In this document: positions 1 to 64,000 of the stretch, piece by piece
Numbering within the stretch: position 1 is the stretch's first letter
Layout: each line of letters begins with the position of its first letter
NCBI RefSeq assembly: GCF_014879975.1
Contig: NZ_CP062500.1
Location: forward strand, 1,922,001-1,986,000
DNA from: Vibrio bathopelagicus
GTDB taxonomy: Bacteria; Pseudomonadota; Gammaproteobacteria; Enterobacterales; Vibrionaceae
Length of the DNA: 64,000 nucleotides
Direction of reading: 5' to 3'
The notes under the pieces: generated by a model
What the model was told of the DNA's origin: nothing
Databases searched by the model: none
Seen by the model: the letters and a program-made list of their open reading frames with translations, nothing else
Made by a program: the position numbers and the translations under genes

Positions 1-3000
1 GGTGCTGTTTTACCAAGGCTTGAATCGCTAACTCCAAATAGTCAGTATTCATGTCTTGTTTAAGCTCGACACAAATATGCTGGTTCCAATAATCGGGCTC
101 AGGAAACGCTTGAGCAAAGAAGTGAGCTTGTATTGGCATTAGCCCAAACGCTTCTTCGGTTAACACGCGTTCTTTCGCGGCTTTATGAATATCCAACGCT
201 TCGGCTAGGTCGGTTAGCGTTTTTGCTTCAAATACTTGTTGTGGTGTTAGGTTGTACCCTGCAACGCGTACTTTGCTCACCATTTGTAAGCAAAGAATCG
301 AATCACCACCCAATGCAAAGAAATTATCCGAGCAGCTCACTTGAGCTGTGCCTAAGAGCTGTTGCCATATATCCACAAGTAACATTTCTTGCTCGGTTTT
401 TGGTAACACAAGTGTCGCAACAGATTGGGTTTTTCCATCCATAGTTGGAAGTGACGCTCTGTCGACTTTTCCGGCAGGGGTTAATGGTAGCTTATCCAAC
501 ACCATCAATTGGCTTGGTACCATATAATCAGGTAATTCTCTTGAAAGCGCTTCGAGAATATCATCAAGTTCAAAACGCTCAGGCTCACGACTCTGTAAGT
601 AACCAAACAACTGTTTTTGCTGGCCGACCTCTTTGACGACGACCACACAGTGTTCAACTTTAGAGATAGATTGCAGACGACTTTCAATTTCACCCAACTC
701 GACGCGGAACCCTCGGATCTTAACCTGTTGGTCTACACGGCCGATATATTCCATCACACCTTCGTTATTCCAACGAACCAGATCCCCAGTGCGATACATT
801 CGTTCGCCTATTGATCCGTCACTGCCATTACCTGTATTAGTAAACGGATCGGGTATGAAGCGCTCCGAAGTTAAGTCAGGCTGCTCCAAGTAACCGCGAG
901 CAAGGCCGACTTCTCCACCAATGTACAGCTCCCCGACTTTCCCAAACGCCACTTTGTTGAGCTGCGCATCTAAAACGTATAAACGACGCTCACCAACAGG
1001 TTGTCCAATCGGCGCATAGGCGCTGTTTAATTTGTCTTGCGGGTACGCGCGCCAAATCATAGGGGTGACCACAGTTTCTGTTGGGCCATAGCCATTGATA
1101 ATGCGAGGAGGTTTCACGATCTGTTGCAAGCGCTGATAGGTTTCCGCGGTGAAGGCTTCGCCACCAAGTGTCCAAGAACGAACGTTGAGTGACGGCTTTT
1201 TGTATTCAATCCAGTCAAGTAATGGCCCAACATAACTCGGAGGAAAACAGGCGATGGTGATATTGTCATCACGTAGCACTTCGCAGGTTTTCTCGACACT
1301 CCACAACTCTTGGTCTCGAATGACAAGCTTACTGCCAAACGCCAACGGTACAGTCCAACGCTCAACGGCACCATCAAAGCTAATTGAAGCGAAGTGAAGC
1401 TCAACATCCTCTGGCGTCATGCCGTACTGCTGACCAATGGTTTGAACGTGCATCGACAAACCTATGTGATTGATCGCTACGCCTTTGGGCTTACCAGTAG
1501 AGCCTGACGTATAAATAATGTAAGCCAGTTGTTCAGGAAGTATCGTCGGCGCTAATTCTGCTTGTTCATATTCTCGCGTGTCTAAAGATTGGGTTAAGTC
1601 TTTCAGGCAATAAACGAAAGAGCTTACTTGAGGTAATAATGTGTCAAACTCAGATTGAATATTCTGCCAACGTGACTCTAAGCCTTGCTGGGTAACCACA
1701 AACCCAGCCTTAGAATCCTGAATCATGTATGCCAAACGCTCAGTTGGATAGTCAGGATCAAGTGGCAGAAATGCCCCACCCGCTTTCATTACCGCAACCA
1801 TAGCGACAATCATGTCCACTCCTCTTTCAAAGAGCACACCAATAGCTTGATCGCGCTGCACGCCTTGAGCAAGGATTCGGGACGCTAATAGAGATGACGC
1901 CGAGTCCAGCTGTTGATAACTCAACTCAAGGTCTTGATGCTTCAATGCGATGGCATCAGGTTGTACATGTGCTTGTTGAGCAATTAATTCAACGATCGAC
2001 TGGAACGTCCAGTCACCTTCTGGTTGCGAAAGCTTCTCTAACACTGAAGCATCGTGTGGTGTTAAATGACTAATTTGAGCTAGATTTTTGCCCGCCTTAA
2101 TGTCTAACTCGCTGATCAAACTTTCAAGTGCAGCATTCAGCTCAACCATCGTATCTGAATCAATTCGATCCTTCGAATAGGTCAACACCACAGCTGTTTT
2201 TCGCTCAGTCTCACGCACATCCAATGCAATATCGAATAACGCAAATTGACCACTTTGTTCCTCTGCCGACAGAGTAAGTTGGCTGTCTAACTGAATATCA
2301 TCAGCTAATGAGTTTTGATGATTGAATAGCACTTGAAACAAGGGCGTTTGCCCAGCTTTTCGCTCAATAACCTTTTGCTCACTGGTCTTTTGTTCATTCA
2401 TCAGAGCATTGACCAGTTGATCAAACGGCAACAATTGATGCTCTTGCGCCTCAAGTACTTTGTGATGAGCCTCTTCAATAACATCAGATAACCGACTGCT
2501 TGGCGTTACGGATTGCTGAATCACCATGGTATTCACAAAGAATCCAATCAGATTAGAGACTTCATGACGTGTGCGATTCGCCATTGGTACACCAACAGAA
2601 ATATCTGAGCGATGCGTTACCTTCGCTAATGCGGCCTGCCAAACACCCAACCAGAGGCTTGAAGTTGTCACCGACAATTGGCGTGCAATCTGTTTGAGTT
2701 TTTGAGACTGCGACTCGCTTAATTCATAGCTAATGGAATCGGCTATACGTCTTTGATTTGGGGTAACTTCACTATTCCAAGGGAACAGTAGGCTTGAATC
2801 CGTTTTCTCAAGTTCACGCTTCCAAAACTCAATGTGTTGTAGGCCTTTCCCCGCCTCCAACAAAGCACTTTGCCAATGAGAGTAATCACGATATTGAACA
2901 GGTAATTCAGGTAGCTTGCCTTGTTGATAAAGGGCTATAAGCTCATTCAAGAATACACCTATAGACCAACCATCAGATACAATATGGTGCATGACAAGCT

Positions 3001-3598
3001 GTAGCTTCCATGAACCCTCACCAAGCTGTAAGCACTGCATTCGAATGGGCAACTCTGCCTCAAGTTCAAAGGCTTTGGCGATAAATTCTTGCTGTGCCTC
3101 TTGTACTTGCTCTTGGCTCCAGCTTTGAGCATCGATACTGACCGGATACATCGCTGCAGCTTTATCAACAAACTGAATAACCTGCCCTGTAGCATTAGTA
3201 ATAAAGCGCGTTCGTAACACATCATGGCGCTCCAACACTTGGTTAACGAATGCCGTTAAGCGCTCAATATCCAACTCTCCATTTACATGGAACGTACCGG
3301 ACATATGATAGGCGCTGTTACCCTTGTCCAAGCAATAGATATCCCACAAGCGCTGTTGTGCCGGAGACAACTCCACTTGCTGTTCACTACCGACCGATAC
3401 AATCGGTAGCTTTTCAAAATCTAAGCCTTTGTTACTAAGCAACTCGATAAACTTAATTTGTTCCGGTTTGCCCAGTTGTAAAAAACGTTTTGCTAACGCG
3501 TGTTTGTCTATTTTCCCTTGGCTAGTGGCTTTAGGTTGAGTCGTCGTTTTGGAGTGATTCTTTGTTTGTATATGGCTCTTATCTTTTAGGTGGCTCAT
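1..3598 (-). CDS. NRPS, module 4 (C-A-T-E...), 3' end outside window
   Basis: Reading frame open from an ATG at 3598 to the left edge (about 1199 codons seen), so the protein is partial. The start overlaps the TGA of the upstream NRPS (ATGA), indicating translational coupling. Domains in order: an N-terminal linker (residues 1-75), a condensation domain with HHIVSDGWS near residue 201, an adenylation domain with the IYTSGSTGKPKG core, a carrier domain with FFALGGDS (phosphopantetheine Ser about residue 1100), then the start of a domain with PIQAHFF and WNQHICVEL, which looks like an epimerization domain. The A-domain pocket, read by alignment to GrsA, is D-G-E-C-W-L-G-V-T, the same as module 2 of the upstream protein and close to module 1, so the same basic-type substrate (probably an N-acyl-N-hydroxyornithine) is inferred. 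A thioesterase is expected beyond the edge but cannot be seen. Confidence 0.93.
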   Translation of the reverse strand, partial: MSHLKDKSHIQTKNHSKTTTQPKATSQGKIDKHALAKRFLQLGKPEQIKFIELLSNKGLDFEKLPIVSVGSEQQVELSPAQQRLWDIYCLDKGNSAYHMSGTFHVNGELDIERLTAFVNQVLERHDVLRTRFITNATGQVIQFVDKAAAMYPVSIDAQSWSQEQVQEAQQEFIAKAFELEAELPIRMQCLQLGEGSWKLQLVMHHIVSDGWSIGVFLNELIALYQQGKLPELPVQYRDYSHWQSALLEAGKGLQHIEFWKRELEKTDSSLLFPWNSEVTPNQRRIADSISYELSESQSQKLKQIARQLSVTTSSLWLGVWQAALAKVTHRSDISVGVPMANRTRHEVSNLIGFFVNTMVIQQSVTPSSRLSDVIEEAHHKVLEAQEHQLLPFDQLVNALMNEQKTSEQKVIERKAGQTPLFQVLFNHQNSLADDIQLDSQLTLSAEEQSGQFALFDIALDVRETERKTAVVLTYSKDRIDSDTMVELNAALESLISELDIKAGKNLAQISHLTPHDASVLEKLSQPEGDWTFQSIVELIAQQAHVQPDAIALKHQDLELSYQQLDSASSLLASRILAQGVQRDQAIGVLFERGVDMIVAMVAVMKAGGAFLPLDPDYPTERLAYMIQDSKAGFVVTQQGLESRWQNIQSEFDTLLPQVSSFVYCLKDLTQSLDTREYEQAELAPTILPEQLAYIIYTSGSTGKPKGVAINHIGLSMHVQTIGQQYGMTPEDVELHFASISFDGAVERWTVPLAFGSKLVIRDQELWSVEKTCEVLRDDNITIACFPPSYVGPLLDWIEYKKPSLNVRSWTLGGEAFTAETYQRLQQIVKPPRIINGYGPTETVVTPMIWRAYPQDKLNSAYAPIGQPVGERRLYVLDAQLNKVAFGKVGELYIGGEVGLARGYLEQPDLTSERFIPDPFTNTGNGSDGSIGERMYRTGDLVRWNNEGVMEYIGRVDQQVKIRGFRVELGEIESRLQSISKVEHCVVVVKEVGQQKQLFGYLQSREPERFELDDILEALSRELPDYMVPSQLMVLDKLPLTPAGKVDRASLPTMDGKTQSVATLVLPKTEQEMLLVDIWQQLLGTAQVSCSDNFFALGGDSILCLQMVSKVRVAGYNLTPQQVFEAKTLTDLAEALDIHKAAKERVLTEEAFGLMPIQAHFFAQAFPEPDYWNQHICVELKQDMNTDYLELAIQALVKQH

Positions 3599-6500
3599 AG
3601 CAGCTCCAGTTCGTCCATCAATGCTGCCATCGCATCGAATTCGTCTTGTTCATGTTCATTTTGTGTTTGATATTGAGCTTGCAAGCTGTCCGTTAATGCT
3701 TGCAGACTATTGGCCTCGAAAAAGTCTTTAAGCGCGACTTCCAAACCAAGTTCTTGATGTGCCTTTGCTACCACGCGAGTCGCCAACAGTGAATGACCTC
3801 CTAACGCAAAGAAGTTGTCATCCAAGCCCACTTGAGGCATCTCTAAGACCTCTGCCCAATTAGTGGCGAACCAACGTTCCAATTCCGTTTCTGGCGCGCG
3901 GTACTCTATTGACTGCCATTCAGGTGCAGGCAGTGCCTTTCTGTCTCGCTTTCCATTAGGAGAAAGTGGCATCTCGCTCAACCCAATCAGTATTGATGGA
4001 ACCATGTAATCGGGTAAATGTTCCGATAAATGCTGTTTCACCAACGTTTGTTTGTCTTCACTCCAACTCGCATCAACAACGTAACCAACCAATTGGTCAC
4101 CAGTCTGATGTTTAAATGCAATAACCGCCGACTCTTCAACCCATTCAAGTTGATTGATTACATTCTCAATTTCTTCTAGCTCAATTCTTAAACCGCGAAT
4201 TTTCACTTGGTTATCTAGGCGGCCTAAGTATTCCAATCGACCATCGGCCAGTTGAACCACCTGATCACCTGTTCGATACATTCGACTGCCAGGCTCTCCA
4301 AATGGATTCGGTACGAATCGGTCTGCGGTCAGATCGGGGCGAGCTAGATACTCACGCGCTAGTCCAATACCTGCTAAGTACAGTTCACCTGGCACACCAA
4401 TTGGTACTGGGTTCCAGTTGTTATCAAGTACATGAAGCTGAGTATTACTTATTGCGTAACCTATGGGGATACGTTTGGCTACTGGCAGCTCACAAGGCCA
4501 ATACGTTACATCGATGGCGGCTTCCGTTGGTCCATAAAGGTTATGCAGCTCGACAGGTGCGTGGCTGAGAACTTGTTCAACAAGGTCGGCAGGCAATGCT
4601 TCTCCACTGCAGATAATACGTTTGAGGGAAACACAATCTGAGATATTGGTTTCCACCGCGAATGCATTCAGCATCGACGGCACAAAGTGAAGTGTCGTCA
4701 CCTGCTCTTGTTGAATCACTTCGGATAGCACATTTGGCTGACGATGAGATTCTGGCGGGGCAATTGCAAGACGTGCTCCTGTCATTAGTGGCCAGAAGAA
4801 CTCCCACACAGAGACATCAAAACTGAAAGGTGTTTTCTGTAACACACAGTCCGATTCATTCAGTGCGTATTCTTGCTGCATCCAATTCAAGCGGTTCTGT
4901 AATGCGGCTTGAGTATTGACTACACCTTTAGGCAGGCCCGTAGATCCAGACGTAAAGATTACATACAGAGCCTGTTCGGGCTGCCAACGCACCATTGGAG
5001 GTAATGAAGATTGTTTCGATACATCTAGCTGAGTTAAGTCAACATACTCGCAGGCGTCGCTCTCAGGCCACAAGTGTACAGAGTTAGAATCGGTAAGCAG
5101 CAAATCAATGTTAGCCGACTGTAGGATGTATTGAAGCCGTTCAGTGGGATAACTCGGATCCAATGGCACGTAAGCACCACCCGCACGCGTGATAGCATGC
5201 AGACCAATGACTAAATCAAACGAACGCTCAAGCCCTAAGCCAACACGGGTTTCTGACTTCACTCCTTTATCACGTAACCAGTTCGCTAGTTGATTAACAC
5301 GCACATCAAACTCTTGATACGTGAGAGTTTGACCTTGCATCGATAGCGCTATCGCATTAGGCGTTTTCTTTACCTGAAGTTGCATTTGTTGTGACGGCGT
5401 CACGAAGTCACCCCAATCAAGGGACGTGTCATTGAATACTTGGTTTTGTTGCTCTGCCGTCTCGTCTATCAAATGGAGTTGGCTGATTAACGTATCGTTA
5501 TTGGACGCAACTTTATCTAGAAGTAACAACCAATGATTAAGCAACGACTGCGCAAAGTCTTGTGTGAATACTGGTGACACATAACTGACAAAACCAAGCC
5601 ATTTGCTCTCGGACATCTGTTGAATGTCCATGCCTATCTCAAGTTGAGCATTGACCACACCTGGATCAAACGGTTCAACATCAAGGCCCTGCCAATCAAA
5701 GAGCTCTGCTTCATCAAAGCGTTGGAAATTAAAACTGGTTTGGAATACAGGGTGGTATTGCAAGTTACCTGTAATCCCGAGTGATTCGACCAACATTTCA
5801 AATGGGAAGTCTTGCCTGTCCAAAGCTTGCTCAGTGAAAGATTTCACCTGATGCAATAACTCAGCGAAGGATTGCTCACCATTAAATTGAGCCGGAATCA
5901 CCAAGCTATTGATGAAACACCCTTGCATCGCCTGTGTTTTAGGTTGTGTTCGCCCAGCAACAGGTACACCAACACGCACTTGCTCTTGGCCTGAATACTT
6001 GTGCATCAATAGATGCCACATCGTCAACATTACATTGAAAGAGGTGGTGTTATGTCTCGCTGCCAATTGAGTGATATTTGAAACTTGCTCACTACTAAGT
6101 TCGAAGTGAAGTCGGTTTCCCTGGGTTTCAGTCTGCTCTCTTGGCACTTCACTGTGCAGTACTAGAGGGTCTATATCGAATTTCAAAGCATCCAACCACC
6201 ATGCTTTTTGGTCACTCGCTTCTTCAGATTCAAGCCACTGCTTCTGCCAATGCGCATAGTCTACATATTGAACGTCATTGGTAGTTTCAGGTTCGAAAGT
6301 TGATGCTGCACCCTCTTCCGTATAACCAGAGATTATCGATTGATAACAGATCGCTAGCTCTTTCAGCAATAACTGCATGGAGATACCGTCTGAGATAATA
6401 TGGTGTACGACAATTATCAGCTCTGCTTGTTTTCCTTTGGCTACATGGACAACGTTAGCAGCATGTTCAACGTTAGCTACATGCTCAGTGCTAACTTCAT

Positions 6501-9500
6501 GATTAACGGTAACTAACTGCTCTGATGCCCCAGCAATCCAATCAAATCGAATCAACGGGCCTTCTGAGAAATCAAACGGCTTAGAGATGAGTTCTTTATA
6601 CACAGAGAGCCTTTGTTCATCGGACTCCGAGTTCTGGTGAATACCAACGCAGATTTCACGCTCAGCATAAATAGACTGCATGAGTTCACCTTCAACTTGA
6701 GTAAAGTTGGTTCTCAAGATCTCATGACGGGCAACTAATACATTAATGGCACTCTCAAGCACAGCAATATTCACATCGCCCGTAAATTTAAGTCCTAAAG
6801 GCATGTGATAAGCGGCACTGGTCGGCAACAGCTGTTGAACGAACCATAGTCGCTTCTGTACCGCGGATGCTGGCATGTTCGGTAACCTTGAAACCCGCTC
6901 CAAAAAGGCAACTTCTGTATCATTTTTAACATCGGTAAACGTACATTGAGCAGCCAGTTCTTTAAGCACAGGCGTATCGAACACTGCCTGTAATGACAGC
7001 CTAATGTTGTCTTGTTGATTCAGCCTTCCGACAAGTTGGGTTGCCAGTAACGACTGACCACCTAAGGCAAAGAAATCATCCTCACGACTTATCTCTTTTT
7101 TATCAAACAGCGCTTGCCATTGATTCGCTAAAGCTAATTCCATCGCACCATTCGGCGCTATATATTCTGAGCTTGAAGCCTCTTGCCAATTGGGTAGCGG
7201 TAAGCGTTTTTTATCAACTTTACTTGCCGGGGTTAACGGAATCTTGTCCATTTTGACGACTTGGCTAGGCACCATGTAATCTGGCAGATCCTGACTAAGA
7301 TCTTTTAAAGCGTCTCCAGTGGACAATACGTTATCGCTTTGAATATAGGCCACCAGCTGTTTACCTGATGGGCTGTCACAAGCTATTACCGCGCATTGCT
7401 CTGAACCTGTGATCTTTTGTAGTCGGGATTCGATTTCACCAAGTTCGACCCTGAATCCACGAATCTTAACTTGTTCATCGCTACGCCCGAGGTATTCCAT
7501 CACACCGTCTGAACGCCATTTAACTACGTCACCGGTTCGGTACATTCGCTCACCATTGTTTGCGAATGGGTCTGGAATAAAACGCTCTGATGTTAAATCA
7601 GGACGTTCAAAGTAACCCCTAGCGAGCCCGACTTCTTCGCCAATATAAAGCTCTCCTGCTACTCCTGCTGGTACACGATTAAGCGCTGTATCCAACACAT
7701 ATAAAGTTCGGTTTCCAACCGCTTTTCCGATAGGCGCATAAGCACTTTCTAGTTCGGTATCCGGATACGCCTCCCAAATCATCGGTGTCACAATCGTTTC
7801 AGTCGGACCATAACCATTGATGATTCGTTTCGGCTTTAAGACTTGCTGCAGTTTGAAGTAGGTATCACGAGTGAAGGCTTCACCGCCTAACGTCCATGAA
7901 CGTACAGAAAATGCTGGAGTGCTTCCCTCTATCCACTCTAATAACGGCAGCACATAACTTGGAGGAAAACACGCAATGGTTACCTGCTCTCGCTCCAATA
8001 CATCACAGGTTTGTTGAGCGCTCCATAACGACTGGTCTCGAATGATCAAACGAGAGCCGAACGCTAATGGCACAGCCCAACGTTCAATCGCTCCATCAAA
8101 ACTGATTGACGCAAAGTGCAGCTCAACATCGTTCGTCGTCATGCCATATCGCTGACCTATAGTTTGAACATGCATGCTCAAGCCTTGCTGTGATACACAG
8201 ACCCCTTTCGGCTTACCGGTAGAACCGGACGTATAAATCATATATGCCAGTTGGTCTGGCAAGATGGCAGGCTTATCAACAAGTCTTGTTGCTAAATCAA
8301 GTGAGTCGTAACCAATGGTTTTAGCTTGGTTCGCGATATCAATGGCTAATTGCTCACTCAGATCATCATGAACTAATACTCGCGCCCCACTGTCTTGAAC
8401 CATGAAGTTTAAGCGTTCTTGGGGATACGCCGGATCTAACGGCAAGAACGCGGCGCCAGCTTTCATCACACCCATCATTGCAACCAACATATTACAGCCA
8501 CGTTCAAACAACACACCAACGATGTCATCACGTTCAATGCCTTCAGCGATCAACCTTGAAGCGACTGCATCGCTCTGCTCAACCACTTGTTGGTACGTTA
8601 ACGCTTTTCTCTTTTGACCACTCTCAGCAGCAACGTTAGATACTAATGCTTCACTGTTGGGGCGTAACAAAGCCTGCTTTGCAACTAAATCTGTAAACGG
8701 TTCAAACATCCACGGTTCTGGTTGACGCTCAAATAAGCCAAGTTCATTCAACTGGTTCTCGGCTAAGTCAGGTAATCGGCCTAAATCTTCGGCTAGATGT
8801 TCAACTAGCTGAGTCAAATAATGTCGATTAGTCGAGCGTAGTGTTTCAATTTGTTGAGGTGTGAATTTACTTTCGTCGTAGGCAAAAACAATACGAAGCG
8901 ATTCACTCGGCAAAATCGCCAAAGTTAATGGGTAGTGGGTAAATTCATAGCTGTCAGGCTCGCCAATACTGAACTCATCACTGCCGTTACGATTCAAAAG
9001 CGATTCATCTAACGGATAATTTTCAAAGACGACCAAGGTGTCAAATAGGTTTTCTCCTGACCACCCCGTCTGCGCTTGGATATCGGACAAAGACGAGTAG
9101 CTAAATTCACGCTGGTCACTCGATGAGGCTTGAATATCCAGCAGCCATTCAGAAACAGGCTTAGAAAGATCGACTCGATGTGCAATTGGCAATGTATTGA
9201 TAAACAAACCAACCATAGAATCGCTATGAGCAAGCTCTGTCGGACGACCCGCCACTGTGTTACCAAATACAGGTGTTTGCTGCCCAGTGAAGCGATGCAA
9301 CGTAAGTAGCCATGCGGCTTGGGTTAACGTGTTGAGCGTAACCCCTACTTGGTTCAGTTTAGGCAGCCATTCACTTATGATCTCTTGTGAATAATCATCA
9401 TTGTATCTATGGAAACTAGACACCTTGGAATCAGGCATCTCCGAACTTGATTGTCCAAAGGATTCAGCCAAACGTGTTGGCGACTCCATGTCTTGAAGGT

Positions 9501-12500
9501 AACGCTGCCAATAGTCATTAGACTGCTGATTGTCTTGATTTTGTATCCAAGCAAGATAATCAGAAAACTCACCTTTGACTGGTGCAATAGAACGACCTTG
9601 GTACAAGGCGAACAAATCGCTGAGTAGAACACCCGTACTCCAACCATCCATTAAAATATGGTGAATAGTAAAAATACACTGCACTTGGTGGTCGTGTGTT
9701 TGAATGAAATCAACGCGCCACAAAGGTTTTACTTTTGAACGATCTACTACCTGTTCTAGTTCAAAACCACGCTCGACAGCTTGTTTCTTGTATTCACCAA
9801 GCTCAAATTGGCTGCGCTTACGAACATCCAACACCTGATAATCCAATCTAAGTTCAGGCCACTCAGCTAGATAAGCATTCCCATCAAATGAGAACAGCGT
9901 TGAACGAAGCATTTGGTGCCTTTGCATCACTCCTTGCCATGCTTCTATCATCTTTGGCAGATCAACATTGTTGAAAGGTAAAGTGATTTGATTGACGTAA
10001 GTGCTGTCGCTATCAGATAGCTTCGCATGGAAATACAAGCCTTGTTGTAAAGTTGATAGCGGCAGAATCGTGTTGGGTAATGAACCAGCAGAACTCACAC
10101 CATTGCATAACTGATTTAGCTGGCGTTGAGACAAATGAACCAACGGTGCATCGGCTTTCGTTAATACCGAATCCGCTTCAATAAACAGATCATGTAAACG
10201 TGCAATACTGCTGTTAAATGCCGCGTGTAACACCTCAACTTCGGATTCATTAAAACAGTAGCTATCTAACTCAACATCCCACAATAGTTGTTCATTGTTC
10301 ACTGATGCGTTAATCACAATCGCAGCATCAGCTGAGTTGGAGTCATCTCTCCATAAGCCTACATTTGTCACCTCTATAGCATCATTCAACTGTTGAGCCG
10401 TGTTGCCAAGATAGTTGAACAACACGTCCATATCGCCGACATGAGGCCACAGGTTTTGTATGACGCCTGCGTGGAATGTCACACCACCAAGGTTGTCGGC
10501 ATCAAAACTGTCTTTTAAGGATTTAACCCACTCTTCAAACGAATCAAACGCTGGAATGGCTTGCGGGTACAACGAGGTGTACCAGCCCACGGTTCGGCTC
10601 AGATCAAGCCCAGTATCATCGGTAAAACGTCCATGAGATTCACGGTGAATGGTTAACGCTTTGCCTTGATTTAGCGTACTTACCGTTAAAGCACTCACTA
10701 GGAACACTATTTGTTCTTGTGTGAGACGAGCAAAGCCAAAACCCGCTTTAGTAAGAGCTTCAATTTTTGATAACGGTGTATGCCAGTGCGTAGAAATAGG
10801 TTTGCCGCGACTTTGCGGGTAAAGCAGATCTTTCTGTTGTTCGCCCCAGTACGCTTGCTGGTCGTCTGATATCGACATTACATTTAAAGCGTTGACCCAG
10901 TTTCCTTGATGATGTGTCTTGTGAGCAAGTGAGTGTTGAGATAATGAGCGCGTGCCAGAAGTCTCCTTGCTGCTAGGCATCAGATCAGTGCCGTAAAGCT
11001 TAGCGAGGTCTTCAATAATCAATGGCCATGACAGTGCATCGACGACGAGATGGTGAACAGCAATGAGCACTTCACTACGCTGATCAAACTCTTCTCGTGC
11101 ATCTGGTTTGTTCAAGCTACGTATTCCAACCGCGCCAATCACACCATTGATTAAGTCGATATTCGCTTGAACTTGTTCAACATCTATAACCTCATCAAAC
11201 ACGTGAATCGCAAACTCAGCATCGTCTCGATAATTTGCAGTCATTTCAAATGAAGAATCGGCAGATAATGAGTGATTGAATTTCAATCTCAACGCGTCGT
11301 GATGTTCAACCAGACGATTTATGGCATACGTCAATCGCTCAACATCGACCGGGTAGTCCCATTTAAACTGGATATATTGGTTACAACGACTCAACTCAAA
11401 GTGTTTGATGTATCTTTGCTGCATCGGCAACAGCGCCACTTCACCTCGAAGTTTGCCTTGCTCAGCTATGACAAGTTGTGCTTCTTCTAAGTTCTCCGCC
11501 ATATCTTGTAATTTTGGGAAATCGAAGACTTGTTTAGGTGATAACATGAAACCCTGTTGGCGCAACTTTCCGACCAACTGAAGCGCCATAATCGAATCGC
11601 CACCTAACGCGAAGAACTGGCTATTCGCCCCTACACTCTTAACCTTTAGTAATTCGCGCCATATCTCTGCAAGCATCACTTGTTGGTTGTTCACAAGCAA
11701 ACCTTGATCGCTCTCAACCTCTGTCCAATCAGGCGCAAGCAGTTGTTTTCGATCGACCTTACCTGCCGGTGTTAGCGGTAACTTGTCTTGGACGATAATA
11801 CAAGCGGGTACCATGTAATCAGGTAGAGTTCGTCCTAACTGCTCAAGCCATTGCGCTTCATCATTACCACCAGCGTCTTGCAATAGCGTATTGTTTGGCT
11901 GGTGCTTGTTTTGCTCAGCTTTGCTTAGCTGAACATAGCCGACAAGCTTTTTACCTGTTGGCGATTCATGATCAACAACGGCACAAAATTCAGCTCCGGA
12001 AAGCGCTTGAAGTTGGGATTCAATTTCCCCTAGCTCGACACGGAATCCACGAATTTTAACCTGTTGGTCAACACGGCCTAAATACTCCATGATGCCATCT
12101 TCACGCCACTGAACCAGGTCGCCCGTTCGATACATTCTCTCGCCATTGTTTGAGTATGGATCTGGCAGGAAGCGTTCAGCCGTTAGGTTAGGTTGTTTCA
12201 GATAACCTTCAGCCAAGCCCGCCTCAGAACCGATATACAGCTCACCACTGCAACCGAACGGCACTTGGCTTAGCTCAGCATCGAGTACATACAACTTCCT
12301 ATCACCCACTGGCGTTCCGATCGGAGCATACGCACTATCCATCGTATCGTTAGCATAGGCTTCCCAAATCATCGGAGTGATGACCGTTTCAGTCGGGCCG
12401 TAACCATTAATGATTCGTGGTGGCGCTAATACCTCTTGAATACGCTCAAAGGTCTCGCGGGTGAAAGCTTCGCCACCTAAAGTGATTGAACGCAATGCCA

Positions 12501-14646
12501 GTTCTGGTTTCGTCGCTTCAACCCAATCGAGTAGCGGACCAACATAGCTAGGAGGGAAACACGCAATAGTGACTTTTTCTTGCTGTAATACATCGCAGGT
12601 TTGTTCCGCAGTCCATAGCTCTTGGTCCCGAATCACGAGTCGCGAACCAAACGCTAATGGCACAGTCCAACGCTCAACGGCACCATCAAAGCTGATGGAG
12701 GCGAAATGTAGTTCTACGTCCTCTTCGCTCATGCCGTAACGCTGGCCGATGGTCTGAACATGCATGCTTAAACCTTCATGCGATATAGTGACGCCTTTTG
12801 GTTTTCCCGTTGAACCAGAGGTATAGATGATATAGGCCAGTTCCTCAGCCAACGAACGCTTAAAAGAATTATCTGACGATAAGCCTGCAAGCTCAGCATT
12901 TTCAATACAGAATTGAGTGACGCCGTCACTACCATCCAATACATCTTTGCATCTATCATTAGATTTAGGGTGTGTAAGGAGCAACTCTGCGCCACTGTCT
13001 TCCAACATGTAGCTTAAGCGTTCTGTTGGGTAGTCAGGATCTAAAGGTAGGAATGGCGCGCCAGATTTCAGAACAGCGATCATAGAGACGATCATATCAA
13101 CGCCACGCTCCATCATTACACCGATTGGCGATTTTGATGTTGCACCTTGAGATAAAATCGAATTCGCCAATTGATTCGAACGAGTCTCCAGCTCTAGGTA
13201 ACTCATCGACTCGTTTTGGTGTTTCAACGCAATACTGTTCGGGCACTTAACTGCTTGCTCAGTCACCAAGTCAGTGAATGGACGATATTGCCATGAATAG
13301 TCACCTGAACCATGTTGGTCAATCAACCTCATGTCCTTGCTCGAAATAGCATTAACGGACGCCACAGCAGCGTTTGGCGAGTGAATGATACTCGCCAAAT
13401 TAACCTTAAAGCTTTCGATGAATTTGGTTATAAACGGACGTGTGAACTTTTCTTTTGCATAGACAAAGCGCAGCGGCGCGTTGCCTTTATTGATGACATC
13501 CAACACTAACTCAAACGGTGTCTCTAATACTGGAAACTCTTCAAATTCCGCAGAGACTCCATTTGTATTAATCGATAATTTATCACCGTGATTTCTGAAG
13601 TTTAAAGCGGTTGTAGGTAGCGGTAAATCACCCACTAATGTCTCTAACGGCGTGCTTTCAAATGCCAAAGACGCTTTCATCGACGCATGGGTCTTGTCAA
13701 CGAGCTGAGACAGAGTCATCTCTGCATCAATACGATAACCCATCACGGCACTGTTAACATAGAAGCCGACCGTTCTGCGATTCTTAGCATTACGGTTTAA
13801 CGCAGGAACACAAATCGAAGGATGAACATTGGAAGAGTACTGGCGCAGTGTAAGCATCATGGCAGACGCTAACACCTCAAACTTGGTCACGCCTAACTCA
13901 CTCCCTAACTGCTTGATCGAATCATGGATATCACTCGATAAGTGAACGAGCTCATGTCTCGCACCGTAGGCATCTTGAGATTGGTCATTGAGGTTCGATA
14001 ATGACAACGATTCTTCACCAATAAACTGATTCTGTATCCACGAAGATTTTTGCTGCTCATAAAACTCTGACTTTTCTGCACTGGCCTGCTCTGCCGCATA
14101 ATTGAGGTAACTTTGAACCTCTTTCATCTGGTAGGTTTTACCTGCTACAGAGTTCAGTAACATCTTAATCGTGATCTGAAATGACCAAGCATCAGTGACG
14201 ATATGGTGAGTAGCAAGCAACACCGCAAAGCGATGTTCAGTGACTTGATAAATGCAGCATCGTGCGAGGTTGCCTTCCACTAGATTGAACGGCTGTTGCC
14301 AACGTTGGCGAGCATCTTGATTGATAAACTCAACCGTATTTGAGTCACCTTGCATGTCGATATAATCATATTCAACAGGTCTAAAAGGCATCACTCGTTG
14401 AGCCGCTTTTCCCTCAACTTCAGAAAACTGACTGCGTAACGAAGGAAATACCGACACCATTTCATTTAGTGAGTGTTGAAGTTTTTCAACGGTAACATCT
14501 TCGCCTTCAAACCAAAGTAAGCCACCTAGGTTATACGCCAGGCTCATCGGTTGTAATTGCTGAAATAACCACAAGCGCTGTTGAGAGTATGAGAGCGGAT
14601 TCCAAGGGGTTACGGAATCCAAAATTTGTTCATCATCCACTGACAT
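3595..14646 (-). CDS. Three-module lipopeptide-siderophore NRPS (Cstarter-A-T-E / C-A-T / C-A-T)
   Basis: 3683 residues. Module 1: C domain with HHIVTDAWS near residue 144 and no carrier before it, as in acylating starter C domains; A1; T1 (GGDS, Ser about 1018); E domain with HHLVVDALSW near 1197 and the E-type RTVGWYTSLYP and DVLFNYLG motifs. Module 2: C with HHILMDGWS near 1661; A2; T2 (GGQS, Ser about 2532). Module 3: C with HHIISDGIS near 2747; A3; T3 (GGHS, Ser about 3619). Pocket codes: A1 D-G-E-C-I-L-G-I-T, A2 D-G-E-C-W-L-G-V-T, A3 D-V-W-H-I-S-L-I-D, the last being the established serine code. The chain is thus predicted as acyl-D-X-X-Ser, passed on to the next NRPS, matching the amphibactin order if X is acylated hydroxyornithine. 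Identity of X is inferred. Same operon as the MbtH-like protein and exporter. Confidence 0.95.
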   Translation of the reverse strand: MSVDDEQILDSVTPWNPLSYSQQRLWLFQQLQPMSLAYNLGGLLWFEGEDVTVEKLQHSLNEMVSVFPSLRSQFSEVEGKAAQRVMPFRPVEYDYIDMQGDSNTVEFINQDARQRWQQPFNLVEGNLARCCIYQVTEHRFAVLLATHHIVTDAWSFQITIKMLLNSVAGKTYQMKEVQSYLNYAAEQASAEKSEFYEQQKSSWIQNQFIGEESLSLSNLNDQSQDAYGARHELVHLSSDIHDSIKQLGSELGVTKFEVLASAMMLTLRQYSSNVHPSICVPALNRNAKNRRTVGFYVNSAVMGYRIDAEMTLSQLVDKTHASMKASLAFESTPLETLVGDLPLPTTALNFRNHGDKLSINTNGVSAEFEEFPVLETPFELVLDVINKGNAPLRFVYAKEKFTRPFITKFIESFKVNLASIIHSPNAAVASVNAISSKDMRLIDQHGSGDYSWQYRPFTDLVTEQAVKCPNSIALKHQNESMSYLELETRSNQLANSILSQGATSKSPIGVMMERGVDMIVSMIAVLKSGAPFLPLDPDYPTERLSYMLEDSGAELLLTHPKSNDRCKDVLDGSDGVTQFCIENAELAGLSSDNSFKRSLAEELAYIIYTSGSTGKPKGVTISHEGLSMHVQTIGQRYGMSEEDVELHFASISFDGAVERWTVPLAFGSRLVIRDQELWTAEQTCDVLQQEKVTIACFPPSYVGPLLDWVEATKPELALRSITLGGEAFTRETFERIQEVLAPPRIINGYGPTETVITPMIWEAYANDTMDSAYAPIGTPVGDRKLYVLDAELSQVPFGCSGELYIGSEAGLAEGYLKQPNLTAERFLPDPYSNNGERMYRTGDLVQWREDGIMEYLGRVDQQVKIRGFRVELGEIESQLQALSGAEFCAVVDHESPTGKKLVGYVQLSKAEQNKHQPNNTLLQDAGGNDEAQWLEQLGRTLPDYMVPACIIVQDKLPLTPAGKVDRKQLLAPDWTEVESDQGLLVNNQQVMLAEIWRELLKVKSVGANSQFFALGGDSIMALQLVGKLRQQGFMLSPKQVFDFPKLQDMAENLEEAQLVIAEQGKLRGEVALLPMQQRYIKHFELSRCNQYIQFKWDYPVDVERLTYAINRLVEHHDALRLKFNHSLSADSSFEMTANYRDDAEFAIHVFDEVIDVEQVQANIDLINGVIGAVGIRSLNKPDAREEFDQRSEVLIAVHHLVVDALSWPLIIEDLAKLYGTDLMPSSKETSGTRSLSQHSLAHKTHHQGNWVNALNVMSISDDQQAYWGEQQKDLLYPQSRGKPISTHWHTPLSKIEALTKAGFGFARLTQEQIVFLVSALTVSTLNQGKALTIHRESHGRFTDDTGLDLSRTVGWYTSLYPQAIPAFDSFEEWVKSLKDSFDADNLGGVTFHAGVIQNLWPHVGDMDVLFNYLGNTAQQLNDAIEVTNVGLWRDDSNSADAAIVINASVNNEQLLWDVELDSYCFNESEVEVLHAAFNSSIARLHDLFIEADSVLTKADAPLVHLSQRQLNQLCNGVSSAGSLPNTILPLSTLQQGLYFHAKLSDSDSTYVNQITLPFNNVDLPKMIEAWQGVMQRHQMLRSTLFSFDGNAYLAEWPELRLDYQVLDVRKRSQFELGEYKKQAVERGFELEQVVDRSKVKPLWRVDFIQTHDHQVQCIFTIHHILMDGWSTGVLLSDLFALYQGRSIAPVKGEFSDYLAWIQNQDNQQSNDYWQRYLQDMESPTRLAESFGQSSSEMPDSKVSSFHRYNDDYSQEIISEWLPKLNQVGVTLNTLTQAAWLLTLHRFTGQQTPVFGNTVAGRPTELAHSDSMVGLFINTLPIAHRVDLSKPVSEWLLDIQASSSDQREFSYSSLSDIQAQTGWSGENLFDTLVVFENYPLDESLLNRNGSDEFSIGEPDSYEFTHYPLTLAILPSESLRIVFAYDESKFTPQQIETLRSTNRHYLTQLVEHLAEDLGRLPDLAENQLNELGLFERQPEPWMFEPFTDLVAKQALLRPNSEALVSNVAAESGQKRKALTYQQVVEQSDAVASRLIAEGIERDDIVGVLFERGCNMLVAMMGVMKAGAAFLPLDPAYPQERLNFMVQDSGARVLVHDDLSEQLAIDIANQAKTIGYDSLDLATRLVDKPAILPDQLAYMIYTSGSTGKPKGVCVSQQGLSMHVQTIGQRYGMTTNDVELHFASISFDGAIERWAVPLAFGSRLIIRDQSLWSAQQTCDVLEREQVTIACFPPSYVLPLLEWIEGSTPAFSVRSWTLGGEAFTRDTYFKLQQVLKPKRIINGYGPTETIVTPMIWEAYPDTELESAYAPIGKAVGNRTLYVLDTALNRVPAGVAGELYIGEEVGLARGYFERPDLTSERFIPDPFANNGERMYRTGDVVKWRSDGVMEYLGRSDEQVKIRGFRVELGEIESRLQKITGSEQCAVIACDSPSGKQLVAYIQSDNVLSTGDALKDLSQDLPDYMVPSQVVKMDKIPLTPASKVDKKRLPLPNWQEASSSEYIAPNGAMELALANQWQALFDKKEISREDDFFALGGQSLLATQLVGRLNQQDNIRLSLQAVFDTPVLKELAAQCTFTDVKNDTEVAFLERVSRLPNMPASAVQKRLWFVQQLLPTSAAYHMPLGLKFTGDVNIAVLESAINVLVARHEILRTNFTQVEGELMQSIYAEREICVGIHQNSESDEQRLSVYKELISKPFDFSEGPLIRFDWIAGASEQLVTVNHEVSTEHVANVEHAANVVHVAKGKQAELIIVVHHIISDGISMQLLLKELAICYQSIISGYTEEGAASTFEPETTNDVQYVDYAHWQKQWLESEEASDQKAWWLDALKFDIDPLVLHSEVPREQTETQGNRLHFELSSEQVSNITQLAARHNTTSFNVMLTMWHLLMHKYSGQEQVRVGVPVAGRTQPKTQAMQGCFINSLVIPAQFNGEQSFAELLHQVKSFTEQALDRQDFPFEMLVESLGITGNLQYHPVFQTSFNFQRFDEAELFDWQGLDVEPFDPGVVNAQLEIGMDIQQMSESKWLGFVSYVSPVFTQDFAQSLLNHWLLLLDKVASNNDTLISQLHLIDETAEQQNQVFNDTSLDWGDFVTPSQQMQLQVKKTPNAIALSMQGQTLTYQEFDVRVNQLANWLRDKGVKSETRVGLGLERSFDLVIGLHAITRAGGAYVPLDPSYPTERLQYILQSANIDLLLTDSNSVHLWPESDACEYVDLTQLDVSKQSSLPPMVRWQPEQALYVIFTSGSTGLPKGVVNTQAALQNRLNWMQQEYALNESDCVLQKTPFSFDVSVWEFFWPLMTGARLAIAPPESHRQPNVLSEVIQQEQVTTLHFVPSMLNAFAVETNISDCVSLKRIICSGEALPADLVEQVLSHAPVELHNLYGPTEAAIDVTYWPCELPVAKRIPIGYAISNTQLHVLDNNWNPVPIGVPGELYLAGIGLAREYLARPDLTADRFVPNPFGEPGSRMYRTGDQVVQLADGRLEYLGRLDNQVKIRGLRIELEEIENVINQLEWVEESAVIAFKHQTGDQLVGYVVDASWSEDKQTLVKQHLSEHLPDYMVPSILIGLSEMPLSPNGKRDRKALPAPEWQSIEYRAPETELERWFATNWAEVLEMPQVGLDDNFFALGGHSLLATRVVAKAHQELGLEVALKDFFEANSLQALTDSLQAQYQTQNEHEQDEFDAMAALMDELELL
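6436..6507 (-). repeat. 4 x 18-bp imperfect repeat inside NRPS C3 domain
   Basis: Four consecutive 18-bp units encode hexapeptides of the form x-x-His-x-x-x: VNHEVS, TEHVAN, VEHAAN, VVHVAK. They sit about 15 residues before the HHIISDG active-site motif of the third condensation domain, where other C domains in this protein have only a short turn. The reading frame is preserved. Confidence 0.8.
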
Positions 14647-14738
14647 TTTATTACCTAAACATGAAATTTGGTTGCAGAGACCCGCTCTTCGCCCACGACA
14701 GGCGAAAAGTACAGGTATTGGCTAAAAGTTAAATGGGT

Positions 14739-14951
14739 TTAGTGTTCTAGGGCGGCTATCGCGTCGCGTAAACTTTTCGGACGCATATCGGTCCAAACTT
14801 CACGGATATGCTCAAGACAATGCTCTTTGTTGCCTTTTACACCAACCTCAGTCCAACCATTTGGCACTAAGTGATACGTTGGCCATATGCTGTATTGTTC
14901 TTGTGCGTTTATCACAACGGTAAATTCTGTATTTGGGCTATCAATACTCAT
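14739..14951 (-). CDS. MbtH-like NRPS chaperone
   Basis: 70 residues, the usual MbtH-family length. It carries the family pattern: EQYSIWP, a Pro-x-Gly-Trp (VPNGW), a CLEHI segment and the C-terminal VWTDMRPKSLR. MbtH-like proteins bind adenylation domains and are needed for folding or activity of many NRPSs. The gene sits 92 bp upstream of the large NRPS and 59 bp downstream of the exporter on the same strand, so it is co-transcribed with them and very likely serves these four A domains. Nothing is missing from the motif. Cytoplasmic, no signal peptide. Confidence 0.95.
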   Translation of the reverse strand: MSIDSPNTEFTVVINAQEQYSIWPTYHLVPNGWTEVGVKGNKEHCLEHIREVWTDMRPKSLRDAIAALEH

Positions 14952-15010
14952 TCTTTCCTCAACTAACTTTGTTTTATTGTGTTTTTGAGCCTAACTTGGC
15001 TCTTAAAAAC

Positions 15011-16675
15011 TCAAGCCACAACACTCTCTAGTGCTTGGTGTGCTTGAGCTAAATTCCCTTTACTCAACTCAATAAGATTGCCGGTATCCATTTTGAAAAT
15101 ACGGTCAGCGGCATCAAAATAAGCGTCATCATGAGTAATCGCGATTACAGTCACGCCCCGTTGTTTAAGCAGTGGCAATAACTGACGGTAAAACAGTTTT
15201 CTGAAACGTGGGTCCTGATCAGCGGCCCATTCATCAAGCAGAATACAGCCGCGTTTTTCGAGTACTGACATCATCAGCGCCAGTCGTTTTCGTTGACCTT
15301 GTGAGTAGCGAACGTCACTTAACTTACCTTGCTGGTGATCAACCTTGTGTGCCATTTCAAGACGAACCATCCATTCGTCAATATCTTTGCTTTCGATGTC
15401 TTGACCTTCGCCATCGACGATTTGATGGAATAGGTGGAAATCACTGAATACTGCCGAAAACTGATGGCGATAGTCTTGCCAATGCGCTTGAGTCACCTCA
15501 TTGCCATCGACATAAACTTGGCCAGAATGCGGTCGGTAGAGTCCAGTCAGCAAACGCGCAAAGGTCGATTTACCACTGCCATTACCACCAATAATGAAGA
15601 TGTGTTCCCCACGTTCGATCTTGAAATTAATCGGACCGACGCCAAACGAGTCACCATCAGAATCTGAGCGATAGCGATAGCTAGCCCCCACGAGTTCTAG
15701 TGAATTGAATACTTTGGTTTTTGCCGATTTCGGATTCAGGCTTCGATCGGTACTCAACTCTAACGACGACAACTTCTTCATTGAAATGTTGGCAGTAATC
15801 AAGGTTGGAATTGAACCGACTGCAGACATCAGCGGGGTTCTCATAAACAACACGACCAATGCGAATGTAGAGGCGACTTCCAACGTTGCCCAGCCTAAGC
15901 CTGTCGCAAGGTAGAAGTTCAAACCAATCAGAGCCAATACCACGGTGTTCGCCATGTTGGCAGCAAAACCATTTAGGATATCGGCTTGTGTCACTTCATT
16001 CCTGTAACCTTCAGCATTGACTGAAAACGTCTCATCAAAGTAACGCTTGGCCCTAAATGGGTTTAAAGACAGTTCCTTACGGCCATCAATTAAGGATTGG
16101 TAATCGTGATACAACTTGTCGTCGTACTCACGAACCTGTTTAACGTGTTTAGTGATGCGCGTAACAAGCAGATAGCCAATGACACCGGTTAAAGAGAGCA
16201 TTAAAACGCTAACCCCAAACAGAGGCATAGATAGAAAGGCCAAGTAGACTAACGCCACAACCGTTAGTACCAAGCCGTAGATCAACTCAGGTAAATGTAC
16301 GAATGCAATAGTAATGTTGCGAATGTCAGTGTTGAGCGAGGCAAGCACCCCTGCACTTCCTACTTTCTCGACCTGTTCAATATCGGTGTTCAATAGTTGA
16401 GAAACCAATTCACAGCGTTTGTAATAAACGAACTTGTGGCCCAGTTTATGAAGTGCTACCTGAGCAACAGTTGCTGTCACCAACAAGCCAATCAGTAACA
16501 AGGTAAACTGAACCAAGGTATTGGAAAGTGGCCCATTGCTTTCAAGTAATTTGTGCTGAATAAACGCGATCACGCCCACGCTCAAGAACGCACTCGCAAT
16601 ACTCAACAAGATCACGAAGGAAAGTGATTTTTTCTGTTTTTCAGCCAGCAATAGGATCAAACCCATTTCATACAC
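15011..16675 (-). CDS. Cyclic-peptide/siderophore-type ABC exporter (PvdE/SyrD-like)
   Basis: 554 residues with the transmembrane part first (about six hydrophobic segments in residues 1-300) and the nucleotide-binding domain last. Walker A is GGNGSGKST near residue 368; the signature is YSQGQRKRLAL and Walker B ends LLDEWAADQDP, wording typical of the PvdE/SyrD branch of single-chain exporters that move peptide siderophores or lipopeptides across the inner membrane. It is the first gene of the exporter-MbtH-NRPS operon, with a Fur-box-like site just upstream, so iron-repressed export of the siderophore or its acylated precursor is the likely job. An alternative cargo cannot be excluded from sequence alone. 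Confidence 0.9.
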   Translation of the reverse strand: MYEMGLILLLAEKQKKSLSFVILLSIASAFLSVGVIAFIQHKLLESNGPLSNTLVQFTLLLIGLLVTATVAQVALHKLGHKFVYYKRCELVSQLLNTDIEQVEKVGSAGVLASLNTDIRNITIAFVHLPELIYGLVLTVVALVYLAFLSMPLFGVSVLMLSLTGVIGYLLVTRITKHVKQVREYDDKLYHDYQSLIDGRKELSLNPFRAKRYFDETFSVNAEGYRNEVTQADILNGFAANMANTVVLALIGLNFYLATGLGWATLEVASTFALVVLFMRTPLMSAVGSIPTLITANISMKKLSSLELSTDRSLNPKSAKTKVFNSLELVGASYRYRSDSDGDSFGVGPINFKIERGEHIFIIGGNGSGKSTFARLLTGLYRPHSGQVYVDGNEVTQAHWQDYRHQFSAVFSDFHLFHQIVDGEGQDIESKDIDEWMVRLEMAHKVDHQQGKLSDVRYSQGQRKRLALMMSVLEKRGCILLDEWAADQDPRFRKLFYRQLLPLLKQRGVTVIAITHDDAYFDAADRIFKMDTGNLIELSKGNLAQAHQALESVVA

Positions 16676-16696
16676 ACCATTTTAATTAATTATTAT

Positions 16697-16715
16697 TGTG
16701 ATTATTACTATCAAT
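16697..16715 (-). promoter_or_regulatory. Fur-box-like site upstream of exporter-NRPS operon
   Basis: On the minus strand the 19 bases read ATTGATAGTAATAATCACA, matching 13 of 18 fixed positions of the palindromic Fur consensus AATGATAAT-N-ATTATCATT. It ends about 22 bp before the exporter start, where a promoter-overlapping repressor site would be expected. Confidence 0.55.
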
Positions 16716-16855
16716 AAAAAGAAAGATAATCCCATATAAACCGAACTCGATAATCTTGTTGTTTAGTGCTGGATCTAGAAGCTCAACCAGTTTTTTCAAC
16801 AGACACCTGTTAACAAGCGTTCAGTAGTCGCTTTAAGTAACGACAAGTGACTAAG

Positions 16856-19763
<2,908 letters not shown>

Positions 19764-19767
<4 letters not shown>

Positions 19768-20567
19768 GCTGACTCCAAATCACCAGGCATCGCGACTGGG
19801 TAACCTGCAGAGTGTTGAGTAATGTGCATAGGCACACCATAGATATCTTTCAATATCGACTCTTTGAATACCTCATCAACCTCGCCTTCGACTAATAGCT
19901 CACCGCTATGAAGGGCAATAATGTGGTCACAAAAACGCGCAGCCATGTTGATGTCGTGAATAACAATGATCACCCCAATTTCCAATGTTTCACTCAATCG
20001 CTTAATCAATGTCAGCATTTCAATCTGATGGCCTATATCGAGCGCGGCTAAAGGCTCATCCAGCAAAAGGTATTTCGTGCGTTGAGCCAACAGCATCGCA
20101 AGCCACACACGTTGGCGTTCACCACCCGATAAAGTATCAACCAAACGATCAGCGTATTGCGCTGTGTCGGTAAGTTGCATCGCCTCTTCAACATACTGCT
20201 TATCTTTACTTGAAAGTCGACCCAATAAGCCATGCCAAGGGTAGCGACCAAAGCTCACGAGGTCTTTTCCGGATAAACTGTCGGTTGCAGGTAAATGTTG
20301 AGGCAAGTAAGCAATTTGCTGTGCGAAGTCCTTATCAGACCATTTAGCGACCGCTTTATCTTTCAGGAAAATATCGCCTGAAGTCACGCGCTGCTGCTTC
20401 GCTAACAACTTTAATAAGGTCGATTTCCCCGAGCCGTTATGCCCAACCAAAGCGTAGATTTTTCCTTGCTCAAACGACACATTGAGTGTCTTGAGCAATT
20501 GTTTATCCCCTACGCTAAAACCGAGTCCCTTTGCTTCGAGCATACCTTCAACCTTAAAACACATCAT
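19764..20567 (-). CDS. fhuC: FhuC-like siderophore ABC transporter ATPase
   Basis: Up to 267 residues, as in E. coli FhuC (265). Walker A is GHNGSGKSTLLKLL, the signature is LSGGERQRVWLAM, Walker B is YLLLDEPLAALD, and the switch His is in VIHDINMAARFCD. It energises FhuB. Two starts are possible: the ATG at 20567 has no clear ribosome site, while ATG at 20543 has AAGG at good distance, so the true protein may be eight residues shorter. Upstream lies a Fur-box-like palindrome shared with the divergent phosphopantetheinyl transferase. Confidence 0.92.
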
Positions 20568-20645
20568 TCACTAAAAAATTAATGAAATACGAACATATTC
20601 ATAAAATCATTAACAGACACACTTTTATACACTTGCAAAAAATCA

Positions 20646-20664
20646 AATGCAAACGATTTTCATT
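20646..20664. promoter_or_regulatory. Fur-box-like palindrome between fhuC and the PPTase gene
   Basis: AATGCAAACGATTTTCATT matches 14 of 18 fixed positions of AATGATAAT-N-ATTATCATT. It lies 79 bp before the fhuC start on one side and about 60-120 bp before the PPTase on the other, so one site could repress both divergent units. Confidence 0.6.
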
Positions 20665-20725
20665 TAGATTAAACTATCTGCCATACGACCTTTTCCCTAT
20701 TTTTTAGAGGTTTAGAGTCCTTACT

Positions 20726-20782
20726 ATGAATAATGGATGCCTATTATTTATTATTCACCTTGTTGCAAAATGGTTAACCTAA
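20726..20782 (+). CDS. Possible 18-residue leader ORF coupled to the PPTase
   Basis: ATG at 20726, with AGAG about eight bases upstream, opens an 18-codon frame (MNNGCLLFIIHLVAKWLT) whose TAA overlaps the ATG at 20782 of the PPTase frame (TAATGATG). The PPTase has no convincing ribosome site of its own at that ATG, so the short frame may act by translational coupling. It could equally be chance. Confidence 0.3.
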   Translation: MNNGCLLFIIHLVAKWLT

Positions 20783-21555
20783 TGATGAACAACACCTTTC
20801 GTGCATTACCAACAGATCACCCATTTATGATTGACGAGTACAGCTTTCAAAAAGAATTGAGCTGCAAAGCTAAGGGGATTGAAATCCATGTCGCGCAGTT
20901 TGATCAACAGAGCTTTGACGACAATCTGTTTGATATAATAAACGTGTATTGCCCTATCGCGATCACTCAATCGGTCGACAAAAGAAAGGCGGAGTATTTT
21001 GCGGGGCGTTATTTAGTCGCGAGGGAATTACAAAATTGGGGCTTTTCACATCAGCCCCTTGAACAGAATGTCGACCGAAGTCCACGGCTACCAAGTGATG
21101 TCATTGGTTCTATTTCCCATAGTAACGATTTAGCCACTGTTGCCGTTTTACGTTCTTCTAATGTGAACAGAGAGAATATTGGGATTGATATCCAACACCT
21201 AATCTCCAGTGAAATTTGTGATGATATCGAGAACATGGTCGCAACCGTCCAAGAGGTCGATTTGGTGGTGAGGTATGGATTAACTCGAACAGAAGCTGTG
21301 ACATTGTTGTTTTCAGCTAAGGAGGCTATTTACAAAGCATTGGCTCGCTTTGTTAGAAGAGGACTAGATTTTAACTCGGCAACATTGATCGAGATTGACA
21401 AAGGCACAGTTCAGTTCGCACTGTCCAAAGATATCACTTCGCAAATTTCGGATTCAGAGAGTCATGATGATTCGAGAAGCGTAATTTGCCAATACGACTA
21501 CTTAGCACAACAGAACGCGTATCTGACGGTGTGTTACTACTCGGCAGATACATAG
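20782..21555 (+). CDS. 4'-phosphopantetheinyl transferase (EntD/Sfp type)
   Basis: About 257 residues from the ATG chosen here; in-frame ATGs at 20737, 20770 and 20785 are alternatives, and the frame carries no strong ribosome site. The EntD-type motifs are present in order: GSISHS near residue 107, GIDIQH near 133 and FSAKEAIYKA near 176. The family transfers the phosphopantetheine arm from CoA to carrier-domain serines, so it should activate the T domains of the adjacent NRPSs. An oddity is Gln where GIDIE-type enzymes have the metal-binding Glu. Divergent from fhuC across a Fur-box-like site, so iron repression is likely. Confidence 0.88.
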   Translation: MMNNTFRALPTDHPFMIDEYSFQKELSCKAKGIEIHVAQFDQQSFDDNLFDIINVYCPIAITQSVDKRKAEYFAGRYLVARELQNWGFSHQPLEQNVDRSPRLPSDVIGSISHSNDLATVAVLRSSNVNRENIGIDIQHLISSEICDDIENMVATVQEVDLVVRYGLTRTEAVTLLFSAKEAIYKALARFVRRGLDFNSATLIEIDKGTVQFALSKDITSQISDSESHDDSRSVICQYDYLAQQNAYLTVCYYSADT

Positions 21556-21573
21556 CGACGATTTTGTTTGAAT

Positions 21574-22053
21574 CTAAAACGAAATGCTCATCACGTAATG
21601 TTCTGGGTCGGTTTTAATTTCGACAATTGACCAACCGAGAGAAAGATACAAAGGCGCAATATTGGTGTAGGCGTACAAGTTAGGCGTTGAATATTTCGAG
21701 GATTGAGATTGAGGTTGAGATCGATAGTAATCTGGCATTTGCGCGACTGCACGCTTGATCAATTCACTCGCAATACCTTGACCACGCCACTGGGAATCCA
21801 CATAAACAGCATTGACCCAAACCACATCTCTTACTTGATGAGGTTCTTGAAAATGGGAATACGCTAACCCACCGATGACCACATTATCTCGCAGCACAAC
21901 AATTACAGGTGGTAACCGGGAGTTATCTAGATTGGCTTCGTCAGGATATGAAGCCTCAAATTCGAAATCCGACCATTCGCTTTGGAAAAGTCGTTCGAGT
22001 TGCTGCCAGTATGGTGAGTGTTGTTCACATTGTCTGAATACGACTCTCTGCAT
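21574..22053 (-). CDS. GNAT family N-acetyltransferase
   Basis: 159 residues with the GNAT acetyl-CoA-binding pattern: strand WVNAVYVDSQWRGQGIASELI, containing the R/Q-x-x-G-x-G/A loop (RGQGIA), and a C-terminal strand after ALYLSLGW. Cytoplasmic, no signal. It converges on the PPTase gene with an 18-bp gap and is not part of that transcript. It is shorter than hydroxyornithine acetyltransferases of siderophore pathways, so I do not assign it to the siderophore. The substrate is unknown. A 9-bp tandem repeat lies about 35 bp upstream of its start. Confidence 0.85.
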   Translation of the reverse strand: MQRVVFRQCEQHSPYWQQLERLFQSEWSDFEFEASYPDEANLDNSRLPPVIVVLRDNVVIGGLAYSHFQEPHQVRDVVWVNAVYVDSQWRGQGIASELIKRAVAQMPDYYRSQPQSQSSKYSTPNLYAYTNIAPLYLSLGWSIVEIKTDPEHYVMSISF

Positions 22054-22087
22054 TTAAAATTCCTTTTCAAATACTCGTGCTGTGTTG

Positions 22088-22112
22088 GGATATGTTGGAT
22101 ATGTTGGATATA
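22088..22112. repeat. 9-bp tandem repeat (GGATATGTT, 2.7 copies)
   Basis: GGATATGTT occurs at 22088-22096 and 22097-22105, followed by GGATATAG-like sequence. It lies in the probable promoter or leader of the GNAT gene, 35 bp before its start. Confidence 0.7.
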
Positions 22113-22172
22113 GATTATAACGTCTATTAAGTTCAGGAATCTCGATTTTGCTTTCTTGTGATAAGGAGGTGG

Positions 22173-22310
22173 TTATTCCTCTTCCTCATAATGTTCTTCA
22201 TCCACATCTTGATTGATCTCTTCGCCACAACCCAAGCACTCCGCTTGCAAATCTGTTGGCATGACAATAATCAAACCACAATGAGGGCATAAGTCGCCTT
22301 GTTGATACAT
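22173..22310 (-). CDS. Small CPxCG-type zinc-ribbon protein
   Basis: A 45-residue frame from ATG 22310 to TAA 22173 with an AAGGA ribosome site just upstream. It has two cysteine pairs, CPHCG (residues 8-12) and CLGCG (25-29), spaced as a zinc ribbon, followed by an acidic tail ending HYEEEE. It starts 25 bp after the stop of the PcfJ-like gene on the same strand, so the two are probably one operon. Function is unknown; small zinc ribbons often bind proteins or nucleic acid. No catalytic motif is visible. The good ribosome site, cysteine pattern and position make a real gene likely. Confidence 0.75.
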   Translation of the reverse strand: MYQQGDLCPHCGLIIVMPTDLQAECLGCGEEINQDVDEEHYEEEE

Positions 22311-22335
22311 CTTGTTATTCCTTCTACTGCAACGG

Positions 22336-23466
22336 CTATTGTTTAGGATACTTTTGCTTACTCAGTTCTAGCCAATCGTGAATGACTTGGCGAGCAGACT
22401 CAGATGGCGGTGCATTTCGTTTCCCACAAATCTGGTCAATCTCAAACGGAAAGGCTTTGCTTGGAACGCGGCGCAGACCAATGGTTAAGCGCTGAGGCTT
22501 GAACATACGAAATACCACATAGCGGTCGCTCATGATTCGATTGTGATAGACGCCAATACAATGTTTTTGTTCCACGCCCTCTTGTTCAAGGTCGTAGTAA
22601 TCAGATAGCGGGTGAATGTTGTCATTACCGAGTAAAGGAACTGGATAAGGGATGTCCATGTCAACAGGGCGACTTCCCTCTAACCTTCTCAGTTGGCGCT
22701 GTTCTGTCCATCTATCATGCAGTTGTTCAAACATAGCAAAGGAATTTTGACTTGTGATAGCGCGCAATGGATCGTCCATCTCCAAATCTTGACCCAATAG
22801 TATCGCATCTTGGAACATGGCCATTTTTGAAGGCGCATTGAGCCTGCCCTCTTCAACCATCGCAATGCCTAATCGACTTCCAGTTAGAAACGGGTGAACC
22901 TGATCCAAACGCAGCGCCGTGTAACCCACTTTAGAATAATGTTTAAATTTCAGTACACGCCTTTGCAGCGGTTCCAGAATTCGAACAATGTGGTCAAGCT
23001 CATCACCGACGTTGTAATGCAGCTCTAACTTGTCGATAAACTTGAGCGTCGCTTTACTGCCATCTAAGCCGAGTTTAGCTAAGATTTTCTTTTGCCCTAA
23101 ACGACTCAGTTCCAATGCTTTCTTGTTATCGACACTGTGTTTCATGCAGATTAACGCCAAAATAACGGGTCTTAATTCAAGCAGTTGAGCCGCCTCATAA
23201 GTGTTCGCAGCTAACCAAAGCATTTGATATTGATACTCTGGAAAATCATCGGTGATTTCACGATAACGAGCAGGCAACGAATCTAACCAACGACCATTTA
23301 CATCAAACTGTTCAACAAGATTGAGGCTTAAACCAATACCACCATCAAGTGGGCGTCTACCATCTTCAAACACATGAAAGCCCACGAGCTTTTGCGACCA
23401 ATCACTGATCTCAATATCGTAGTCAAAGCCTAATGTGCGAGTGGGAATGGTAAGTAATGCTGTCAT
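22336..23466 (-). CDS. PcfJ-like domain protein, function unknown
   Basis: 376 residues, no signal peptide or membrane segment. The C-terminal part (about 300-376) resembles the PcfJ-like domain: LEQEGVEQKHCIGVYH, then a strand YVVFRMFKPQRLTIGLRR, then FEIDQICGKRNAPPS and a closing helix. PcfJ was named from a conjugative plasmid, but chromosomal homologues have no firm role. The N-terminal 290 residues are mostly predicted helix and not recognised. The gene is followed at 25 bp by the small zinc-ribbon gene and is divergent from the universal stress protein gene. Nothing nearby suggests a mobile element. Confidence 0.65.
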   Translation of the reverse strand: MTALLTIPTRTLGFDYDIEISDWSQKLVGFHVFEDGRRPLDGGIGLSLNLVEQFDVNGRWLDSLPARYREITDDFPEYQYQMLWLAANTYEAAQLLELRPVILALICMKHSVDNKKALELSRLGQKKILAKLGLDGSKATLKFIDKLELHYNVGDELDHIVRILEPLQRRVLKFKHYSKVGYTALRLDQVHPFLTGSRLGIAMVEEGRLNAPSKMAMFQDAILLGQDLEMDDPLRAITSQNSFAMFEQLHDRWTEQRQLRRLEGSRPVDMDIPYPVPLLGNDNIHPLSDYYDLEQEGVEQKHCIGVYHNRIMSDRYVVFRMFKPQRLTIGLRRVPSKAFPFEIDQICGKRNAPPSESARQVIHDWLELSKQKYPKQ

Positions 23467-23709
23467 TGATGCCTCTTCGTTAATGGCGCGTTGAACTGTC
23501 GAGCTTATCTAATAGCAAAAAACCTAAAGCTCGATCTAAAGTCACTATAACAACCTTTTGTAAATTTCTTATCAATCAAAGCGATATAAATACGATAGTA
23601 CTTAGAAGATCTTTGAATGATGATTTTACGCAATATGAGACCTCTTCGATATCATTTACTTAGAGAGAAACTATGCTTGTAACATCACTAATAACAAGAG
23701 GCTTTAATT

Positions 23710-24132
23710 ATGGAATACCGACATATTCTGGTCGCACTTGAAATGTCTGATGACTCGAAAATACTCATCGACAGAGCAACCTTCTTCGCGAACAAACTAG
23801 AAACGGAACTTTCATTTGTTTATATCGACGGTACTCACGGAGAAATTTACCCAGAACTCGTTGATATTCAACAAAGTAATAATGACCTACCAGTCAATGA
23901 AAGTGCTATAAAACACTTAAGAGAATTTGAGGCTTACGCTAAACAGCCGATTCAGCATATCTTTGTGGGTACGGGTGATTTGAATGACAAGCTCAAAGAC
24001 ACCGTGAAAGCGCACAACATTGACCTGATGCTTTGTGGTCATCATCATGATTTTTGGCATAAGATCATCTCGCACTCGAAGCAATTGATAGACTCTTCTT
24101 CTGTCGACATACTCGTCGTTCCTATGGACTAG
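23710..24132 (+). CDS. Universal stress protein (UspA-like)
   Basis: 140 residues, the standard single-domain Usp length. It begins YRHILVALEMSDDSK, the first strand and Asp loop of the fold, and ends with the family's SSSVDILVVPM segment. The nucleotide-binding G-x2-G-x9-G-S/T motif of ATP-binding Usps is not evident (GHHHDFWHKIISHSKQ occupies that place), so it is closer to the UspA type that does not bind ATP. Cytoplasmic. Single gene with its own promoter region of about 240 bp. Confidence 0.9.
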   Translation: MEYRHILVALEMSDDSKILIDRATFFANKLETELSFVYIDGTHGEIYPELVDIQQSNNDLPVNESAIKHLREFEAYAKQPIQHIFVGTGDLNDKLKDTVKAHNIDLMLCGHHHDFWHKIISHSKQLIDSSSVDILVVPMD

Positions 24133-24203
24133 CTGCTTCTAAAGACTAACTGCTTCCATGGACTAGAGCTCCTAAAGACTGTCGCTCTTAAAAAATAGCT
24201 GTT

Positions 24204-24259
24204 TTGGCTTGTAAGGCCAAACTTCATTAGCCAACCTCTATCGGTATTATTGGTTGGCT
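24204..24259 (+). terminator. Hairpin region after usp gene
   Basis: Two small stems: TTGGC/GCCAA (24204-24220) and AGCCAACC/GGTTGGCT with a 15-base loop (24229-24259). There is no strong T-run, so termination is only possible. Confidence 0.35.
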
Positions 24260-24547
24260 TACATCCCCTCTTCAATCCTCTTATTTACCCCAATTCGACA
24301 ATCACCCACTTACTGAAATCATTTACCTTGTTAGCTTATCAACTTCGTAAGCGTTTAATAATTTACAAATAACGATGTAATCAATAAACAAATTAGTCTT
24401 TGTGGTTTCAACAACAACTTAATAGTTGACGATAATGTGTTACTACACAAAGCACCACAACTCGTTGATGAACTGACAAACAAGAACAAAGCGGACAGTA
24501 CTTCTATGATACTGAACCGTTAACTTTATAATAAATAAGATAAAATA

Positions 24548-24579
24548 AAACCCAACAAAGCTGTAACTCTGTTGGGTTT
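24548..24579. terminator. Bidirectional terminator between usp and RIO1-like genes
   Basis: AAACCCAACA (24548-24557) pairs with TGTTGGGTTT (24570-24579) around a 12-base loop. The A-rich left flank gives a T-rich tail on the minus strand, suiting the end of the RIO1-like transcript. Confidence 0.75.
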
Positions 24580-24693
24580 ATTAGTTTGCGCGAAGCTGTT
24601 GGTTGAAACTAAAGATGTCGTTTCAACAAAGGACTCTCTGAGGATTCAACTAAGGATAAAAACTGATCATTACATTTTCTATTACTATTACCG

Positions 24694-25593
24694 CTATTCA
24701 GCCCAGTTGAACTTACTCTCGTCGACACCTTCTTTTTCTTCCTTAACGCGCTCACGTCGGCTTTGCTCTTCAGCGCGGGCTGCGTCAATTTCTTGCATGA
24801 TGGCATCAATATCCGCCAAGGCGTCACTTTCTGTAAACTCACCCGTTAGTTTGCTGTCCGGCTTCAAATCACCTTTCTCAAACAGTGCCCACATTTCTTT
24901 AGCATACTCAGTGGTCGCCAGTTCAGGGGCAAACTGCGCGTAATAGTCACGGATATTATTAACATCACGAGTCAGCATCCACTCAGCATTGTTATTCGCA
25001 GAAGCATCGACCGCTTGCGGCAAATCGATAATCACAGGGCCGTATTCATCAACCAATACGTTGAACTCAGACAAGTCGCCATGAATTAAACCAACGCAAA
25101 GCATTTTAACGACATAAGTCATCATCACCGCATGATCTTCAATCGCTTGTTCACGCGGCATCACCACATCATTCAATCTCGGAGCGACATAACCTTCGTC
25201 ATCAGTCACCAACTCCATCAACAGTACGCCATCAAAGCAGCCATAAGGGACAGGCACACGAACGCCTGCTTCTGCCAGCTTATACAAGGCATCTACTTCA
25301 GCGCTTTGCCATACTTTTTCTTGTTGCTCGCGACCGAAACCAGAGCCCTTTTCCATAGCTCTAGCGCGGCGGCTATTGCGGACCTTTCGACCTTCTCGAT
25401 ATGCCGTTGCTTTTTTAAAGCTACGTTGGCTTATTTCCTTGTACACCTTGGCACAACGGATCGTATCACCACAGCGTACTATGTACACTGACGCTTCTTT
25501 GCCACTCATTAGTTGGCTTTTCACCTCGTCGACTAAACCATCGTCAACTAAAGGCTGTATTCTTTTAGGTATCTTCATGTCGTCTTTATACAT
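24694..25593 (-). CDS. RIO1-like serine protein kinase
   Basis: 299 residues. Shows the RIO kinase fold: a nucleotide loop with SGKEASVYIVRCG and the ATP-contact Lys in CAKVYKE, the catalytic loop LIHGDLSEFNVLV, and the metal-binding Asp in VIIDLPQAVD. The C-terminal 50 residues are highly charged and helical. Bacterial RIO1-like kinases are present in many gammaproteobacteria, but their substrates are not established. Stand-alone gene; a ribosome site (AGGT) precedes ATG 25593, though the ATG six codons later is possible. Confidence 0.9.
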   Translation of the reverse strand: MYKDDMKIPKRIQPLVDDGLVDEVKSQLMSGKEASVYIVRCGDTIRCAKVYKEISQRSFKKATAYREGRKVRNSRRARAMEKGSGFGREQQEKVWQSAEVDALYKLAEAGVRVPVPYGCFDGVLLMELVTDDEGYVAPRLNDVVMPREQAIEDHAVMMTYVVKMLCVGLIHGDLSEFNVLVDEYGPVIIDLPQAVDASANNNAEWMLTRDVNNIRDYYAQFAPELATTEYAKEMWALFEKGDLKPDSKLTGEFTESDALADIDAIMQEIDAARAEEQSRRERVKEEKEGVDESKFNWAE

Positions 25594-25850
25594 GAGTTAC
25601 CTGACAGATAAAATATTAACTCGTTAAATGAGTGGTTATTCTCAATAGATTCTTAAATGAAGGGAGATTATGTGGGTTTTGTCTTATGGCGACGACAGCG
25701 TTCAGAGCAATAATCACCTCTTCCCAACACCGTTGTCATTTTTACGCCATGAGAAAGGTTTGAGGCAAACAGAACATGTTCTTGTGAGCAAGTGTGATAT
25801 CTTGTGCATGGTCGCTTCCTTGTCGATGAGTCCACTTCCTGCGTTTAGTA

Positions 25851-25893
25851 GAGATTCCCTATTACGTTCGTTCCTCACTTTAGGGAATGACGA
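25851..25893 (-). repeat. Dispersed repeat, copy 2 of the 54543 element (one arm)
   Basis: Read on the minus strand this segment runs CGTCATTCCCTAAAG, then GTGAGGAACGA, then TAGGGAATCTC, the same order as the left half of the inverted-repeat element at 54543-54635 (CGTCATTCCCTAAAG, CGAGGGACGAG, TAGGGAATCTC). The two loci are in opposite orientation. Confidence 0.75.
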
Positions 25894-25955
25894 CGGTTAT
25901 TCTAATCGTTCCTGACTTTAGGGAGTGGCAGCGGCGTGATAGATAACAGTCCACA

Positions 25956-25990
25956 ACTCAGTCATCCTCGAGAAGGAGGAACGACTGAGT
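25956..25990. terminator. Strong hairpin between RIO1-like gene and sbcC
   Basis: ACTCAGTC (25956-25963) pairs with GACTGAGT (25983-25990); inside, TCCTC pairs with GAGGA around a short loop. It lies about 80 bp beyond the sbcC stop, so it may end the sbcDC transcript, although no long T-run follows. Confidence 0.5.
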
Positions 25991-26070
25991 CGGGGATCTG
26001 CTTTATCCAAACGGATTCAGCTTTATCTGAACTTACTCTGCTTAAATTCGACTAAGTCCGCTTAATCCAG

Positions 26071-29000
26071 TTAAGCAACGACTTTGTACTGCTTTTCCAT
26101 CTCACTCACGCCAAGGCCTGAATGTTTTGTCACTTTAAGCTGCACTGGCACACGCTCTTTAAGTGCTTCAACGTGGCTGATAACACCAATCATCTTGCCT
26201 GACGCATTCAGGTTATCGAGTGCGTTAAGTGCGATGTCCAATGTATCGCTGTCTAGCGTGCCGAAACCTTCATCCAAGAACAGTGAATCAATACTGGTTT
26301 TGTGACTCACAAGATCAGATAACGCGAGTGCCAACGCCAAACTCACCAGGAAGCTTTCACCACCTGACAAGGTTTTGGTGTCGCGCATCACATCGCCCTG
26401 CCACGTATCCAACACTTGCAGCTCTAACCCGTCATCGGCTTTACGCTTTAACTCATAGCGCCCATGCAAGCGTTGTAATTGCTTATTTGCCAGATACACC
26501 AAGTTTTCTAACGTTAACCCTTGAGCAAACTTACGGAACTTGTCGCCATTTCTGGAGCCAATCAACGAATTAAGACGTGAGATGTCATCAAACTCAAGTT
26601 GTTGTACTGCGATCTGTTTGAACAAGTCTTGCTGATTGCTGCGGTTCTGGCGATCCGTTTCCAAGTTCGCAGAAATCGCACCAATTTGCGTAGCATGGCT
26701 TTGCTGCGCATTGGAACAGTCAGTCACGGCTTGTTCCACTTCTTGTTGTGGGAGTTGTCGCCAAACTTCTGCTTTGTCATGACCTTTAAGTTCGACTAGA
26801 TTCGCGTTGGCTGAATTCAAACGAGCTTGTGCACTAACCATCGCCTCTTCTAGCGTTTTCTTAAGACTTTGCAGTTGCACTGTCACTGTTTCATCCAACA
26901 GTGCCGACTCAAACTCACCTTCTGTAGCAAATGGGCTTGTCGTTAATGCTTGCGCCCAAAGCGACATTACTTTAGTCAGAGCTGTCTGTTTCGCCACTAA
27001 CTCGTCACTGTAACTGATGTGTTTCGTCTGTTCTGTTCGGTGGTCGAGTTCACAACGGTTAAATACCGCTTGAGCAGCATCGTGTGCGCTGACTGCATCC
27101 ATCACTTTTTGTTTCATGGTGTTGGTTGTTATTTGAATATCTTGTGTACCAAACAGCTGCGCTCTAGATTCGGTAACAGCCGTCAACTCTTTCGACAGCA
27201 ACTCAACCTCTTGATTCGCCACCGTGATGTCTTTCGCTAAGGCTTCTAACTTGTCATCAAATGCTTTCAGCTCAGCATGCTGGCTAATCAACTGCTTATC
27301 TAACCCATCATGCTGCTGTTTTGTAGTAAGCCACGTATTAGAAGCTTCAAGCTTTTGAGCAAACCAAGCATCAATATGTGCTAACACCGGCGCTTCAATC
27401 GAGGTTTGAATAATGCTTTCTCTAAGCCCTTGCCATTCAGATTCTTTCGCTTGCGCGCATTTAGCGGCCTGATCAATCAATGCGTTTGTTTGTGTGGAAA
27501 GATCTGCGAGTCGTTGGTCTGCGAGTTCAAGATTAGATAGAGCCTTCTCAACAATCATCGCGGTTGCTGCGCGCTGTTTCTCTGCATCAAGGTAGGCATT
27601 TTTTGCATCAGCCATATCGCGCAGGAGTATTATTGTGTTGTTAAGTTGCTGCTCACAAGCATCAACAAACGACTGCATAACGTCACTATTACCTAACCCT
27701 TCTACATTTGGTAGATTGATATTGAGTAGGCAATTCTGAGTCGCCAAAGTTGCATTGCTTTGCTCTAGCTTGGCAACAAGGTTTGCCCAATTCACTTTGG
27801 CTTGTTCGATATCGGCTTGAGCACGCTGAATTTCATCGTTGAGGCCATTGATGATAGGCACCAATGAATCCAATTGTTGACGATGCTCTGTGCCGTCTTT
27901 CTGAATAACGGCTAACTCTTGCTCTTCTCGCTCTTTTTGTGCAACAAGATCAGCGATATCCTGGGATTGCTCAATAGTATGCTCGGTTGAACCGCACAGT
28001 GGGCATTCTGAATCCGGCTTCAACGCCGCGCGATACTTCGCTAATTCACCTTCCTGATCAATTAGGCGAGTTAAACGCTCTAACGATGTCTTATTGTTCT
28101 GATAACGCTCCACCAGCACTTCACGCTCTTTTGTGAGCTTTTCACTAAGTTGAGTATTGGTCTGCAATTCGACAGATTTGAACGTTATACGCTGCGTCGC
28201 CTGAACAAAGCCTCGACTAATATCCACCAGAGTATTGGTATTGCGGCTCCAGTGCTCTAGCACCTCTTTTTGTGCGTTAAGGGTATGTTCATTGGCTTGT
28301 TGCTGCAAAGCGTCCCATCGCTGTTTGGCTTGGTTCTCTGCTGAGACTAGCTCTGTGAGTGCTTTGTCTTGAGCCAATTTAGAGTCTTTAGCTGCCTGTA
28401 ACGACGCTTGCTGAGTGGCCAACGTGCGCTGTGAAGCTTGAACACTATTTAAAAGTTCCGTGTGTTGGCGCTCAAGATCTCGAACCTGAGTCACCTTGAT
28501 TTGCCATTGACCCAAATACTTTTCAAGAAGGCTATCAGCTTGGTTAGCCGCTAAATATTGTGCAGCGATCTTTTCTTGCTGCATAATGGATTCAACAGCT
28601 TGATTCAAAGAGACTTGCAGCTGATTTGTCTCAACCTGCTGTTGATTAAGCGTATTTACCGTTTTAGAAGCCACTACTTGTTTGTCTTTCAACATCGCAA
28701 TTTGGTTATCTAACGGGCGCACCTGTTCAATGATCTTGTCTTGATCTTGCTGTTCTTGTTTAGCGACCTCAACCGACTTGATGTGGTTATTGACACTCTG
28801 TTGTGCCGCGTTTTTTTCTACATCTCGCTCAGCTAATCGCTTGGTGCTGCTTTCAAGGTTCGCTTGAGTCGTCACAACTTCTTGGTCGCAACGCTTTAAA
28901 TCTTTATGAAGCGGACGTAGTTTTTCAGCAGGCTCGCTATTAGCCAAACGATCTAACGATGGCTGATTTTCAACGAGGCTTTCTTGAGCAGTTTTTAGGT

Positions 29001-29793
29001 CATCATTACTTACCGTAATAACCTGTTCGGCTTTGCTGACGTCTTTCCACCAGCCTAAATGCGCGTTCCACTCAGTAAGTTGTTCAGCCAAACGTTTCTG
29101 TTCAGATTCTAGATGGTCATGTTCTTTGGTCAGGTCTTGAATCTGCTCTTCAGAAAGTAAGCTAACGCCCTCGGCCTTAGCTTTAAGGTGGTTGAGTGAT
29201 TCTTCACTCGACTTGAAGTGGTCGTAAATACGCTCTGAAATCAGACTATAAACTTCGGTACCCGTAAGCTCTTCCAATAACTCGGCACGGTCGTTAGCGT
29301 TGGCATTTAAAAAAGCGGCAAACTCACCTTGCGACAACATTATAGATTTAGTAAATCGCGAGAAGTCCAAACCGGTCACTGTCTCAACCATCTTAATTTT
29401 CTTAGTGAGCTGCGTTTCTAATACAGCATCACTATCGGCATCTGCAAATTCACAGGTTGGTGTCTGAAGCGCACCATCATGTTTTCCGCGTGCTCTTTTA
29501 TGATGAAAATTAGAGCGGTAAGTTTTACCTTTCACTTCAAATTCAATCTCAGCGAAACACTCACCGGTACCGCGCGTCATTAGCTCGTTCGTACCTTTGG
29601 CGATACTTTTTAAACGCGGTGTACGATGGAACAGTGCCAAACAGATCGCATCAAGAATTGTTGTCTTACCCGCCCCCGTTGGGCCCGTTATCGCAAACAG
29701 GCCATTTTCTGCGAACGGTGACTGAGTAAAGTCGAGCTTCCAACGACCTTTCAAAGAGTTCAGGTTTTCAAATTCTAGGCTTAAAATCTTCAT
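26071..29793 (-). CDS. sbcC: SbcC, exonuclease subunit C (SMC/Rad50-like ATPase)
   Basis: 1240 residues, longer than E. coli SbcC (1048). Walker A is GPTGAGKTTILD near residue 40; the zinc hook CPLC lies near residue 600 between two long Gln/Glu-rich coiled coils; the ABC signature is LSGGESFLVSLALALAL and Walker B is LFLDEGFGTLD. With SbcD it forms the complex that opens hairpins and cleaves protein-blocked DNA ends, limiting palindromes and aiding recombination repair. The gene starts five bases after the sbcD stop, as in other bacteria. The extra length is within the coiled coil. Confidence 0.97.
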   Translation of the reverse strand: MKILSLEFENLNSLKGRWKLDFTQSPFAENGLFAITGPTGAGKTTILDAICLALFHRTPRLKSIAKGTNELMTRGTGECFAEIEFEVKGKTYRSNFHHKRARGKHDGALQTPTCEFADADSDAVLETQLTKKIKMVETVTGLDFSRFTKSIMLSQGEFAAFLNANANDRAELLEELTGTEVYSLISERIYDHFKSSEESLNHLKAKAEGVSLLSEEQIQDLTKEHDHLESEQKRLAEQLTEWNAHLGWWKDVSKAEQVITVSNDDLKTAQESLVENQPSLDRLANSEPAEKLRPLHKDLKRCDQEVVTTQANLESSTKRLAERDVEKNAAQQSVNNHIKSVEVAKQEQQDQDKIIEQVRPLDNQIAMLKDKQVVASKTVNTLNQQQVETNQLQVSLNQAVESIMQQEKIAAQYLAANQADSLLEKYLGQWQIKVTQVRDLERQHTELLNSVQASQRTLATQQASLQAAKDSKLAQDKALTELVSAENQAKQRWDALQQQANEHTLNAQKEVLEHWSRNTNTLVDISRGFVQATQRITFKSVELQTNTQLSEKLTKEREVLVERYQNNKTSLERLTRLIDQEGELAKYRAALKPDSECPLCGSTEHTIEQSQDIADLVAQKEREEQELAVIQKDGTEHRQQLDSLVPIINGLNDEIQRAQADIEQAKVNWANLVAKLEQSNATLATQNCLLNINLPNVEGLGNSDVMQSFVDACEQQLNNTIILLRDMADAKNAYLDAEKQRAATAMIVEKALSNLELADQRLADLSTQTNALIDQAAKCAQAKESEWQGLRESIIQTSIEAPVLAHIDAWFAQKLEASNTWLTTKQQHDGLDKQLISQHAELKAFDDKLEALAKDITVANQEVELLSKELTAVTESRAQLFGTQDIQITTNTMKQKVMDAVSAHDAAQAVFNRCELDHRTEQTKHISYSDELVAKQTALTKVMSLWAQALTTSPFATEGEFESALLDETVTVQLQSLKKTLEEAMVSAQARLNSANANLVELKGHDKAEVWRQLPQQEVEQAVTDCSNAQQSHATQIGAISANLETDRQNRSNQQDLFKQIAVQQLEFDDISRLNSLIGSRNGDKFRKFAQGLTLENLVYLANKQLQRLHGRYELKRKADDGLELQVLDTWQGDVMRDTKTLSGGESFLVSLALALALSDLVSHKTSIDSLFLDEGFGTLDSDTLDIALNALDNLNASGKMIGVISHVEALKERVPVQLKVTKHSGLGVSEMEKQYKVVA

Positions 29794-29798
29794 ACTTG

Positions 29799-31070
29799 TT
29801 ACTCACCCGTCCCTTTTCGTGCTTCTATTTCTTCTTGGTTATCAGCACCATAAGACACTTCTTCCATCACTTGCTTGAACTTCACCGTCATTCGCTCTAA
29901 GCGTGCTTTTTCAGAATCAGTTTCAAACTCTTCTAAGGCGATACGTTTCTCAAACACATCCATCGGAGTTAACTCAGATAAGGTTTCTGCAGACTCTTGC
30001 TCTAACCCTTGGTTGCGTCGCTCTCTCGCCCTTCTCAATTGAAGTACTTCGACATTCAAGCCTTCAGTTAACGCACGCATGCGCTCTTGTAGATCAGATA
30101 AGTAATCCTGTGCTTGTACTTCTATCGACAGCCACACGCTTTGCCCTTCTTCCACACCAATATACTGGTTCAACTGAGATTCGATTTCACTCAAGTCACC
30201 TTTGATTTCAGCAAGGGGTTGGAATGTTGGGACCGCGAGTTGAGAAATGGTACGCTCGCCTTCAACAAACTCAACCACACACACTTGCTTCTGAGATTTA
30301 AGCTCATCAAAACTTAACGGAATTGGAGAACCGCAATAGCGAATGTATTCACGTTTTGCTACCACTTGTGGGCGGTGGATATGACCAAGGGCAATATAGT
30401 CAGCATTAGGGAAACCATCAGCGGCAAAACCGTCTAGGTTACCGACATAGATATCACGTACAGAATCAGACTGCTTAACGCCCATTGCGGTTAAGTGACC
30501 CGTTGCGATGATTGGCATATTGTCGTTATTTTCAAACGTCGCTCGCTTTACGACAGCGGCATCATAGACACTTTGATAGTGCTGTTTAATAGCGTCACCT
30601 AATTGCTTTTGACGCTCAACACCAGTAACACCGGCTTGGCTAGTCAACACATCGCGAGGGCGAATAAACGGAATAGCGCACACCAGCGCTTCTACATCAC
30701 CACTTTTGCCTTTAAGCTCGACAACCTGAGTCGCGTATTCTTCATTGGTATTGGGAATCACATCTGCGCCCATGTACTTCAGTAATTGCTGAGTTTCTTT
30801 AAGCACAGACACTGAATCATGATTGCCACCCAATAACACCAATTGGCAGCCGATCTTATTCGAGTCGACAACAAACTTGTTATACATCTCACGAGCATAA
30901 CTTGGTGGTGTACTGGTATCGAAAATATCGCCAGCAACAATTATCGCGTCGATGTTGTGCTCAGTAACTTGCTCAAGTAACCATTGTAAGAACCGTTCGT
31001 GCTCATTCTTACGGCTTTTATTGTAGAAGTTTTGGCCAAGGTGCCAATCGGACGTGTGAAGAATTTTCAT
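29799..31070 (-). CDS. sbcD: SbcD, exonuclease subunit D (Mre11-like nuclease)
   Basis: 423 residues. The metallophosphoesterase motifs are present in order: TSDWHLGQ, VAGDIFDTSTP, LLGGNHDS, ATGHLTA and ALGHIHRPQ, giving the two-metal site of Mre11-type nucleases. The C-terminal part carries the charged helices that bind SbcC. First gene of the sbcDC operon. Its upstream region contains a 7-bp tandem repeat and a 30-bp palindrome. Confidence 0.97.
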   Translation of the reverse strand: MKILHTSDWHLGQNFYNKSRKNEHERFLQWLLEQVTEHNIDAIIVAGDIFDTSTPPSYAREMYNKFVVDSNKIGCQLVLLGGNHDSVSVLKETQQLLKYMGADVIPNTNEEYATQVVELKGKSGDVEALVCAIPFIRPRDVLTSQAGVTGVERQKQLGDAIKQHYQSVYDAAVVKRATFENNDNMPIIATGHLTAMGVKQSDSVRDIYVGNLDGFAADGFPNADYIALGHIHRPQVVAKREYIRYCGSPIPLSFDELKSQKQVCVVEFVEGERTISQLAVPTFQPLAEIKGDLSEIESQLNQYIGVEEGQSVWLSIEVQAQDYLSDLQERMRALTEGLNVEVLQLRRARERRNQGLEQESAETLSELTPMDVFEKRIALEEFETDSEKARLERMTVKFKQVMEEVSYGADNQEEIEARKGTGE

Positions 31071-31119
31071 TGCTGCTCACTGGAAGTCGGTAATATCGTC
31101 AATTTACCAAAATAGCTAA

Positions 31120-31147
31120 CAACTACCAACTACCAACTACCAACTAC
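31120..31147. repeat. 7-bp tandem repeat (CAACTAC x 4) upstream of sbcD
   Basis: Four perfect CAACTAC units at 31120-31126, 31127-31133, 31134-31140 and 31141-31147, about 50 bp before the sbcD start codon, in its promoter or leader. Confidence 0.85.
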
Positions 31148-31210
31148 AAAATGGGTTAGCGATATTTCCCTTTTATAAGCTTGTGAAAACCAACTAATTT
31201 CATCGTATTA

Positions 31211-31240
31211 TCACAAGCGTACTAAATAGTACGCCTGTGA
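31211..31240. promoter_or_regulatory. 30-bp near-perfect palindrome upstream of sbcD
   Basis: The arms are TCACAAGCGTACTA (31211-31224) and TAGTACGCCTGTGA (31227-31240), with a 2-bp centre and one mismatched pair. It lies 141 bp before the sbcD start and outside the GH3 terminator. It looks like an operator or protein-binding site, but the binder is unknown. Confidence 0.55.
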
Positions 31241-31291
31241 CTATCTATGGATTTCGCTTATGTAGATTGCTATCAATGTTCCAACAACAAA

Positions 31292-31314
31292 AACCGCTCA
31301 AAGTAAGAGCGGTT
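31292..31314 (-). terminator. Terminator of GH3 gene
   Basis: AACCGCTC (31292-31299) pairs with GAGCGGTT (31307-31314) with a 7-base loop. On the minus strand it is followed by TTTTTGTTG, a good rho-independent form, 26 bp past the GH3 stop. Confidence 0.85.
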
Positions 31315-31339
31315 ATGGTTAGACTGTAACGAATCGGAT

Positions 31340-34150
31340 TTATTGTATCCGCTTAAATATGCCACACTTCAGGCTATCTTTCGCTTCATCTAATTTCCGT
31401 GGAACGAAGCGTATCTCACCAATATCAAACTCAAATGGGTCATCTGAATAGAGTAAGAATGGCGTATTCATATTTGAAAAATCCACCCCACTTTTCGCTA
31501 AACATTTAAGGGGAACTTTAATTCGAGTCCATTGTTCCTCGGAGTTGATCAACGCCTTTTGTAAAGGCTCCTTAATCGATGCCATCGCGCCACACGGGTA
31601 AACACAATGCGATGCCAACCTTAGAGACTCAGGCACTGAACCTCGGACTGATATATCAAATTGAAGTGTTGCGTCTGCCGCTAAGTAATGACGAAGGTCG
31701 ACACCTTTTTTATCGGGGGTTTGCAGGTAGAACTGCATTGGAAGCTGTTCACCAAATGACACGGCCAATGCATCTTGTTGGTGCTTATAATTTATTGGCG
31801 TCGTTGTTGCACTGCCAATTTCTAACGCCTTGGAGCGAGAGACAAAGGTGCCTTTCCAACTCGTCACCTGACCGCTGATTTTGGGTACAAATTTGTCGGT
31901 CGCTAGTCGGCTATAGATTTCTAAGTTGTGTTCGGGTGTCGCTTTCTGTTTTGCGACACCACATCCGCGCTCTCTATCATCTAAGGGAAACTCCCCTGCA
32001 TCCATTTGTTCTGTTGAGCTTTGGTAGTTCAACCCAAACCCATAACCAAACAAAGGAGCAGCCTCACTTTCGGGACTTTCGGTAACAGGAGTCTGATAAT
32101 TGGGAATGTGAGATGCAGTTAGATTGAAGTTCGTCATACACTTGGTCGACGGCCATGAGTAAGAGAGCTTGCCACTGAAGTCTGCTCCATTAAGATTGAA
32201 CAATACATCCGTGATGCCTTGGCCTTCAGTGCCAGGCAACCAAGCAGCAACAAAGGCATCCGACTGGTTGAGCTCAGGGTTGACGTAAAGTGGGCGGCCT
32301 GAAAAGAAAACCGTCACCACCTCATAACCTAGGTTTTTAAGGTCGGTCAGTAACTCCAAATCTTCCGTGTAACTGGCTTTAAGCTCTGAGTAAGCAAGCG
32401 TTTGATGTGATTTAATATCGCCAAACATCTCTGCGTACGGGTCTTCACCAATAACCACAATCGCGACCGCATCCATTGGAGCTTCACTTACCTCTGTAAA
32501 CACCCTTTTTTCACCCACTTGATGAGTGATGGCTTCTAACACAGTCATACCATGAGGAAAATCGCTACGCTTGTTTTCGTTCCCTTGCCATGTCAGCGTC
32601 CAACCTCCGGTCTGCTTTTGTAAATCATTTGCTGCGCTACCCACCACCAAATAGCTTTGATTACTTGAGTTTAAGGGCAACACATTATTATCATTTTTCA
32701 GCAAGACTAAAGACTCTCTCACCGCTTGGCGTGCAACCTCCCTGTGCGACTTAGCACCTATCAAGGTTTGGTCTGCTGCATATAAACGATATGAAGGACG
32801 GGGTTTCTCCCACAACCCAGCGCGCATCTTTACTCGCAAAATACGCGTCACCGCATCGTCAATTCGCGACATAGGTATGACACCCGAACGAACTTGCTTT
32901 ATCACATTACGATAGAAGCCTTTCCAATCACGATTATCCGTGACCATGAAGAGGTCATTCCCGGCATTAACCGCTTGAGGACAATCAGAATTAGTACACC
33001 CTTTTACTTCTCCGTGGCCATTCCAATCGGTAACTACAATGCCGTCAAAACCCATTTTATCTTTCAGTACTTCAGTGACCAGATAACGACTACCATGAAG
33101 CTTACCTTTGTGCGATTTTGCTTGGTTCTGATTGGATCCGTTTGAGATTAACAGGGCTTGGCTTTCGATGTCTGTAGGTTTACCACTTTGATTTTGCGAG
33201 CCCAGCGTCGGCTCACTCCAAGAATTGAATGAAGTCATCACAACTTGAGCACCCGCTTCTATCGCCGAAAAGTATCCCATCGCATGAATGTTACGTAAGT
33301 TTTCTTCACTTGAGCGATTTACACCTCGATCCACCCCTTTTTCTGTCCCGCCATCACCAAGCCAGTGCTTTACCGTTGCGATGACTTTGGATTCTGAACG
33401 GAGTTGTTTTTGATCGCCTTGCAAACCAGCAACAATTGCCTCGGCATACTCAGAAGTAATTTCCGGAGATTCGGAGTAGCCCTCATAGACTCGTCCCCAA
33501 CGGTAATCTCGAGGAACAGCAACAGTGGGCGCAAACGTTAGGTCGATTCCGGTTGCGGCGACTTCTGTGGCGGTGACTTCACCAATTCTTTGGATAAGTT
33601 CAGGGTTATTCGCTGCGCCAAGGCCGATATTATGGGGGAAGAGTGTCGCGCCAAATACATTGTTGTGTCCGTGGACCGCATCCGTTGCCCACATGAAAGG
33701 GATCCGGAACCCACGCCCTGCATACGCTTCGTCTAGCGCTAACCAATATTGGTCGGATTGAAGTGCCCAATCACGAGCGGTAGCGGTTTTGTTTTCATTA
33801 GGCCAACCACCACCGCCATTTAACACAGAACCGATTTTGTATTGCTTCGCTTCTTGTGGTGTCACTTGACGATACTCTGGCATGATCATCTGGCCGACTT
33901 TTTCACCAAGTGTCATCCGTTGCACTAAATCCGCAACTCGATCTTCAATGTATTGCTCTTTGACAATACGACTCTTTAGTTCAGGCCAATCACTATAATA
34001 TCTAAGTTCTGAATGTGGCTGACCAGGGTCGTTGTTTTCATTAAGGTCTGCTGTCGTGACAGGGGCAAACAATAGTCCCACCACAGCTCCATAAAGGTAA
34101 ATATTGTTATTCTTTGATATCACCTTGTAATCCCTAGCTAAATTGGCCAC
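31340..34150 (-). CDS. Secreted GH3 beta-glucosidase / exo-beta-glucanase
   Basis: 936 residues. An N-terminal hydrophobic stretch (about residues 19-34, ending PVTTA) acts as the signal peptide, probably with cleavage near 34. The GH3 N-terminal domain shows ATDAVHGHNNVFGATLFPHNIGL, KHWLGDGGTEKG and the nucleophile region GIVVTDWNGHGEV. The C-terminal GH3 domain has VLLKNDNNVLPLN and GEDPYAEMFGD. The last 200 residues resemble the galactose-binding-like beta-sandwich of marine exo-1,3/1,4-beta-glucanases of the ExoP type. Likely releases glucose from beta-glucans such as laminarin or cello-oligosaccharides; exact linkage not determinable. Single gene with own terminator. Confidence 0.93.
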   Translation of the reverse strand: MANLARDYKVISKNNNIYLYGAVVGLLFAPVTTADLNENNDPGQPHSELRYYSDWPELKSRIVKEQYIEDRVADLVQRMTLGEKVGQMIMPEYRQVTPQEAKQYKIGSVLNGGGGWPNENKTATARDWALQSDQYWLALDEAYAGRGFRIPFMWATDAVHGHNNVFGATLFPHNIGLGAANNPELIQRIGEVTATEVAATGIDLTFAPTVAVPRDYRWGRVYEGYSESPEITSEYAEAIVAGLQGDQKQLRSESKVIATVKHWLGDGGTEKGVDRGVNRSSEENLRNIHAMGYFSAIEAGAQVVMTSFNSWSEPTLGSQNQSGKPTDIESQALLISNGSNQNQAKSHKGKLHGSRYLVTEVLKDKMGFDGIVVTDWNGHGEVKGCTNSDCPQAVNAGNDLFMVTDNRDWKGFYRNVIKQVRSGVIPMSRIDDAVTRILRVKMRAGLWEKPRPSYRLYAADQTLIGAKSHREVARQAVRESLVLLKNDNNVLPLNSSNQSYLVVGSAANDLQKQTGGWTLTWQGNENKRSDFPHGMTVLEAITHQVGEKRVFTEVSEAPMDAVAIVVIGEDPYAEMFGDIKSHQTLAYSELKASYTEDLELLTDLKNLGYEVVTVFFSGRPLYVNPELNQSDAFVAAWLPGTEGQGITDVLFNLNGADFSGKLSYSWPSTKCMTNFNLTASHIPNYQTPVTESPESEAAPLFGYGFGLNYQSSTEQMDAGEFPLDDRERGCGVAKQKATPEHNLEIYSRLATDKFVPKISGQVTSWKGTFVSRSKALEIGSATTTPINYKHQQDALAVSFGEQLPMQFYLQTPDKKGVDLRHYLAADATLQFDISVRGSVPESLRLASHCVYPCGAMASIKEPLQKALINSEEQWTRIKVPLKCLAKSGVDFSNMNTPFLLYSDDPFEFDIGEIRFVPRKLDEAKDSLKCGIFKRIQ

Positions 34151-34342
34151 TCCGTAATATCAAGTGTAGGTTAGAAAACGCAAAACTATAAACACAAAGA
34201 TGCATATAGAGAGGTTCAGCACGATATCGACAATATAAAAGGTGGAATCACGCTACAACGCACTGTTTTTAGGGCCAATATTGAGAAGGGCCATGCCTTT
34301 CTAGGCTCTGATGAGAGAAGTTTTTGAACCACTTAAGCGACA

Positions 34343-34398
34343 TAGGAATATAGGTATATAGGTAATTAGGTAATTAGGTAATTAGGTAATTAGATAAT
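34343..34398. repeat. 8-bp tandem repeat array (TAGGTAAT, 7 units)
   Basis: Units in order: TAGGAATA, TAGGTATA, TAGGTAAT four times, TAGATAAT. Four are identical and three are one or two changes away. It lies upstream of the GH3 start (about 190 bp) and just after the GST terminator. Confidence 0.85.
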
Positions 34399-34399
34399 T

Positions 34400-34429
34400 A
34401 TGCCCACGCCTTTGATATAAAGTGGGCAT
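34400..34429 (-). terminator. Hairpin after GST gene
   Basis: ATGCCCAC (34400-34407) pairs with GTGGGCAT (34422-34429), loop 14. The minus-strand tail AATTATCTAATT is only weakly T-rich. Confidence 0.55.
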
Positions 34430-34452
34430 AGTAGGTAATCCAAGTCTAATGG

Positions 34453-35109
34453 TTAACGTGCTTCAGCTAAGTTAGCTAAGTAGGTATTGGTTAGATAGAA
34501 ACCACTGAATTTTTCAATAAAGTCTTGAGGTATTGTTTTCTCAGCTAAACCAGAATCAATAATTGCCGTTTGCCATTTCTGTACTTTCGGAAAGCCTGCT
34601 AGCATATCGAACCCCGAACGATCTTTAATAACTGAAGCTCGGTGCAATAGTGGTAGCCAAGCGATATCAACGTTTGAAATGTAGTCTCCTTTAAAGAATT
34701 CATTGTCACCTAGTTGACTCTCCGCCTTAGAAAATGATTTTTGCAGATTAGCTAAACGTGTGTAAAAGGTGTCTTTATCTTTACTGCTCATGGTGCCGCA
34801 TTGAGCCATATAATGCTTGCTAGCCTGATACGACCATGCACGGTCCAGTGCTTTTTGCTCCTCAGTAACATCTTCAATTGGTGCGTATTTGTCATCTAGG
34901 TATTCAACGATTGCATCTGACTCAAACAGAACTGTTTCATTTTCAGTGACTAATACAGGAACCTGTCCGTTCGGAGAGATATCTAGGAACCATTGTGGCT
35001 TATTGCTCAATTCTATGTATTCAATTTCGAACGGTACATTTTTAGTAACAAGGGAGCCCATAACACGTTGAACAAATGGGCAGTTTTTAAAGCTAATTAA
35101 TTTAATCAT
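34453..35109 (-). CDS. Glutathione S-transferase family protein
   Basis: 218 residues. The N-terminal thioredoxin-like domain has SFKNCPFVQRV (possible active-site Cys, as in omega-type enzymes), the cis-Pro loop SPNGQVPVL and the glutathione-contact motif ESDAIVEYLDD. An all-helical C-terminal domain follows. Cytoplasmic; a role in glutathione conjugation or thiol reduction is the family expectation, but no specific substrate can be named. Single gene with its own hairpin terminator; upstream 200 bp separate it from the adhesin gene end. Confidence 0.9.
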   Translation of the reverse strand: MIKLISFKNCPFVQRVMGSLVTKNVPFEIEYIELSNKPQWFLDISPNGQVPVLVTENETVLFESDAIVEYLDDKYAPIEDVTEEQKALDRAWSYQASKHYMAQCGTMSSKDKDTFYTRLANLQKSFSKAESQLGDNEFFKGDYISNVDIAWLPLLHRASVIKDRSGFDMLAGFPKVQKWQTAIIDSGLAEKTIPQDFIEKFSGFYLTNTYLANLAEAR

Positions 35110-35224
35110 TTTCGACTCCGAATTAGGTCATTAAGTTATATCTACACACCTAAGACGTAGGCCAAATACAAAAGACGAAAAATAATTCCAAATTTACAGA
35201 AATAATTTAAAAGAACAAAAAAAA

Positions 35225-35272
35225 GCCACTTTAGATTGGCTACTCACTGGGTGAACAAGCAATCAAAGTGGC
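35225..35272 (-). terminator. Terminator of giant adhesin gene
   Basis: GCCACTTT (35225-35232) pairs with AAAGTGGC (35265-35272). On the minus strand eight T residues follow directly. It is 43 bp past the adhesin stop. Confidence 0.8.
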
Positions 35273-35314
35273 CCTATTTTCCTCTATATCAGGTCCTTAA
35301 ACGACGTATACGTA

Positions 35315-38300
35315 TTATTCACCTAACGCCGATAAGTCATCACCTTGCATAGGTTCTGGGCTGTTGTTGTCGAAGCTTGAGTTATCATCCATCACATCCA
35401 CACCTATCGCGGTATTATCCTCTTTCGTCCAGTCAGAGCCGCAAGAGCTTTCTTCACCGATCATAGGGCTCGCGTTGTCCGCACTGCTTCCTTGCATCTC
35501 ATAGCTTGGGTCGACTTGAAGAACGCTTGTACACGAAGCTCCTTCAACTTCAACATCCATTGCAGTCATACCTACAAGGTCAAACTCAACGTCACCGACA
35601 AAGGAATCCTCAATAGAGAGTGCGAATGGTTGTGATGTATCACTGATTACATAACCGTCACCACCATCACTTAGGCCTTGAGTTGGCACGACTTCTTCTG
35701 GCAAGCCAATTACATGCAAGTGATCAACGGCTACATTGTCTGAAATGTGCTCAGGGATATCGATATTTACTTCTCCACCAGGAGCGACTGTGTAATCCGG
35801 CTCAGTTGCGCTTTGTGGCTGTGCTTGTTCCTGCTCTACTGACACAGCCTGAACCCCAACTCCAGTTCCAGAATCTTCTTGTTCAGATTGCAATAACACT
35901 TGATGAGACTGCCCATCTGAAGTAGTAAAGTCGACACCAATTTCACCTTCGTAGCTTGGGTCGCCCCAGAAGCTCCACGTATCATTATTGTTATCGATAA
36001 GTGTGCCTCCATCACCTGAATAAGAGACATCAGTAACCGTCGTCGTCTCATCAGCCTCTTCAACTTGCTCTAACAAATCTGATGCTAGAAGCAGTGCATA
36101 GTTTTCATCACCTAGAGCAAAAGGAGAGCTTGAAGTGTGTTGTGAGCCAAGCTCTGTTGTGACTTCGTTGTCCGCCGGATCTTCTACCTCATCTAACGAC
36201 ACAACCGAGACCGTAACAGAGAAATCCCCGCTGTAATTTTCCGGAGGCGTCATAACTAACGCATCCATATTCCAGTTACCAATATCCACAAACTGGCCGG
36301 GCTCTGTAATCGTTACACTATGAGTGCCATCCCCAACAACAAAACCAACTGGGTAACCCGTCATCACAACGCTGGTCATCACTTCAGACGTATCAAGTTG
36401 CTCAATATCAATACCGAAATGACCAGATGTGTCTTCCATAAAGACAAGAGGACCGTCAAAACTCGTGGTAATCACGACACCATCAGCAACCGGACGAATA
36501 TAGACATTCATGTCCATACTGGCTTCCGTCGTTCCATCAGTGACCACGACTTGCAGCCCTGTCGTACCAGCAAAGTCATCGGTCGGCGTAAACGTCCAAG
36601 TACCATTACCATTTTCAACAACGGTTCCTTCAGCCTCTTCGCCTTCAGCAGTAATAACTCGCGAAACTGAAAGTGCGCTGTCTACGTCACCAAATAGCTC
36701 AATCAAATCCGAACTATTGAAGGTTACTGCGCCGTCTTCCTCTACAGCGAGATGCGCATTCCCCGTTTGGAAAGGTTCATCGTCAACGGCGATAATATTG
36801 ACGTTAATCGTACCTTCCGTTGTAAGCTCACCATCACTTACAACATAAGCTACATCGACCGAACCGTTATAGTGTTCAGGTACAACAACTTGGTATAAGC
36901 CATCTTGATTCTGCGTGATACTCGCTTGAGCGGGTGAACGAACACTGATACTTTCCAGCGTAAACTCGGTACTGTCTACATCACTGATTTGCGACAGTAT
37001 AAAGTTAGGATCAATGGTTATCACCTGATCTTCAGAGTCTGTCACTTCCAATGTAGGGGCAATCGGAGCGTCGTTGACCGCATCAACCGTCAACTGTAAC
37101 CCTGATTGAACAATATCCTCTCCGTCTGTTACGTCATAAGAAATATTGATAGCACCAAAGTAATCTGGACTCGGAGTAATAGTGTAACTTCCGTCTCCAT
37201 TATCACGCAGTGACGCATCGCCTTCTAAATCAATGTTGATAGCGGTAAGTTTGTCACCATCAGGGTCCGAAGCATTGGCCAATAGGTCATCTTGCGTAAG
37301 CGTGATGACGCCATCTTCATCGACATGATATTCCAGGTTGCCTTCAATCGTTGGGGCGTCTTGTTGTGGTATTACATCAACAAATACATTCGCCGTATCA
37401 AATGATCCATTACCATCCGTTACTGTGTATTCAAAACTCGCTTCCCCGAAATAGTTAGGTGCAGGCGTAAATATCACCTCACCACTCTCTGTTAACGTCA
37501 CCTCACCTAGCGATTCATCAATTCGTACTTCCGTAATGGTTAGCGTGTCTCCATCGGCATCTGTATCGTTTGCTAATAGATCATCAACACTTAAGACCAA
37601 TTGACCATCTTCAAGCACTTGCATTGGTGAAGTAGTAATTAAACCATCGATGTTGATCAGTTCATCCGTGACACTGATCGCTTGCGATGCTGTATCGTAG
37701 TTTAAGTCTAACGAATGTTCGCTATTCACTTCGGTACCATCGCCCTGAATTGTCACGAGCTGGAGCTCTTCAGACAAAGTTCTTGATACCGTCATGTTTT
37801 GTACTACATAAGTACCGCCACCACCTGTTGTCCCTAATACGAAGTGGTGAACAGGTTGATCTGTTGTGAAGGCGTATGTGTCTTGATACTCACCCGACTC
37901 ACGGTAACCACCTTGAGAGTCAATGACATTACCATCAGAGTCATAAGCTGTAATGATGACTTCCGTTGCATTCGAGTTAGATTCATCAAACCAGCCTCCC
38001 AAACCATCTAGTTGGAAAGTTATCTGGTTAACATCCTCCCCTTCAACCGTCACAATAAGCTCGTCATCGTCCGATAAACCATGTCGACCTTGGTCACCAA
38101 TCCCTGCACCAACTGATGTTCCAGCGCCATTCCACGCTGTTAGGTCACCGTTAGTCACTTCTGTTGTAATGGTGACGTTGTCTTGAGCAAACACTGCAGT
38201 ACTACCATTAACTTGGCCCCAATCGGAAGCCTGTGCAACGCCGTCAAACACCGTTGTACTTGCATCGCTATCAAAGCTACCAACCTTAATATCCATTGTT

Positions 38301-41300
38301 GAAGCTTCAACGTCGGCGACGTCTGGAACATACTGAAGTTCGGTATCCGCCGGGTAAACAACACCAACTTCGAGTTCAGCCCATTCGTTATTGTCATTGA
38401 GGTATTCCAGTGTGCCGTGTTCCGGCGCAGCATCGAGACGAATCGAAGGCTCAGCGGCTGGTAAAGAGGAATCATCTGTCGCAAAAACAGCATCATTGAC
38501 TGACACAACGGTAATATCGGCAGTCGTATTTGCTAATGCTCCTTCGTTATCTGAAATAACCACATCTAACGACAAATTACCGTGGAAATTTTCATTTGGT
38601 GTAAATAGGTAGCTACCATCTTGGTTAAGCTCTAACGTCCCATCATCACCAGAATAAGTGACCGATTCTAACGTCACGTCACCTTCTACATCTGATGAAT
38701 TTTCCAATAACATTTCAGGTGTCAGTTCGAGTACACCGTCTTCGTCAAATTCATAGGAAGTCACACCCGCAACTGGACCGTCATTGACAGCTTCCACCTC
38801 AAGCTCAAGGCTTCCCTCAACAGACTCTACGCCATCGGTCACTTGGTACGTAATCGAAACAACACCGGCGTAATTTTCGTCAGGTGTAATCGTGAACGTA
38901 TCATCACCGTTGTCCATGATTGAGCCATTCTCTACTTGGAAGTCGCTCACAGAAAGTTCATCACCCTCAACATCATCAGCATTCGCGAGTAGCTCTTCTA
39001 AGCTAAGAGTGATTTCGTTGTCTTCTTTGGTAGACGCAGAAACTGTTCCCGACACCGTTGGGCCATCGTTGACTGGGGTCACATTTAATTGAAGATCACC
39101 CGCCACTACATGAGTCCCATCACTAACATCAAAACTCAGCTCGATTTCACCATTGACGTTGGCATCGGGCGTTATTGTGTAAGAACCGTCTTCATTCTCT
39201 ATGACCGAGGCGTTACCGTTAACAACCGTTAAATTGGTAGCAATAAGGTCATCACCATTGACATCAGACGCGTTGGCTAACAGCTCATCTTGCGTGACAG
39301 TAATCGCGACGTCTTCATCCGTTGTGGCTTCAACAGATTCAACATCCGGTGCATATTCATTGGCATCAACGTGAATCGTATGTAGTGTGGTCGCTGAATC
39401 TTGATTTGCTGCTTCTGTCGTTGTTGCAGCAACTTCCAAATCAAATGAATCACTGAACCCATCAGGCAATTCAAGCGCTAACGTTTGGTCCAATACAACG
39501 GAAGGGATAACGATCGGTGTATCATCGGAAACAACTATTTCACCGCTGTATATCCCTTGGTTAACTTCACCTAAATCGATAGAGAAAGAGAAATCATCAT
39601 AGTCTCGGTCACCTCCATTATAGAGGTCCTCGATTCCATAGATCAGTTCGCCTTCTTCGTCCATCGTTGTGCGAGTATGCTCTTGACCATCTTGGTTGAG
39701 GTTGGTGCTAGTTCCGCCATGAAATACCGCGTCACCATTCTGGCTCCGAACGACTGTCTCTGTGCCGTCTTGAGCTATATAGATAAGTTGAGGATCAACT
39801 GAAGACATCGACGCTGGAGAGCCATCATTTTCTCTAAACTCATATTGCCCATCTTGCATGGTACTAAAGTTGTTGTGGCTATTGCCGTTTGGAATGACAA
39901 ATAGGTTGAAGCTTTGACCTGCTTCTAGGTCGAAAGAGAAGGAAGACTGACCGGGTATTAGATCCCCTCCAGAGCCTTGCTGTGAAGCATTAACGTAAAC
40001 CAAATTTACATCTGAAATGGTGCCATCTTCTTCAACAAGGTAGTAGCCAGCCGAGTTTTGGAAACCAGCGCCCTCACCTTCAAATGTCACCGTTACCGTA
40101 GTATCTGCAAAACTCGTCAAACCGTTCGACTGGTCATTAATAACGGCATCATTGTCATAACGAAGAACACTGCCTTGTGGCGAACCACCTAAGGTCACAC
40201 TTAACGTTTCTGACAGATCTTGGTCGACTAGTTCGGCATCAATATTCAGCTCAACGACATTGGCGTCATCGCGAATTGAGCCACCGTCTTCGATTACGGT
40301 ACCATCACCTTCGGTAATTTGAAGATTGGCAGAATCCGCAACTGCATCAACCGTGATCTCTATTGATGCTGAACTACTTTCGATCCCATCCGTGATAGAG
40401 AAGTCCAAATTCAGTTCACCACTGAAGTTCTCGCTAGGCGTAAACACATGAGTTCCGCTAGCAGGGTCACTAACTAACGTCCCGTCGTTGCCACTGTAAG
40501 AAACCGATTCAACCGCTAAGTCATCGCCATCAACGTCTGACGCAGCTTCAATTAACTGGACATCTGTCAGTGTAATAGTGCCATCTTCATCCATTTGATA
40601 AGCGAGGTTTTCAACTACTGGCCCATCATTTACCGCAGCGACATTAAAGCTCACCGTCGAACTGGTGGTGGAAGTGTCGCCATTGGAAGCTTCAATGGAG
40701 GTCGCAGACACTTCTAAGTCCACATCTCCGTTGAAATTCTCGGCGGGTGTGAACTGTAAGTCTCCATGAGCCCAATCTTTGACATCAACAGAGTCATCAT
40801 CACCACTTGCTGTAAAGGTATTCGTACCATCCGTTACGGTTGCACCTTCTGGAATGGCATCAATGATAATGGACTGCATACTCTCAGAGCCATCTAAGTC
40901 CGTGAGCACTGCACTAATATCAATCGCAATATCTTGATCTTCAGTCGCAACTTCGGTGACTTGAATTCTATCTAATACACCCCCGACACTATCATCACCA
41001 GGAGCGTTAAATTCGAGACGTGGGTTATCCGTTGAAGCCGTAAGTTCATAATTGTATGTGTGCCAGCCGACACTGTCGTGGCTGATCGTGTCGATTAACT
41101 CGCCTTCAAAGTAAACTTGAATCGCAGAGTTATCGCCTTCCGCATTCTGTCTTGCGGAATAATCGAAGCTCAGAGATACCGTCTCACCTTGTTGAATGGT
41201 CAAATTCTGGTAGATATTCGATTCATCACCAGGATGGGCCTCTAACTCTATTACGTTGCCTCGGTCGCTATCACTGATGCCGGTGTAAACTTGTTCACCA

Positions 41301-43192
41301 CGAATTTCCAAATAACCATTCGCGTTGTCTGTACTCCAGTTGGCTAAAATATTAGGGTCATCGAAGTCGGTAGTGACAGGCTGACCTATCGTGACAGTAA
41401 CATCTGGCGCATCAGCCACAGCGTCTACCGTAAACTGAACAGAAGATGTGGTTGTGGCCGTGTCCCCATTGGACTCTTCAATAGAAGTCGCTGAAACACT
41501 TAAACTAATATCACCACTGAAATTTTCAGGTGGGGTAAACTGTAACTCAGAGTGTTGCCATCCATTTACGTCAATTGAATTATCGTTGGAAGTCGCTGTA
41601 AATGATTGCTCCCCATCCGTTAATGTTGCGCCTTCTGGAATTGAGTCAACAACGATTGACTGCATGCTCTCTGAACCATCCAGATCAGTAAGAGCAGCAC
41701 TAATATCGATACTAATATCGTTGTCTTCAGTCGCTAGTTCTGTGACTTGTATGTTATCCAACACACCACCAACACTATCGTCCCCAGGCGCGTTGAATTC
41801 TAAACGAGGATTGTCAGACGACGCGGTTAGCTCGTAGTTATATGTATGCCACCCCACGCTGTCTTGACTGATCGTGTCGATTAACTCGCCTTCAAAGTAA
41901 ACTTGAATAGCTGAATTATCACCTTCGGCGTTCAAACGAGCCGAGTAATCAAAGCTAAGCTGGACGGTTTCGCCCTCTTGGATCTGCAAGTCTTGGTAAA
42001 TATTAGACTCATCACCAGGGTGCGCTTCCAACTCAATTACGTTACCTCGCTCACTATCCGTAATACCTGTGTAAACTTGTTCACCACGAATTTCGATATG
42101 GTCATTCGCGTTGTCTGTGCTCCACTCGGAAAGCAAATTAGGGTCATCAAAATCGGTGATTGTAGGATCGCCCACCGTCACAGTGACTTCAGGAGCATCA
42201 GCTTCAGCATCAATGACGAACTGGATAGAAGAGTGTGTCGTTGCGGTATCACTGTTGGATGTTTCGACAGAGGTAGCTGAAAGATCTAGCGACACTTCAC
42301 CGCTGAAATTTTCCACTGTAGTAAACTGTAAACCGTCATGTTGCCAATTGGTAATATCAGCTGACGATTCACTTGAACTCGAGGTAAAAGTGTTGGTTCC
42401 ATCGGTTAGCGTTGCGCCTTCCGGAATATCACTCACCACAATTGACTGCATCGCTTCAGAGCCATCCATATCAACCAATGCCGCACTGATATCAATAGAG
42501 ACGGCGTGATCTTCAGTGATTATTTCATCCACGACGACATTAAGTTCTGGTGCATCAGCCTCTGCTTCAACACTCACATCAAAACTTAATGTATCGGTAG
42601 TCGTATCTGAATGTTCCAATTCGTCGGAATAAATGGAATGTTCCGGCTCAACTTGCACACCAAATGATGTGGAATCTACTTTACTGTCGCTACTTGAATC
42701 ATTGTTTGAATTTTGTGAGGACGACGCTGACTTAGCACTGTCATTTGAGGCTGAGCTCTGTTGTGAGTTTTGTTGTTGACTCGAACTCGCAGATGGTGAT
42801 TGTTCAGCTGAATTTCCGCCTACATCTTGTGTCTCTTGAGCACTACTTGAAAGAGGAGATAGCCCATCATCGGCTTCCGGCTCGTCCTCAAGCACTTTAG
42901 ATTGAGCGCTACCTTGTTGTTCACTCGGTTGATCTTCTTCGACGGCTTGAACTTGAGATTCGCCTTCTTCTTGAGAAGCACCCTGCTCTTGCCCGCTTTC
43001 TTCTTGCTGTACTTCCTCTTCAGCCGATAAAGGTGCGACCGAATCAGTACCAGTTGCTACCGTGTTTGCGGCAGAGGATTGCTGATTATTTTGACTGTTC
43101 GCATTCGATGAAGCAGGAGATTTGTCATCAGTAACAACCTGTTCTACTGCATCATTTAGATTATTGTTATTAGTATTTCCACCAACTGGCAT
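35315..43192 (-). CDS. Giant cadherin/VCBS-type repeat adhesin, probable type I secretion substrate
   Basis: 2625 residues, strongly acidic. Residues 1-190 are low-complexity (Ser, Gln, Asn, Glu) with no hydrophobic Sec signal. Next come beta-sandwich repeats (IPEGATLTDG ... ENFSG motifs), including two near-identical blocks of about 260 residues carrying lectin-like jelly-roll segments (VGWHTYNYELTAS). A DUF4114-like domain follows near 1060-1210 (YGIEDLYNGGDRDYDDF). Then tandem cadherin-like repeats (DEDG...TPSENFSG, DVDGD Ca2+ motifs) continue to about 2400. The tail is short, acidic and has Cys residues; no GGxGxD RTX nonapeptides were found. A clean AAGGAG ribosome site precedes the start. 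Divergent from a type I secretion operon, so surface display through that system is inferred, for adhesion or biofilm. Confidence 0.85.
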   Translation of the reverse strand: MPVGGNTNNNNLNDAVEQVVTDDKSPASSNANSQNNQQSSAANTVATGTDSVAPLSAEEEVQQEESGQEQGASQEEGESQVQAVEEDQPSEQQGSAQSKVLEDEPEADDGLSPLSSSAQETQDVGGNSAEQSPSASSSQQQNSQQSSASNDSAKSASSSQNSNNDSSSDSKVDSTSFGVQVEPEHSIYSDELEHSDTTTDTLSFDVSVEAEADAPELNVVVDEIITEDHAVSIDISAALVDMDGSEAMQSIVVSDIPEGATLTDGTNTFTSSSSESSADITNWQHDGLQFTTVENFSGEVSLDLSATSVETSNSDTATTHSSIQFVIDAEADAPEVTVTVGDPTITDFDDPNLLSEWSTDNANDHIEIRGEQVYTGITDSERGNVIELEAHPGDESNIYQDLQIQEGETVQLSFDYSARLNAEGDNSAIQVYFEGELIDTISQDSVGWHTYNYELTASSDNPRLEFNAPGDDSVGGVLDNIQVTELATEDNDISIDISAALTDLDGSESMQSIVVDSIPEGATLTDGEQSFTATSNDNSIDVNGWQHSELQFTPPENFSGDISLSVSATSIEESNGDTATTTSSVQFTVDAVADAPDVTVTIGQPVTTDFDDPNILANWSTDNANGYLEIRGEQVYTGISDSDRGNVIELEAHPGDESNIYQNLTIQQGETVSLSFDYSARQNAEGDNSAIQVYFEGELIDTISHDSVGWHTYNYELTASTDNPRLEFNAPGDDSVGGVLDRIQVTEVATEDQDIAIDISAVLTDLDGSESMQSIIIDAIPEGATVTDGTNTFTASGDDDSVDVKDWAHGDLQFTPAENFNGDVDLEVSATSIEASNGDTSTTSSTVSFNVAAVNDGPVVENLAYQMDEDGTITLTDVQLIEAASDVDGDDLAVESVSYSGNDGTLVSDPASGTHVFTPSENFSGELNLDFSITDGIESSSASIEITVDAVADSANLQITEGDGTVIEDGGSIRDDANVVELNIDAELVDQDLSETLSVTLGGSPQGSVLRYDNDAVINDQSNGLTSFADTTVTVTFEGEGAGFQNSAGYYLVEEDGTISDVNLVYVNASQQGSGGDLIPGQSSFSFDLEAGQSFNLFVIPNGNSHNNFSTMQDGQYEFRENDGSPASMSSVDPQLIYIAQDGTETVVRSQNGDAVFHGGTSTNLNQDGQEHTRTTMDEEGELIYGIEDLYNGGDRDYDDFSFSIDLGEVNQGIYSGEIVVSDDTPIVIPSVVLDQTLALELPDGFSDSFDLEVAATTTEAANQDSATTLHTIHVDANEYAPDVESVEATTDEDVAITVTQDELLANASDVNGDDLIATNLTVVNGNASVIENEDGSYTITPDANVNGEIELSFDVSDGTHVVAGDLQLNVTPVNDGPTVSGTVSASTKEDNEITLSLEELLANADDVEGDELSVSDFQVENGSIMDNGDDTFTITPDENYAGVVSITYQVTDGVESVEGSLELEVEAVNDGPVAGVTSYEFDEDGVLELTPEMLLENSSDVEGDVTLESVTYSGDDGTLELNQDGSYLFTPNENFHGNLSLDVVISDNEGALANTTADITVVSVNDAVFATDDSSLPAAEPSIRLDAAPEHGTLEYLNDNNEWAELEVGVVYPADTELQYVPDVADVEASTMDIKVGSFDSDASTTVFDGVAQASDWGQVNGSTAVFAQDNVTITTEVTNGDLTAWNGAGTSVGAGIGDQGRHGLSDDDELIVTVEGEDVNQITFQLDGLGGWFDESNSNATEVIITAYDSDGNVIDSQGGYRESGEYQDTYAFTTDQPVHHFVLGTTGGGGTYVVQNMTVSRTLSEELQLVTIQGDGTEVNSEHSLDLNYDTASQAISVTDELINIDGLITTSPMQVLEDGQLVLSVDDLLANDTDADGDTLTITEVRIDESLGEVTLTESGEVIFTPAPNYFGEASFEYTVTDGNGSFDTANVFVDVIPQQDAPTIEGNLEYHVDEDGVITLTQDDLLANASDPDGDKLTAINIDLEGDASLRDNGDGSYTITPSPDYFGAINISYDVTDGEDIVQSGLQLTVDAVNDAPIAPTLEVTDSEDQVITIDPNFILSQISDVDSTEFTLESISVRSPAQASITQNQDGLYQVVVPEHYNGSVDVAYVVSDGELTTEGTINVNIIAVDDEPFQTGNAHLAVEEDGAVTFNSSDLIELFGDVDSALSVSRVITAEGEEAEGTVVENGNGTWTFTPTDDFAGTTGLQVVVTDGTTEASMDMNVYIRPVADGVVITTSFDGPLVFMEDTSGHFGIDIEQLDTSEVMTSVVMTGYPVGFVVGDGTHSVTITEPGQFVDIGNWNMDALVMTPPENYSGDFSVTVSVVSLDEVEDPADNEVTTELGSQHTSSSPFALGDENYALLLASDLLEQVEEADETTTVTDVSYSGDGGTLIDNNNDTWSFWGDPSYEGEIGVDFTTSDGQSHQVLLQSEQEDSGTGVGVQAVSVEQEQAQPQSATEPDYTVAPGGEVNIDIPEHISDNVAVDHLHVIGLPEEVVPTQGLSDGGDGYVISDTSQPFALSIEDSFVGDVEFDLVGMTAMDVEVEGASCTSVLQVDPSYEMQGSSADNASPMIGEESSCGSDWTKEDNTAIGVDVMDDNSSFDNNSPEPMQGDDLSALGE
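40620..42190 (-). repeat. Two ~786-bp direct repeats inside adhesin gene
   Basis: The segments about 41405-42190 and 40620-41404 encode two copies of a roughly 262-residue block. Identical stretches of about 40 bp, such as the one beginning CTGATCGTGTCGATTAACTC, recur 786 bp apart (near 41082 and 41868). Protein identity is high over the whole block. Confidence 0.8.
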
Positions 43193-43561
43193 ATTCCGCT
43201 CCTTGTCATTAACTTAAACATGCACAAACTACAATGCTACCTGTAGCATAGAATACAAAGCTCATATGACAAGCTTAGAAAAAGCAATAATATTTAAAAT
43301 CTGATCGCTCTCTTACTTGAAACATTTAAGTATTAAAATTAACAAGTTGCGTCCTATTATATGCAATAGGTTTTTATGCGTCTCAACCAAAACTAAAACA
43401 ACATAGATAAAGTTGAGGTTACGAAAGCCATTTAGGTAGATTCAGTTCTATACGGAGTATTAGGAAGTAACCCGTATTCTGATGAATTGACCAAGTGAGC
43501 GGAATTGCTCCGCTACTTGTGTACATAAAATACGTCAAGGCAAAAGCAAGGACATTGGCTT
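43193..43561. other. Divergent promoter region between adhesin and secretion operon
   Basis: 369 bp without a gene. The adhesin side has a strong AAGGAG ribosome site; the operon side has AAGGA 11 bases before ATG 43562. The middle is AT-rich and should hold both promoters. I see no clear operator palindrome or riboswitch. Confidence 0.6.
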
Positions 43562-44887
43562 ATGAGTGACTTAGATAAAATCATCGAGCGATCAATAAAC
43601 AAAGTGCACGATGATCAGACAGACAGAAACATCACCCCAAGTAAAGTCACCACACATACCGTCTTCATTGTGGCGGTGTTTCTTGGCTTTTGTGCCGTTG
43701 TTTGGTCATCACAGGCAACCATTGATATAACCGTTTCGACTCGTGGTGAGGTTTTATTAGAGTCAGACGTTGAAAAGGTACAGCACCTCGAGGGAGGAAT
43801 ACTCAACGAACTCTTCGTATCCCCGGGAGATCTGGTTTTCAAAGGTCAGAAGATTGCCTCTCTAACCTCTAAAGATCGTGTATCGGAACTCAACTCCACG
43901 CAATATGAGATTGCCGAACTCCAGATCGAGCAACAGAAATACTCCTCTCTTATCAATCAAACGACCCCCGATTTTTCACGATATGGTCAATACCCAAACT
44001 TAGTAAAAACTCAGACCCTATCTTGGGAAGAAGAGAATAATAAGAACCAATCGAACGATGATCTGTTTGTTCACGATATCAAACATAAACGAAGCTTGAT
44101 TCAGTCGATGAATAACCGCGTCCAGTCTTCCAACAAGCAGCTAAAACTCATCAGCAAGCAACTCTCCATTAAGAACCAGTTGTATAAAGAAGAAATGGCC
44201 TCTTATGTTGACGTTATAAATATGGAAATTCAGAAAATGAACATGGTTCGTGAGATAGAAAACCTTGATGAATCTATCTTGAATGAGCGTTTTCAGATGC
44301 AGCGCCTTGAAAAACAGCTCGGCGATCACCGCAAAGCCCGAAACTCAGAATATTATGAGAAGCTCACGGAAGTGAATAAAACGCTCAAAAACAAAGAGAC
44401 GCAACTCCCGACCATTACCGACAAAGTAGAAAGGTTGATCGTCTTCTCTCCTGTTGATGGAACAGTCGACAAAATCAACTTCAACTACTTATCTGCCGTG
44501 ATACCACCTGGCGACAGCATTGCTGATATCACCCCCCTAAATAATGAAATGCACGCAGAGGTTAAAATTCCAAGGAAAGACGTTGGTTTCATTGAAAAAG
44601 GGCAAGAAGTTAAGCTCAAATTCGACACCTATAACTTTGCGAAGTACGGCGTCATTTCAGGTCAAATAGCCTCAATTTCTAGAAGCTCTTACGAAGAACA
44701 AGAGCAAGAATATTACTTAGCAAAAGTTAAAATCGCTGAAAACTACTTACTGAGAAATAACGTGAAGTTCCATATTGCACCTTACATGGAGTTCACAGCT
44801 GATATCAAAACCGGGAACCGAAAAATTATTGATTATGCTCTCAAGCCAATCATGACAGCGCTCGACGAATCTTTTAATGAGAGGTAA
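43562..44887 (+). CDS. HlyD-family membrane fusion protein (type I secretion)
   Basis: 441 residues: a short cytosolic N-terminus, one membrane segment (about 33-51), then the adaptor pattern with half-lipoyl motif VEKVQHLEGGILNELFVSPGD, a long alpha-helical hairpin (about 110-290), the second half-lipoyl FSPVDGTVDKI and a beta-barrel domain. It would bridge the inner-membrane ABC pair to the TolC-like channel. First gene of the operon; the next gene starts six bases after its stop. Family assignment is firm. Confidence 0.92.
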   Translation: MSDLDKIIERSINKVHDDQTDRNITPSKVTTHTVFIVAVFLGFCAVVWSSQATIDITVSTRGEVLLESDVEKVQHLEGGILNELFVSPGDLVFKGQKIASLTSKDRVSELNSTQYEIAELQIEQQKYSSLINQTTPDFSRYGQYPNLVKTQTLSWEEENNKNQSNDDLFVHDIKHKRSLIQSMNNRVQSSNKQLKLISKQLSIKNQLYKEEMASYVDVINMEIQKMNMVREIENLDESILNERFQMQRLEKQLGDHRKARNSEYYEKLTEVNKTLKNKETQLPTITDKVERLIVFSPVDGTVDKINFNYLSAVIPPGDSIADITPLNNEMHAEVKIPRKDVGFIEKGQEVKLKFDTYNFAKYGVISGQIASISRSSYEEQEQEYYLAKVKIAENYLLRNNVKFHIAPYMEFTADIKTGNRKIIDYALKPIMTALDESFNER

Positions 44888-44893
44888 TGGGAT

Positions 44894-47113
44894 ATGAAAA
44901 ACAAATTACAGTACAACAGCAAAGTCAGTCATATCTTATTTATCTTGATCATAGGAATCATGTTACTGAATGGGGCTTACACTCTGCATAGTATTACTTC
45001 TGAAGATCAGCAGAGCCACACTCGTACTCTATTGGTGAGCAAATCCAATGAGATCCTAAATGACATCAATTTACTCAATGCAACATTAGGGACCTGTTCA
45101 AGCAACAACGAGACATGTTCTTCTGCGGCAATACAGCTTTTAGTCGAAGAGTTGAACTTAGAAATAGCTCGCTTTCAAAGTATTGTTTCACAAGAAAAAT
45201 CTCTGGCCTCACTGACGGGTACGCTTGGCTTCGATTTATTGCAGTTACACATCAAAGAGTACAAGCAAACACGGGATACAAATAAGCTGGCAACCTCAAT
45301 TAAAGAGGCTTCAAACACCAGTATTGCGATCATTAATAGCCTGTTGGCAAACTACAGCGATTCCAACACAAGAGAAGACACGCAAACGATCTACAAAGTG
45401 GTTGCTATCAACGCCTTACTGCTTTGTGTGTTTATGCTTTTTTATTTTAGAAACGCTCGGTTAATCAAGCATATAGAAGTAGAAAGACAGCGTGCTCACG
45501 CTACGTTCAAAACGATATCAAACAACCTTAAAACGATCGATCAAGAGAAGGTTAAAGAACGCATATCAAACATCACGACCACCAGCATCGAAAAGAACAT
45601 TTACGCAAAACTGCTGACGAGCTACGAACAATTAGAAGGTCAAAAGTCCCAAACAGATTTATACCAAAGGCTCTACAACCTTCTGGGCTACGAGATTCGA
45701 GGTATCACCAACACCATCCAAGGAGGGGTTAAACTATTGGTTAAAGACAGTGATGAAAACGGTGCTTTACTTGCTAAAGAAATTATCTCGGCAACGCGTA
45801 CGCTTGAAAACCTTGCGGACAACTTTAATCGAATCTCAAATATCGACTCATCAAACACTGAAAAAACCATCAATTTCTACAACTTAGTGAGTGAACTTAT
45901 TGTTTTGGGTGGCACAAAATCTAAGCAACACTCAAAGCACATTGAGTGCTTCGTTGAGAACACCATCCCTCAGCAAATGCATGGCAATCAAACCGGACTG
46001 TTTTGGATCTTACTGCTACAAATTTCAAATCGTATATCAGCCTCTCCATACTCAAATGTCTTACTTCATGTTGGGTGCTCAGGCTCTCAACAAGTCGACA
46101 AACTCACCATAACGTTCACCTTATATTTCTATGATGAAGATTATGAAACTGTCGATCATGTTGAAGGCCTTGATTGGGACAGCGCAAGTAACAAAGATAT
46201 TACCAATACGGAACTATCCAACAACCTGTTAAACGGTATTAAAAATTACCAAGCAATGCTACACACGATCGAAAGAGCGGAGAAGGTAGCGATTTCGTTT
46301 GATGTCCACACTTCACACTACACACCATTAAGTAATCGCCTAGCAGGCAAAACTATCCTGTTGTGCGGAACAGCAAACATCCACTTGGATATTTTGCAAA
46401 AAATATTGATAAGCGAAGGCGCTAAGGTTGTCATCGCTAATACCGCCAACGACATTTTTATGATGATGAAAGGTCTCAATGCAAATGACGGTATTTTCTT
46501 AACCGATCATATTAAGGGCATTACGCTCGATTCTTTCTGTAAAACACTAAAAGCACGTCTATCCGCAAGAAACATTAAGTTGATGATGTCGATGTCTAAC
46601 TCTGTCGATATTGACGACATCTACAATCACGTTGACTACATTTTTTATCATCCGTTTACACCAACAGATTTCATTGAGCACATCGTTAAAACACTTGAAA
46701 GTGTCGGCCAAGAAGAAGAGAAACTCGCGAGTTCATTTCTGATCGTTGAAGACGACCGAGTTCAGCAAATTATCCTTAATAAAATCCTTAGTGGGTTCGA
46801 CTTCCAGTGTCAGGGTGTTGATGATGGTGAAAAAGCAGTTTCTCTTATCAAAGAGCAAGATTTCGACATCATATTCATGGACTGCATCATGCCTAATATG
46901 GGGGGGATAGATGCGACACTACTCATCCGACAGTACGAAAAAGAGAATGGACTTCCGCCAACAACCATCATTGGTGCAACGGCCTTAAAGAGTAATAAAG
47001 AGCACAAACGCTGTATCGATGCAGGAATGGATTACGTCATCAGTAAGCCGTATAAAAATGAAGAAATTTACTCGGTGATTAAGAAGTACATGGCAATAAG
47101 GAAGGTTGGCTAA
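44894..47113 (+). CDS. Membrane hybrid histidine-kinase-like protein, probable pseudokinase with active receiver
   Basis: 739 residues. Membrane segments at about 11-31 and 166-186 frame a 130-residue periplasmic sensor with two Cys. The cytosolic dimerization helix reads LGYEIRGITNTIQGGV, aligning with the HEIRTPLNGI H-box of hybrid kinases but with Tyr266 in place of the phospho-acceptor His. The ATPase region lacks recognisable N, G1 and G2 boxes. A first receiver-like domain (about 480-600) lacks the phospho-acceptor Asp. The last domain (about 615-735) has LIVEDD, the acceptor Asp663 in IIFMDCIMPNMGG, and Lys in ISKPY, so it looks functional. No output domain. Its place inside a secretion operon, between adaptor and channel genes (TAATG overlap with the latter), suggests it controls the exporter or adhesin. 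Confidence 0.85.
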   Translation: MKNKLQYNSKVSHILFILIIGIMLLNGAYTLHSITSEDQQSHTRTLLVSKSNEILNDINLLNATLGTCSSNNETCSSAAIQLLVEELNLEIARFQSIVSQEKSLASLTGTLGFDLLQLHIKEYKQTRDTNKLATSIKEASNTSIAIINSLLANYSDSNTREDTQTIYKVVAINALLLCVFMLFYFRNARLIKHIEVERQRAHATFKTISNNLKTIDQEKVKERISNITTTSIEKNIYAKLLTSYEQLEGQKSQTDLYQRLYNLLGYEIRGITNTIQGGVKLLVKDSDENGALLAKEIISATRTLENLADNFNRISNIDSSNTEKTINFYNLVSELIVLGGTKSKQHSKHIECFVENTIPQQMHGNQTGLFWILLLQISNRISASPYSNVLLHVGCSGSQQVDKLTITFTLYFYDEDYETVDHVEGLDWDSASNKDITNTELSNNLLNGIKNYQAMLHTIERAEKVAISFDVHTSHYTPLSNRLAGKTILLCGTANIHLDILQKILISEGAKVVIANTANDIFMMMKGLNANDGIFLTDHIKGITLDSFCKTLKARLSARNIKLMMSMSNSVDIDDIYNHVDYIFYHPFTPTDFIEHIVKTLESVGQEEEKLASSFLIVEDDRVQQIILNKILSGFDFQCQGVDDGEKAVSLIKEQDFDIIFMDCIMPNMGGIDATLLIRQYEKENGLPPTTIIGATALKSNKEHKRCIDAGMDYVISKPYKNEEIYSVIKKYMAIRKVG

Positions 47114-48561
47114 TGAAGACACTTGAACGCCGTAGCTCCCCTGTTGTTCTATCGATATCTAACTCAGGATCAACATCGCCTTTAAGTTTGGCAATAAAGC
47201 GCGTCTTACTCCCTCTCGCCTGTGGTTTTGGCTCTTTCTACAGTGTCTCCGGGCATACAAGTGAACTGTCTGCGTTAATCAACCATACAATAGATAGTAA
47301 CTACCAGGTCATTAGCGCTCGATATGATGTCAATTCATCGCGCTACGACAAAGACATCAGCAGCGCTTTTTTCTACCCATCAATCAATGCCAGTGCTAAC
47401 ACAACGTGGAACGAGTCTGATGTTGACTCTACAACGCCATCAAATAACGAATACAACAGCAACGGGTATCGAATATCCATTACTCAAACTATTTTAGACC
47501 TATCACGACTCGACACGTACAAAGAGTCAGAGATCGACCTTAAAATCAGCCGCCTTCAACATGACAAAGTGGTCAACGACATTGTCTTTGAAGTTGTCGA
47601 TAACTACTTCTCATATCTAAAATATCACGCACAGAAAAAGGCAACAGACGCACAACTCAAATCCTCTCAGTCTCGGCTTAAACAGATAACTAGAAACCAT
47701 GAACTGGGTAATTTGCCAAAAACAGATGTGTACGAAACACAAGCTCAGAAAGGCACGACTAGTAAACAAATCACTGATATCCGTAAGAAAATAAGTCAGG
47801 CCCTGAATCAACTTCGTTCGACCACACAAACTCGTATTTCGCCGTCATACGATATGGCACTGACTAATCAATATAGTGAGATTGATGAATCAGAAAGAGC
47901 TGCACTCGAAAAAAAACTGATTAGCGGTAACTTTGAAATTGCGATTGCGCGCTCTAACTTAGATAAGTCGAAACGCACTCTCAGTAAATCAAAATCCGAG
48001 TTCTACCCCACATTATCTGCCAGTGCGAATTATGAATATTCAGACAGCAATCTCGACCATTCAATACAAGACACATCGACCTACGCGCTAACCTTAGATG
48101 TACCCATTTTCGAAGGCGGTTCGGACTACTACGAATACCGAAAGAGCAAAAACACAATCCAACAACTGTCATCTCGCTATGACCAATCGCTCAACGACAC
48201 TCGTGTGGAACTGGACGACACAATATTAAACATCAACGCCAATATTGAATCACTGGATATCTTAAAGTCCGTAATTCAGTCGAATTACTTAGTGTATACA
48301 GGCAATAAAAAGGCTTATCGGCTAGGAACAAAAACCCTAACAGACTTATTAAACTCTGAATCTGACCTCTATGATTCGATCCGAGATTACCATTCCAACC
48401 AATACGACTACATCATCAACACCACCAAGCTGTACTCTCTATTTGGTGCAATAGACCTCAAAGCAATTGAAGCAATTTCCAATAGCATGGTGCCGATAAA
48501 CGAAACCTTCGACATGGCCGCGCTAGAACAATTTGCCTCAGGAGAGATGCCGAATGAATAA
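47113..48561 (+). CDS. TolC-family outer-membrane channel
   Basis: 482 residues with an N-terminal signal-like hydrophobic stretch (about 28-46, LAIKRVLLPLACGFGSFYSVSG). The body has the TolC/LapE pattern of two homologous halves of long helices with SSFYPSINASANTTW-like and SEFYPTLSASANYEYSD strands and the closing RLGTKTLTDLLNSESDLYD motif. It would form the outer-membrane exit of the type I system encoded around it. Start overlaps the preceding stop by one base; its own stop overlaps the next gene by eight bases, so translation is coupled. Confidence 0.92.
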   Translation: MKTLERRSSPVVLSISNSGSTSPLSLAIKRVLLPLACGFGSFYSVSGHTSELSALINHTIDSNYQVISARYDVNSSRYDKDISSAFFYPSINASANTTWNESDVDSTTPSNNEYNSNGYRISITQTILDLSRLDTYKESEIDLKISRLQHDKVVNDIVFEVVDNYFSYLKYHAQKKATDAQLKSSQSRLKQITRNHELGNLPKTDVYETQAQKGTTSKQITDIRKKISQALNQLRSTTQTRISPSYDMALTNQYSEIDESERAALEKKLISGNFEIAIARSNLDKSKRTLSKSKSEFYPTLSASANYEYSDSNLDHSIQDTSTYALTLDVPIFEGGSDYYEYRKSKNTIQQLSSRYDQSLNDTRVELDDTILNINANIESLDILKSVIQSNYLVYTGNKKAYRLGTKTLTDLLNSESDLYDSIRDYHSNQYDYIINTTKLYSLFGAIDLKAIEAISNSMVPINETFDMAALEQFASGEMPNE

Positions 48562-50134
48562 GCTCAATTACCTCCCTAAACTCAGCATTACAGACAGTTG
48601 CTTTCTTGTTGCATCGAGTACGATGACCACGTTGCTAGGTTTGGTTCTGCCGTTCTCAATTTTGATCATATTTGACAGAATCATCCCTAATAACTCGAGC
48701 TCTTCGCTGTATTTTATTTTCGTTATTATCCTTGTTGCGATTGCTCTGGACTACAGAATCAAAAACATCGAAGAATCCATGGTCTCTCGCATTGGTAACC
48801 GATTTGAAAACACCGTCACCAATCAACTATTCCATGCTATTTGTCACTCCAAAGGTTCACAATTCAAACGATTGGAAACTGGTGAATACCTGGAGCGCTT
48901 AACCACGATCATGGGGCTTAAGTCTTTCTACAGTGGCGAATTGATTAGCGCATTTATTAATGCATTCACGTGTCTTATCACTTTAATCGTCATCGCGATT
49001 ATTAACCCACCAGCCGGCGCTATTTTGGCCCTAGCCTCTGCTTTTTTGTTGGCTGCATCGCTTCATTTATCGCGCAAAAAAATCGCACTAATGAAAATGA
49101 AATCAGACTCCGAAGGTGCAACCAATTCCAATATCATTAATATCATTTCGTTCCCACTCGACATCAAGAGTCGCTCTATGGAATTTCGCCTTGAGAACCT
49201 TATGGACGCGATGGTCAAAGAACGTGAATACCACACCAGTGAATTCGAAAAACAAGAGTCAAAATTCAACCTGACACTGACCCTTATCCAGCAACTGGCG
49301 ATTGTCCTTACCGTCGTCACCAGTGCAATTGCAGTGATAAACCTAGATATTAGCCAAGGTGTCATGGCCGCGATCATACTGCTGACCAACCGCTTCTTTG
49401 CACCTTATCAACAAACCATGAGAGCGATCAGTCAGTGGGAAGTAAACAAAAACTATATCGCTCGTCTAAATGAAATCTTAGAGTTAGAGTCAGAGCAAGA
49501 TGCCCATGCTGTAGATGAACCACCACCGAAAACACTCAATTATTCCGGCCGCAGTGACTACCAATTTTTATCCAATAAAATTTCAGTACTATCGGGGCAA
49601 TCAGGATCTGGTAAGTCATCAATTTTAAGAGCCTTTACTCACACGCAACATGACAATGAGTATCAAGTCTCAACCGACCAATTGTCGGCAGAACAATACT
49701 TAGCATCTAACACTGAAAACAATGTCATCTTAATAGACAAAAGCAGTACATTTGTTGACGGTACAATCATCGACAACATCACCTGTTTTCGCCCTCAACT
49801 ACACAAAGCCGCCTATTCTCTTTGCGAATCTCTTGGTATTAAAAGTGATATCGATGACCTTAAACTTGGCTTTTATACCGATATCACAACCACTGGCGTA
49901 AAACCGTTCTCTCGAAAGGTGAGCTTCGCTTTATTGATCGTCAGGGCACTATTAAGTAATAAGAAAATCCTATTAATTGATTATCTGGATCTGTCATACG
50001 ATGAAGCGTTTTGCTCCAACTTATTGTCATGCCTTCGCCCGAGAGTGAACTCTTATTTGTTTATTATCGCGAGCAATAAAATCAAACATGTCGACATGAA
50101 CCTTCAATATGTTAATGCCAATGAGGTCGCTTAA
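48554..50134 (+). CDS. ABC exporter subunit 1 with degenerate nucleotide-binding domain
   Basis: 526 residues from ATG 48554, chosen because GGAGAG lies eight bases upstream and it overlaps the channel stop. Transmembrane domain about 15-300, nucleotide-binding domain about 320-526. Walker A is intact (SGQSGSGKSSIL, near 345), but the LSGGQ signature is not recognisable (VKPFSRKVSFALLIVRALL stands there), Walker B reads LLIDYLD with Tyr in place of the catalytic Glu, and the switch His is missing (FIIASNK). It most likely binds but does not hydrolyse ATP and pairs with the next gene product as a heterodimer. Confidence 0.88.
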   Translation: MNKLNYLPKLSITDSCFLVASSTMTTLLGLVLPFSILIIFDRIIPNNSSSSLYFIFVIILVAIALDYRIKNIEESMVSRIGNRFENTVTNQLFHAICHSKGSQFKRLETGEYLERLTTIMGLKSFYSGELISAFINAFTCLITLIVIAIINPPAGAILALASAFLLAASLHLSRKKIALMKMKSDSEGATNSNIINIISFPLDIKSRSMEFRLENLMDAMVKEREYHTSEFEKQESKFNLTLTLIQQLAIVLTVVTSAIAVINLDISQGVMAAIILLTNRFFAPYQQTMRAISQWEVNKNYIARLNEILELESEQDAHAVDEPPPKTLNYSGRSDYQFLSNKISVLSGQSGSGKSSILRAFTHTQHDNEYQVSTDQLSAEQYLASNTENNVILIDKSSTFVDGTIIDNITCFRPQLHKAAYSLCESLGIKSDIDDLKLGFYTDITTTGVKPFSRKVSFALLIVRALLSNKKILLIDYLDLSYDEAFCSNLLSCLRPRVNSYLFIIASNKIKHVDMNLQYVNANEVA

Positions 50135-50135
50135 T

Positions 50136-52289
50136 ATGGATACATTAATTGCCTTTGATGAGATTCAAGAACGTCTAGTGCACTTTCGAGAAGGTCATTT
50201 ATCAACGCGCTATGCAGAAACACCCATTTTACTCGGCTTAAGCTACGCTTTAGTCTCTTTGCAGTGGGAAGGAACCGCTGACATGCTTTCCGATGCCTTT
50301 GTCAGCCACAGCCAACCGTCAACCTCTTTCGATAAAACGCTCTCTCGGCTCGGATACCAATGCATCAACAGTCGAATCACACATACAGACCAATTGTGTA
50401 CGATCAATAGCCCAGCGTTTATTACCATTGATAAACAACACTATATTTTACTGAACTACGAAGGCGGGGTTCTTTTCTTATACGATTACGAGAACGACCT
50501 GCCAATCGAGAGCCCAGTATCGGGAAAGCTCAAAGCGTATGTGTGCAGTATTTCGAGTTACTCTCGAATATTTAGAGAGCCATCACCAGAGTCACAAGAC
50601 AAAAGGAACTGGGTCAAACACATTTTTTACCAGTACAGCAGGGAGTTTAAAAGTCTTGCCTTGTTGAGCCTGTTTAACACTCTCTTTGGTACGATACAGC
50701 CATTCTTTATTATGGGGGTGTACACGTTTGCATTAACGGCAGAATCGGTATCAACCCTATACTGGCTCGCGTCTGGTGCTATCGTAATCGCCATCTTAGA
50801 GCACTTTTTAAAACGTCAAAGGATGAATATCCTCAACACTTCTGGGCAAGAACTCGCGTGCTATATTTCATACCATATTATTTCAAAGCTTCTATGGTTA
50901 CCCTACTCTCTAACGTCAACAGCCACGACGTCGTCTCAACTTGCAAGGCTTAAAGATATTGACCAGTTTAGACAACTAGTGACCGCGGAATCGAGCCTAA
51001 GCTATTTCGACCTGCCATTCATCTTCATATTCCTAGTCGCGATTTCCATCATGTCAGGCACTGCAGCAATCACGGTATTAGTCGGTATCGCCGTTATGCT
51101 CGTATTCTGTATGTACTCTCGATATGTCTACCTTCAAGCAACATCAAAAAGTTCTCGAGCTAATGCCATGGTTTCTTATCAATGGAATGAGCTACTGATG
51201 AACGTGGGTTCGATTCAAAAGCTGCCACTGCTATCCGTGGTTAAATCTCGCTTCAACTCAGCGCTCACGCAGCGCCTAAAAGATTCATACCAAGTGTCTG
51301 TCACTAACGCAAAAATACAGCAGCTGGGGACCAGCTTTATTCAGATTATCGGTACGACAACCATCGTTGTTGCTGTGAGTGCGGTGATGTCTGGTGACGC
51401 GAACCCTGGTTCAATGTTGGCTATCATCATCTTAGTTTGGAAGGCATTAACGCCGATCATGGGGATCTATAACTCATTAGCTAAGGTCGACACCATCAAA
51501 GCGTCTTCCGCTCAAATTAACGCCCTGATGTCGTTAGATGATGATAAAACCCGAATGGAAAAAAGCCCGCCTATCCATGAGTTTAGTGGCAACCTGAATA
51601 TCAAAGCCTTGTCACATCGCCACCAAGGCTGTAGCCGTGGACTAACGAATCTATCGTTCAATATCCAAGCTGGTGAAAAAATTTCTATTTGTGCGCCTTC
51701 AGGCTCCGGAAAGACCACACTTATGAATATTCTGGCTGGGATTGAAGTACGTTTTCAAGGGCAGTTGCTGTATGACGGTTACAATGTCACGCAATTCAAT
51801 AACTTTAGGTTCAGAAGCAGTATTTGCCATATCCCCTTCGACATGCACATTTACCATAGCTCCGTGCACGCAAATTACACGGTATACAACGGGTATGTAC
51901 CTGAAGACTTTATTGATGAGATGTTGAATTTCTTAGATTTGATACCTTACCTACCACACGGAAAAAATACCGTTTTGTCTGCGGAGTTCTTGTCCACACT
52001 CCCTGATGGCGTATACAGGAAGCTCATACTTGCGATAGGCATCGGATATTGCAATAAGAAAGTGATCATCATGGATGAGCCGTTTGTAGGCTCTGAACAA
52101 GAGAACAATCGCTATCTAACTCTCCTATTCAAAGAGTATCTTGCCAATAGCACCGTTATATTCACTACTTCAAGTAAAGCGATGGTCGCGATCACGAATC
52201 AGTGCCTTTTACTTGAGAAAGATGGCTCTCAGAAGTTCTTTGGGACCCCAGACAAAGTATTACAAGCGGCACCAACCATGTTGACGTAG
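50136..52289 (+). CDS. ABC exporter subunit 2 with C39-like domain
   Basis: 717 residues from ATG 50136 (GAGGT ribosome site eight bases upstream, one base after the previous stop). Residues 1-150 resemble a C39 peptidase-like domain with no catalytic Cys, as in substrate-docking domains of adhesin and RTX exporters. The transmembrane domain spans about 165-430. The nucleotide-binding domain has Walker A CAPSGSGKTTLM near 520 and Walker B VIIMDEPF near 643, but the signature is LSTLPDG and the switch His is replaced (IFTTSSK). Partner of subunit 1; together they should form the inner-membrane pump for the divergent adhesin. A terminator follows. Confidence 0.9.
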   Translation: MDTLIAFDEIQERLVHFREGHLSTRYAETPILLGLSYALVSLQWEGTADMLSDAFVSHSQPSTSFDKTLSRLGYQCINSRITHTDQLCTINSPAFITIDKQHYILLNYEGGVLFLYDYENDLPIESPVSGKLKAYVCSISSYSRIFREPSPESQDKRNWVKHIFYQYSREFKSLALLSLFNTLFGTIQPFFIMGVYTFALTAESVSTLYWLASGAIVIAILEHFLKRQRMNILNTSGQELACYISYHIISKLLWLPYSLTSTATTSSQLARLKDIDQFRQLVTAESSLSYFDLPFIFIFLVAISIMSGTAAITVLVGIAVMLVFCMYSRYVYLQATSKSSRANAMVSYQWNELLMNVGSIQKLPLLSVVKSRFNSALTQRLKDSYQVSVTNAKIQQLGTSFIQIIGTTTIVVAVSAVMSGDANPGSMLAIIILVWKALTPIMGIYNSLAKVDTIKASSAQINALMSLDDDKTRMEKSPPIHEFSGNLNIKALSHRHQGCSRGLTNLSFNIQAGEKISICAPSGSGKTTLMNILAGIEVRFQGQLLYDGYNVTQFNNFRFRSSICHIPFDMHIYHSSVHANYTVYNGYVPEDFIDEMLNFLDLIPYLPHGKNTVLSAEFLSTLPDGVYRKLILAIGIGYCNKKVIIMDEPFVGSEQENNRYLTLLFKEYLANSTVIFTTSSKAMVAITNQCLLLEKDGSQKFFGTPDKVLQAAPTMLT

Positions 52290-52765
52290 ATGTTAATTTG
52301 AACATCGACTATCGATTCGAACTAGAAATTCGATAAACGTCATTTCAAAAAAGGTCAGTCATAAAAGATTGGCCTTTTTATATTACCGGGGTGCTCTTCA
52401 CACCACTAATGACTGTGCTATCGATACCATAATCACGCCTCCTACTCTTCTCCACAATAACTAACAAACTAATCAATTGATTTTTAAGGCCTTTACACTC
52501 GAAGTTTATTTTATAAATGTTGATCTTATTAATAGAATTCAGCTCAAACTTTACGACGTAAAAATCGACCACAGTGAGACCTTTCTACCATTTTATTGAC
52601 TGAGTGAATGATACAAATCTGATTGCATATTACCTTTTGACTGATTTTGAGCGGGCATTTCCCGTCCACGTAACTGACTTAACGCGTATTTTTCCATCGC
52701 TCTTCGAACACGTCAGTTTTAATCGCACAACTATTTAGTCGCACAATGATAAGGATGTAACACAG
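52290..52765. other. Intergenic region, 476 bp
   Basis: Begins with the operon terminator, then AT-rich sequence without a credible gene. The last 100 bp are the leader of the subtilase; AAGGATGTAAC lies before its ATG (AAGGA about 11 bases upstream). Confidence 0.6.
52348..52379 (+). terminator. Terminator of type I secretion operon
   Basis: AAAAAGG-TCA (52348-52357) pairs with TGGCCTTTTT (52370-52379) with one wobble, giving a stem that itself ends in a T-run. 59 bp past the subunit 2 stop. Confidence 0.75.
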
Positions 52766-54508
52766 ATGAATCACGGACACAGACTTACCACTATAGCCTT
52801 AGCCATTATGGCTTCGGCTCACGTATCAGCTTCGGATCTCAATGAAAATAGCCTAGAGCCGCAACCTTTCAACTCACCTTTCATCCAAGATGTAAAAGGT
52901 ACGATTGTCGAGGATTACTCGCGAGAAACAATCCAACCTTCATTTTTCTCCATGAGAATGATGAATAATGCCGATGAACAACGTGGCGATTGGTTTAACC
53001 TATCAGCAAGCTACACAAGACTTCAGGGCGTGGGTTCTGATGTTGTTTACGACTACCTCATGCCCCCTCTTCAACCGCAGCCAGTGATCGTTGCCGTTCT
53101 TGATTCGGGAGTCGATATCCAACACGAAGACCTAAAAAACAAGCTTTGGACCAATGAAGGAGAGATCCCAGACAACGGTATCGATGATGATGGCAATGGC
53201 TACATCGATGATGATGGCAATGGCTACATCGATGATGTTCATGGTTGGAATTTCCTTGGTAACTCATTAGGTATTAACGTTGATCAAGACACATTAGAGG
53301 TCACCAGAGAATACAAGAAGTACCTCGAATTAAAAGAGAACGGACATTGGATTCCTCGTAAGAAACGTACGTACTATCAAGCTGTTGAAGCAGATTACTT
53401 GTCGTCTCTAAAAGATGACCAAGACGCGTTGAATCGTGTAACCGCAGCAACTGACGAAGCAAATGTTTACAAAGCAGAAATACTAAAACTCACCGAACAT
53501 AAAGACTTCACAGTAAACGGATTACAAGTTCTATTAAATAACGACAACCCGAGTGTTGTTACAGCTGCTGAAGGGCTTTTGAATGTGTTTGATTCATGGT
53601 ACTCATTTGAATATCTAGAATCACGTCGAAGCCGTTATCAAGACTCCTTAGATTTCCATCTCAACCTAGATCTCGATACGCGTGCTGACATTGTTTGGGA
53701 CGACATCAACAATCCTTGGGAAAAAGGCTACGGTAACAACGATGTTAAAGGCCCCGTCGGTTCACATGGCACACACGTGGCTGGAATCATCGCAGCAGAA
53801 CGCAATAATTTCATCGGTATTGATGGTGTAGCGGACCATGCTCAGATCATGGCGGTACGTATGGTGCCAAATGGCGATGAGCGAGACAAAGATATTGCCA
53901 ACGCAGTGCGTTACGCAGTCGATAACGGCGCGAAGATCATTAACATGAGCTTCGGAAAGAGCTACTCACCACGTAAATATATAGTCGACCATGCTTTCCG
54001 CTATGCCGCGCGTAAAGGCGTGCTGATTGTTCACTCTGCTGGGAACAGCCGCAACGATAACGACATAAAACCAAGCTTTCCAAATCGCTACGCAAAACAC
54101 TACCGATCAAAACCAATTTCTACATGGTTAGATGTGGGCGCATCAGCGAAATACGCTGACGAAACGTTAGTTGCGAGCTTCAGTAACTTCGGCCAGAAAT
54201 CTGTTGATGTTTTTGCTCCGGGGTACCGTATTTTATCAACCACTCCGGGTAACACCTATGGTTCGAAGAGTGGCACTAGTATGGCTGCGCCTGTTGTTTC
54301 TGGCGTCGCGGCATTAGTGTGGTCACGCTATCCGGATTTATCAGTCAAAGAGCTGAAGGCAATGTTGATGGGTGATTCAAAAACCTACCCTGAACTGCTT
54401 GTTAAAAAGCCTTCTCACCCTGAGGATTTGGTTCCGTTCAGCACACTTTCTATCTCAGGAAGCATGGTGGATGCTGAAGCTATTTTCGCAGAGCTTGAAA
54501 CTCGCTAA
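52766..54508 (+). CDS. Secreted subtilisin-like serine protease (S8)
   Basis: 580 residues with a Sec signal peptide (cleavage near 22, HVSA-S). Catalytic triad: Asp113 (VAVLDSGVDIQ), His334 (GSHGTHVAG), Ser505 (SGTSMAAP). The oxyanion Asn is in VHSAGNSRN. A 200-residue insertion between Asp and His starts with DDDGNGYIDD and GWNFLG, the wording of the S8 subfamily with Ca2+-type loops; here the DGNGYIDD loop is duplicated exactly. It lies 476 bp after the secretion operon on the same strand with its own upstream region. Adhesin processing or release is an attractive guess, but a general secreted protease is equally possible. Confidence 0.93.
   Translation: MNHGHRLTTIALAIMASAHVSASDLNENSLEPQPFNSPFIQDVKGTIVEDYSRETIQPSFFSMRMMNNADEQRGDWFNLSASYTRLQGVGSDVVYDYLMPPLQPQPVIVAVLDSGVDIQHEDLKNKLWTNEGEIPDNGIDDDGNGYIDDDGNGYIDDVHGWNFLGNSLGINVDQDTLEVTREYKKYLELKENGHWIPRKKRTYYQAVEADYLSSLKDDQDALNRVTAATDEANVYKAEILKLTEHKDFTVNGLQVLLNNDNPSVVTAAEGLLNVFDSWYSFEYLESRRSRYQDSLDFHLNLDLDTRADIVWDDINNPWEKGYGNNDVKGPVGSHGTHVAGIIAAERNNFIGIDGVADHAQIMAVRMVPNGDERDKDIANAVRYAVDNGAKIINMSFGKSYSPRKYIVDHAFRYAARKGVLIVHSAGNSRNDNDIKPSFPNRYAKHYRSKPISTWLDVGASAKYADETLVASFSNFGQKSVDVFAPGYRILSTTPGNTYGSKSGTSMAAPVVSGVAALVWSRYPDLSVKELKAMLMGDSKTYPELLVKKPSHPEDLVPFSTLSISGSMVDAEAIFAELETR
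53183..53230 (+). repeat. Perfect 24-bp tandem duplication in subtilase gene
   Basis: The 24-bp unit at 53183-53206 is repeated exactly at 53207-53230, followed by seven more bases of a third unit. Each encodes DDDGNGYI, so the acidic loop is doubled in frame. Confidence 0.9.
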
Positions 54509-54542
54509 CGATTTTAGCTATTAGTCATTGATACCGGAAATT

Positions 54543-54635
54543 CGTCATTCCCTAAAGCGAGGGACGAGCATTATAGGGAATCTCGCTTTGAGGTTAGAGA
54601 TTCCACATACCTCGTCCCTCGGTTCTGGAATGACG
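54543..54635. repeat. 93-bp inverted-repeat element (dispersed repeat family)
   Basis: Left arm parts CGTCATTCC (54543-54551) and CGAGGGACGAG (54558-54568) pair with CTCGTCCCTCG (54611-54621) and GGAATGACG (54627-54635). Inside, GGAATCTC pairs with GAGATTCC. It could fold as a long hairpin between the subtilase and a convergent GNAT gene. Half of the element recurs at 25851-25893. Confidence 0.8.
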
Positions 54636-54684
54636 TAGGGAATATCTCTTTTATCATTGTTGGCGATTAGCTATTGAGCTTGTA

Positions 54685-55143
54685 TTAGCGCAGTTCGATA
54701 CTCATAAACTGGCTGTACGGATCTAACTCGTAATCAGCAAACGGTTCACAGTAACCAAAGCCAAACTTCTCATATAGATTACGAGCAGGTTTAAAATAGT
54801 CTTCTGAACCTGTTTCTAAACTGACTGTTCGATACTGACGAGCGATTGCGGTATCCAAAACGTGCTGCAGTAACTTACTTGCCACCCCAGATTTACGAGC
54901 AACCTGAGTCGTACGCATTGACTTTAGCTCAGCGTGATTGCTATCTAACTCTTTAATGGCAACACACCCTAGTAGTTGGCTGTCTTTCCAAGCGCTAAAA
55001 AACGTTATCTCAGGCGACTTTAACCCTTCGATGTCGAGCGCATGAACACTTTCAGGCGGTGATGTTGCGTACATATCAGCCAAGTGCTCTTCAAGCAATC
55101 CAACCACCTCTCCGCCAGACAAGTCGTCTATCTTTATTTCCAT
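54685..55143 (-). CDS. GNAT family N-acetyltransferase
   Basis: 152 residues. The acetyl-CoA-binding region reads AELKSMRTTQVARKSGVASKLLQHVL, with the Ala-Arg-Lys-Ser-Gly-Val-Ala loop, followed by VSLETGSEDYFKPARNLYEKFGF typical of the family's C-terminal half. Resembles small acetyltransferases annotated as YitI/PhnO-like in many proteobacteria; substrate unknown. Single gene, convergent with the subtilase and divergent from the diguanylate cyclase. Confidence 0.87.
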   Translation of the reverse strand: MEIKIDDLSGGEVVGLLEEHLADMYATSPPESVHALDIEGLKSPEITFFSAWKDSQLLGCVAIKELDSNHAELKSMRTTQVARKSGVASKLLQHVLDTAIARQYRTVSLETGSEDYFKPARNLYEKFGFGYCEPFADYELDPYSQFMSIELR

Positions 55144-55360
55144 AACGATTTAATTATCCTTAATAATTTTTTAATCCGTTTTCGATACAGTAAAATTAAG
55201 CTAGTCTCGAAAATCATGAATATCATATTTTGTTTACATAGTCTCGCGCGTTTATATTGCAACACCTCGAAAACTCTTTCTTGGTACTGCAACCTAATAT
55301 GCTTAGCACCAAAATCCATACAAGCACCTATTCCCGGTGAGAGATAATAGCCAGGTCGAT

Positions 55361-56704
55361 ATGAGCATCCAACTAGATTTAACCACCGCTACACCTTGCC
55401 AGAATTTCGACTCGGTACAGGGCTACATCACCCTACAAGATCATCTAGTTATCGATGTAGATGACAATATCGCAAAAATATTCGGTTACGTTAGCCGAGA
55501 AACGCTCCTAAACAATGTCGACTTCGTTTATTCAATAGTACCTGAAAATTATCGTGGGTCTGTTCGCGAGCGCTATCTCTCAGCAATCAAAGGACAACTC
55601 CAAAAGGGAAAACTGTATAAAGACGTTTCAATCAATGGACGAACCCTCTCTTTATTTAGTCTGGCACAAGCCATTAAAGTCAATGATCGCCCTGCACTCC
55701 GTGTCATGATCATTGATATCACATCGGTTGTCGCTTCAGAACGAAAACACCAAGCACAAGACCGCATGTACCGAGCCCTTCTCAATAGTTCGAAACAAGG
55801 CGTACTCATTCATCGGAATTTTAAGCCGTTGATGGTTAATCAAGCTTGGGTTGAAATGCAGGGCGCCAAATCGATATCGCAAGTACTTACCATGGAATCA
55901 GTCATTTCAATCATTCCACCTGACAATCGCATTAACGCGATGAGGCGTAGTAACAACATTCTTGCAGGTAACACGCCAAGCTTCAGTTCAGTGGTAGAAA
56001 ATCATTGCCTCGACGGCAGCAAGAAACACTTCAACATCTACGACAACATCATTTACTGGGAAGGTGAAAAAGCGATTCAAGTTGTAGTAGAAGACGTCAC
56101 AGATAAGGTGAGATTGGAACAAGAGTTATTGCACCGCGCCCTTCACGATGACCTAACACAAGTGTTCAACCGCAGTGCTATTTACGATTGGTTGAAAGAA
56201 CCGGTAAACAACCACACAGAGATTTCTTGTTTACTGTTCGATATTGATGATTTCAAAAAGATTAACGACCAGTTTGGGCACAATGTTGGGGATGAAGTCA
56301 TCCGAACTCTTGCTCAAACCATCAAGAAGCACGTCAAAATCTTAAACGGTGTCGTAGGGCGTTGGGGCGGCGAAGAATTTATCGTCTTTTTCCCAAGAGC
56401 TCGAACAACTTACGCGACGGCACTCGCCACCGCTGAATCTCAAGCAAGAATTGTTGGTGAGCGCATCTGCGAGGAATTTCGTTCACTTCAGTTTTTAGGG
56501 TTTAACCGAAAGAAATTTCAATCGAGTGTCAGTATTGGCATCACCGACAGTTGCATTGTACGCTCCAGCAGATCGATCAATACCTTGATAAAAGTAACCG
56601 ATGACGCGCTCTACCAAGCGAAAGCCAAAGGTAAAAATCGAGTGTCGGTAACCCCAGAAGGCCGTTGTGTGGAGTGCGAACCCAAAACAGCATATCTAAG
56701 ATAA
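55361..56704 (+). CDS. PAS-PAS-GGDEF diguanylate cyclase
   Basis: 447 residues from ATG 55361, preferred over GTG 55337, which has no ribosome site. Two PAS-like domains (about 15-130 and 140-255) precede the GGDEF domain, which shows LLFDIDDFKKINDQFGHNVGDEV and the active-site GGEEF (VVGRWGGEEFIVFF). The RxxD product-inhibition site is absent from its usual place, so feedback may be weak. No membrane segment; the sensor input is cytosolic. It would make cyclic di-GMP, the usual signal for adhesin display, and lies 3 kb from the secretion operon, though a direct link is only suggested. Confidence 0.92.
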   Translation: MSIQLDLTTATPCQNFDSVQGYITLQDHLVIDVDDNIAKIFGYVSRETLLNNVDFVYSIVPENYRGSVRERYLSAIKGQLQKGKLYKDVSINGRTLSLFSLAQAIKVNDRPALRVMIIDITSVVASERKHQAQDRMYRALLNSSKQGVLIHRNFKPLMVNQAWVEMQGAKSISQVLTMESVISIIPPDNRINAMRRSNNILAGNTPSFSSVVENHCLDGSKKHFNIYDNIIYWEGEKAIQVVVEDVTDKVRLEQELLHRALHDDLTQVFNRSAIYDWLKEPVNNHTEISCLLFDIDDFKKINDQFGHNVGDEVIRTLAQTIKKHVKILNGVVGRWGGEEFIVFFPRARTTYATALATAESQARIVGERICEEFRSLQFLGFNRKKFQSSVSIGITDSCIVRSSRSINTLIKVTDDALYQAKAKGKNRVSVTPEGRCVECEPKTAYLR

Positions 56705-56833
56705 AGAGATGCAATAAAGGACAAGAGTTTGTGCTGTTTAAGTCAGTAAATTTATATAAGATTTTCTTGTCATTTTTAAGTTCTAGTTTACTATGCGCCA
56801 CCCCAACTTTTTCAGCAAATGCTGCAGGCAAAC

Positions 56834-57577
56834 ATGTCCGCCAACGCGCTCTATACCGACCTATCTGGTTACTATGATTTAATGTGTGTTGATATTGACT
56901 ACCAATCGCAAAGTAACTGCATTCGTAGACTACATCAGATTTTTGGAAACGAAGGAAAAAACCACCTAGACCTTGGATGTGGCACTGGACCACACGTTCG
57001 CTACTTCATTGATTATGGCTATCAAAGCAATGGTCTTGACCTGAATAAGCCGATGCTAGATATTGCTCAAGTCCGTTGTCCTGAAGCCAATTTTTCAGTA
57101 CAGAACATGAGTAATTTCGAAGTCTCTGAGCCATTCGACCTTATCACTTGTTTCTTATACTCCATCCACTACAACGATGGCATCGATAAGTTGAAAGAGT
57201 GTATTGCGAGTGTTCACAAAGCACTTAAAGAAGGCGGAGTCTTCTGCTTTAACGTGGTCGATAAAGATAAGATCAGCAACGACCTATTTGTTCGACATAC
57301 GACTAACCAAGAAGAGGAAGATTTTACTTTCCGCTCTGGCTGGTATTACTCAGGTAAAGGCGATAAACAGGCATTGAAACTCTGTATTGAGAAGACAACA
57401 GCAGGTAAAACGCAGGTATGGAATGATGAACACCCTATGGTGGCATTCACGTTCAAAGAACTGATCGAAATGTTGAGCCCCTTGTTTGAAGTTCATATAT
57501 TTGAACACGATTACGACAAGCTTTTGCCGTGGAATAACCTTTCAGGCAATGCTCTAATCACTTGTGTAAAAGCCTAA
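56834..57577 (+). CDS. Class I SAM-dependent methyltransferase
   Basis: About 247 residues from ATG 56834 (the ATG at 56819 is an alternative). Motif I is LDLGCGTGPHVRYF, the acidic residue closing strand 2 is in GLDLNKPML, and motif IV-like FDLITCFLYSIHY with the later EGGVFCFNVVD complete the Rossmann pattern of the Methyltransf_11/25 type. Substrate unknown; the fold suits small molecules. 129 bp downstream of the cyclase on the same strand, possibly co-transcribed, and followed by a bidirectional terminator. Confidence 0.88.
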   Translation: MSANALYTDLSGYYDLMCVDIDYQSQSNCIRRLHQIFGNEGKNHLDLGCGTGPHVRYFIDYGYQSNGLDLNKPMLDIAQVRCPEANFSVQNMSNFEVSEPFDLITCFLYSIHYNDGIDKLKECIASVHKALKEGGVFCFNVVDKDKISNDLFVRHTTNQEEEDFTFRSGWYYSGKGDKQALKLCIEKTTAGKTQVWNDEHPMVAFTFKELIEMLSPLFEVHIFEHDYDKLLPWNNLSGNALITCVKA

Positions 57578-57587
57578 TACGAAAAGA

Positions 57588-57650
57588 ACCCACACAACTT
57601 ATAATCTGTAATACAGCTCAGCGTCAGTAATAACGCTAAGTTGTGCGGGT
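57588..57650. terminator. Bidirectional terminator between methyltransferase and TonB receptor genes
   Basis: ACCCACACAACTTA (57588-57601) pairs with TAAGTTGTGCGGGT (57637-57650) with one mismatch. CTTTTT follows on the plus strand, and an A-rich left flank serves the minus strand. Confidence 0.75.
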
Positions 57651-57690
57651 CTTTTTAGTAACTTAGACTGGTTAAATCATCAAATCCAGA

Positions 57691-59736
57691 TTAGAAATCA
57701 GCTGTCATACCTACGTAGTAAGTACGTGGTTCTTCAACATAACCCATACTCTCTAGCTCTTGTGATACCGCTTCGTCAGTCAAGTTCGTGATACCCGCAC
57801 GCAATCGTACTGAATCATTCACGTTGTACACGGCACCCATGTTCAGCGTTGTATATGCGTCTTGAGTTAGGTCGCTTTCAATCTGACGCTCACCACGGTA
57901 ACGCGCACTAACAAACGTATTCAGGTCGTAAGTCGGGCTCCAGTTCAGTTTAACCAAACCCGAGTGTTTGTAACGCTCAAGCAGTTCTTCACCTGTTGAT
58001 TTGTCTTCTGTGTCTAAGAATGTGTAGTTACCAGACACGCCCCACTCATCCGTAATTTGGAATTGACCTGTCAGCTCTGCACCTTGGACAACGGCTTCTG
58101 ACACATTGGTGTAAGTACGTTTACCTTTTACATAGCCAGTTGAACTAGAGCTATCCGCACACCCTTTGCCCGATTCAAACATTCCGCCGTTCTCACAATA
58201 TGTTTCATCACGGTCAATAAGGTCGTTAATTTCATTGCGGAACAACGCACCTTCGACATTCCAACGAGGTTGACTGTATATAGCTGCAATCTCATAGTTC
58301 CAGCTAGTTTCAGGCTTTAGATCTTCGTTACCATATAGATCACATGCCCCTTTACAGCTATTAACTTGATAGTCCGCTTGGTTTTGCGTCAAGGTCGGTG
58401 CTTTAAATGCTTTACCCACTCCACCCTTAATGATCAAGTCATTTGTGGTTTGGTGTACCAAGTACACTCGCGGGCTGAACTCTTCACCGTACAATTCGTG
58501 CTTATCTAAACGCCCACCAATGGTCGCCGTTAGTTGTTCTGTCATTAGCCATTGGTCTTGAACAAACAATGCGCCTTGGTAAGCCTCTGACGTTCCATTA
58601 AGGAGGTTTTCTTTGTTGGTCAACTCACTCAATTGGTAATCCATACCAAACGTTACTGTGTGGCTGTCACCAAGATAAGTGGTTGCAGACGCTTCAACTA
58701 TTTGGGTCAGCTCTTCAACATCACTGCTGTAATTAGTATCAGAGTCAGCAGCATCATTATCAGTCACGTTCTCACGAGAATAACGTACTTGAGTATCACC
58801 CCAACTCCAAAAGCCACTATGGGTAATCGCTTGGCTCTGGCGCACTACTTGTGTATCAGATTCAATTACAGAACTTAAGTTTTCAGCGGATGAGTCACGT
58901 TCATCATCACTGTAGCCAAAATCGAAATCGATGGTTTGGTTGTCTGTTGCATTCCATGTCAGGCTCGCAAGTAAGCTTAACGTGTCGCGTTCTTCTAGAG
59001 CTGTTATCTCTGAACGATCGTAACCAGAACTGTGTGTACCAGAATATGGTTGCCATGCGTTACGGCTCGTTTGGTTAACAGAAAGGCGAGCAAACAACTC
59101 ATCTTCAATCAATGCACCAGATGTCGTGAAGCCCATGGAGTACTCTTCCCCTCCATAACCATCAAGCGGTGATGAAGTGTCCATGCTTAGTGTTGAACTC
59201 CAATCATTTTCCGGAGCTTTAGTGATGATGTTGATTGTGCCACCCATGCCATCTGAACCGTAAAGCGCCGACATTGGGCCACGGATGATTTCAACACGCT
59301 CGATTGAATCGGCAGGAATGGTAGAAAGGTCGAAATCGTTACCACGGATGATGGCGCTTGCTGAGCTTAAACGACGGCCATTGACCATGATAAGCGTGTA
59401 ATCAGAATCCATACCACGAATAGAGATCATTTGACGGCCAGCACGTGTGCTATCGAAGTCAGATTCAACACTCGTTGATTCAGCAACGATGTCAGCCAAG
59501 GTAATACCCGGGCTATCTTCAATATCTTGAGCGGTGATAACCGACATTGAAGCTGGTGCTTGTTTTAGTGCCATCTCAGTACGAGTTGCCGTAACCACCA
59601 TTTGTTCATCTGTAGCTTGTGCTTCTTCTTGCGCTAACACGTTAGCTGAAAGTGACGTACAAATAACAGCGACTGCGACCGAAAGGGGTTTACGAACCAA
59701 AAGAGGTTTGCGAATCAAAAGAGATCTCTCAGACAT
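57691..59736 (-). CDS. TonB-dependent siderophore receptor (FepA/CirA/IrgA-like)
   Basis: 681 residues. Signal peptide of about 35 residues ends LSANVLA-QEE. The TonB-box region is followed by MVVTATRTEMALKQ, and the plug domain shows ISIRGMDSDYTLIMVNGRR and RVEIIRGPMSALYGSDGMGG, the FepA/CirA-like plug wording. The barrel ends in a C-terminal Phe (YYVGMTADF), as needed for outer-membrane insertion. A Fur-box-like site lies just upstream, so iron starvation should induce it. The plug resembles catecholate receptors (IrgA type) more than FhuA, so it need not be the receptor for the NRPS product. LysR gene next door on the same strand. Confidence 0.93.
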   Translation of the reverse strand: MSERSLLIRKPLLVRKPLSVAVAVICTSLSANVLAQEEAQATDEQMVVTATRTEMALKQAPASMSVITAQDIEDSPGITLADIVAESTSVESDFDSTRAGRQMISIRGMDSDYTLIMVNGRRLSSASAIIRGNDFDLSTIPADSIERVEIIRGPMSALYGSDGMGGTINIITKAPENDWSSTLSMDTSSPLDGYGGEEYSMGFTTSGALIEDELFARLSVNQTSRNAWQPYSGTHSSGYDRSEITALEERDTLSLLASLTWNATDNQTIDFDFGYSDDERDSSAENLSSVIESDTQVVRQSQAITHSGFWSWGDTQVRYSRENVTDNDAADSDTNYSSDVEELTQIVEASATTYLGDSHTVTFGMDYQLSELTNKENLLNGTSEAYQGALFVQDQWLMTEQLTATIGGRLDKHELYGEEFSPRVYLVHQTTNDLIIKGGVGKAFKAPTLTQNQADYQVNSCKGACDLYGNEDLKPETSWNYEIAAIYSQPRWNVEGALFRNEINDLIDRDETYCENGGMFESGKGCADSSSSTGYVKGKRTYTNVSEAVVQGAELTGQFQITDEWGVSGNYTFLDTEDKSTGEELLERYKHSGLVKLNWSPTYDLNTFVSARYRGERQIESDLTQDAYTTLNMGAVYNVNDSVRLRAGITNLTDEAVSQELESMGYVEEPRTYYVGMTADF

Positions 59737-59762
59737 GATATTTATTCTTATATGTGATTGGT

Positions 59763-59781
59763 AATGATAATGGTTTGCATT
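59763..59781 (-). promoter_or_regulatory. Fur-box-like site upstream of TonB receptor
   Basis: AATGATAATGGTTTGCATT matches 15 of 18 fixed positions of AATGATAAT-N-ATTATCATT, with a perfect left half. It is 27 bp upstream of the receptor start codon. Confidence 0.75.
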
Positions 59782-59917
59782 AAACAGCCTGATACCATTC
59801 TTATCAACGAAAGTTTCATACCAAAAATTGATTCTCGTTATTCACCTTTCAAATAACAAAACAAAGGCATATTCATTTCAATATAACCATTTCAATAGCA
59901 TTCACCACCCAGATGAA

Positions 59918-60838
59918 TTAGGTGTATATCTCTTTAAATAGATTGCGAACCCATCGACACATAGGATCATTGTGGAAACGCTTGTGCCAATATAGATACA
60001 CGTCTTCTGACGGGCTTCTAATGGCTTTAGGTACGCGTTTACAAATCAAATCTCGTTGATTTGCAGCTTGTGTGGCAAACGGTGTCGGTAAGTGGAAGAT
60101 GATGTCGGTTGTCTCAGCGATATCCGCAGCAATATTAAAGTTGGATAGCTGAATTGGGATGGATAGCTGGCGCTGCTTATCAATCAAACCTAAATCTTTA
60201 AAGCGATTTTCAATGGAGAGTTTTTTGTCACCTTGCAGCGAGATCTGACCTAGTTGGCTGTTGAGTAAATCATCGACCGTGATCTCTTTATCGGCAAGCG
60301 GGTGATCTTTGCTCATCAATAAGCGGTAATCACGGCTGATCACGAACATTCGATACAAGTTTTGTTCAGAGCTTAACGGCTCATGAGTCGATAGCACAAA
60401 GTGCGCATCGCCTGACAACAAAGGTTCGAAGTGACGTTTAGGGATAGAATCGATATCGACAACCATGTTCGGTGCTTGCTTGCGAATTTGCGCCACTACC
60501 TTTGGCAATAAGTGTGAAACCTGAGGAACCAAGCCAAAAAAACGAACGGTATTGTCACTCCTCTGAGGATCAAATACATCGCCATGAACCAGCTTTTCTA
60601 AGCGCGTAAGTACAGAATTAAGATCTTGTTTAATCGCTTCCGCTTTTGGCGTTAATTCATAGCCATAAGCCGCTCTCACCAACAAATCATCGTTAAATAC
60701 AGTGCGCAGTTTTTGCAGCGAACGACTCACCGTAGGTTGGCTCATATCCAACGCTAAGGCTGTGTTTGAGACGTGCTTTTCTTCGAGAAGGTGTTTGAGG
60801 ATGACTAAGAGATTAAGGTCGACTTGCGCTAGATTCAT
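59918..60838 (-). CDS. LysR-type transcriptional regulator
   Basis: 306 residues. The N-terminal winged helix-turn-helix reads DLNLLVILKHLLEEKHVSNTALALDMSQPTVSRSLQKLR, followed by the substrate-binding domain from residue 90. It sits upstream of the TonB receptor gene on the same strand with a 181-bp gap. V. cholerae irgA also has a LysR neighbour (IrgB), but in divergent orientation, so this resembles rather than copies that arrangement. It may activate the receptor with a siderophore or iron cue, but this is inferred from position only. Confidence 0.9.
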   Translation of the reverse strand: MNLAQVDLNLLVILKHLLEEKHVSNTALALDMSQPTVSRSLQKLRTVFNDDLLVRAAYGYELTPKAEAIKQDLNSVLTRLEKLVHGDVFDPQRSDNTVRFFGLVPQVSHLLPKVVAQIRKQAPNMVVDIDSIPKRHFEPLLSGDAHFVLSTHEPLSSEQNLYRMFVISRDYRLLMSKDHPLADKEITVDDLLNSQLGQISLQGDKKLSIENRFKDLGLIDKQRQLSIPIQLSNFNIAADIAETTDIIFHLPTPFATQAANQRDLICKRVPKAIRSPSEDVYLYWHKRFHNDPMCRWVRNLFKEIYT

Positions 60839-60994
60839 TATTTAAATATTCAAGAAATGGAAAATTCAGTAGGCGCATACTGCATTTTCACAACAGATAA
60901 TACAATTGATAATCACTCTTGTTTTGATCTAGAGCAGTATCTATAGCACTCATTTACATGTCTCCTTTTGGCCTCTCACTTATACACAAAAAAA

Positions 60995-61014
60995 GAGAGA
61001 CCGAAAGGTCTCTC
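60995..61014 (-). terminator. Terminator of chitinase gene
   Basis: GAGAGACC (60995-61002), GAAA tetraloop, GGTCTCTC (61007-61014). On the minus strand a run of seven T residues follows, a classical rho-independent terminator 37 bp past the stop. Confidence 0.93.
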
Positions 61015-61050
61015 AATATATGTGCTATTTACGTTGTATCAGATAACTGA

Positions 61051-63240
61051 TTAAAGCTTTGTCCAAGCATCTTGCCAGTATTGGCTTTCTGCTGGTGCAT
61101 AAGATGCGCTTGCACACCAAGCCGTGTATGGCCAAGGTTTACATTCGTATAGACCATTGTCACTGCCCACAACAATATCGCCCGCTTCGTAGTTGGTTCC
61201 TGCTTCATACGGAGGGTAATCACCTGGAGGTGGTGTTGTACCGCCTCCGTCTTTAACAGAGAACGAATTGTTCACCGTCACTATTTCGCCGTCTGTTGCT
61301 ATACCAACCACTTCAAGTGAGTATTGCCCTTCGGTGACATCACTTAAAACGATAGTGATTGTTTGGCTATCGACGAGGTTTACCTTCGTTTGCTCAACCA
61401 CAGTACCTGCACTGTTAATAACCGTCGCAGTTACATCTAATGCTTCGTTAGATGTTAACGTTAGCTCTAAGCGGACATTGCCGTTATCTGGAGCGTATTC
61501 AGACTGAAGGCCCGAAACTAGAAGTTCAGGATCTACACCCGGGTCTGGGTTGCCACCACATGAAGAGTCTGAAACCTTTCTCCAAACACCCCACTCACCT
61601 GTCGTTCCCGGCTCTTCGCCACGAGTATACCAGCCAGCTCCCCACGTTGAACCGTCATGTGATACTTGGTCGCCTTCAACATAAACCGTATCGGCATCCC
61701 ACGCAGCAGCACAGTTAGATCCATCAGTCACCGACACTTTACGTTCAGCTGTTTCCGTTTGATTAGCACTATCAGTGACACTATATACCAGCGTGTAGTT
61801 GCCAATTTCGTTCACGTCGACACTGCCAGAATGTGTGATAGTACTCGTTAAATCACCGTCTTCTGCATCGTTCGCGCTTACGCCAGCCATTGGATCAAAC
61901 GCAGTACCCAGTACAACAGTAGTATCGGATACACCGCTGAATACTGGCTTCTGACTGTAAACCTCTACCGTTCTCGCTTTAGTAGTTTCGTTGTTATCGC
62001 TGTCTTTTACGCGATAGGTCAGAACATAAGTACCGATCACATCAGTTTCAACATACCCTTCAACATCAATTGAAGACGTCAAATCACCATCTTCTTTATC
62101 TGTTGCTGTCACACCGTCCATTGGATCAAATGTTGTGCGGTGCAGAACGCGCGTATTTTCAACACCTTTCAGAACGGGTTCACCTTCAACCGGGGGCGGT
62201 GTCACTTGGCCATGGACAAAAGGGCCATAGTCTTTAATAAACTGTTCGTTGTATTGTTGACCGCTCTTATTAGTACCCATATCCCAGTTGATCGACCAAG
62301 TCATCACACCGCGCAAAGGTTGGCCTTGAGCTGTCAGGCTATCGAACGCATCGTATAAGTCTTGTGGCTCTTGCACAAACCCCGTAGCTGCAGCATCGAT
62401 ACTTGAAGGGATACCAAACACGAGTTTGTCATGTGGGATTTTGTGGAAACCACGAGTACCGTTGATTAGAGAGTCAGAGATGTAATAGATGAACTCTTCT
62501 TTTAACTCATCGTTATTTTGAGCAATCCAACCTACCCCATCAACCCAGATACCATCACCACCTTGATTATAAAACTGTGGGTTAATCCAGTCGTAGTAAC
62601 CTTCTAGGTTATCGATGTAAGGGACATACTTACCGCCTGTCGTTAAGTACGGAAACTCAGGCGCCATGGTAATCAGGAAGTTTTTGCCTTCAGCGCGGTA
62701 ATGATCTTTCACTAACTTAAGGGCATCAGGAATCACGGTTTGGTTATTTTCTGCGGTTACTGCTGCTTGTTCTAGATCGATATCTAAACCATCAAAACCG
62801 TAACGCTCTGTAAGGCGGATAATCTCATCAGCAAAGGCTCTTTCATCACCCGTTTTTAGTTCTACGTGTGCATCAGCTCCACCCAGAGCTAGCAGTACAG
62901 AGCGACCTTGCTTGTTGAGTTCAGTGATTTGGTCAATAAATTGTTCTTCTGAAAGCCCAATCGTTGGGTCCAGTTTAAAAGTTGGAATTCGACCATCCGC
63001 CACGTCGTACACCTTCATGAATGATACATTCACGATGTTATACATCGGGTTCACTTCATCCAGTGTCACGCAAGGCGCATTGCCACCTTGGTAGCCACCA
63101 CCATCACACCAGTTATGCCAATAACCTACCACGACACCAGAATCTGGATTCGTCATATCTGAACCATTCGCATAAACAGCACCAGACATTGCGGCCATGC
63201 CGACCGATACTGCTAATTGTAGAGCTTTACGTTTCAACAT
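61051..63240 (-). CDS. Secreted GH18 chitinase with Ig-like and two chitin-binding domains
   Basis: 729 residues from ATG 63240, chosen because GGAAG lies about nine bases upstream and MLKRKALQLAVSVGMAAMS...VYA is a clean signal peptide; the frame could start 11 codons earlier. The GH18 domain (about 35-345) has the catalytic FDGLDIDLEQA with Glu as proton donor, and Met-Thr-Trp near its end. Two bacterial Ig-like domains with DPMDGVTATDKEDGDLTS-type repeats follow (about 355-500), then a CBM5/12-like chitin-binding domain (YVEGDQVSHDGSTW), a fibronectin-like domain (about 565-670) and a second CBM5/12 (YEAGDIVVGSDNGLYECKPWP). It should degrade insoluble chitin outside the cell. Stand-alone gene with a strong terminator. 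Confidence 0.95.
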   Translation of the reverse strand: MLKRKALQLAVSVGMAAMSGAVYANGSDMTNPDSGVVVGYWHNWCDGGGYQGGNAPCVTLDEVNPMYNIVNVSFMKVYDVADGRIPTFKLDPTIGLSEEQFIDQITELNKQGRSVLLALGGADAHVELKTGDERAFADEIIRLTERYGFDGLDIDLEQAAVTAENNQTVIPDALKLVKDHYRAEGKNFLITMAPEFPYLTTGGKYVPYIDNLEGYYDWINPQFYNQGGDGIWVDGVGWIAQNNDELKEEFIYYISDSLINGTRGFHKIPHDKLVFGIPSSIDAAATGFVQEPQDLYDAFDSLTAQGQPLRGVMTWSINWDMGTNKSGQQYNEQFIKDYGPFVHGQVTPPPVEGEPVLKGVENTRVLHRTTFDPMDGVTATDKEDGDLTSSIDVEGYVETDVIGTYVLTYRVKDSDNNETTKARTVEVYSQKPVFSGVSDTTVVLGTAFDPMAGVSANDAEDGDLTSTITHSGSVDVNEIGNYTLVYSVTDSANQTETAERKVSVTDGSNCAAAWDADTVYVEGDQVSHDGSTWGAGWYTRGEEPGTTGEWGVWRKVSDSSCGGNPDPGVDPELLVSGLQSEYAPDNGNVRLELTLTSNEALDVTATVINSAGTVVEQTKVNLVDSQTITIVLSDVTEGQYSLEVVGIATDGEIVTVNNSFSVKDGGGTTPPPGDYPPYEAGTNYEAGDIVVGSDNGLYECKPWPYTAWCASASYAPAESQYWQDAWTKL

Positions 63241-63721
63241 CAGTTCCACTTCCTTGCTTAACAGCTGTGCCAATCACAACCGAACCCATTCATTTTAGCC
63301 ATGAATATTTATAGATAAGTAATGGAATTTATAAGAAAAGATAACCTTTGATTTAACTTGTGACCTTAAGTCACAGATTGAATATCAGAATCAATATGAT
63401 TTTGACTTTCCATTCAAATTAAAATGTTAAAAGTAGGTATTCATCGCCTGAAACATTGACATGCAAAATGATTGACTGAGGAAAAATTCACACGCGTAAT
63501 TAAGGTGAGTTTAAAAAATGGGCCAAAAGAATATGTAAGACTAAAAATGAGGAAAAATATGGCCTAAAGCCCCGTATTTATTGAGTTTATTACTATTTTA
63601 CGTTGCGAGTGACATCACTAAAATCGATTGGATCTAGTAGCTATACATATGCTAGTTGATACCCACACACGGCCAAACATGAAGATCAGAATTGATGCAA
63701 CTCTAAGGCTAACCTCGGCTA
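63241..63721. other. Intergenic region, 481 bp, chitinase upstream region
   Basis: No credible gene. AT-rich; holds the chitinase leader and promoter and a TGTGAC/GTCACA palindrome (listed separately). The half near 63600 shows nothing I can assign; the DHH-type gene ends at its right side. Confidence 0.6.
63359..63375. promoter_or_regulatory. CRP-like palindrome upstream of chitinase
   Basis: TGTGAC-CTTAA-GTCACA is a perfect inverted repeat about 120 bp before the chitinase start. The half-sites fit CRP (TGTGA/TCACA), but the spacer is seven rather than six bases, so CRP binding is uncertain. Confidence 0.35.
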
Positions 63722-64000
63722 TTAACTGTCTACATCGCCATTAAGATTTGAATAAAAACTCTCAATTAACGATATAAAATTCACTTTATCCATTTCATTA
63801 AGTTGGTTAATACCTGCCGCTGCTTTTCGCCCACCACCCGTTTCAAAACTAGAACAAATTTCATCAGCCCCTACTCTATTTGATAACGGTGCTCGTAAGC
63901 TCACCGTATAAGAATCTCCACCTTGGTTCTTTGTTAACACCGCTTGTGCTCGGGCCGGATCTTGATTGACGATATCATTACCAAAGACACCACTAATGCG
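63722..64000 (-). CDS. DHH/DHHA1-type phosphoesterase, 5' end outside window
   Basis: The frame is open to the right edge (92 codons seen), so only the C-terminus is present. It shows the DHHA1-type ending: SYTVSLRAPLSNRVGADEIC, then the glycine-rich TGGGRKAAAGINQL motif that binds substrate in this domain, and a final helix up to the stop. DHH proteins cleave phosphodiester bonds in nucleotides or short oligonucleotides, or act on related substrates; the member cannot be named without the N-terminal part. Confidence 0.75.
   Translation of the reverse strand, partial: RISGVFGNDIVNQDPARAQAVLTKNQGGDSYTVSLRAPLSNRVGADEICSSFETGGGRKAAAGINQLNEMDKVNFISLIESFYSNLNGDVDS

Follow-up and report, generated by a model that had tools for sequence, protein, structure and literature searches.

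A type I secretion operon of Vibrio bathopelagicus carries, between its adaptor and channel genes, the gene for a membrane pseudo-histidine kinase with an intact receiver, and the operon diverges from the gene for a giant repeat protein. We put at about 0.5 the probability that the locus is a dedicated type I secretion system, one in which a heterodimeric ABC pump has a phosphorelay receiver as a subunit, with that receiver presumably gating export. The composition of the locus, its conservation, the loss of kinase motifs, the intactness of the receiver, and the association with HPt-family genes are read from sequence.

Organization of the locus

In the window, i.e., the whole 64,000-nucleotide stretch of DNA that was analyzed, the giant gene occupies 35315..43192 on the minus strand. 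The open reading frame list and profile matches make its 2625-residue product the candidate secreted substrate. Specifically, the matches comprise tandem-95/cadherin-like repeats (11 tandem-95 stretches), two DUF642 stretches, and DUF4114. A sequence scan found zero GGxGxD matches, and thus none of the GGxGxDxUx nonapeptides of RTX adhesins; relatives have zero in 13 of 15 cases scanned, three broken-gene fragments included, with two matches in L074 and one in L075. By eye, no hydrophobic signal is seen in the N-terminus, which begins MPVGGNTNNNN. At the other end, a tail that varies on DWTxxDNxxxGVDVMDDxxSxD (35318..35440, minus strand) is a candidate type I secretion signal. The tail is present in all 14 C-termini aligned, as far as that of P. 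sanctipauli (L110), in an alignment confined to giants whose C-terminal region contains DW[TM]; three broken-gene fragments were dropped from it. The giant may act as an adhesin. No NCBIfam match to the LapA retention module occurs on it at E 0.01, and inspection by eye of positions 30000-58000 of the window revealed no LapD/LapG-like open reading frames.

The divergent intergenic gap (43193..43561) houses an HPt-family gene in many relatives. Here, the gap has no open frame of at least 35 amino acids in the operon sense, and an HPt-family gene is absent from the whole window. The five plus-strand genes that follow are tightly packed. The HlyD-type periplasmic adaptor (43562..44887, 441 amino acids) matches the type I HlyD model TIGR01843 at 305.7 bits against a cut-off of 208.65, and a 6-nucleotide gap separates its gene from that of the 739-residue membrane pseudo-histidine kinase with receivers (44894..47113). 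The latter overlaps by 1 nucleotide the gene for the TolC-like outer-membrane channel (47113..48561, 482 amino acids), a protein that scores 192.6 bits with PF02321 (OEP), well above cut-off, and 193.9 bits with TIGR01844, below the cut-off of 225.15. The tolC gene overlaps by 8 nucleotides that of the first half-exporter, ABC1 (48554..50134, from the ATG at 48554; the open reading frame list starts at the TTG at 48533), which in turn overlaps by 26 nucleotides that of the second, ABC2, recognized by profile matches and endowed with an N-terminal extension (50109..52289). Thus, an ABC exporter, an HlyD-type adaptor, and a TolC-type channel, the components of type I secretion, are encoded together. 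The sequence-only reading had described a 2625-residue repeat protein, lacking a Sec signal and RTX repeats, divergent from hlyD–kinase-like–tolC–abc1–abc2, and the coordinates and family matches agree with it.

A pseudokinase with an intact last receiver

The kinase-like protein consists of TM1, a helical periplasmic domain containing C68 and C75, TM2, a DHp-like region, a CA-like region lacking G boxes, a pseudo-receiver (REC1), and a second receiver (REC2), the membrane segments being assigned by eye and by helix prediction. Response_reg is the sole family above cut-off, and HATPase_c gives no match at E 0.1. At the place of the phospho-accepting histidine of the H-box stands Tyr266 (codon 45689..45691, plus strand), a tyrosine in 80 of 80 sequences (69 distinct); the set leaves out members that fall below 85% of query length or do not exceed 70% coverage or 26% identity. 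The P. sanctipauli protein, which lies outside the set and was read separately, also has tyrosine. The G1 box DxGxG occurs in none of the 69 distinct sequences, and a control hybrid kinase from L085 has it. REC1 is degenerate by inspection. REC2 (46733..47098, plus strand; PF00072, 78.6 bits), with E619/D620/D621, D663, T696, and K718, is a canonical receiver: D620 and D621 are found in 80/80 sequences, D663 in 78/80 (two gaps), T696 in 77/80 plus two with serine (one gap), and K718 in 77/80 (three gaps). Columns conserved at 97% or more make up 43% of REC2 and 35% of the DHp-like region, compared with 8% of the CA-like region and 9% of REC1, and the periplasmic cysteines are nearly invariant (79/80 each). 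Judged by its motifs, the protein is a pseudokinase whose last receiver is intact: of the features of an active hybrid kinase, it has the canonical receiver and lacks both the phospho-histidine and the G boxes.

Foldseek places ShkA at the top (PDB 6qrj, 16% identity, TM 0.28/0.42), its matches include the kinase regions of RetS and GacS, and VIA-align on the 739-residue model returned receiver domains alone. We take the ShkA arrangement to be DHp-CA-REC1-REC2, like that of the kinase-like protein. ShkA is an active kinase controlled by c-di-GMP, whereas the protein here is membrane-bound and devoid of kinase motifs. We make no claim for an ShkA-like c-di-GMP site in the REC1-REC2 linker, which is not conserved. 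In excerpts of one source (PMC4211667), the pseudo-histidine kinase DivL likewise has tyrosine for the phospho-histidine, and its DHp surface binds a phosphorylated regulator, but the N, G1, F, and G2 boxes are still present in DivL, along with PAS domains. The protein here, by comparison, has the tyrosine, has lost G1, has fused receivers, and is tied by its gene to a secretion operon; it is thus not a pseudokinase of the DivL type, which retains the other boxes. Public records call it, e.g., "response regulator" or "CheY-like chemotaxis protein," in a protein-record search that scored 7994 candidates and gives a lower bound.

Two unlike ABC proteins

Both ABC proteins match ABC_membrane and ABC_tran above cut-off, and both also score best with type I exporter models, far below those models' cut-offs. 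The nucleotide-binding domain of ABC1 is degenerate: Walker A is kept, the signature reads FSRKV, tyrosine replaces the catalytic glutamate, and asparagine replaces the H-switch histidine. ABC2 has Walker A, Walker B with its catalytic glutamate, the signature LPDGV, and serine for the H-switch histidine. Among the 12 members shown per family, of 75 and 76, ABC1 lacks the canonical signature and the catalytic glutamate in 12/12 and the H-switch histidine in 11/12 (the exception, L110, keeps it); non-canonical signatures occur in both proteins, and the catalytic glutamate occurs in ABC2 only (12/12). The four control transporters for these motifs were chosen for having SGGQ. The heterodimeric exporters TmrAB and TM287/288, which have a degenerate site, as presented in excerpts of PMC8277102, similarly pair unlike half-transporters with asymmetric nucleotide-binding domains. 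Compared with them, the pair here has a non-canonical signature in both halves, the catalytic glutamate in ABC2 only, and, ABC1 of L110 excepted, no H-switch histidine in either half.

Distribution and co-inheritance

All six genes, i.e., the divergent giant and the five-gene order, occur in this layout in 78 of 81 loci from several genera. All 81 were found via the kinase-like gene, broken genes were counted as present, and the loci are not independent cases: L032-L066 and L067-L109 are two collections sharing genomes. The exceptions are L087 (no abc2) and L096 (a giant fragment below cut-off), both at contig ends, and L110, which has no tolC in the locus and a rearranged gene order in which the association of the genes is still present. 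When searched separately, the kinase-like gene (E 1e-30 or 1e-40) and abc1 (E 1e-60) fell in the same genomes, which number 36 among the 148 Vibrio genomes drawn and 9 among the 295 drawn from the order; neither gene was found without the other in these two draws. Three of the 47 family matches are broken (G158, G195) or receiver-only (G227). At E 1e-30, with the best two candidates per genome scored, 369 genomes of the class and 398 of the phylum yielded, apart from Vibrio members, receiver-length matches only (E 2e-35 to 4e-31).

The co-occurrence and the distance correlations (r 0.975-0.994) would follow from joint inheritance as well, and the Fisher comparisons do not correct for shared ancestry. 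Co-inheritance in 78/81 loci, and in the same genomes in separate searches, upholds the proposal that the unlike ABC pair and the membrane pseudokinase-receiver belong regularly to the system. Its author had named a chance insertion, present only here, as one finding that would overturn it, and the gene order instead recurs.

HPt proteins and neighboring kinases

An HPt-family gene occurs in 61 of the 81 loci and is missing from 20, including L032, the closest Vibrio relative. In the main Vibrio clade, the operon HPt-family protein lacks the phospho-histidine. Proteins that have it and exceed the Pfam cut-off come, for example, from Aliivibrio, Psychromonas, Photobacterium, Shewanella, Thaumasiovibrio, and G428. 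Of the 16 members of the operon family, nine match Pfam Hpt at E 1 and nine carry the histidine, two counts that need not refer to the same proteins; five histidine-bearing members individually exceed the Pfam cut-off. The group of seven without histidine aligns with the histidine-bearing group (hhalign 98.7%), and one such protein is predicted to have a similar fold (Foldseek TM-scores 0.76-0.81, with E-values that are not significant, best 0.1). Of the 61 HPt frames, 20 were counted as bearing histidine, a count to which L064 and L104 contribute a second, downstream HPt and L073 a frame that lies beside the hybrid kinase and itself scores 16.1 bits, below the Pfam cut-off.

A separate HPt gene is present in 31 of 31 operon-bearing Vibrio genomes, one of them (G008) by a partial frame only (81 amino acids), and in 16 of about 102 without the operon. 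The 133 genomes of this draw are taken as the members of the 148-Vibrio draw with handles up to G132; the 64 without a match are not given by name, and two weak matches that fall within longer proteins of G096 and G112 (E about 1e-14) are uncounted. All nine separate copies fetched have the histidine. In five of the nine fetched loci, including that of the V. bathopelagicus genome, where the HPt gene is probably on chromosome 2, the gene adjoins its own response regulator gene, and the HPt protein may serve that pathway instead. Among the 41 named loci with room, 13 have a hybrid kinase with an intact H-box within 3 kb of ABC2 on its downstream side, and in Psychromonas and Thaumasiovibrio one cluster holds a hybrid kinase, an intact HPt, and the receiver. 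We also note a sigma-70 family factor near some loci or HPt genes in some genomes.

Discussion

The notion is that the two ABC proteins, paired as a heterodimer whose nucleotide sites are degenerate, would export the giant surface protein together with the HlyD adaptor and the TolC channel, and that the membrane pseudo-histidine kinase would be part of this export machine. Unable to make phosphate itself, the pseudokinase could have its C-terminal receiver phosphorylated from a separate kinase via a small HPt protein, whose gene lies within the operon of several relatives and probably on chromosome 2 in V. bathopelagicus. Once phosphorylated, the receiver might bind the conserved DHp-like stem, or else the pump itself, and docking would switch giant export on or off. 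We infer the physical complex, the phosphotransfer, both the fact and the direction of gating, and the adhesin role of the giant. Our tentative proposal, which we hold at somewhat less than even odds, is that the two-component phosphorelay has a type I secretion subunit, and not a transcription factor, as its end point, such that the receiver of a dead kinase directly switches giant export through a heterodimeric pump whose degenerate ATP sites may need that switch. Co-occurrence, gene order, the pseudokinase sites, the HPt association, and the neighboring hybrid kinases count for the main reading, a secretion system with a phosphorelay receiver as subunit. The histidine-less HPt of the main Vibrio clade, the 20 loci and the window without an HPt-family frame, the separate HPt beside its own response regulator, and the HPt of 16 operon-less Vibrio genomes count against it.

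An unlikely alternative is that the pseudokinase is a scaffold or a reporter of pump activity whose receiver signals outward, export itself not being gated by phosphate. BceAB-type transporters with sensor kinases would be the nearest analogy. Strict co-occurrence with the pump, loss of the catalytic parts, and an operon HPt that is histidine-less or absent in much of Vibrio all fit such a role, and the near-invariant cysteines suggest a periplasmic contact; yet it would be odd for a pure scaffold to keep the receiver phosphorylation site while its CA-like domain and REC1 diverge. Doubtful, too, is a RetS-like transcriptional regulator that modulates another kinase, or drains a relay, and thereby controls how the locus or biofilm genes are expressed, never touching the pump. 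The RetS and GacS fold matches speak for it, as do the hybrid kinases, the HPt-response regulator pair, and the occasional sigma-70 family factor near some loci or HPt genes. However, if the protein regulated other genes, its gene should sometimes stand alone; in the draws of 148 and 295 genomes, at the cut-offs used, it never turned up apart from abc1, and it sits between adaptor and channel genes in 78/81 loci.

The motif losses of ABC1 also invite the idea that the pump consists of ABC2 by itself, with ABC1 serving in regulation or assembly. We regard this as very improbable: ABC1 keeps Walker A and its transmembrane domain and accompanies ABC2 in the operon, and ABC2, too, is missing the canonical signature. 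Finally, that the kinase-like gene is a passenger or chance insertion in an ordinary type I operon is scarcely credible, given the constant order across several genera and an abc1 not found apart from it; nothing among the 81 loci and the genome draws supports the idea.

Among known systems, large-adhesin systems of the LapA/LapBCE type, with LapD/LapG, export a giant repeat protein by type I secretion. A V. cholerae paper (PMC6890996) reportedly deals with large adhesins of this type. The locus here differs from them in having no RTX repeats, no retention-module match, a phospho-receiver in the operon, and no LapD/LapG-like neighbor by eye. The sequence-only reading gave known type I adhesin systems (LapA/LapBCE, RTX) one homodimeric ABC gene; that known systems are all homodimeric is wrong, as MARTX secretion uses two different ABC proteins, RtxB and RtxE (PMC3034196, seen in excerpt). 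MARTX (RtxB-RtxD-RtxE plus TolC) resembles our locus in its two different ABC proteins, its HlyD-type adaptor, its operon divergent from a giant exoprotein gene, and its occurrence in Vibrio (PMC3034196). It differs, in the same excerpts, in a TolC encoded outside the locus, in an RTX toxin as substrate, where no RTX is found here, and in that they mention no signaling protein (PMC3034196). Orthology with RtxBDE was rejected because the gene order differs: hlyD-kinase-tolC-abc1-abc2 here, rtxBDE there. Two neighboring V. bathopelagicus ABC reading frames, taken by eye as MARTX type and picked as controls for having SGGQ, both show LSGGQ, DEA, and the H-switch histidine. Identity with the mfpABC biofilm locus of V. 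parahaemolyticus was dropped because the abstract of PMC5552913 describes that locus as cpsQ-mfpABC with three mfp genes. Judged by title or abstract opening, none of the matches listed from the open-access literature, subscription papers and preprints aside, describes this system.

The system is common, occurring in 36 of the 148 Vibrio genomes drawn, yet its kinase-like protein stands in records under generic names. The pump, a natural case of an ABC exporter in which both nucleotide sites are degenerate, would be useful for learning how such pumps are energized.

To our knowledge, large type I adhesins are controlled at expression, by two-component systems and c-di-GMP, or at release, by LapG/LapD. 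If our reading is true, a conserved signaling subunit encoded within the export operon would extend control to a third level, the pump itself, and would bring pseudokinases and HPt proteins into secretion biology. The composition of this locus suggests that cell signaling may switch protein export directly.

The Operon and Its Giant Neighbor

The system comprises a giant gene (35315-43192, minus strand), encoding a tandem-95 protein of 2625 residues, and, across a divergent spacer of 369 bp, five plus-strand genes: hlyD (43562-44887), the kinase-like gene (44894-47113; 739 residues), a tolC-like gene (47113-48561), abc1 (48554-50134), and abc2 (50109-52289). Gaps or overlaps at the consecutive operon junctions are 6, 1, 8, and 26 nt. 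The ORF listing gives the same positions as the sequence-only reading, and family scans are concordant with its gene names. Those scans assign to the giant 11 tandem-95 stretches, DUF642, and DUF4114. That the giant lacks RTX nonapeptides, as had been claimed, is borne out: a motif scan of all 2625 residues returns no GGxGxD match. It also appears to lack a Sec signal, no N-terminal hydrophobic segment being seen by eye.

Directly downstream of the operon, on the same strand, lies an ORF judged by eye to be subtilase-like (52766-54508), in which an in-frame 24-bp repeat encodes an acidic DDGNGYID motif. It seems not to be a system component, because no relative is labeled in the 20-kb stretches of other loci. 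Two ORFs that resemble, by eye, a glycosidase and a glutathione transferase flank a tandem array (34342-34400) in which a TAGGTAAT-like unit of 8 bp occurs about seven times.

Conservation and Distribution

The first match beyond the window genome, on Vibrio coralliilyticus plasmid pSNUTY2, has an identical layout. Relatives of the kinase-like protein are encoded in 36 of 148 Vibrio genomes (E 1e-30 or better), and a separate search with abc1 (E 1e-60) recovers the same 36. Likewise, in an order-level draw of 295 genomes, the kinase-like and abc1 profiles retrieve the same 9. A family draw yields kinase-like matches in 47 of 197 genomes and 5 of 13 genera, with two of the 47 stop-broken and one limited to the receiver end.

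Using the kinase-like gene, we retrieved 81 loci (35 from Vibrio genomes, 43 named loci, L110 from Photobacterium sanctipauli, the plasmid, and one from G428, a genome of another family) and checked their neighborhoods by profile and BLAST; because the two large collections share members, figures for the 81 are not independent counts. The sequence-only reading had proposed a wider search for the five-gene order with its divergent giant, and this arrangement, hlyD-kinase-tolC-abc1-abc2 on one strand and a giant relative divergent upstream, is found at 78 of the 81 loci, some with broken genes. Its main point, that the pseudokinase-receiver is a regular operon component, is upheld. Two of the three deviating loci are contig ends. 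The third, the divergent P. sanctipauli system (L110:3840-20624), runs abc1-abc2-hlyD-kinase-giant on a single strand, and the profile and BLAST check of its neighborhood found no tolC. Across 54 loci, pairwise distances of the five operon proteins correlate (r 0.975-0.994). The operon is real and widespread in Vibrionaceae and some neighbors, and sequence comparison marks it as a co-inherited, putative export operon.

Among loci with context, the window operon's nearest kin are from Aliivibrio and one other Vibrio genome (kinase 63-64% identical), and the remaining Vibrio copies reach 31-36%. An 8.4-kb contig encodes a protein 99% identical to the window's kinase-like protein. These relationships suggest that the operon may have been transferred as a unit.

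At five Vibrio loci (L035, L037, L038, L063, L066), at least one of the operon genes or the giant gene is in pieces. Such split genes in several Vibrio copies reflect either lineage-specific decay of the system or assembly errors. The operon-bearing pSNUTY2 (L001) is typed as a conjugative plasmid, and its giant gene is divided into three ORFs.

A Pseudokinase and an Unusual ABC Pair

Response_reg is the sole family above Pfam's cut-off in the kinase-like protein, which named records label "response regulator," "ATP-binding response regulator," or "CheY-like chemotaxis protein." The protein was modeled with AlphaFold2 (mean pLDDT 77.8; pTM 0.46), and the model, usable for domain order and not for arrangement, proceeds from a helical membrane and periplasmic part through a long helix, a DHp-like stem, and a CA-like domain to two receivers, REC1 and REC2. 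Its top Foldseek match in the PDB is ShkA (6qrj); lower matches include receiver domains, PleD, and the kinase regions of RetS and GacS. The H-box position (Tyr266) is Tyr in 80 of 80 sequences (69 distinct), and the DxGxG G1 box occurs in none of 69 CA-like regions; for comparison, the canonical hybrid kinase adjoining locus L085 has both the H-box His and G1. Inspection of the alignment reveals no phosphorylation pattern in REC1. In REC2, the acidic pair is present in all 80 sequences, Asp663 in 78 (two gaps), Thr696 in 77 (two Ser, one gap), and Lys718 in 77 (three gaps). The share of columns conserved at 97% or more is highest in REC2 (43%) and the DHp-like stem (35%); it is 8-9% in REC1 and the CA-like domain and 0-4% in the segments assigned to membrane, linker, and periplasm. 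Cysteines C68 and C75, both periplasmic, are each retained in 79 of 80. By sequence, the protein is a kinase homolog that lost its catalytic motifs yet kept its receiver.

We aligned 75 ABC1 and 76 ABC2 proteins and read motifs in 12 of each, alongside four same-genome transporters chosen for having SGGQ. ABC1 retains Walker A, with an FSRxV-type signature (PNK in L110); at its catalytic Glu position 10 members have Asp, the window protein has Tyr, and L110 has Asn, and the H-switch is non-His in all except L110 (11 of 12). For ABC2, all 12 have Walker A and the catalytic Glu; the signature is LPxGV-like (LSSSH in locus L084), and the H-switch His is absent. A heterodimer would therefore lack a canonical signature altogether and have a single catalytic Glu. 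Both proteins best match type I exporter models, at scores well below those models' cut-offs, and the solved chains nearest to ABC2 are HlyB-like.

The sequence-only reading had set this pair against homodimeric type I systems. That contrast fails: MARTX is a type I system with two ABC proteins, RtxB and RtxE (PMC3034196), a likeness to ABC1 and ABC2 that makes the pairing alone not new. Three type I systems are counted in the published genome of Aliivibrio salmonicida, in passages that give no detail of this operon (PMC2627896). Among the matches listed by a full-text search, no paper describes such a system in its title or abstract start.

HPt Proteins and Nearby Signaling Genes

In Aliivibrio sifiae, a short ORF between the giant gene and hlyD is an Hpt domain (27.9 versus a Pfam cut-off of 24.6 bits), and an HPt-family ORF is present at 61 of the 81 loci. 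The operon HPt bears an HxLKG-type His in Aliivibrio, Psychromonas, Photobacterium, Shewanella, Thaumasiovibrio, and G428, all outside the main Vibrio clade, where, by alignment reading, Lys, Asn, Ser, or Tyr replaces it. Profile comparison finds the two groups homologous (98.7%, E 3.9e-16, 108 columns). A high-confidence model (pLDDT 91) of the His-less protein is a helical bundle whose fold resembles those of HptB and of an HPt from Shewanella (TM 0.76-0.81; E-values not significant). V. comitans-type loci combine a His-less HPt upstream with an intact one downstream.

An HPt-family ORF of about 110 residues occurs in 12 of 12 operon genomes searched; copies apart from the hlyD-abc2 genes, retrieved from nine of these, have the His in every case. 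Five of the nine adjoin a response regulator of ~510-530 residues, including the window genome's stand-alone HPt on chromosome 2 (L177:6757-8669), with intact His and a ~530-residue regulator whose C-terminal part is uncharacterized. Such an HPt is encoded in 31 of 31 operon genomes of a 133-genome Vibrio draw (in one, G008, only as a partial frame) versus 16 of ~102 others; without correction for shared ancestry, Fisher's test gives p 8e-19. In several genera an HPt gene forms part of the locus, and every Vibrio operon genome that was checked encodes an HPt. At 13 of the 41 named loci whose sequence extends far enough, a hybrid kinase with an intact H-box follows abc2 within 3 kb; five scanned (L068, L073, L085, L086, L100) possess HisKA, HATPase, and receivers and have no Hpt domain match.

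A sigma-70 family factor (289-298 residues) adjoins the HPt gene at two loci (L179:6972-7865, L182:4848-5714). In two genomes, G046 and G130, we infer from two stretches each that sigma-70 factor and HPt may lie beyond the giant gene's far end; that gene would then span 16-25 kb. Small proteins (112-138 residues) with a MYxYV...DVPEEExEIREI-like pattern recur behind abc2 and near HPt/sigma loci (L085:17452-17823, L182:3928-4827, L185:8482-9356); the three scanned have no Pfam match. In Psychromonas marina (L068:10742-15493), abc2 is followed by a hybrid kinase, a haem-NO-binding (HNOB) protein, and an ORF that resembles the receiver part by BLAST; the HNOB protein hints at nitric oxide as an input. 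Finally, a gene row in Marinagarivorans algicola (L117:1078-14267) combines a pair of ABC exporters, their signatures non-canonical by eye, with genes for an HlyD-like protein, a REC-HATPase protein, and two hybrid kinases with HPt. Here signaling may have become tied to a two-ABC pump independently.

A Proposed Route from Phosphate to Pump

Receivers accept phosphate from HPt proteins. The notion is that HPt would charge the export operon's receiver, the charged receiver would alter the pseudokinase, and the altered pseudokinase would change the pump. We give this chain a probability of about one half. Most of the rest is shared by a pseudokinase serving as a scaffold or flux sensor and by a purely transcriptional role. 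As established elsewhere, the Tyr pseudokinase DivL reads a phosphorylated receiver via its DHp surface (PMC4211667).

With this mechanism as a proposal, the operon is, judged by its genes, a new form of type I secretion, and the system holds more than a single window suggests.
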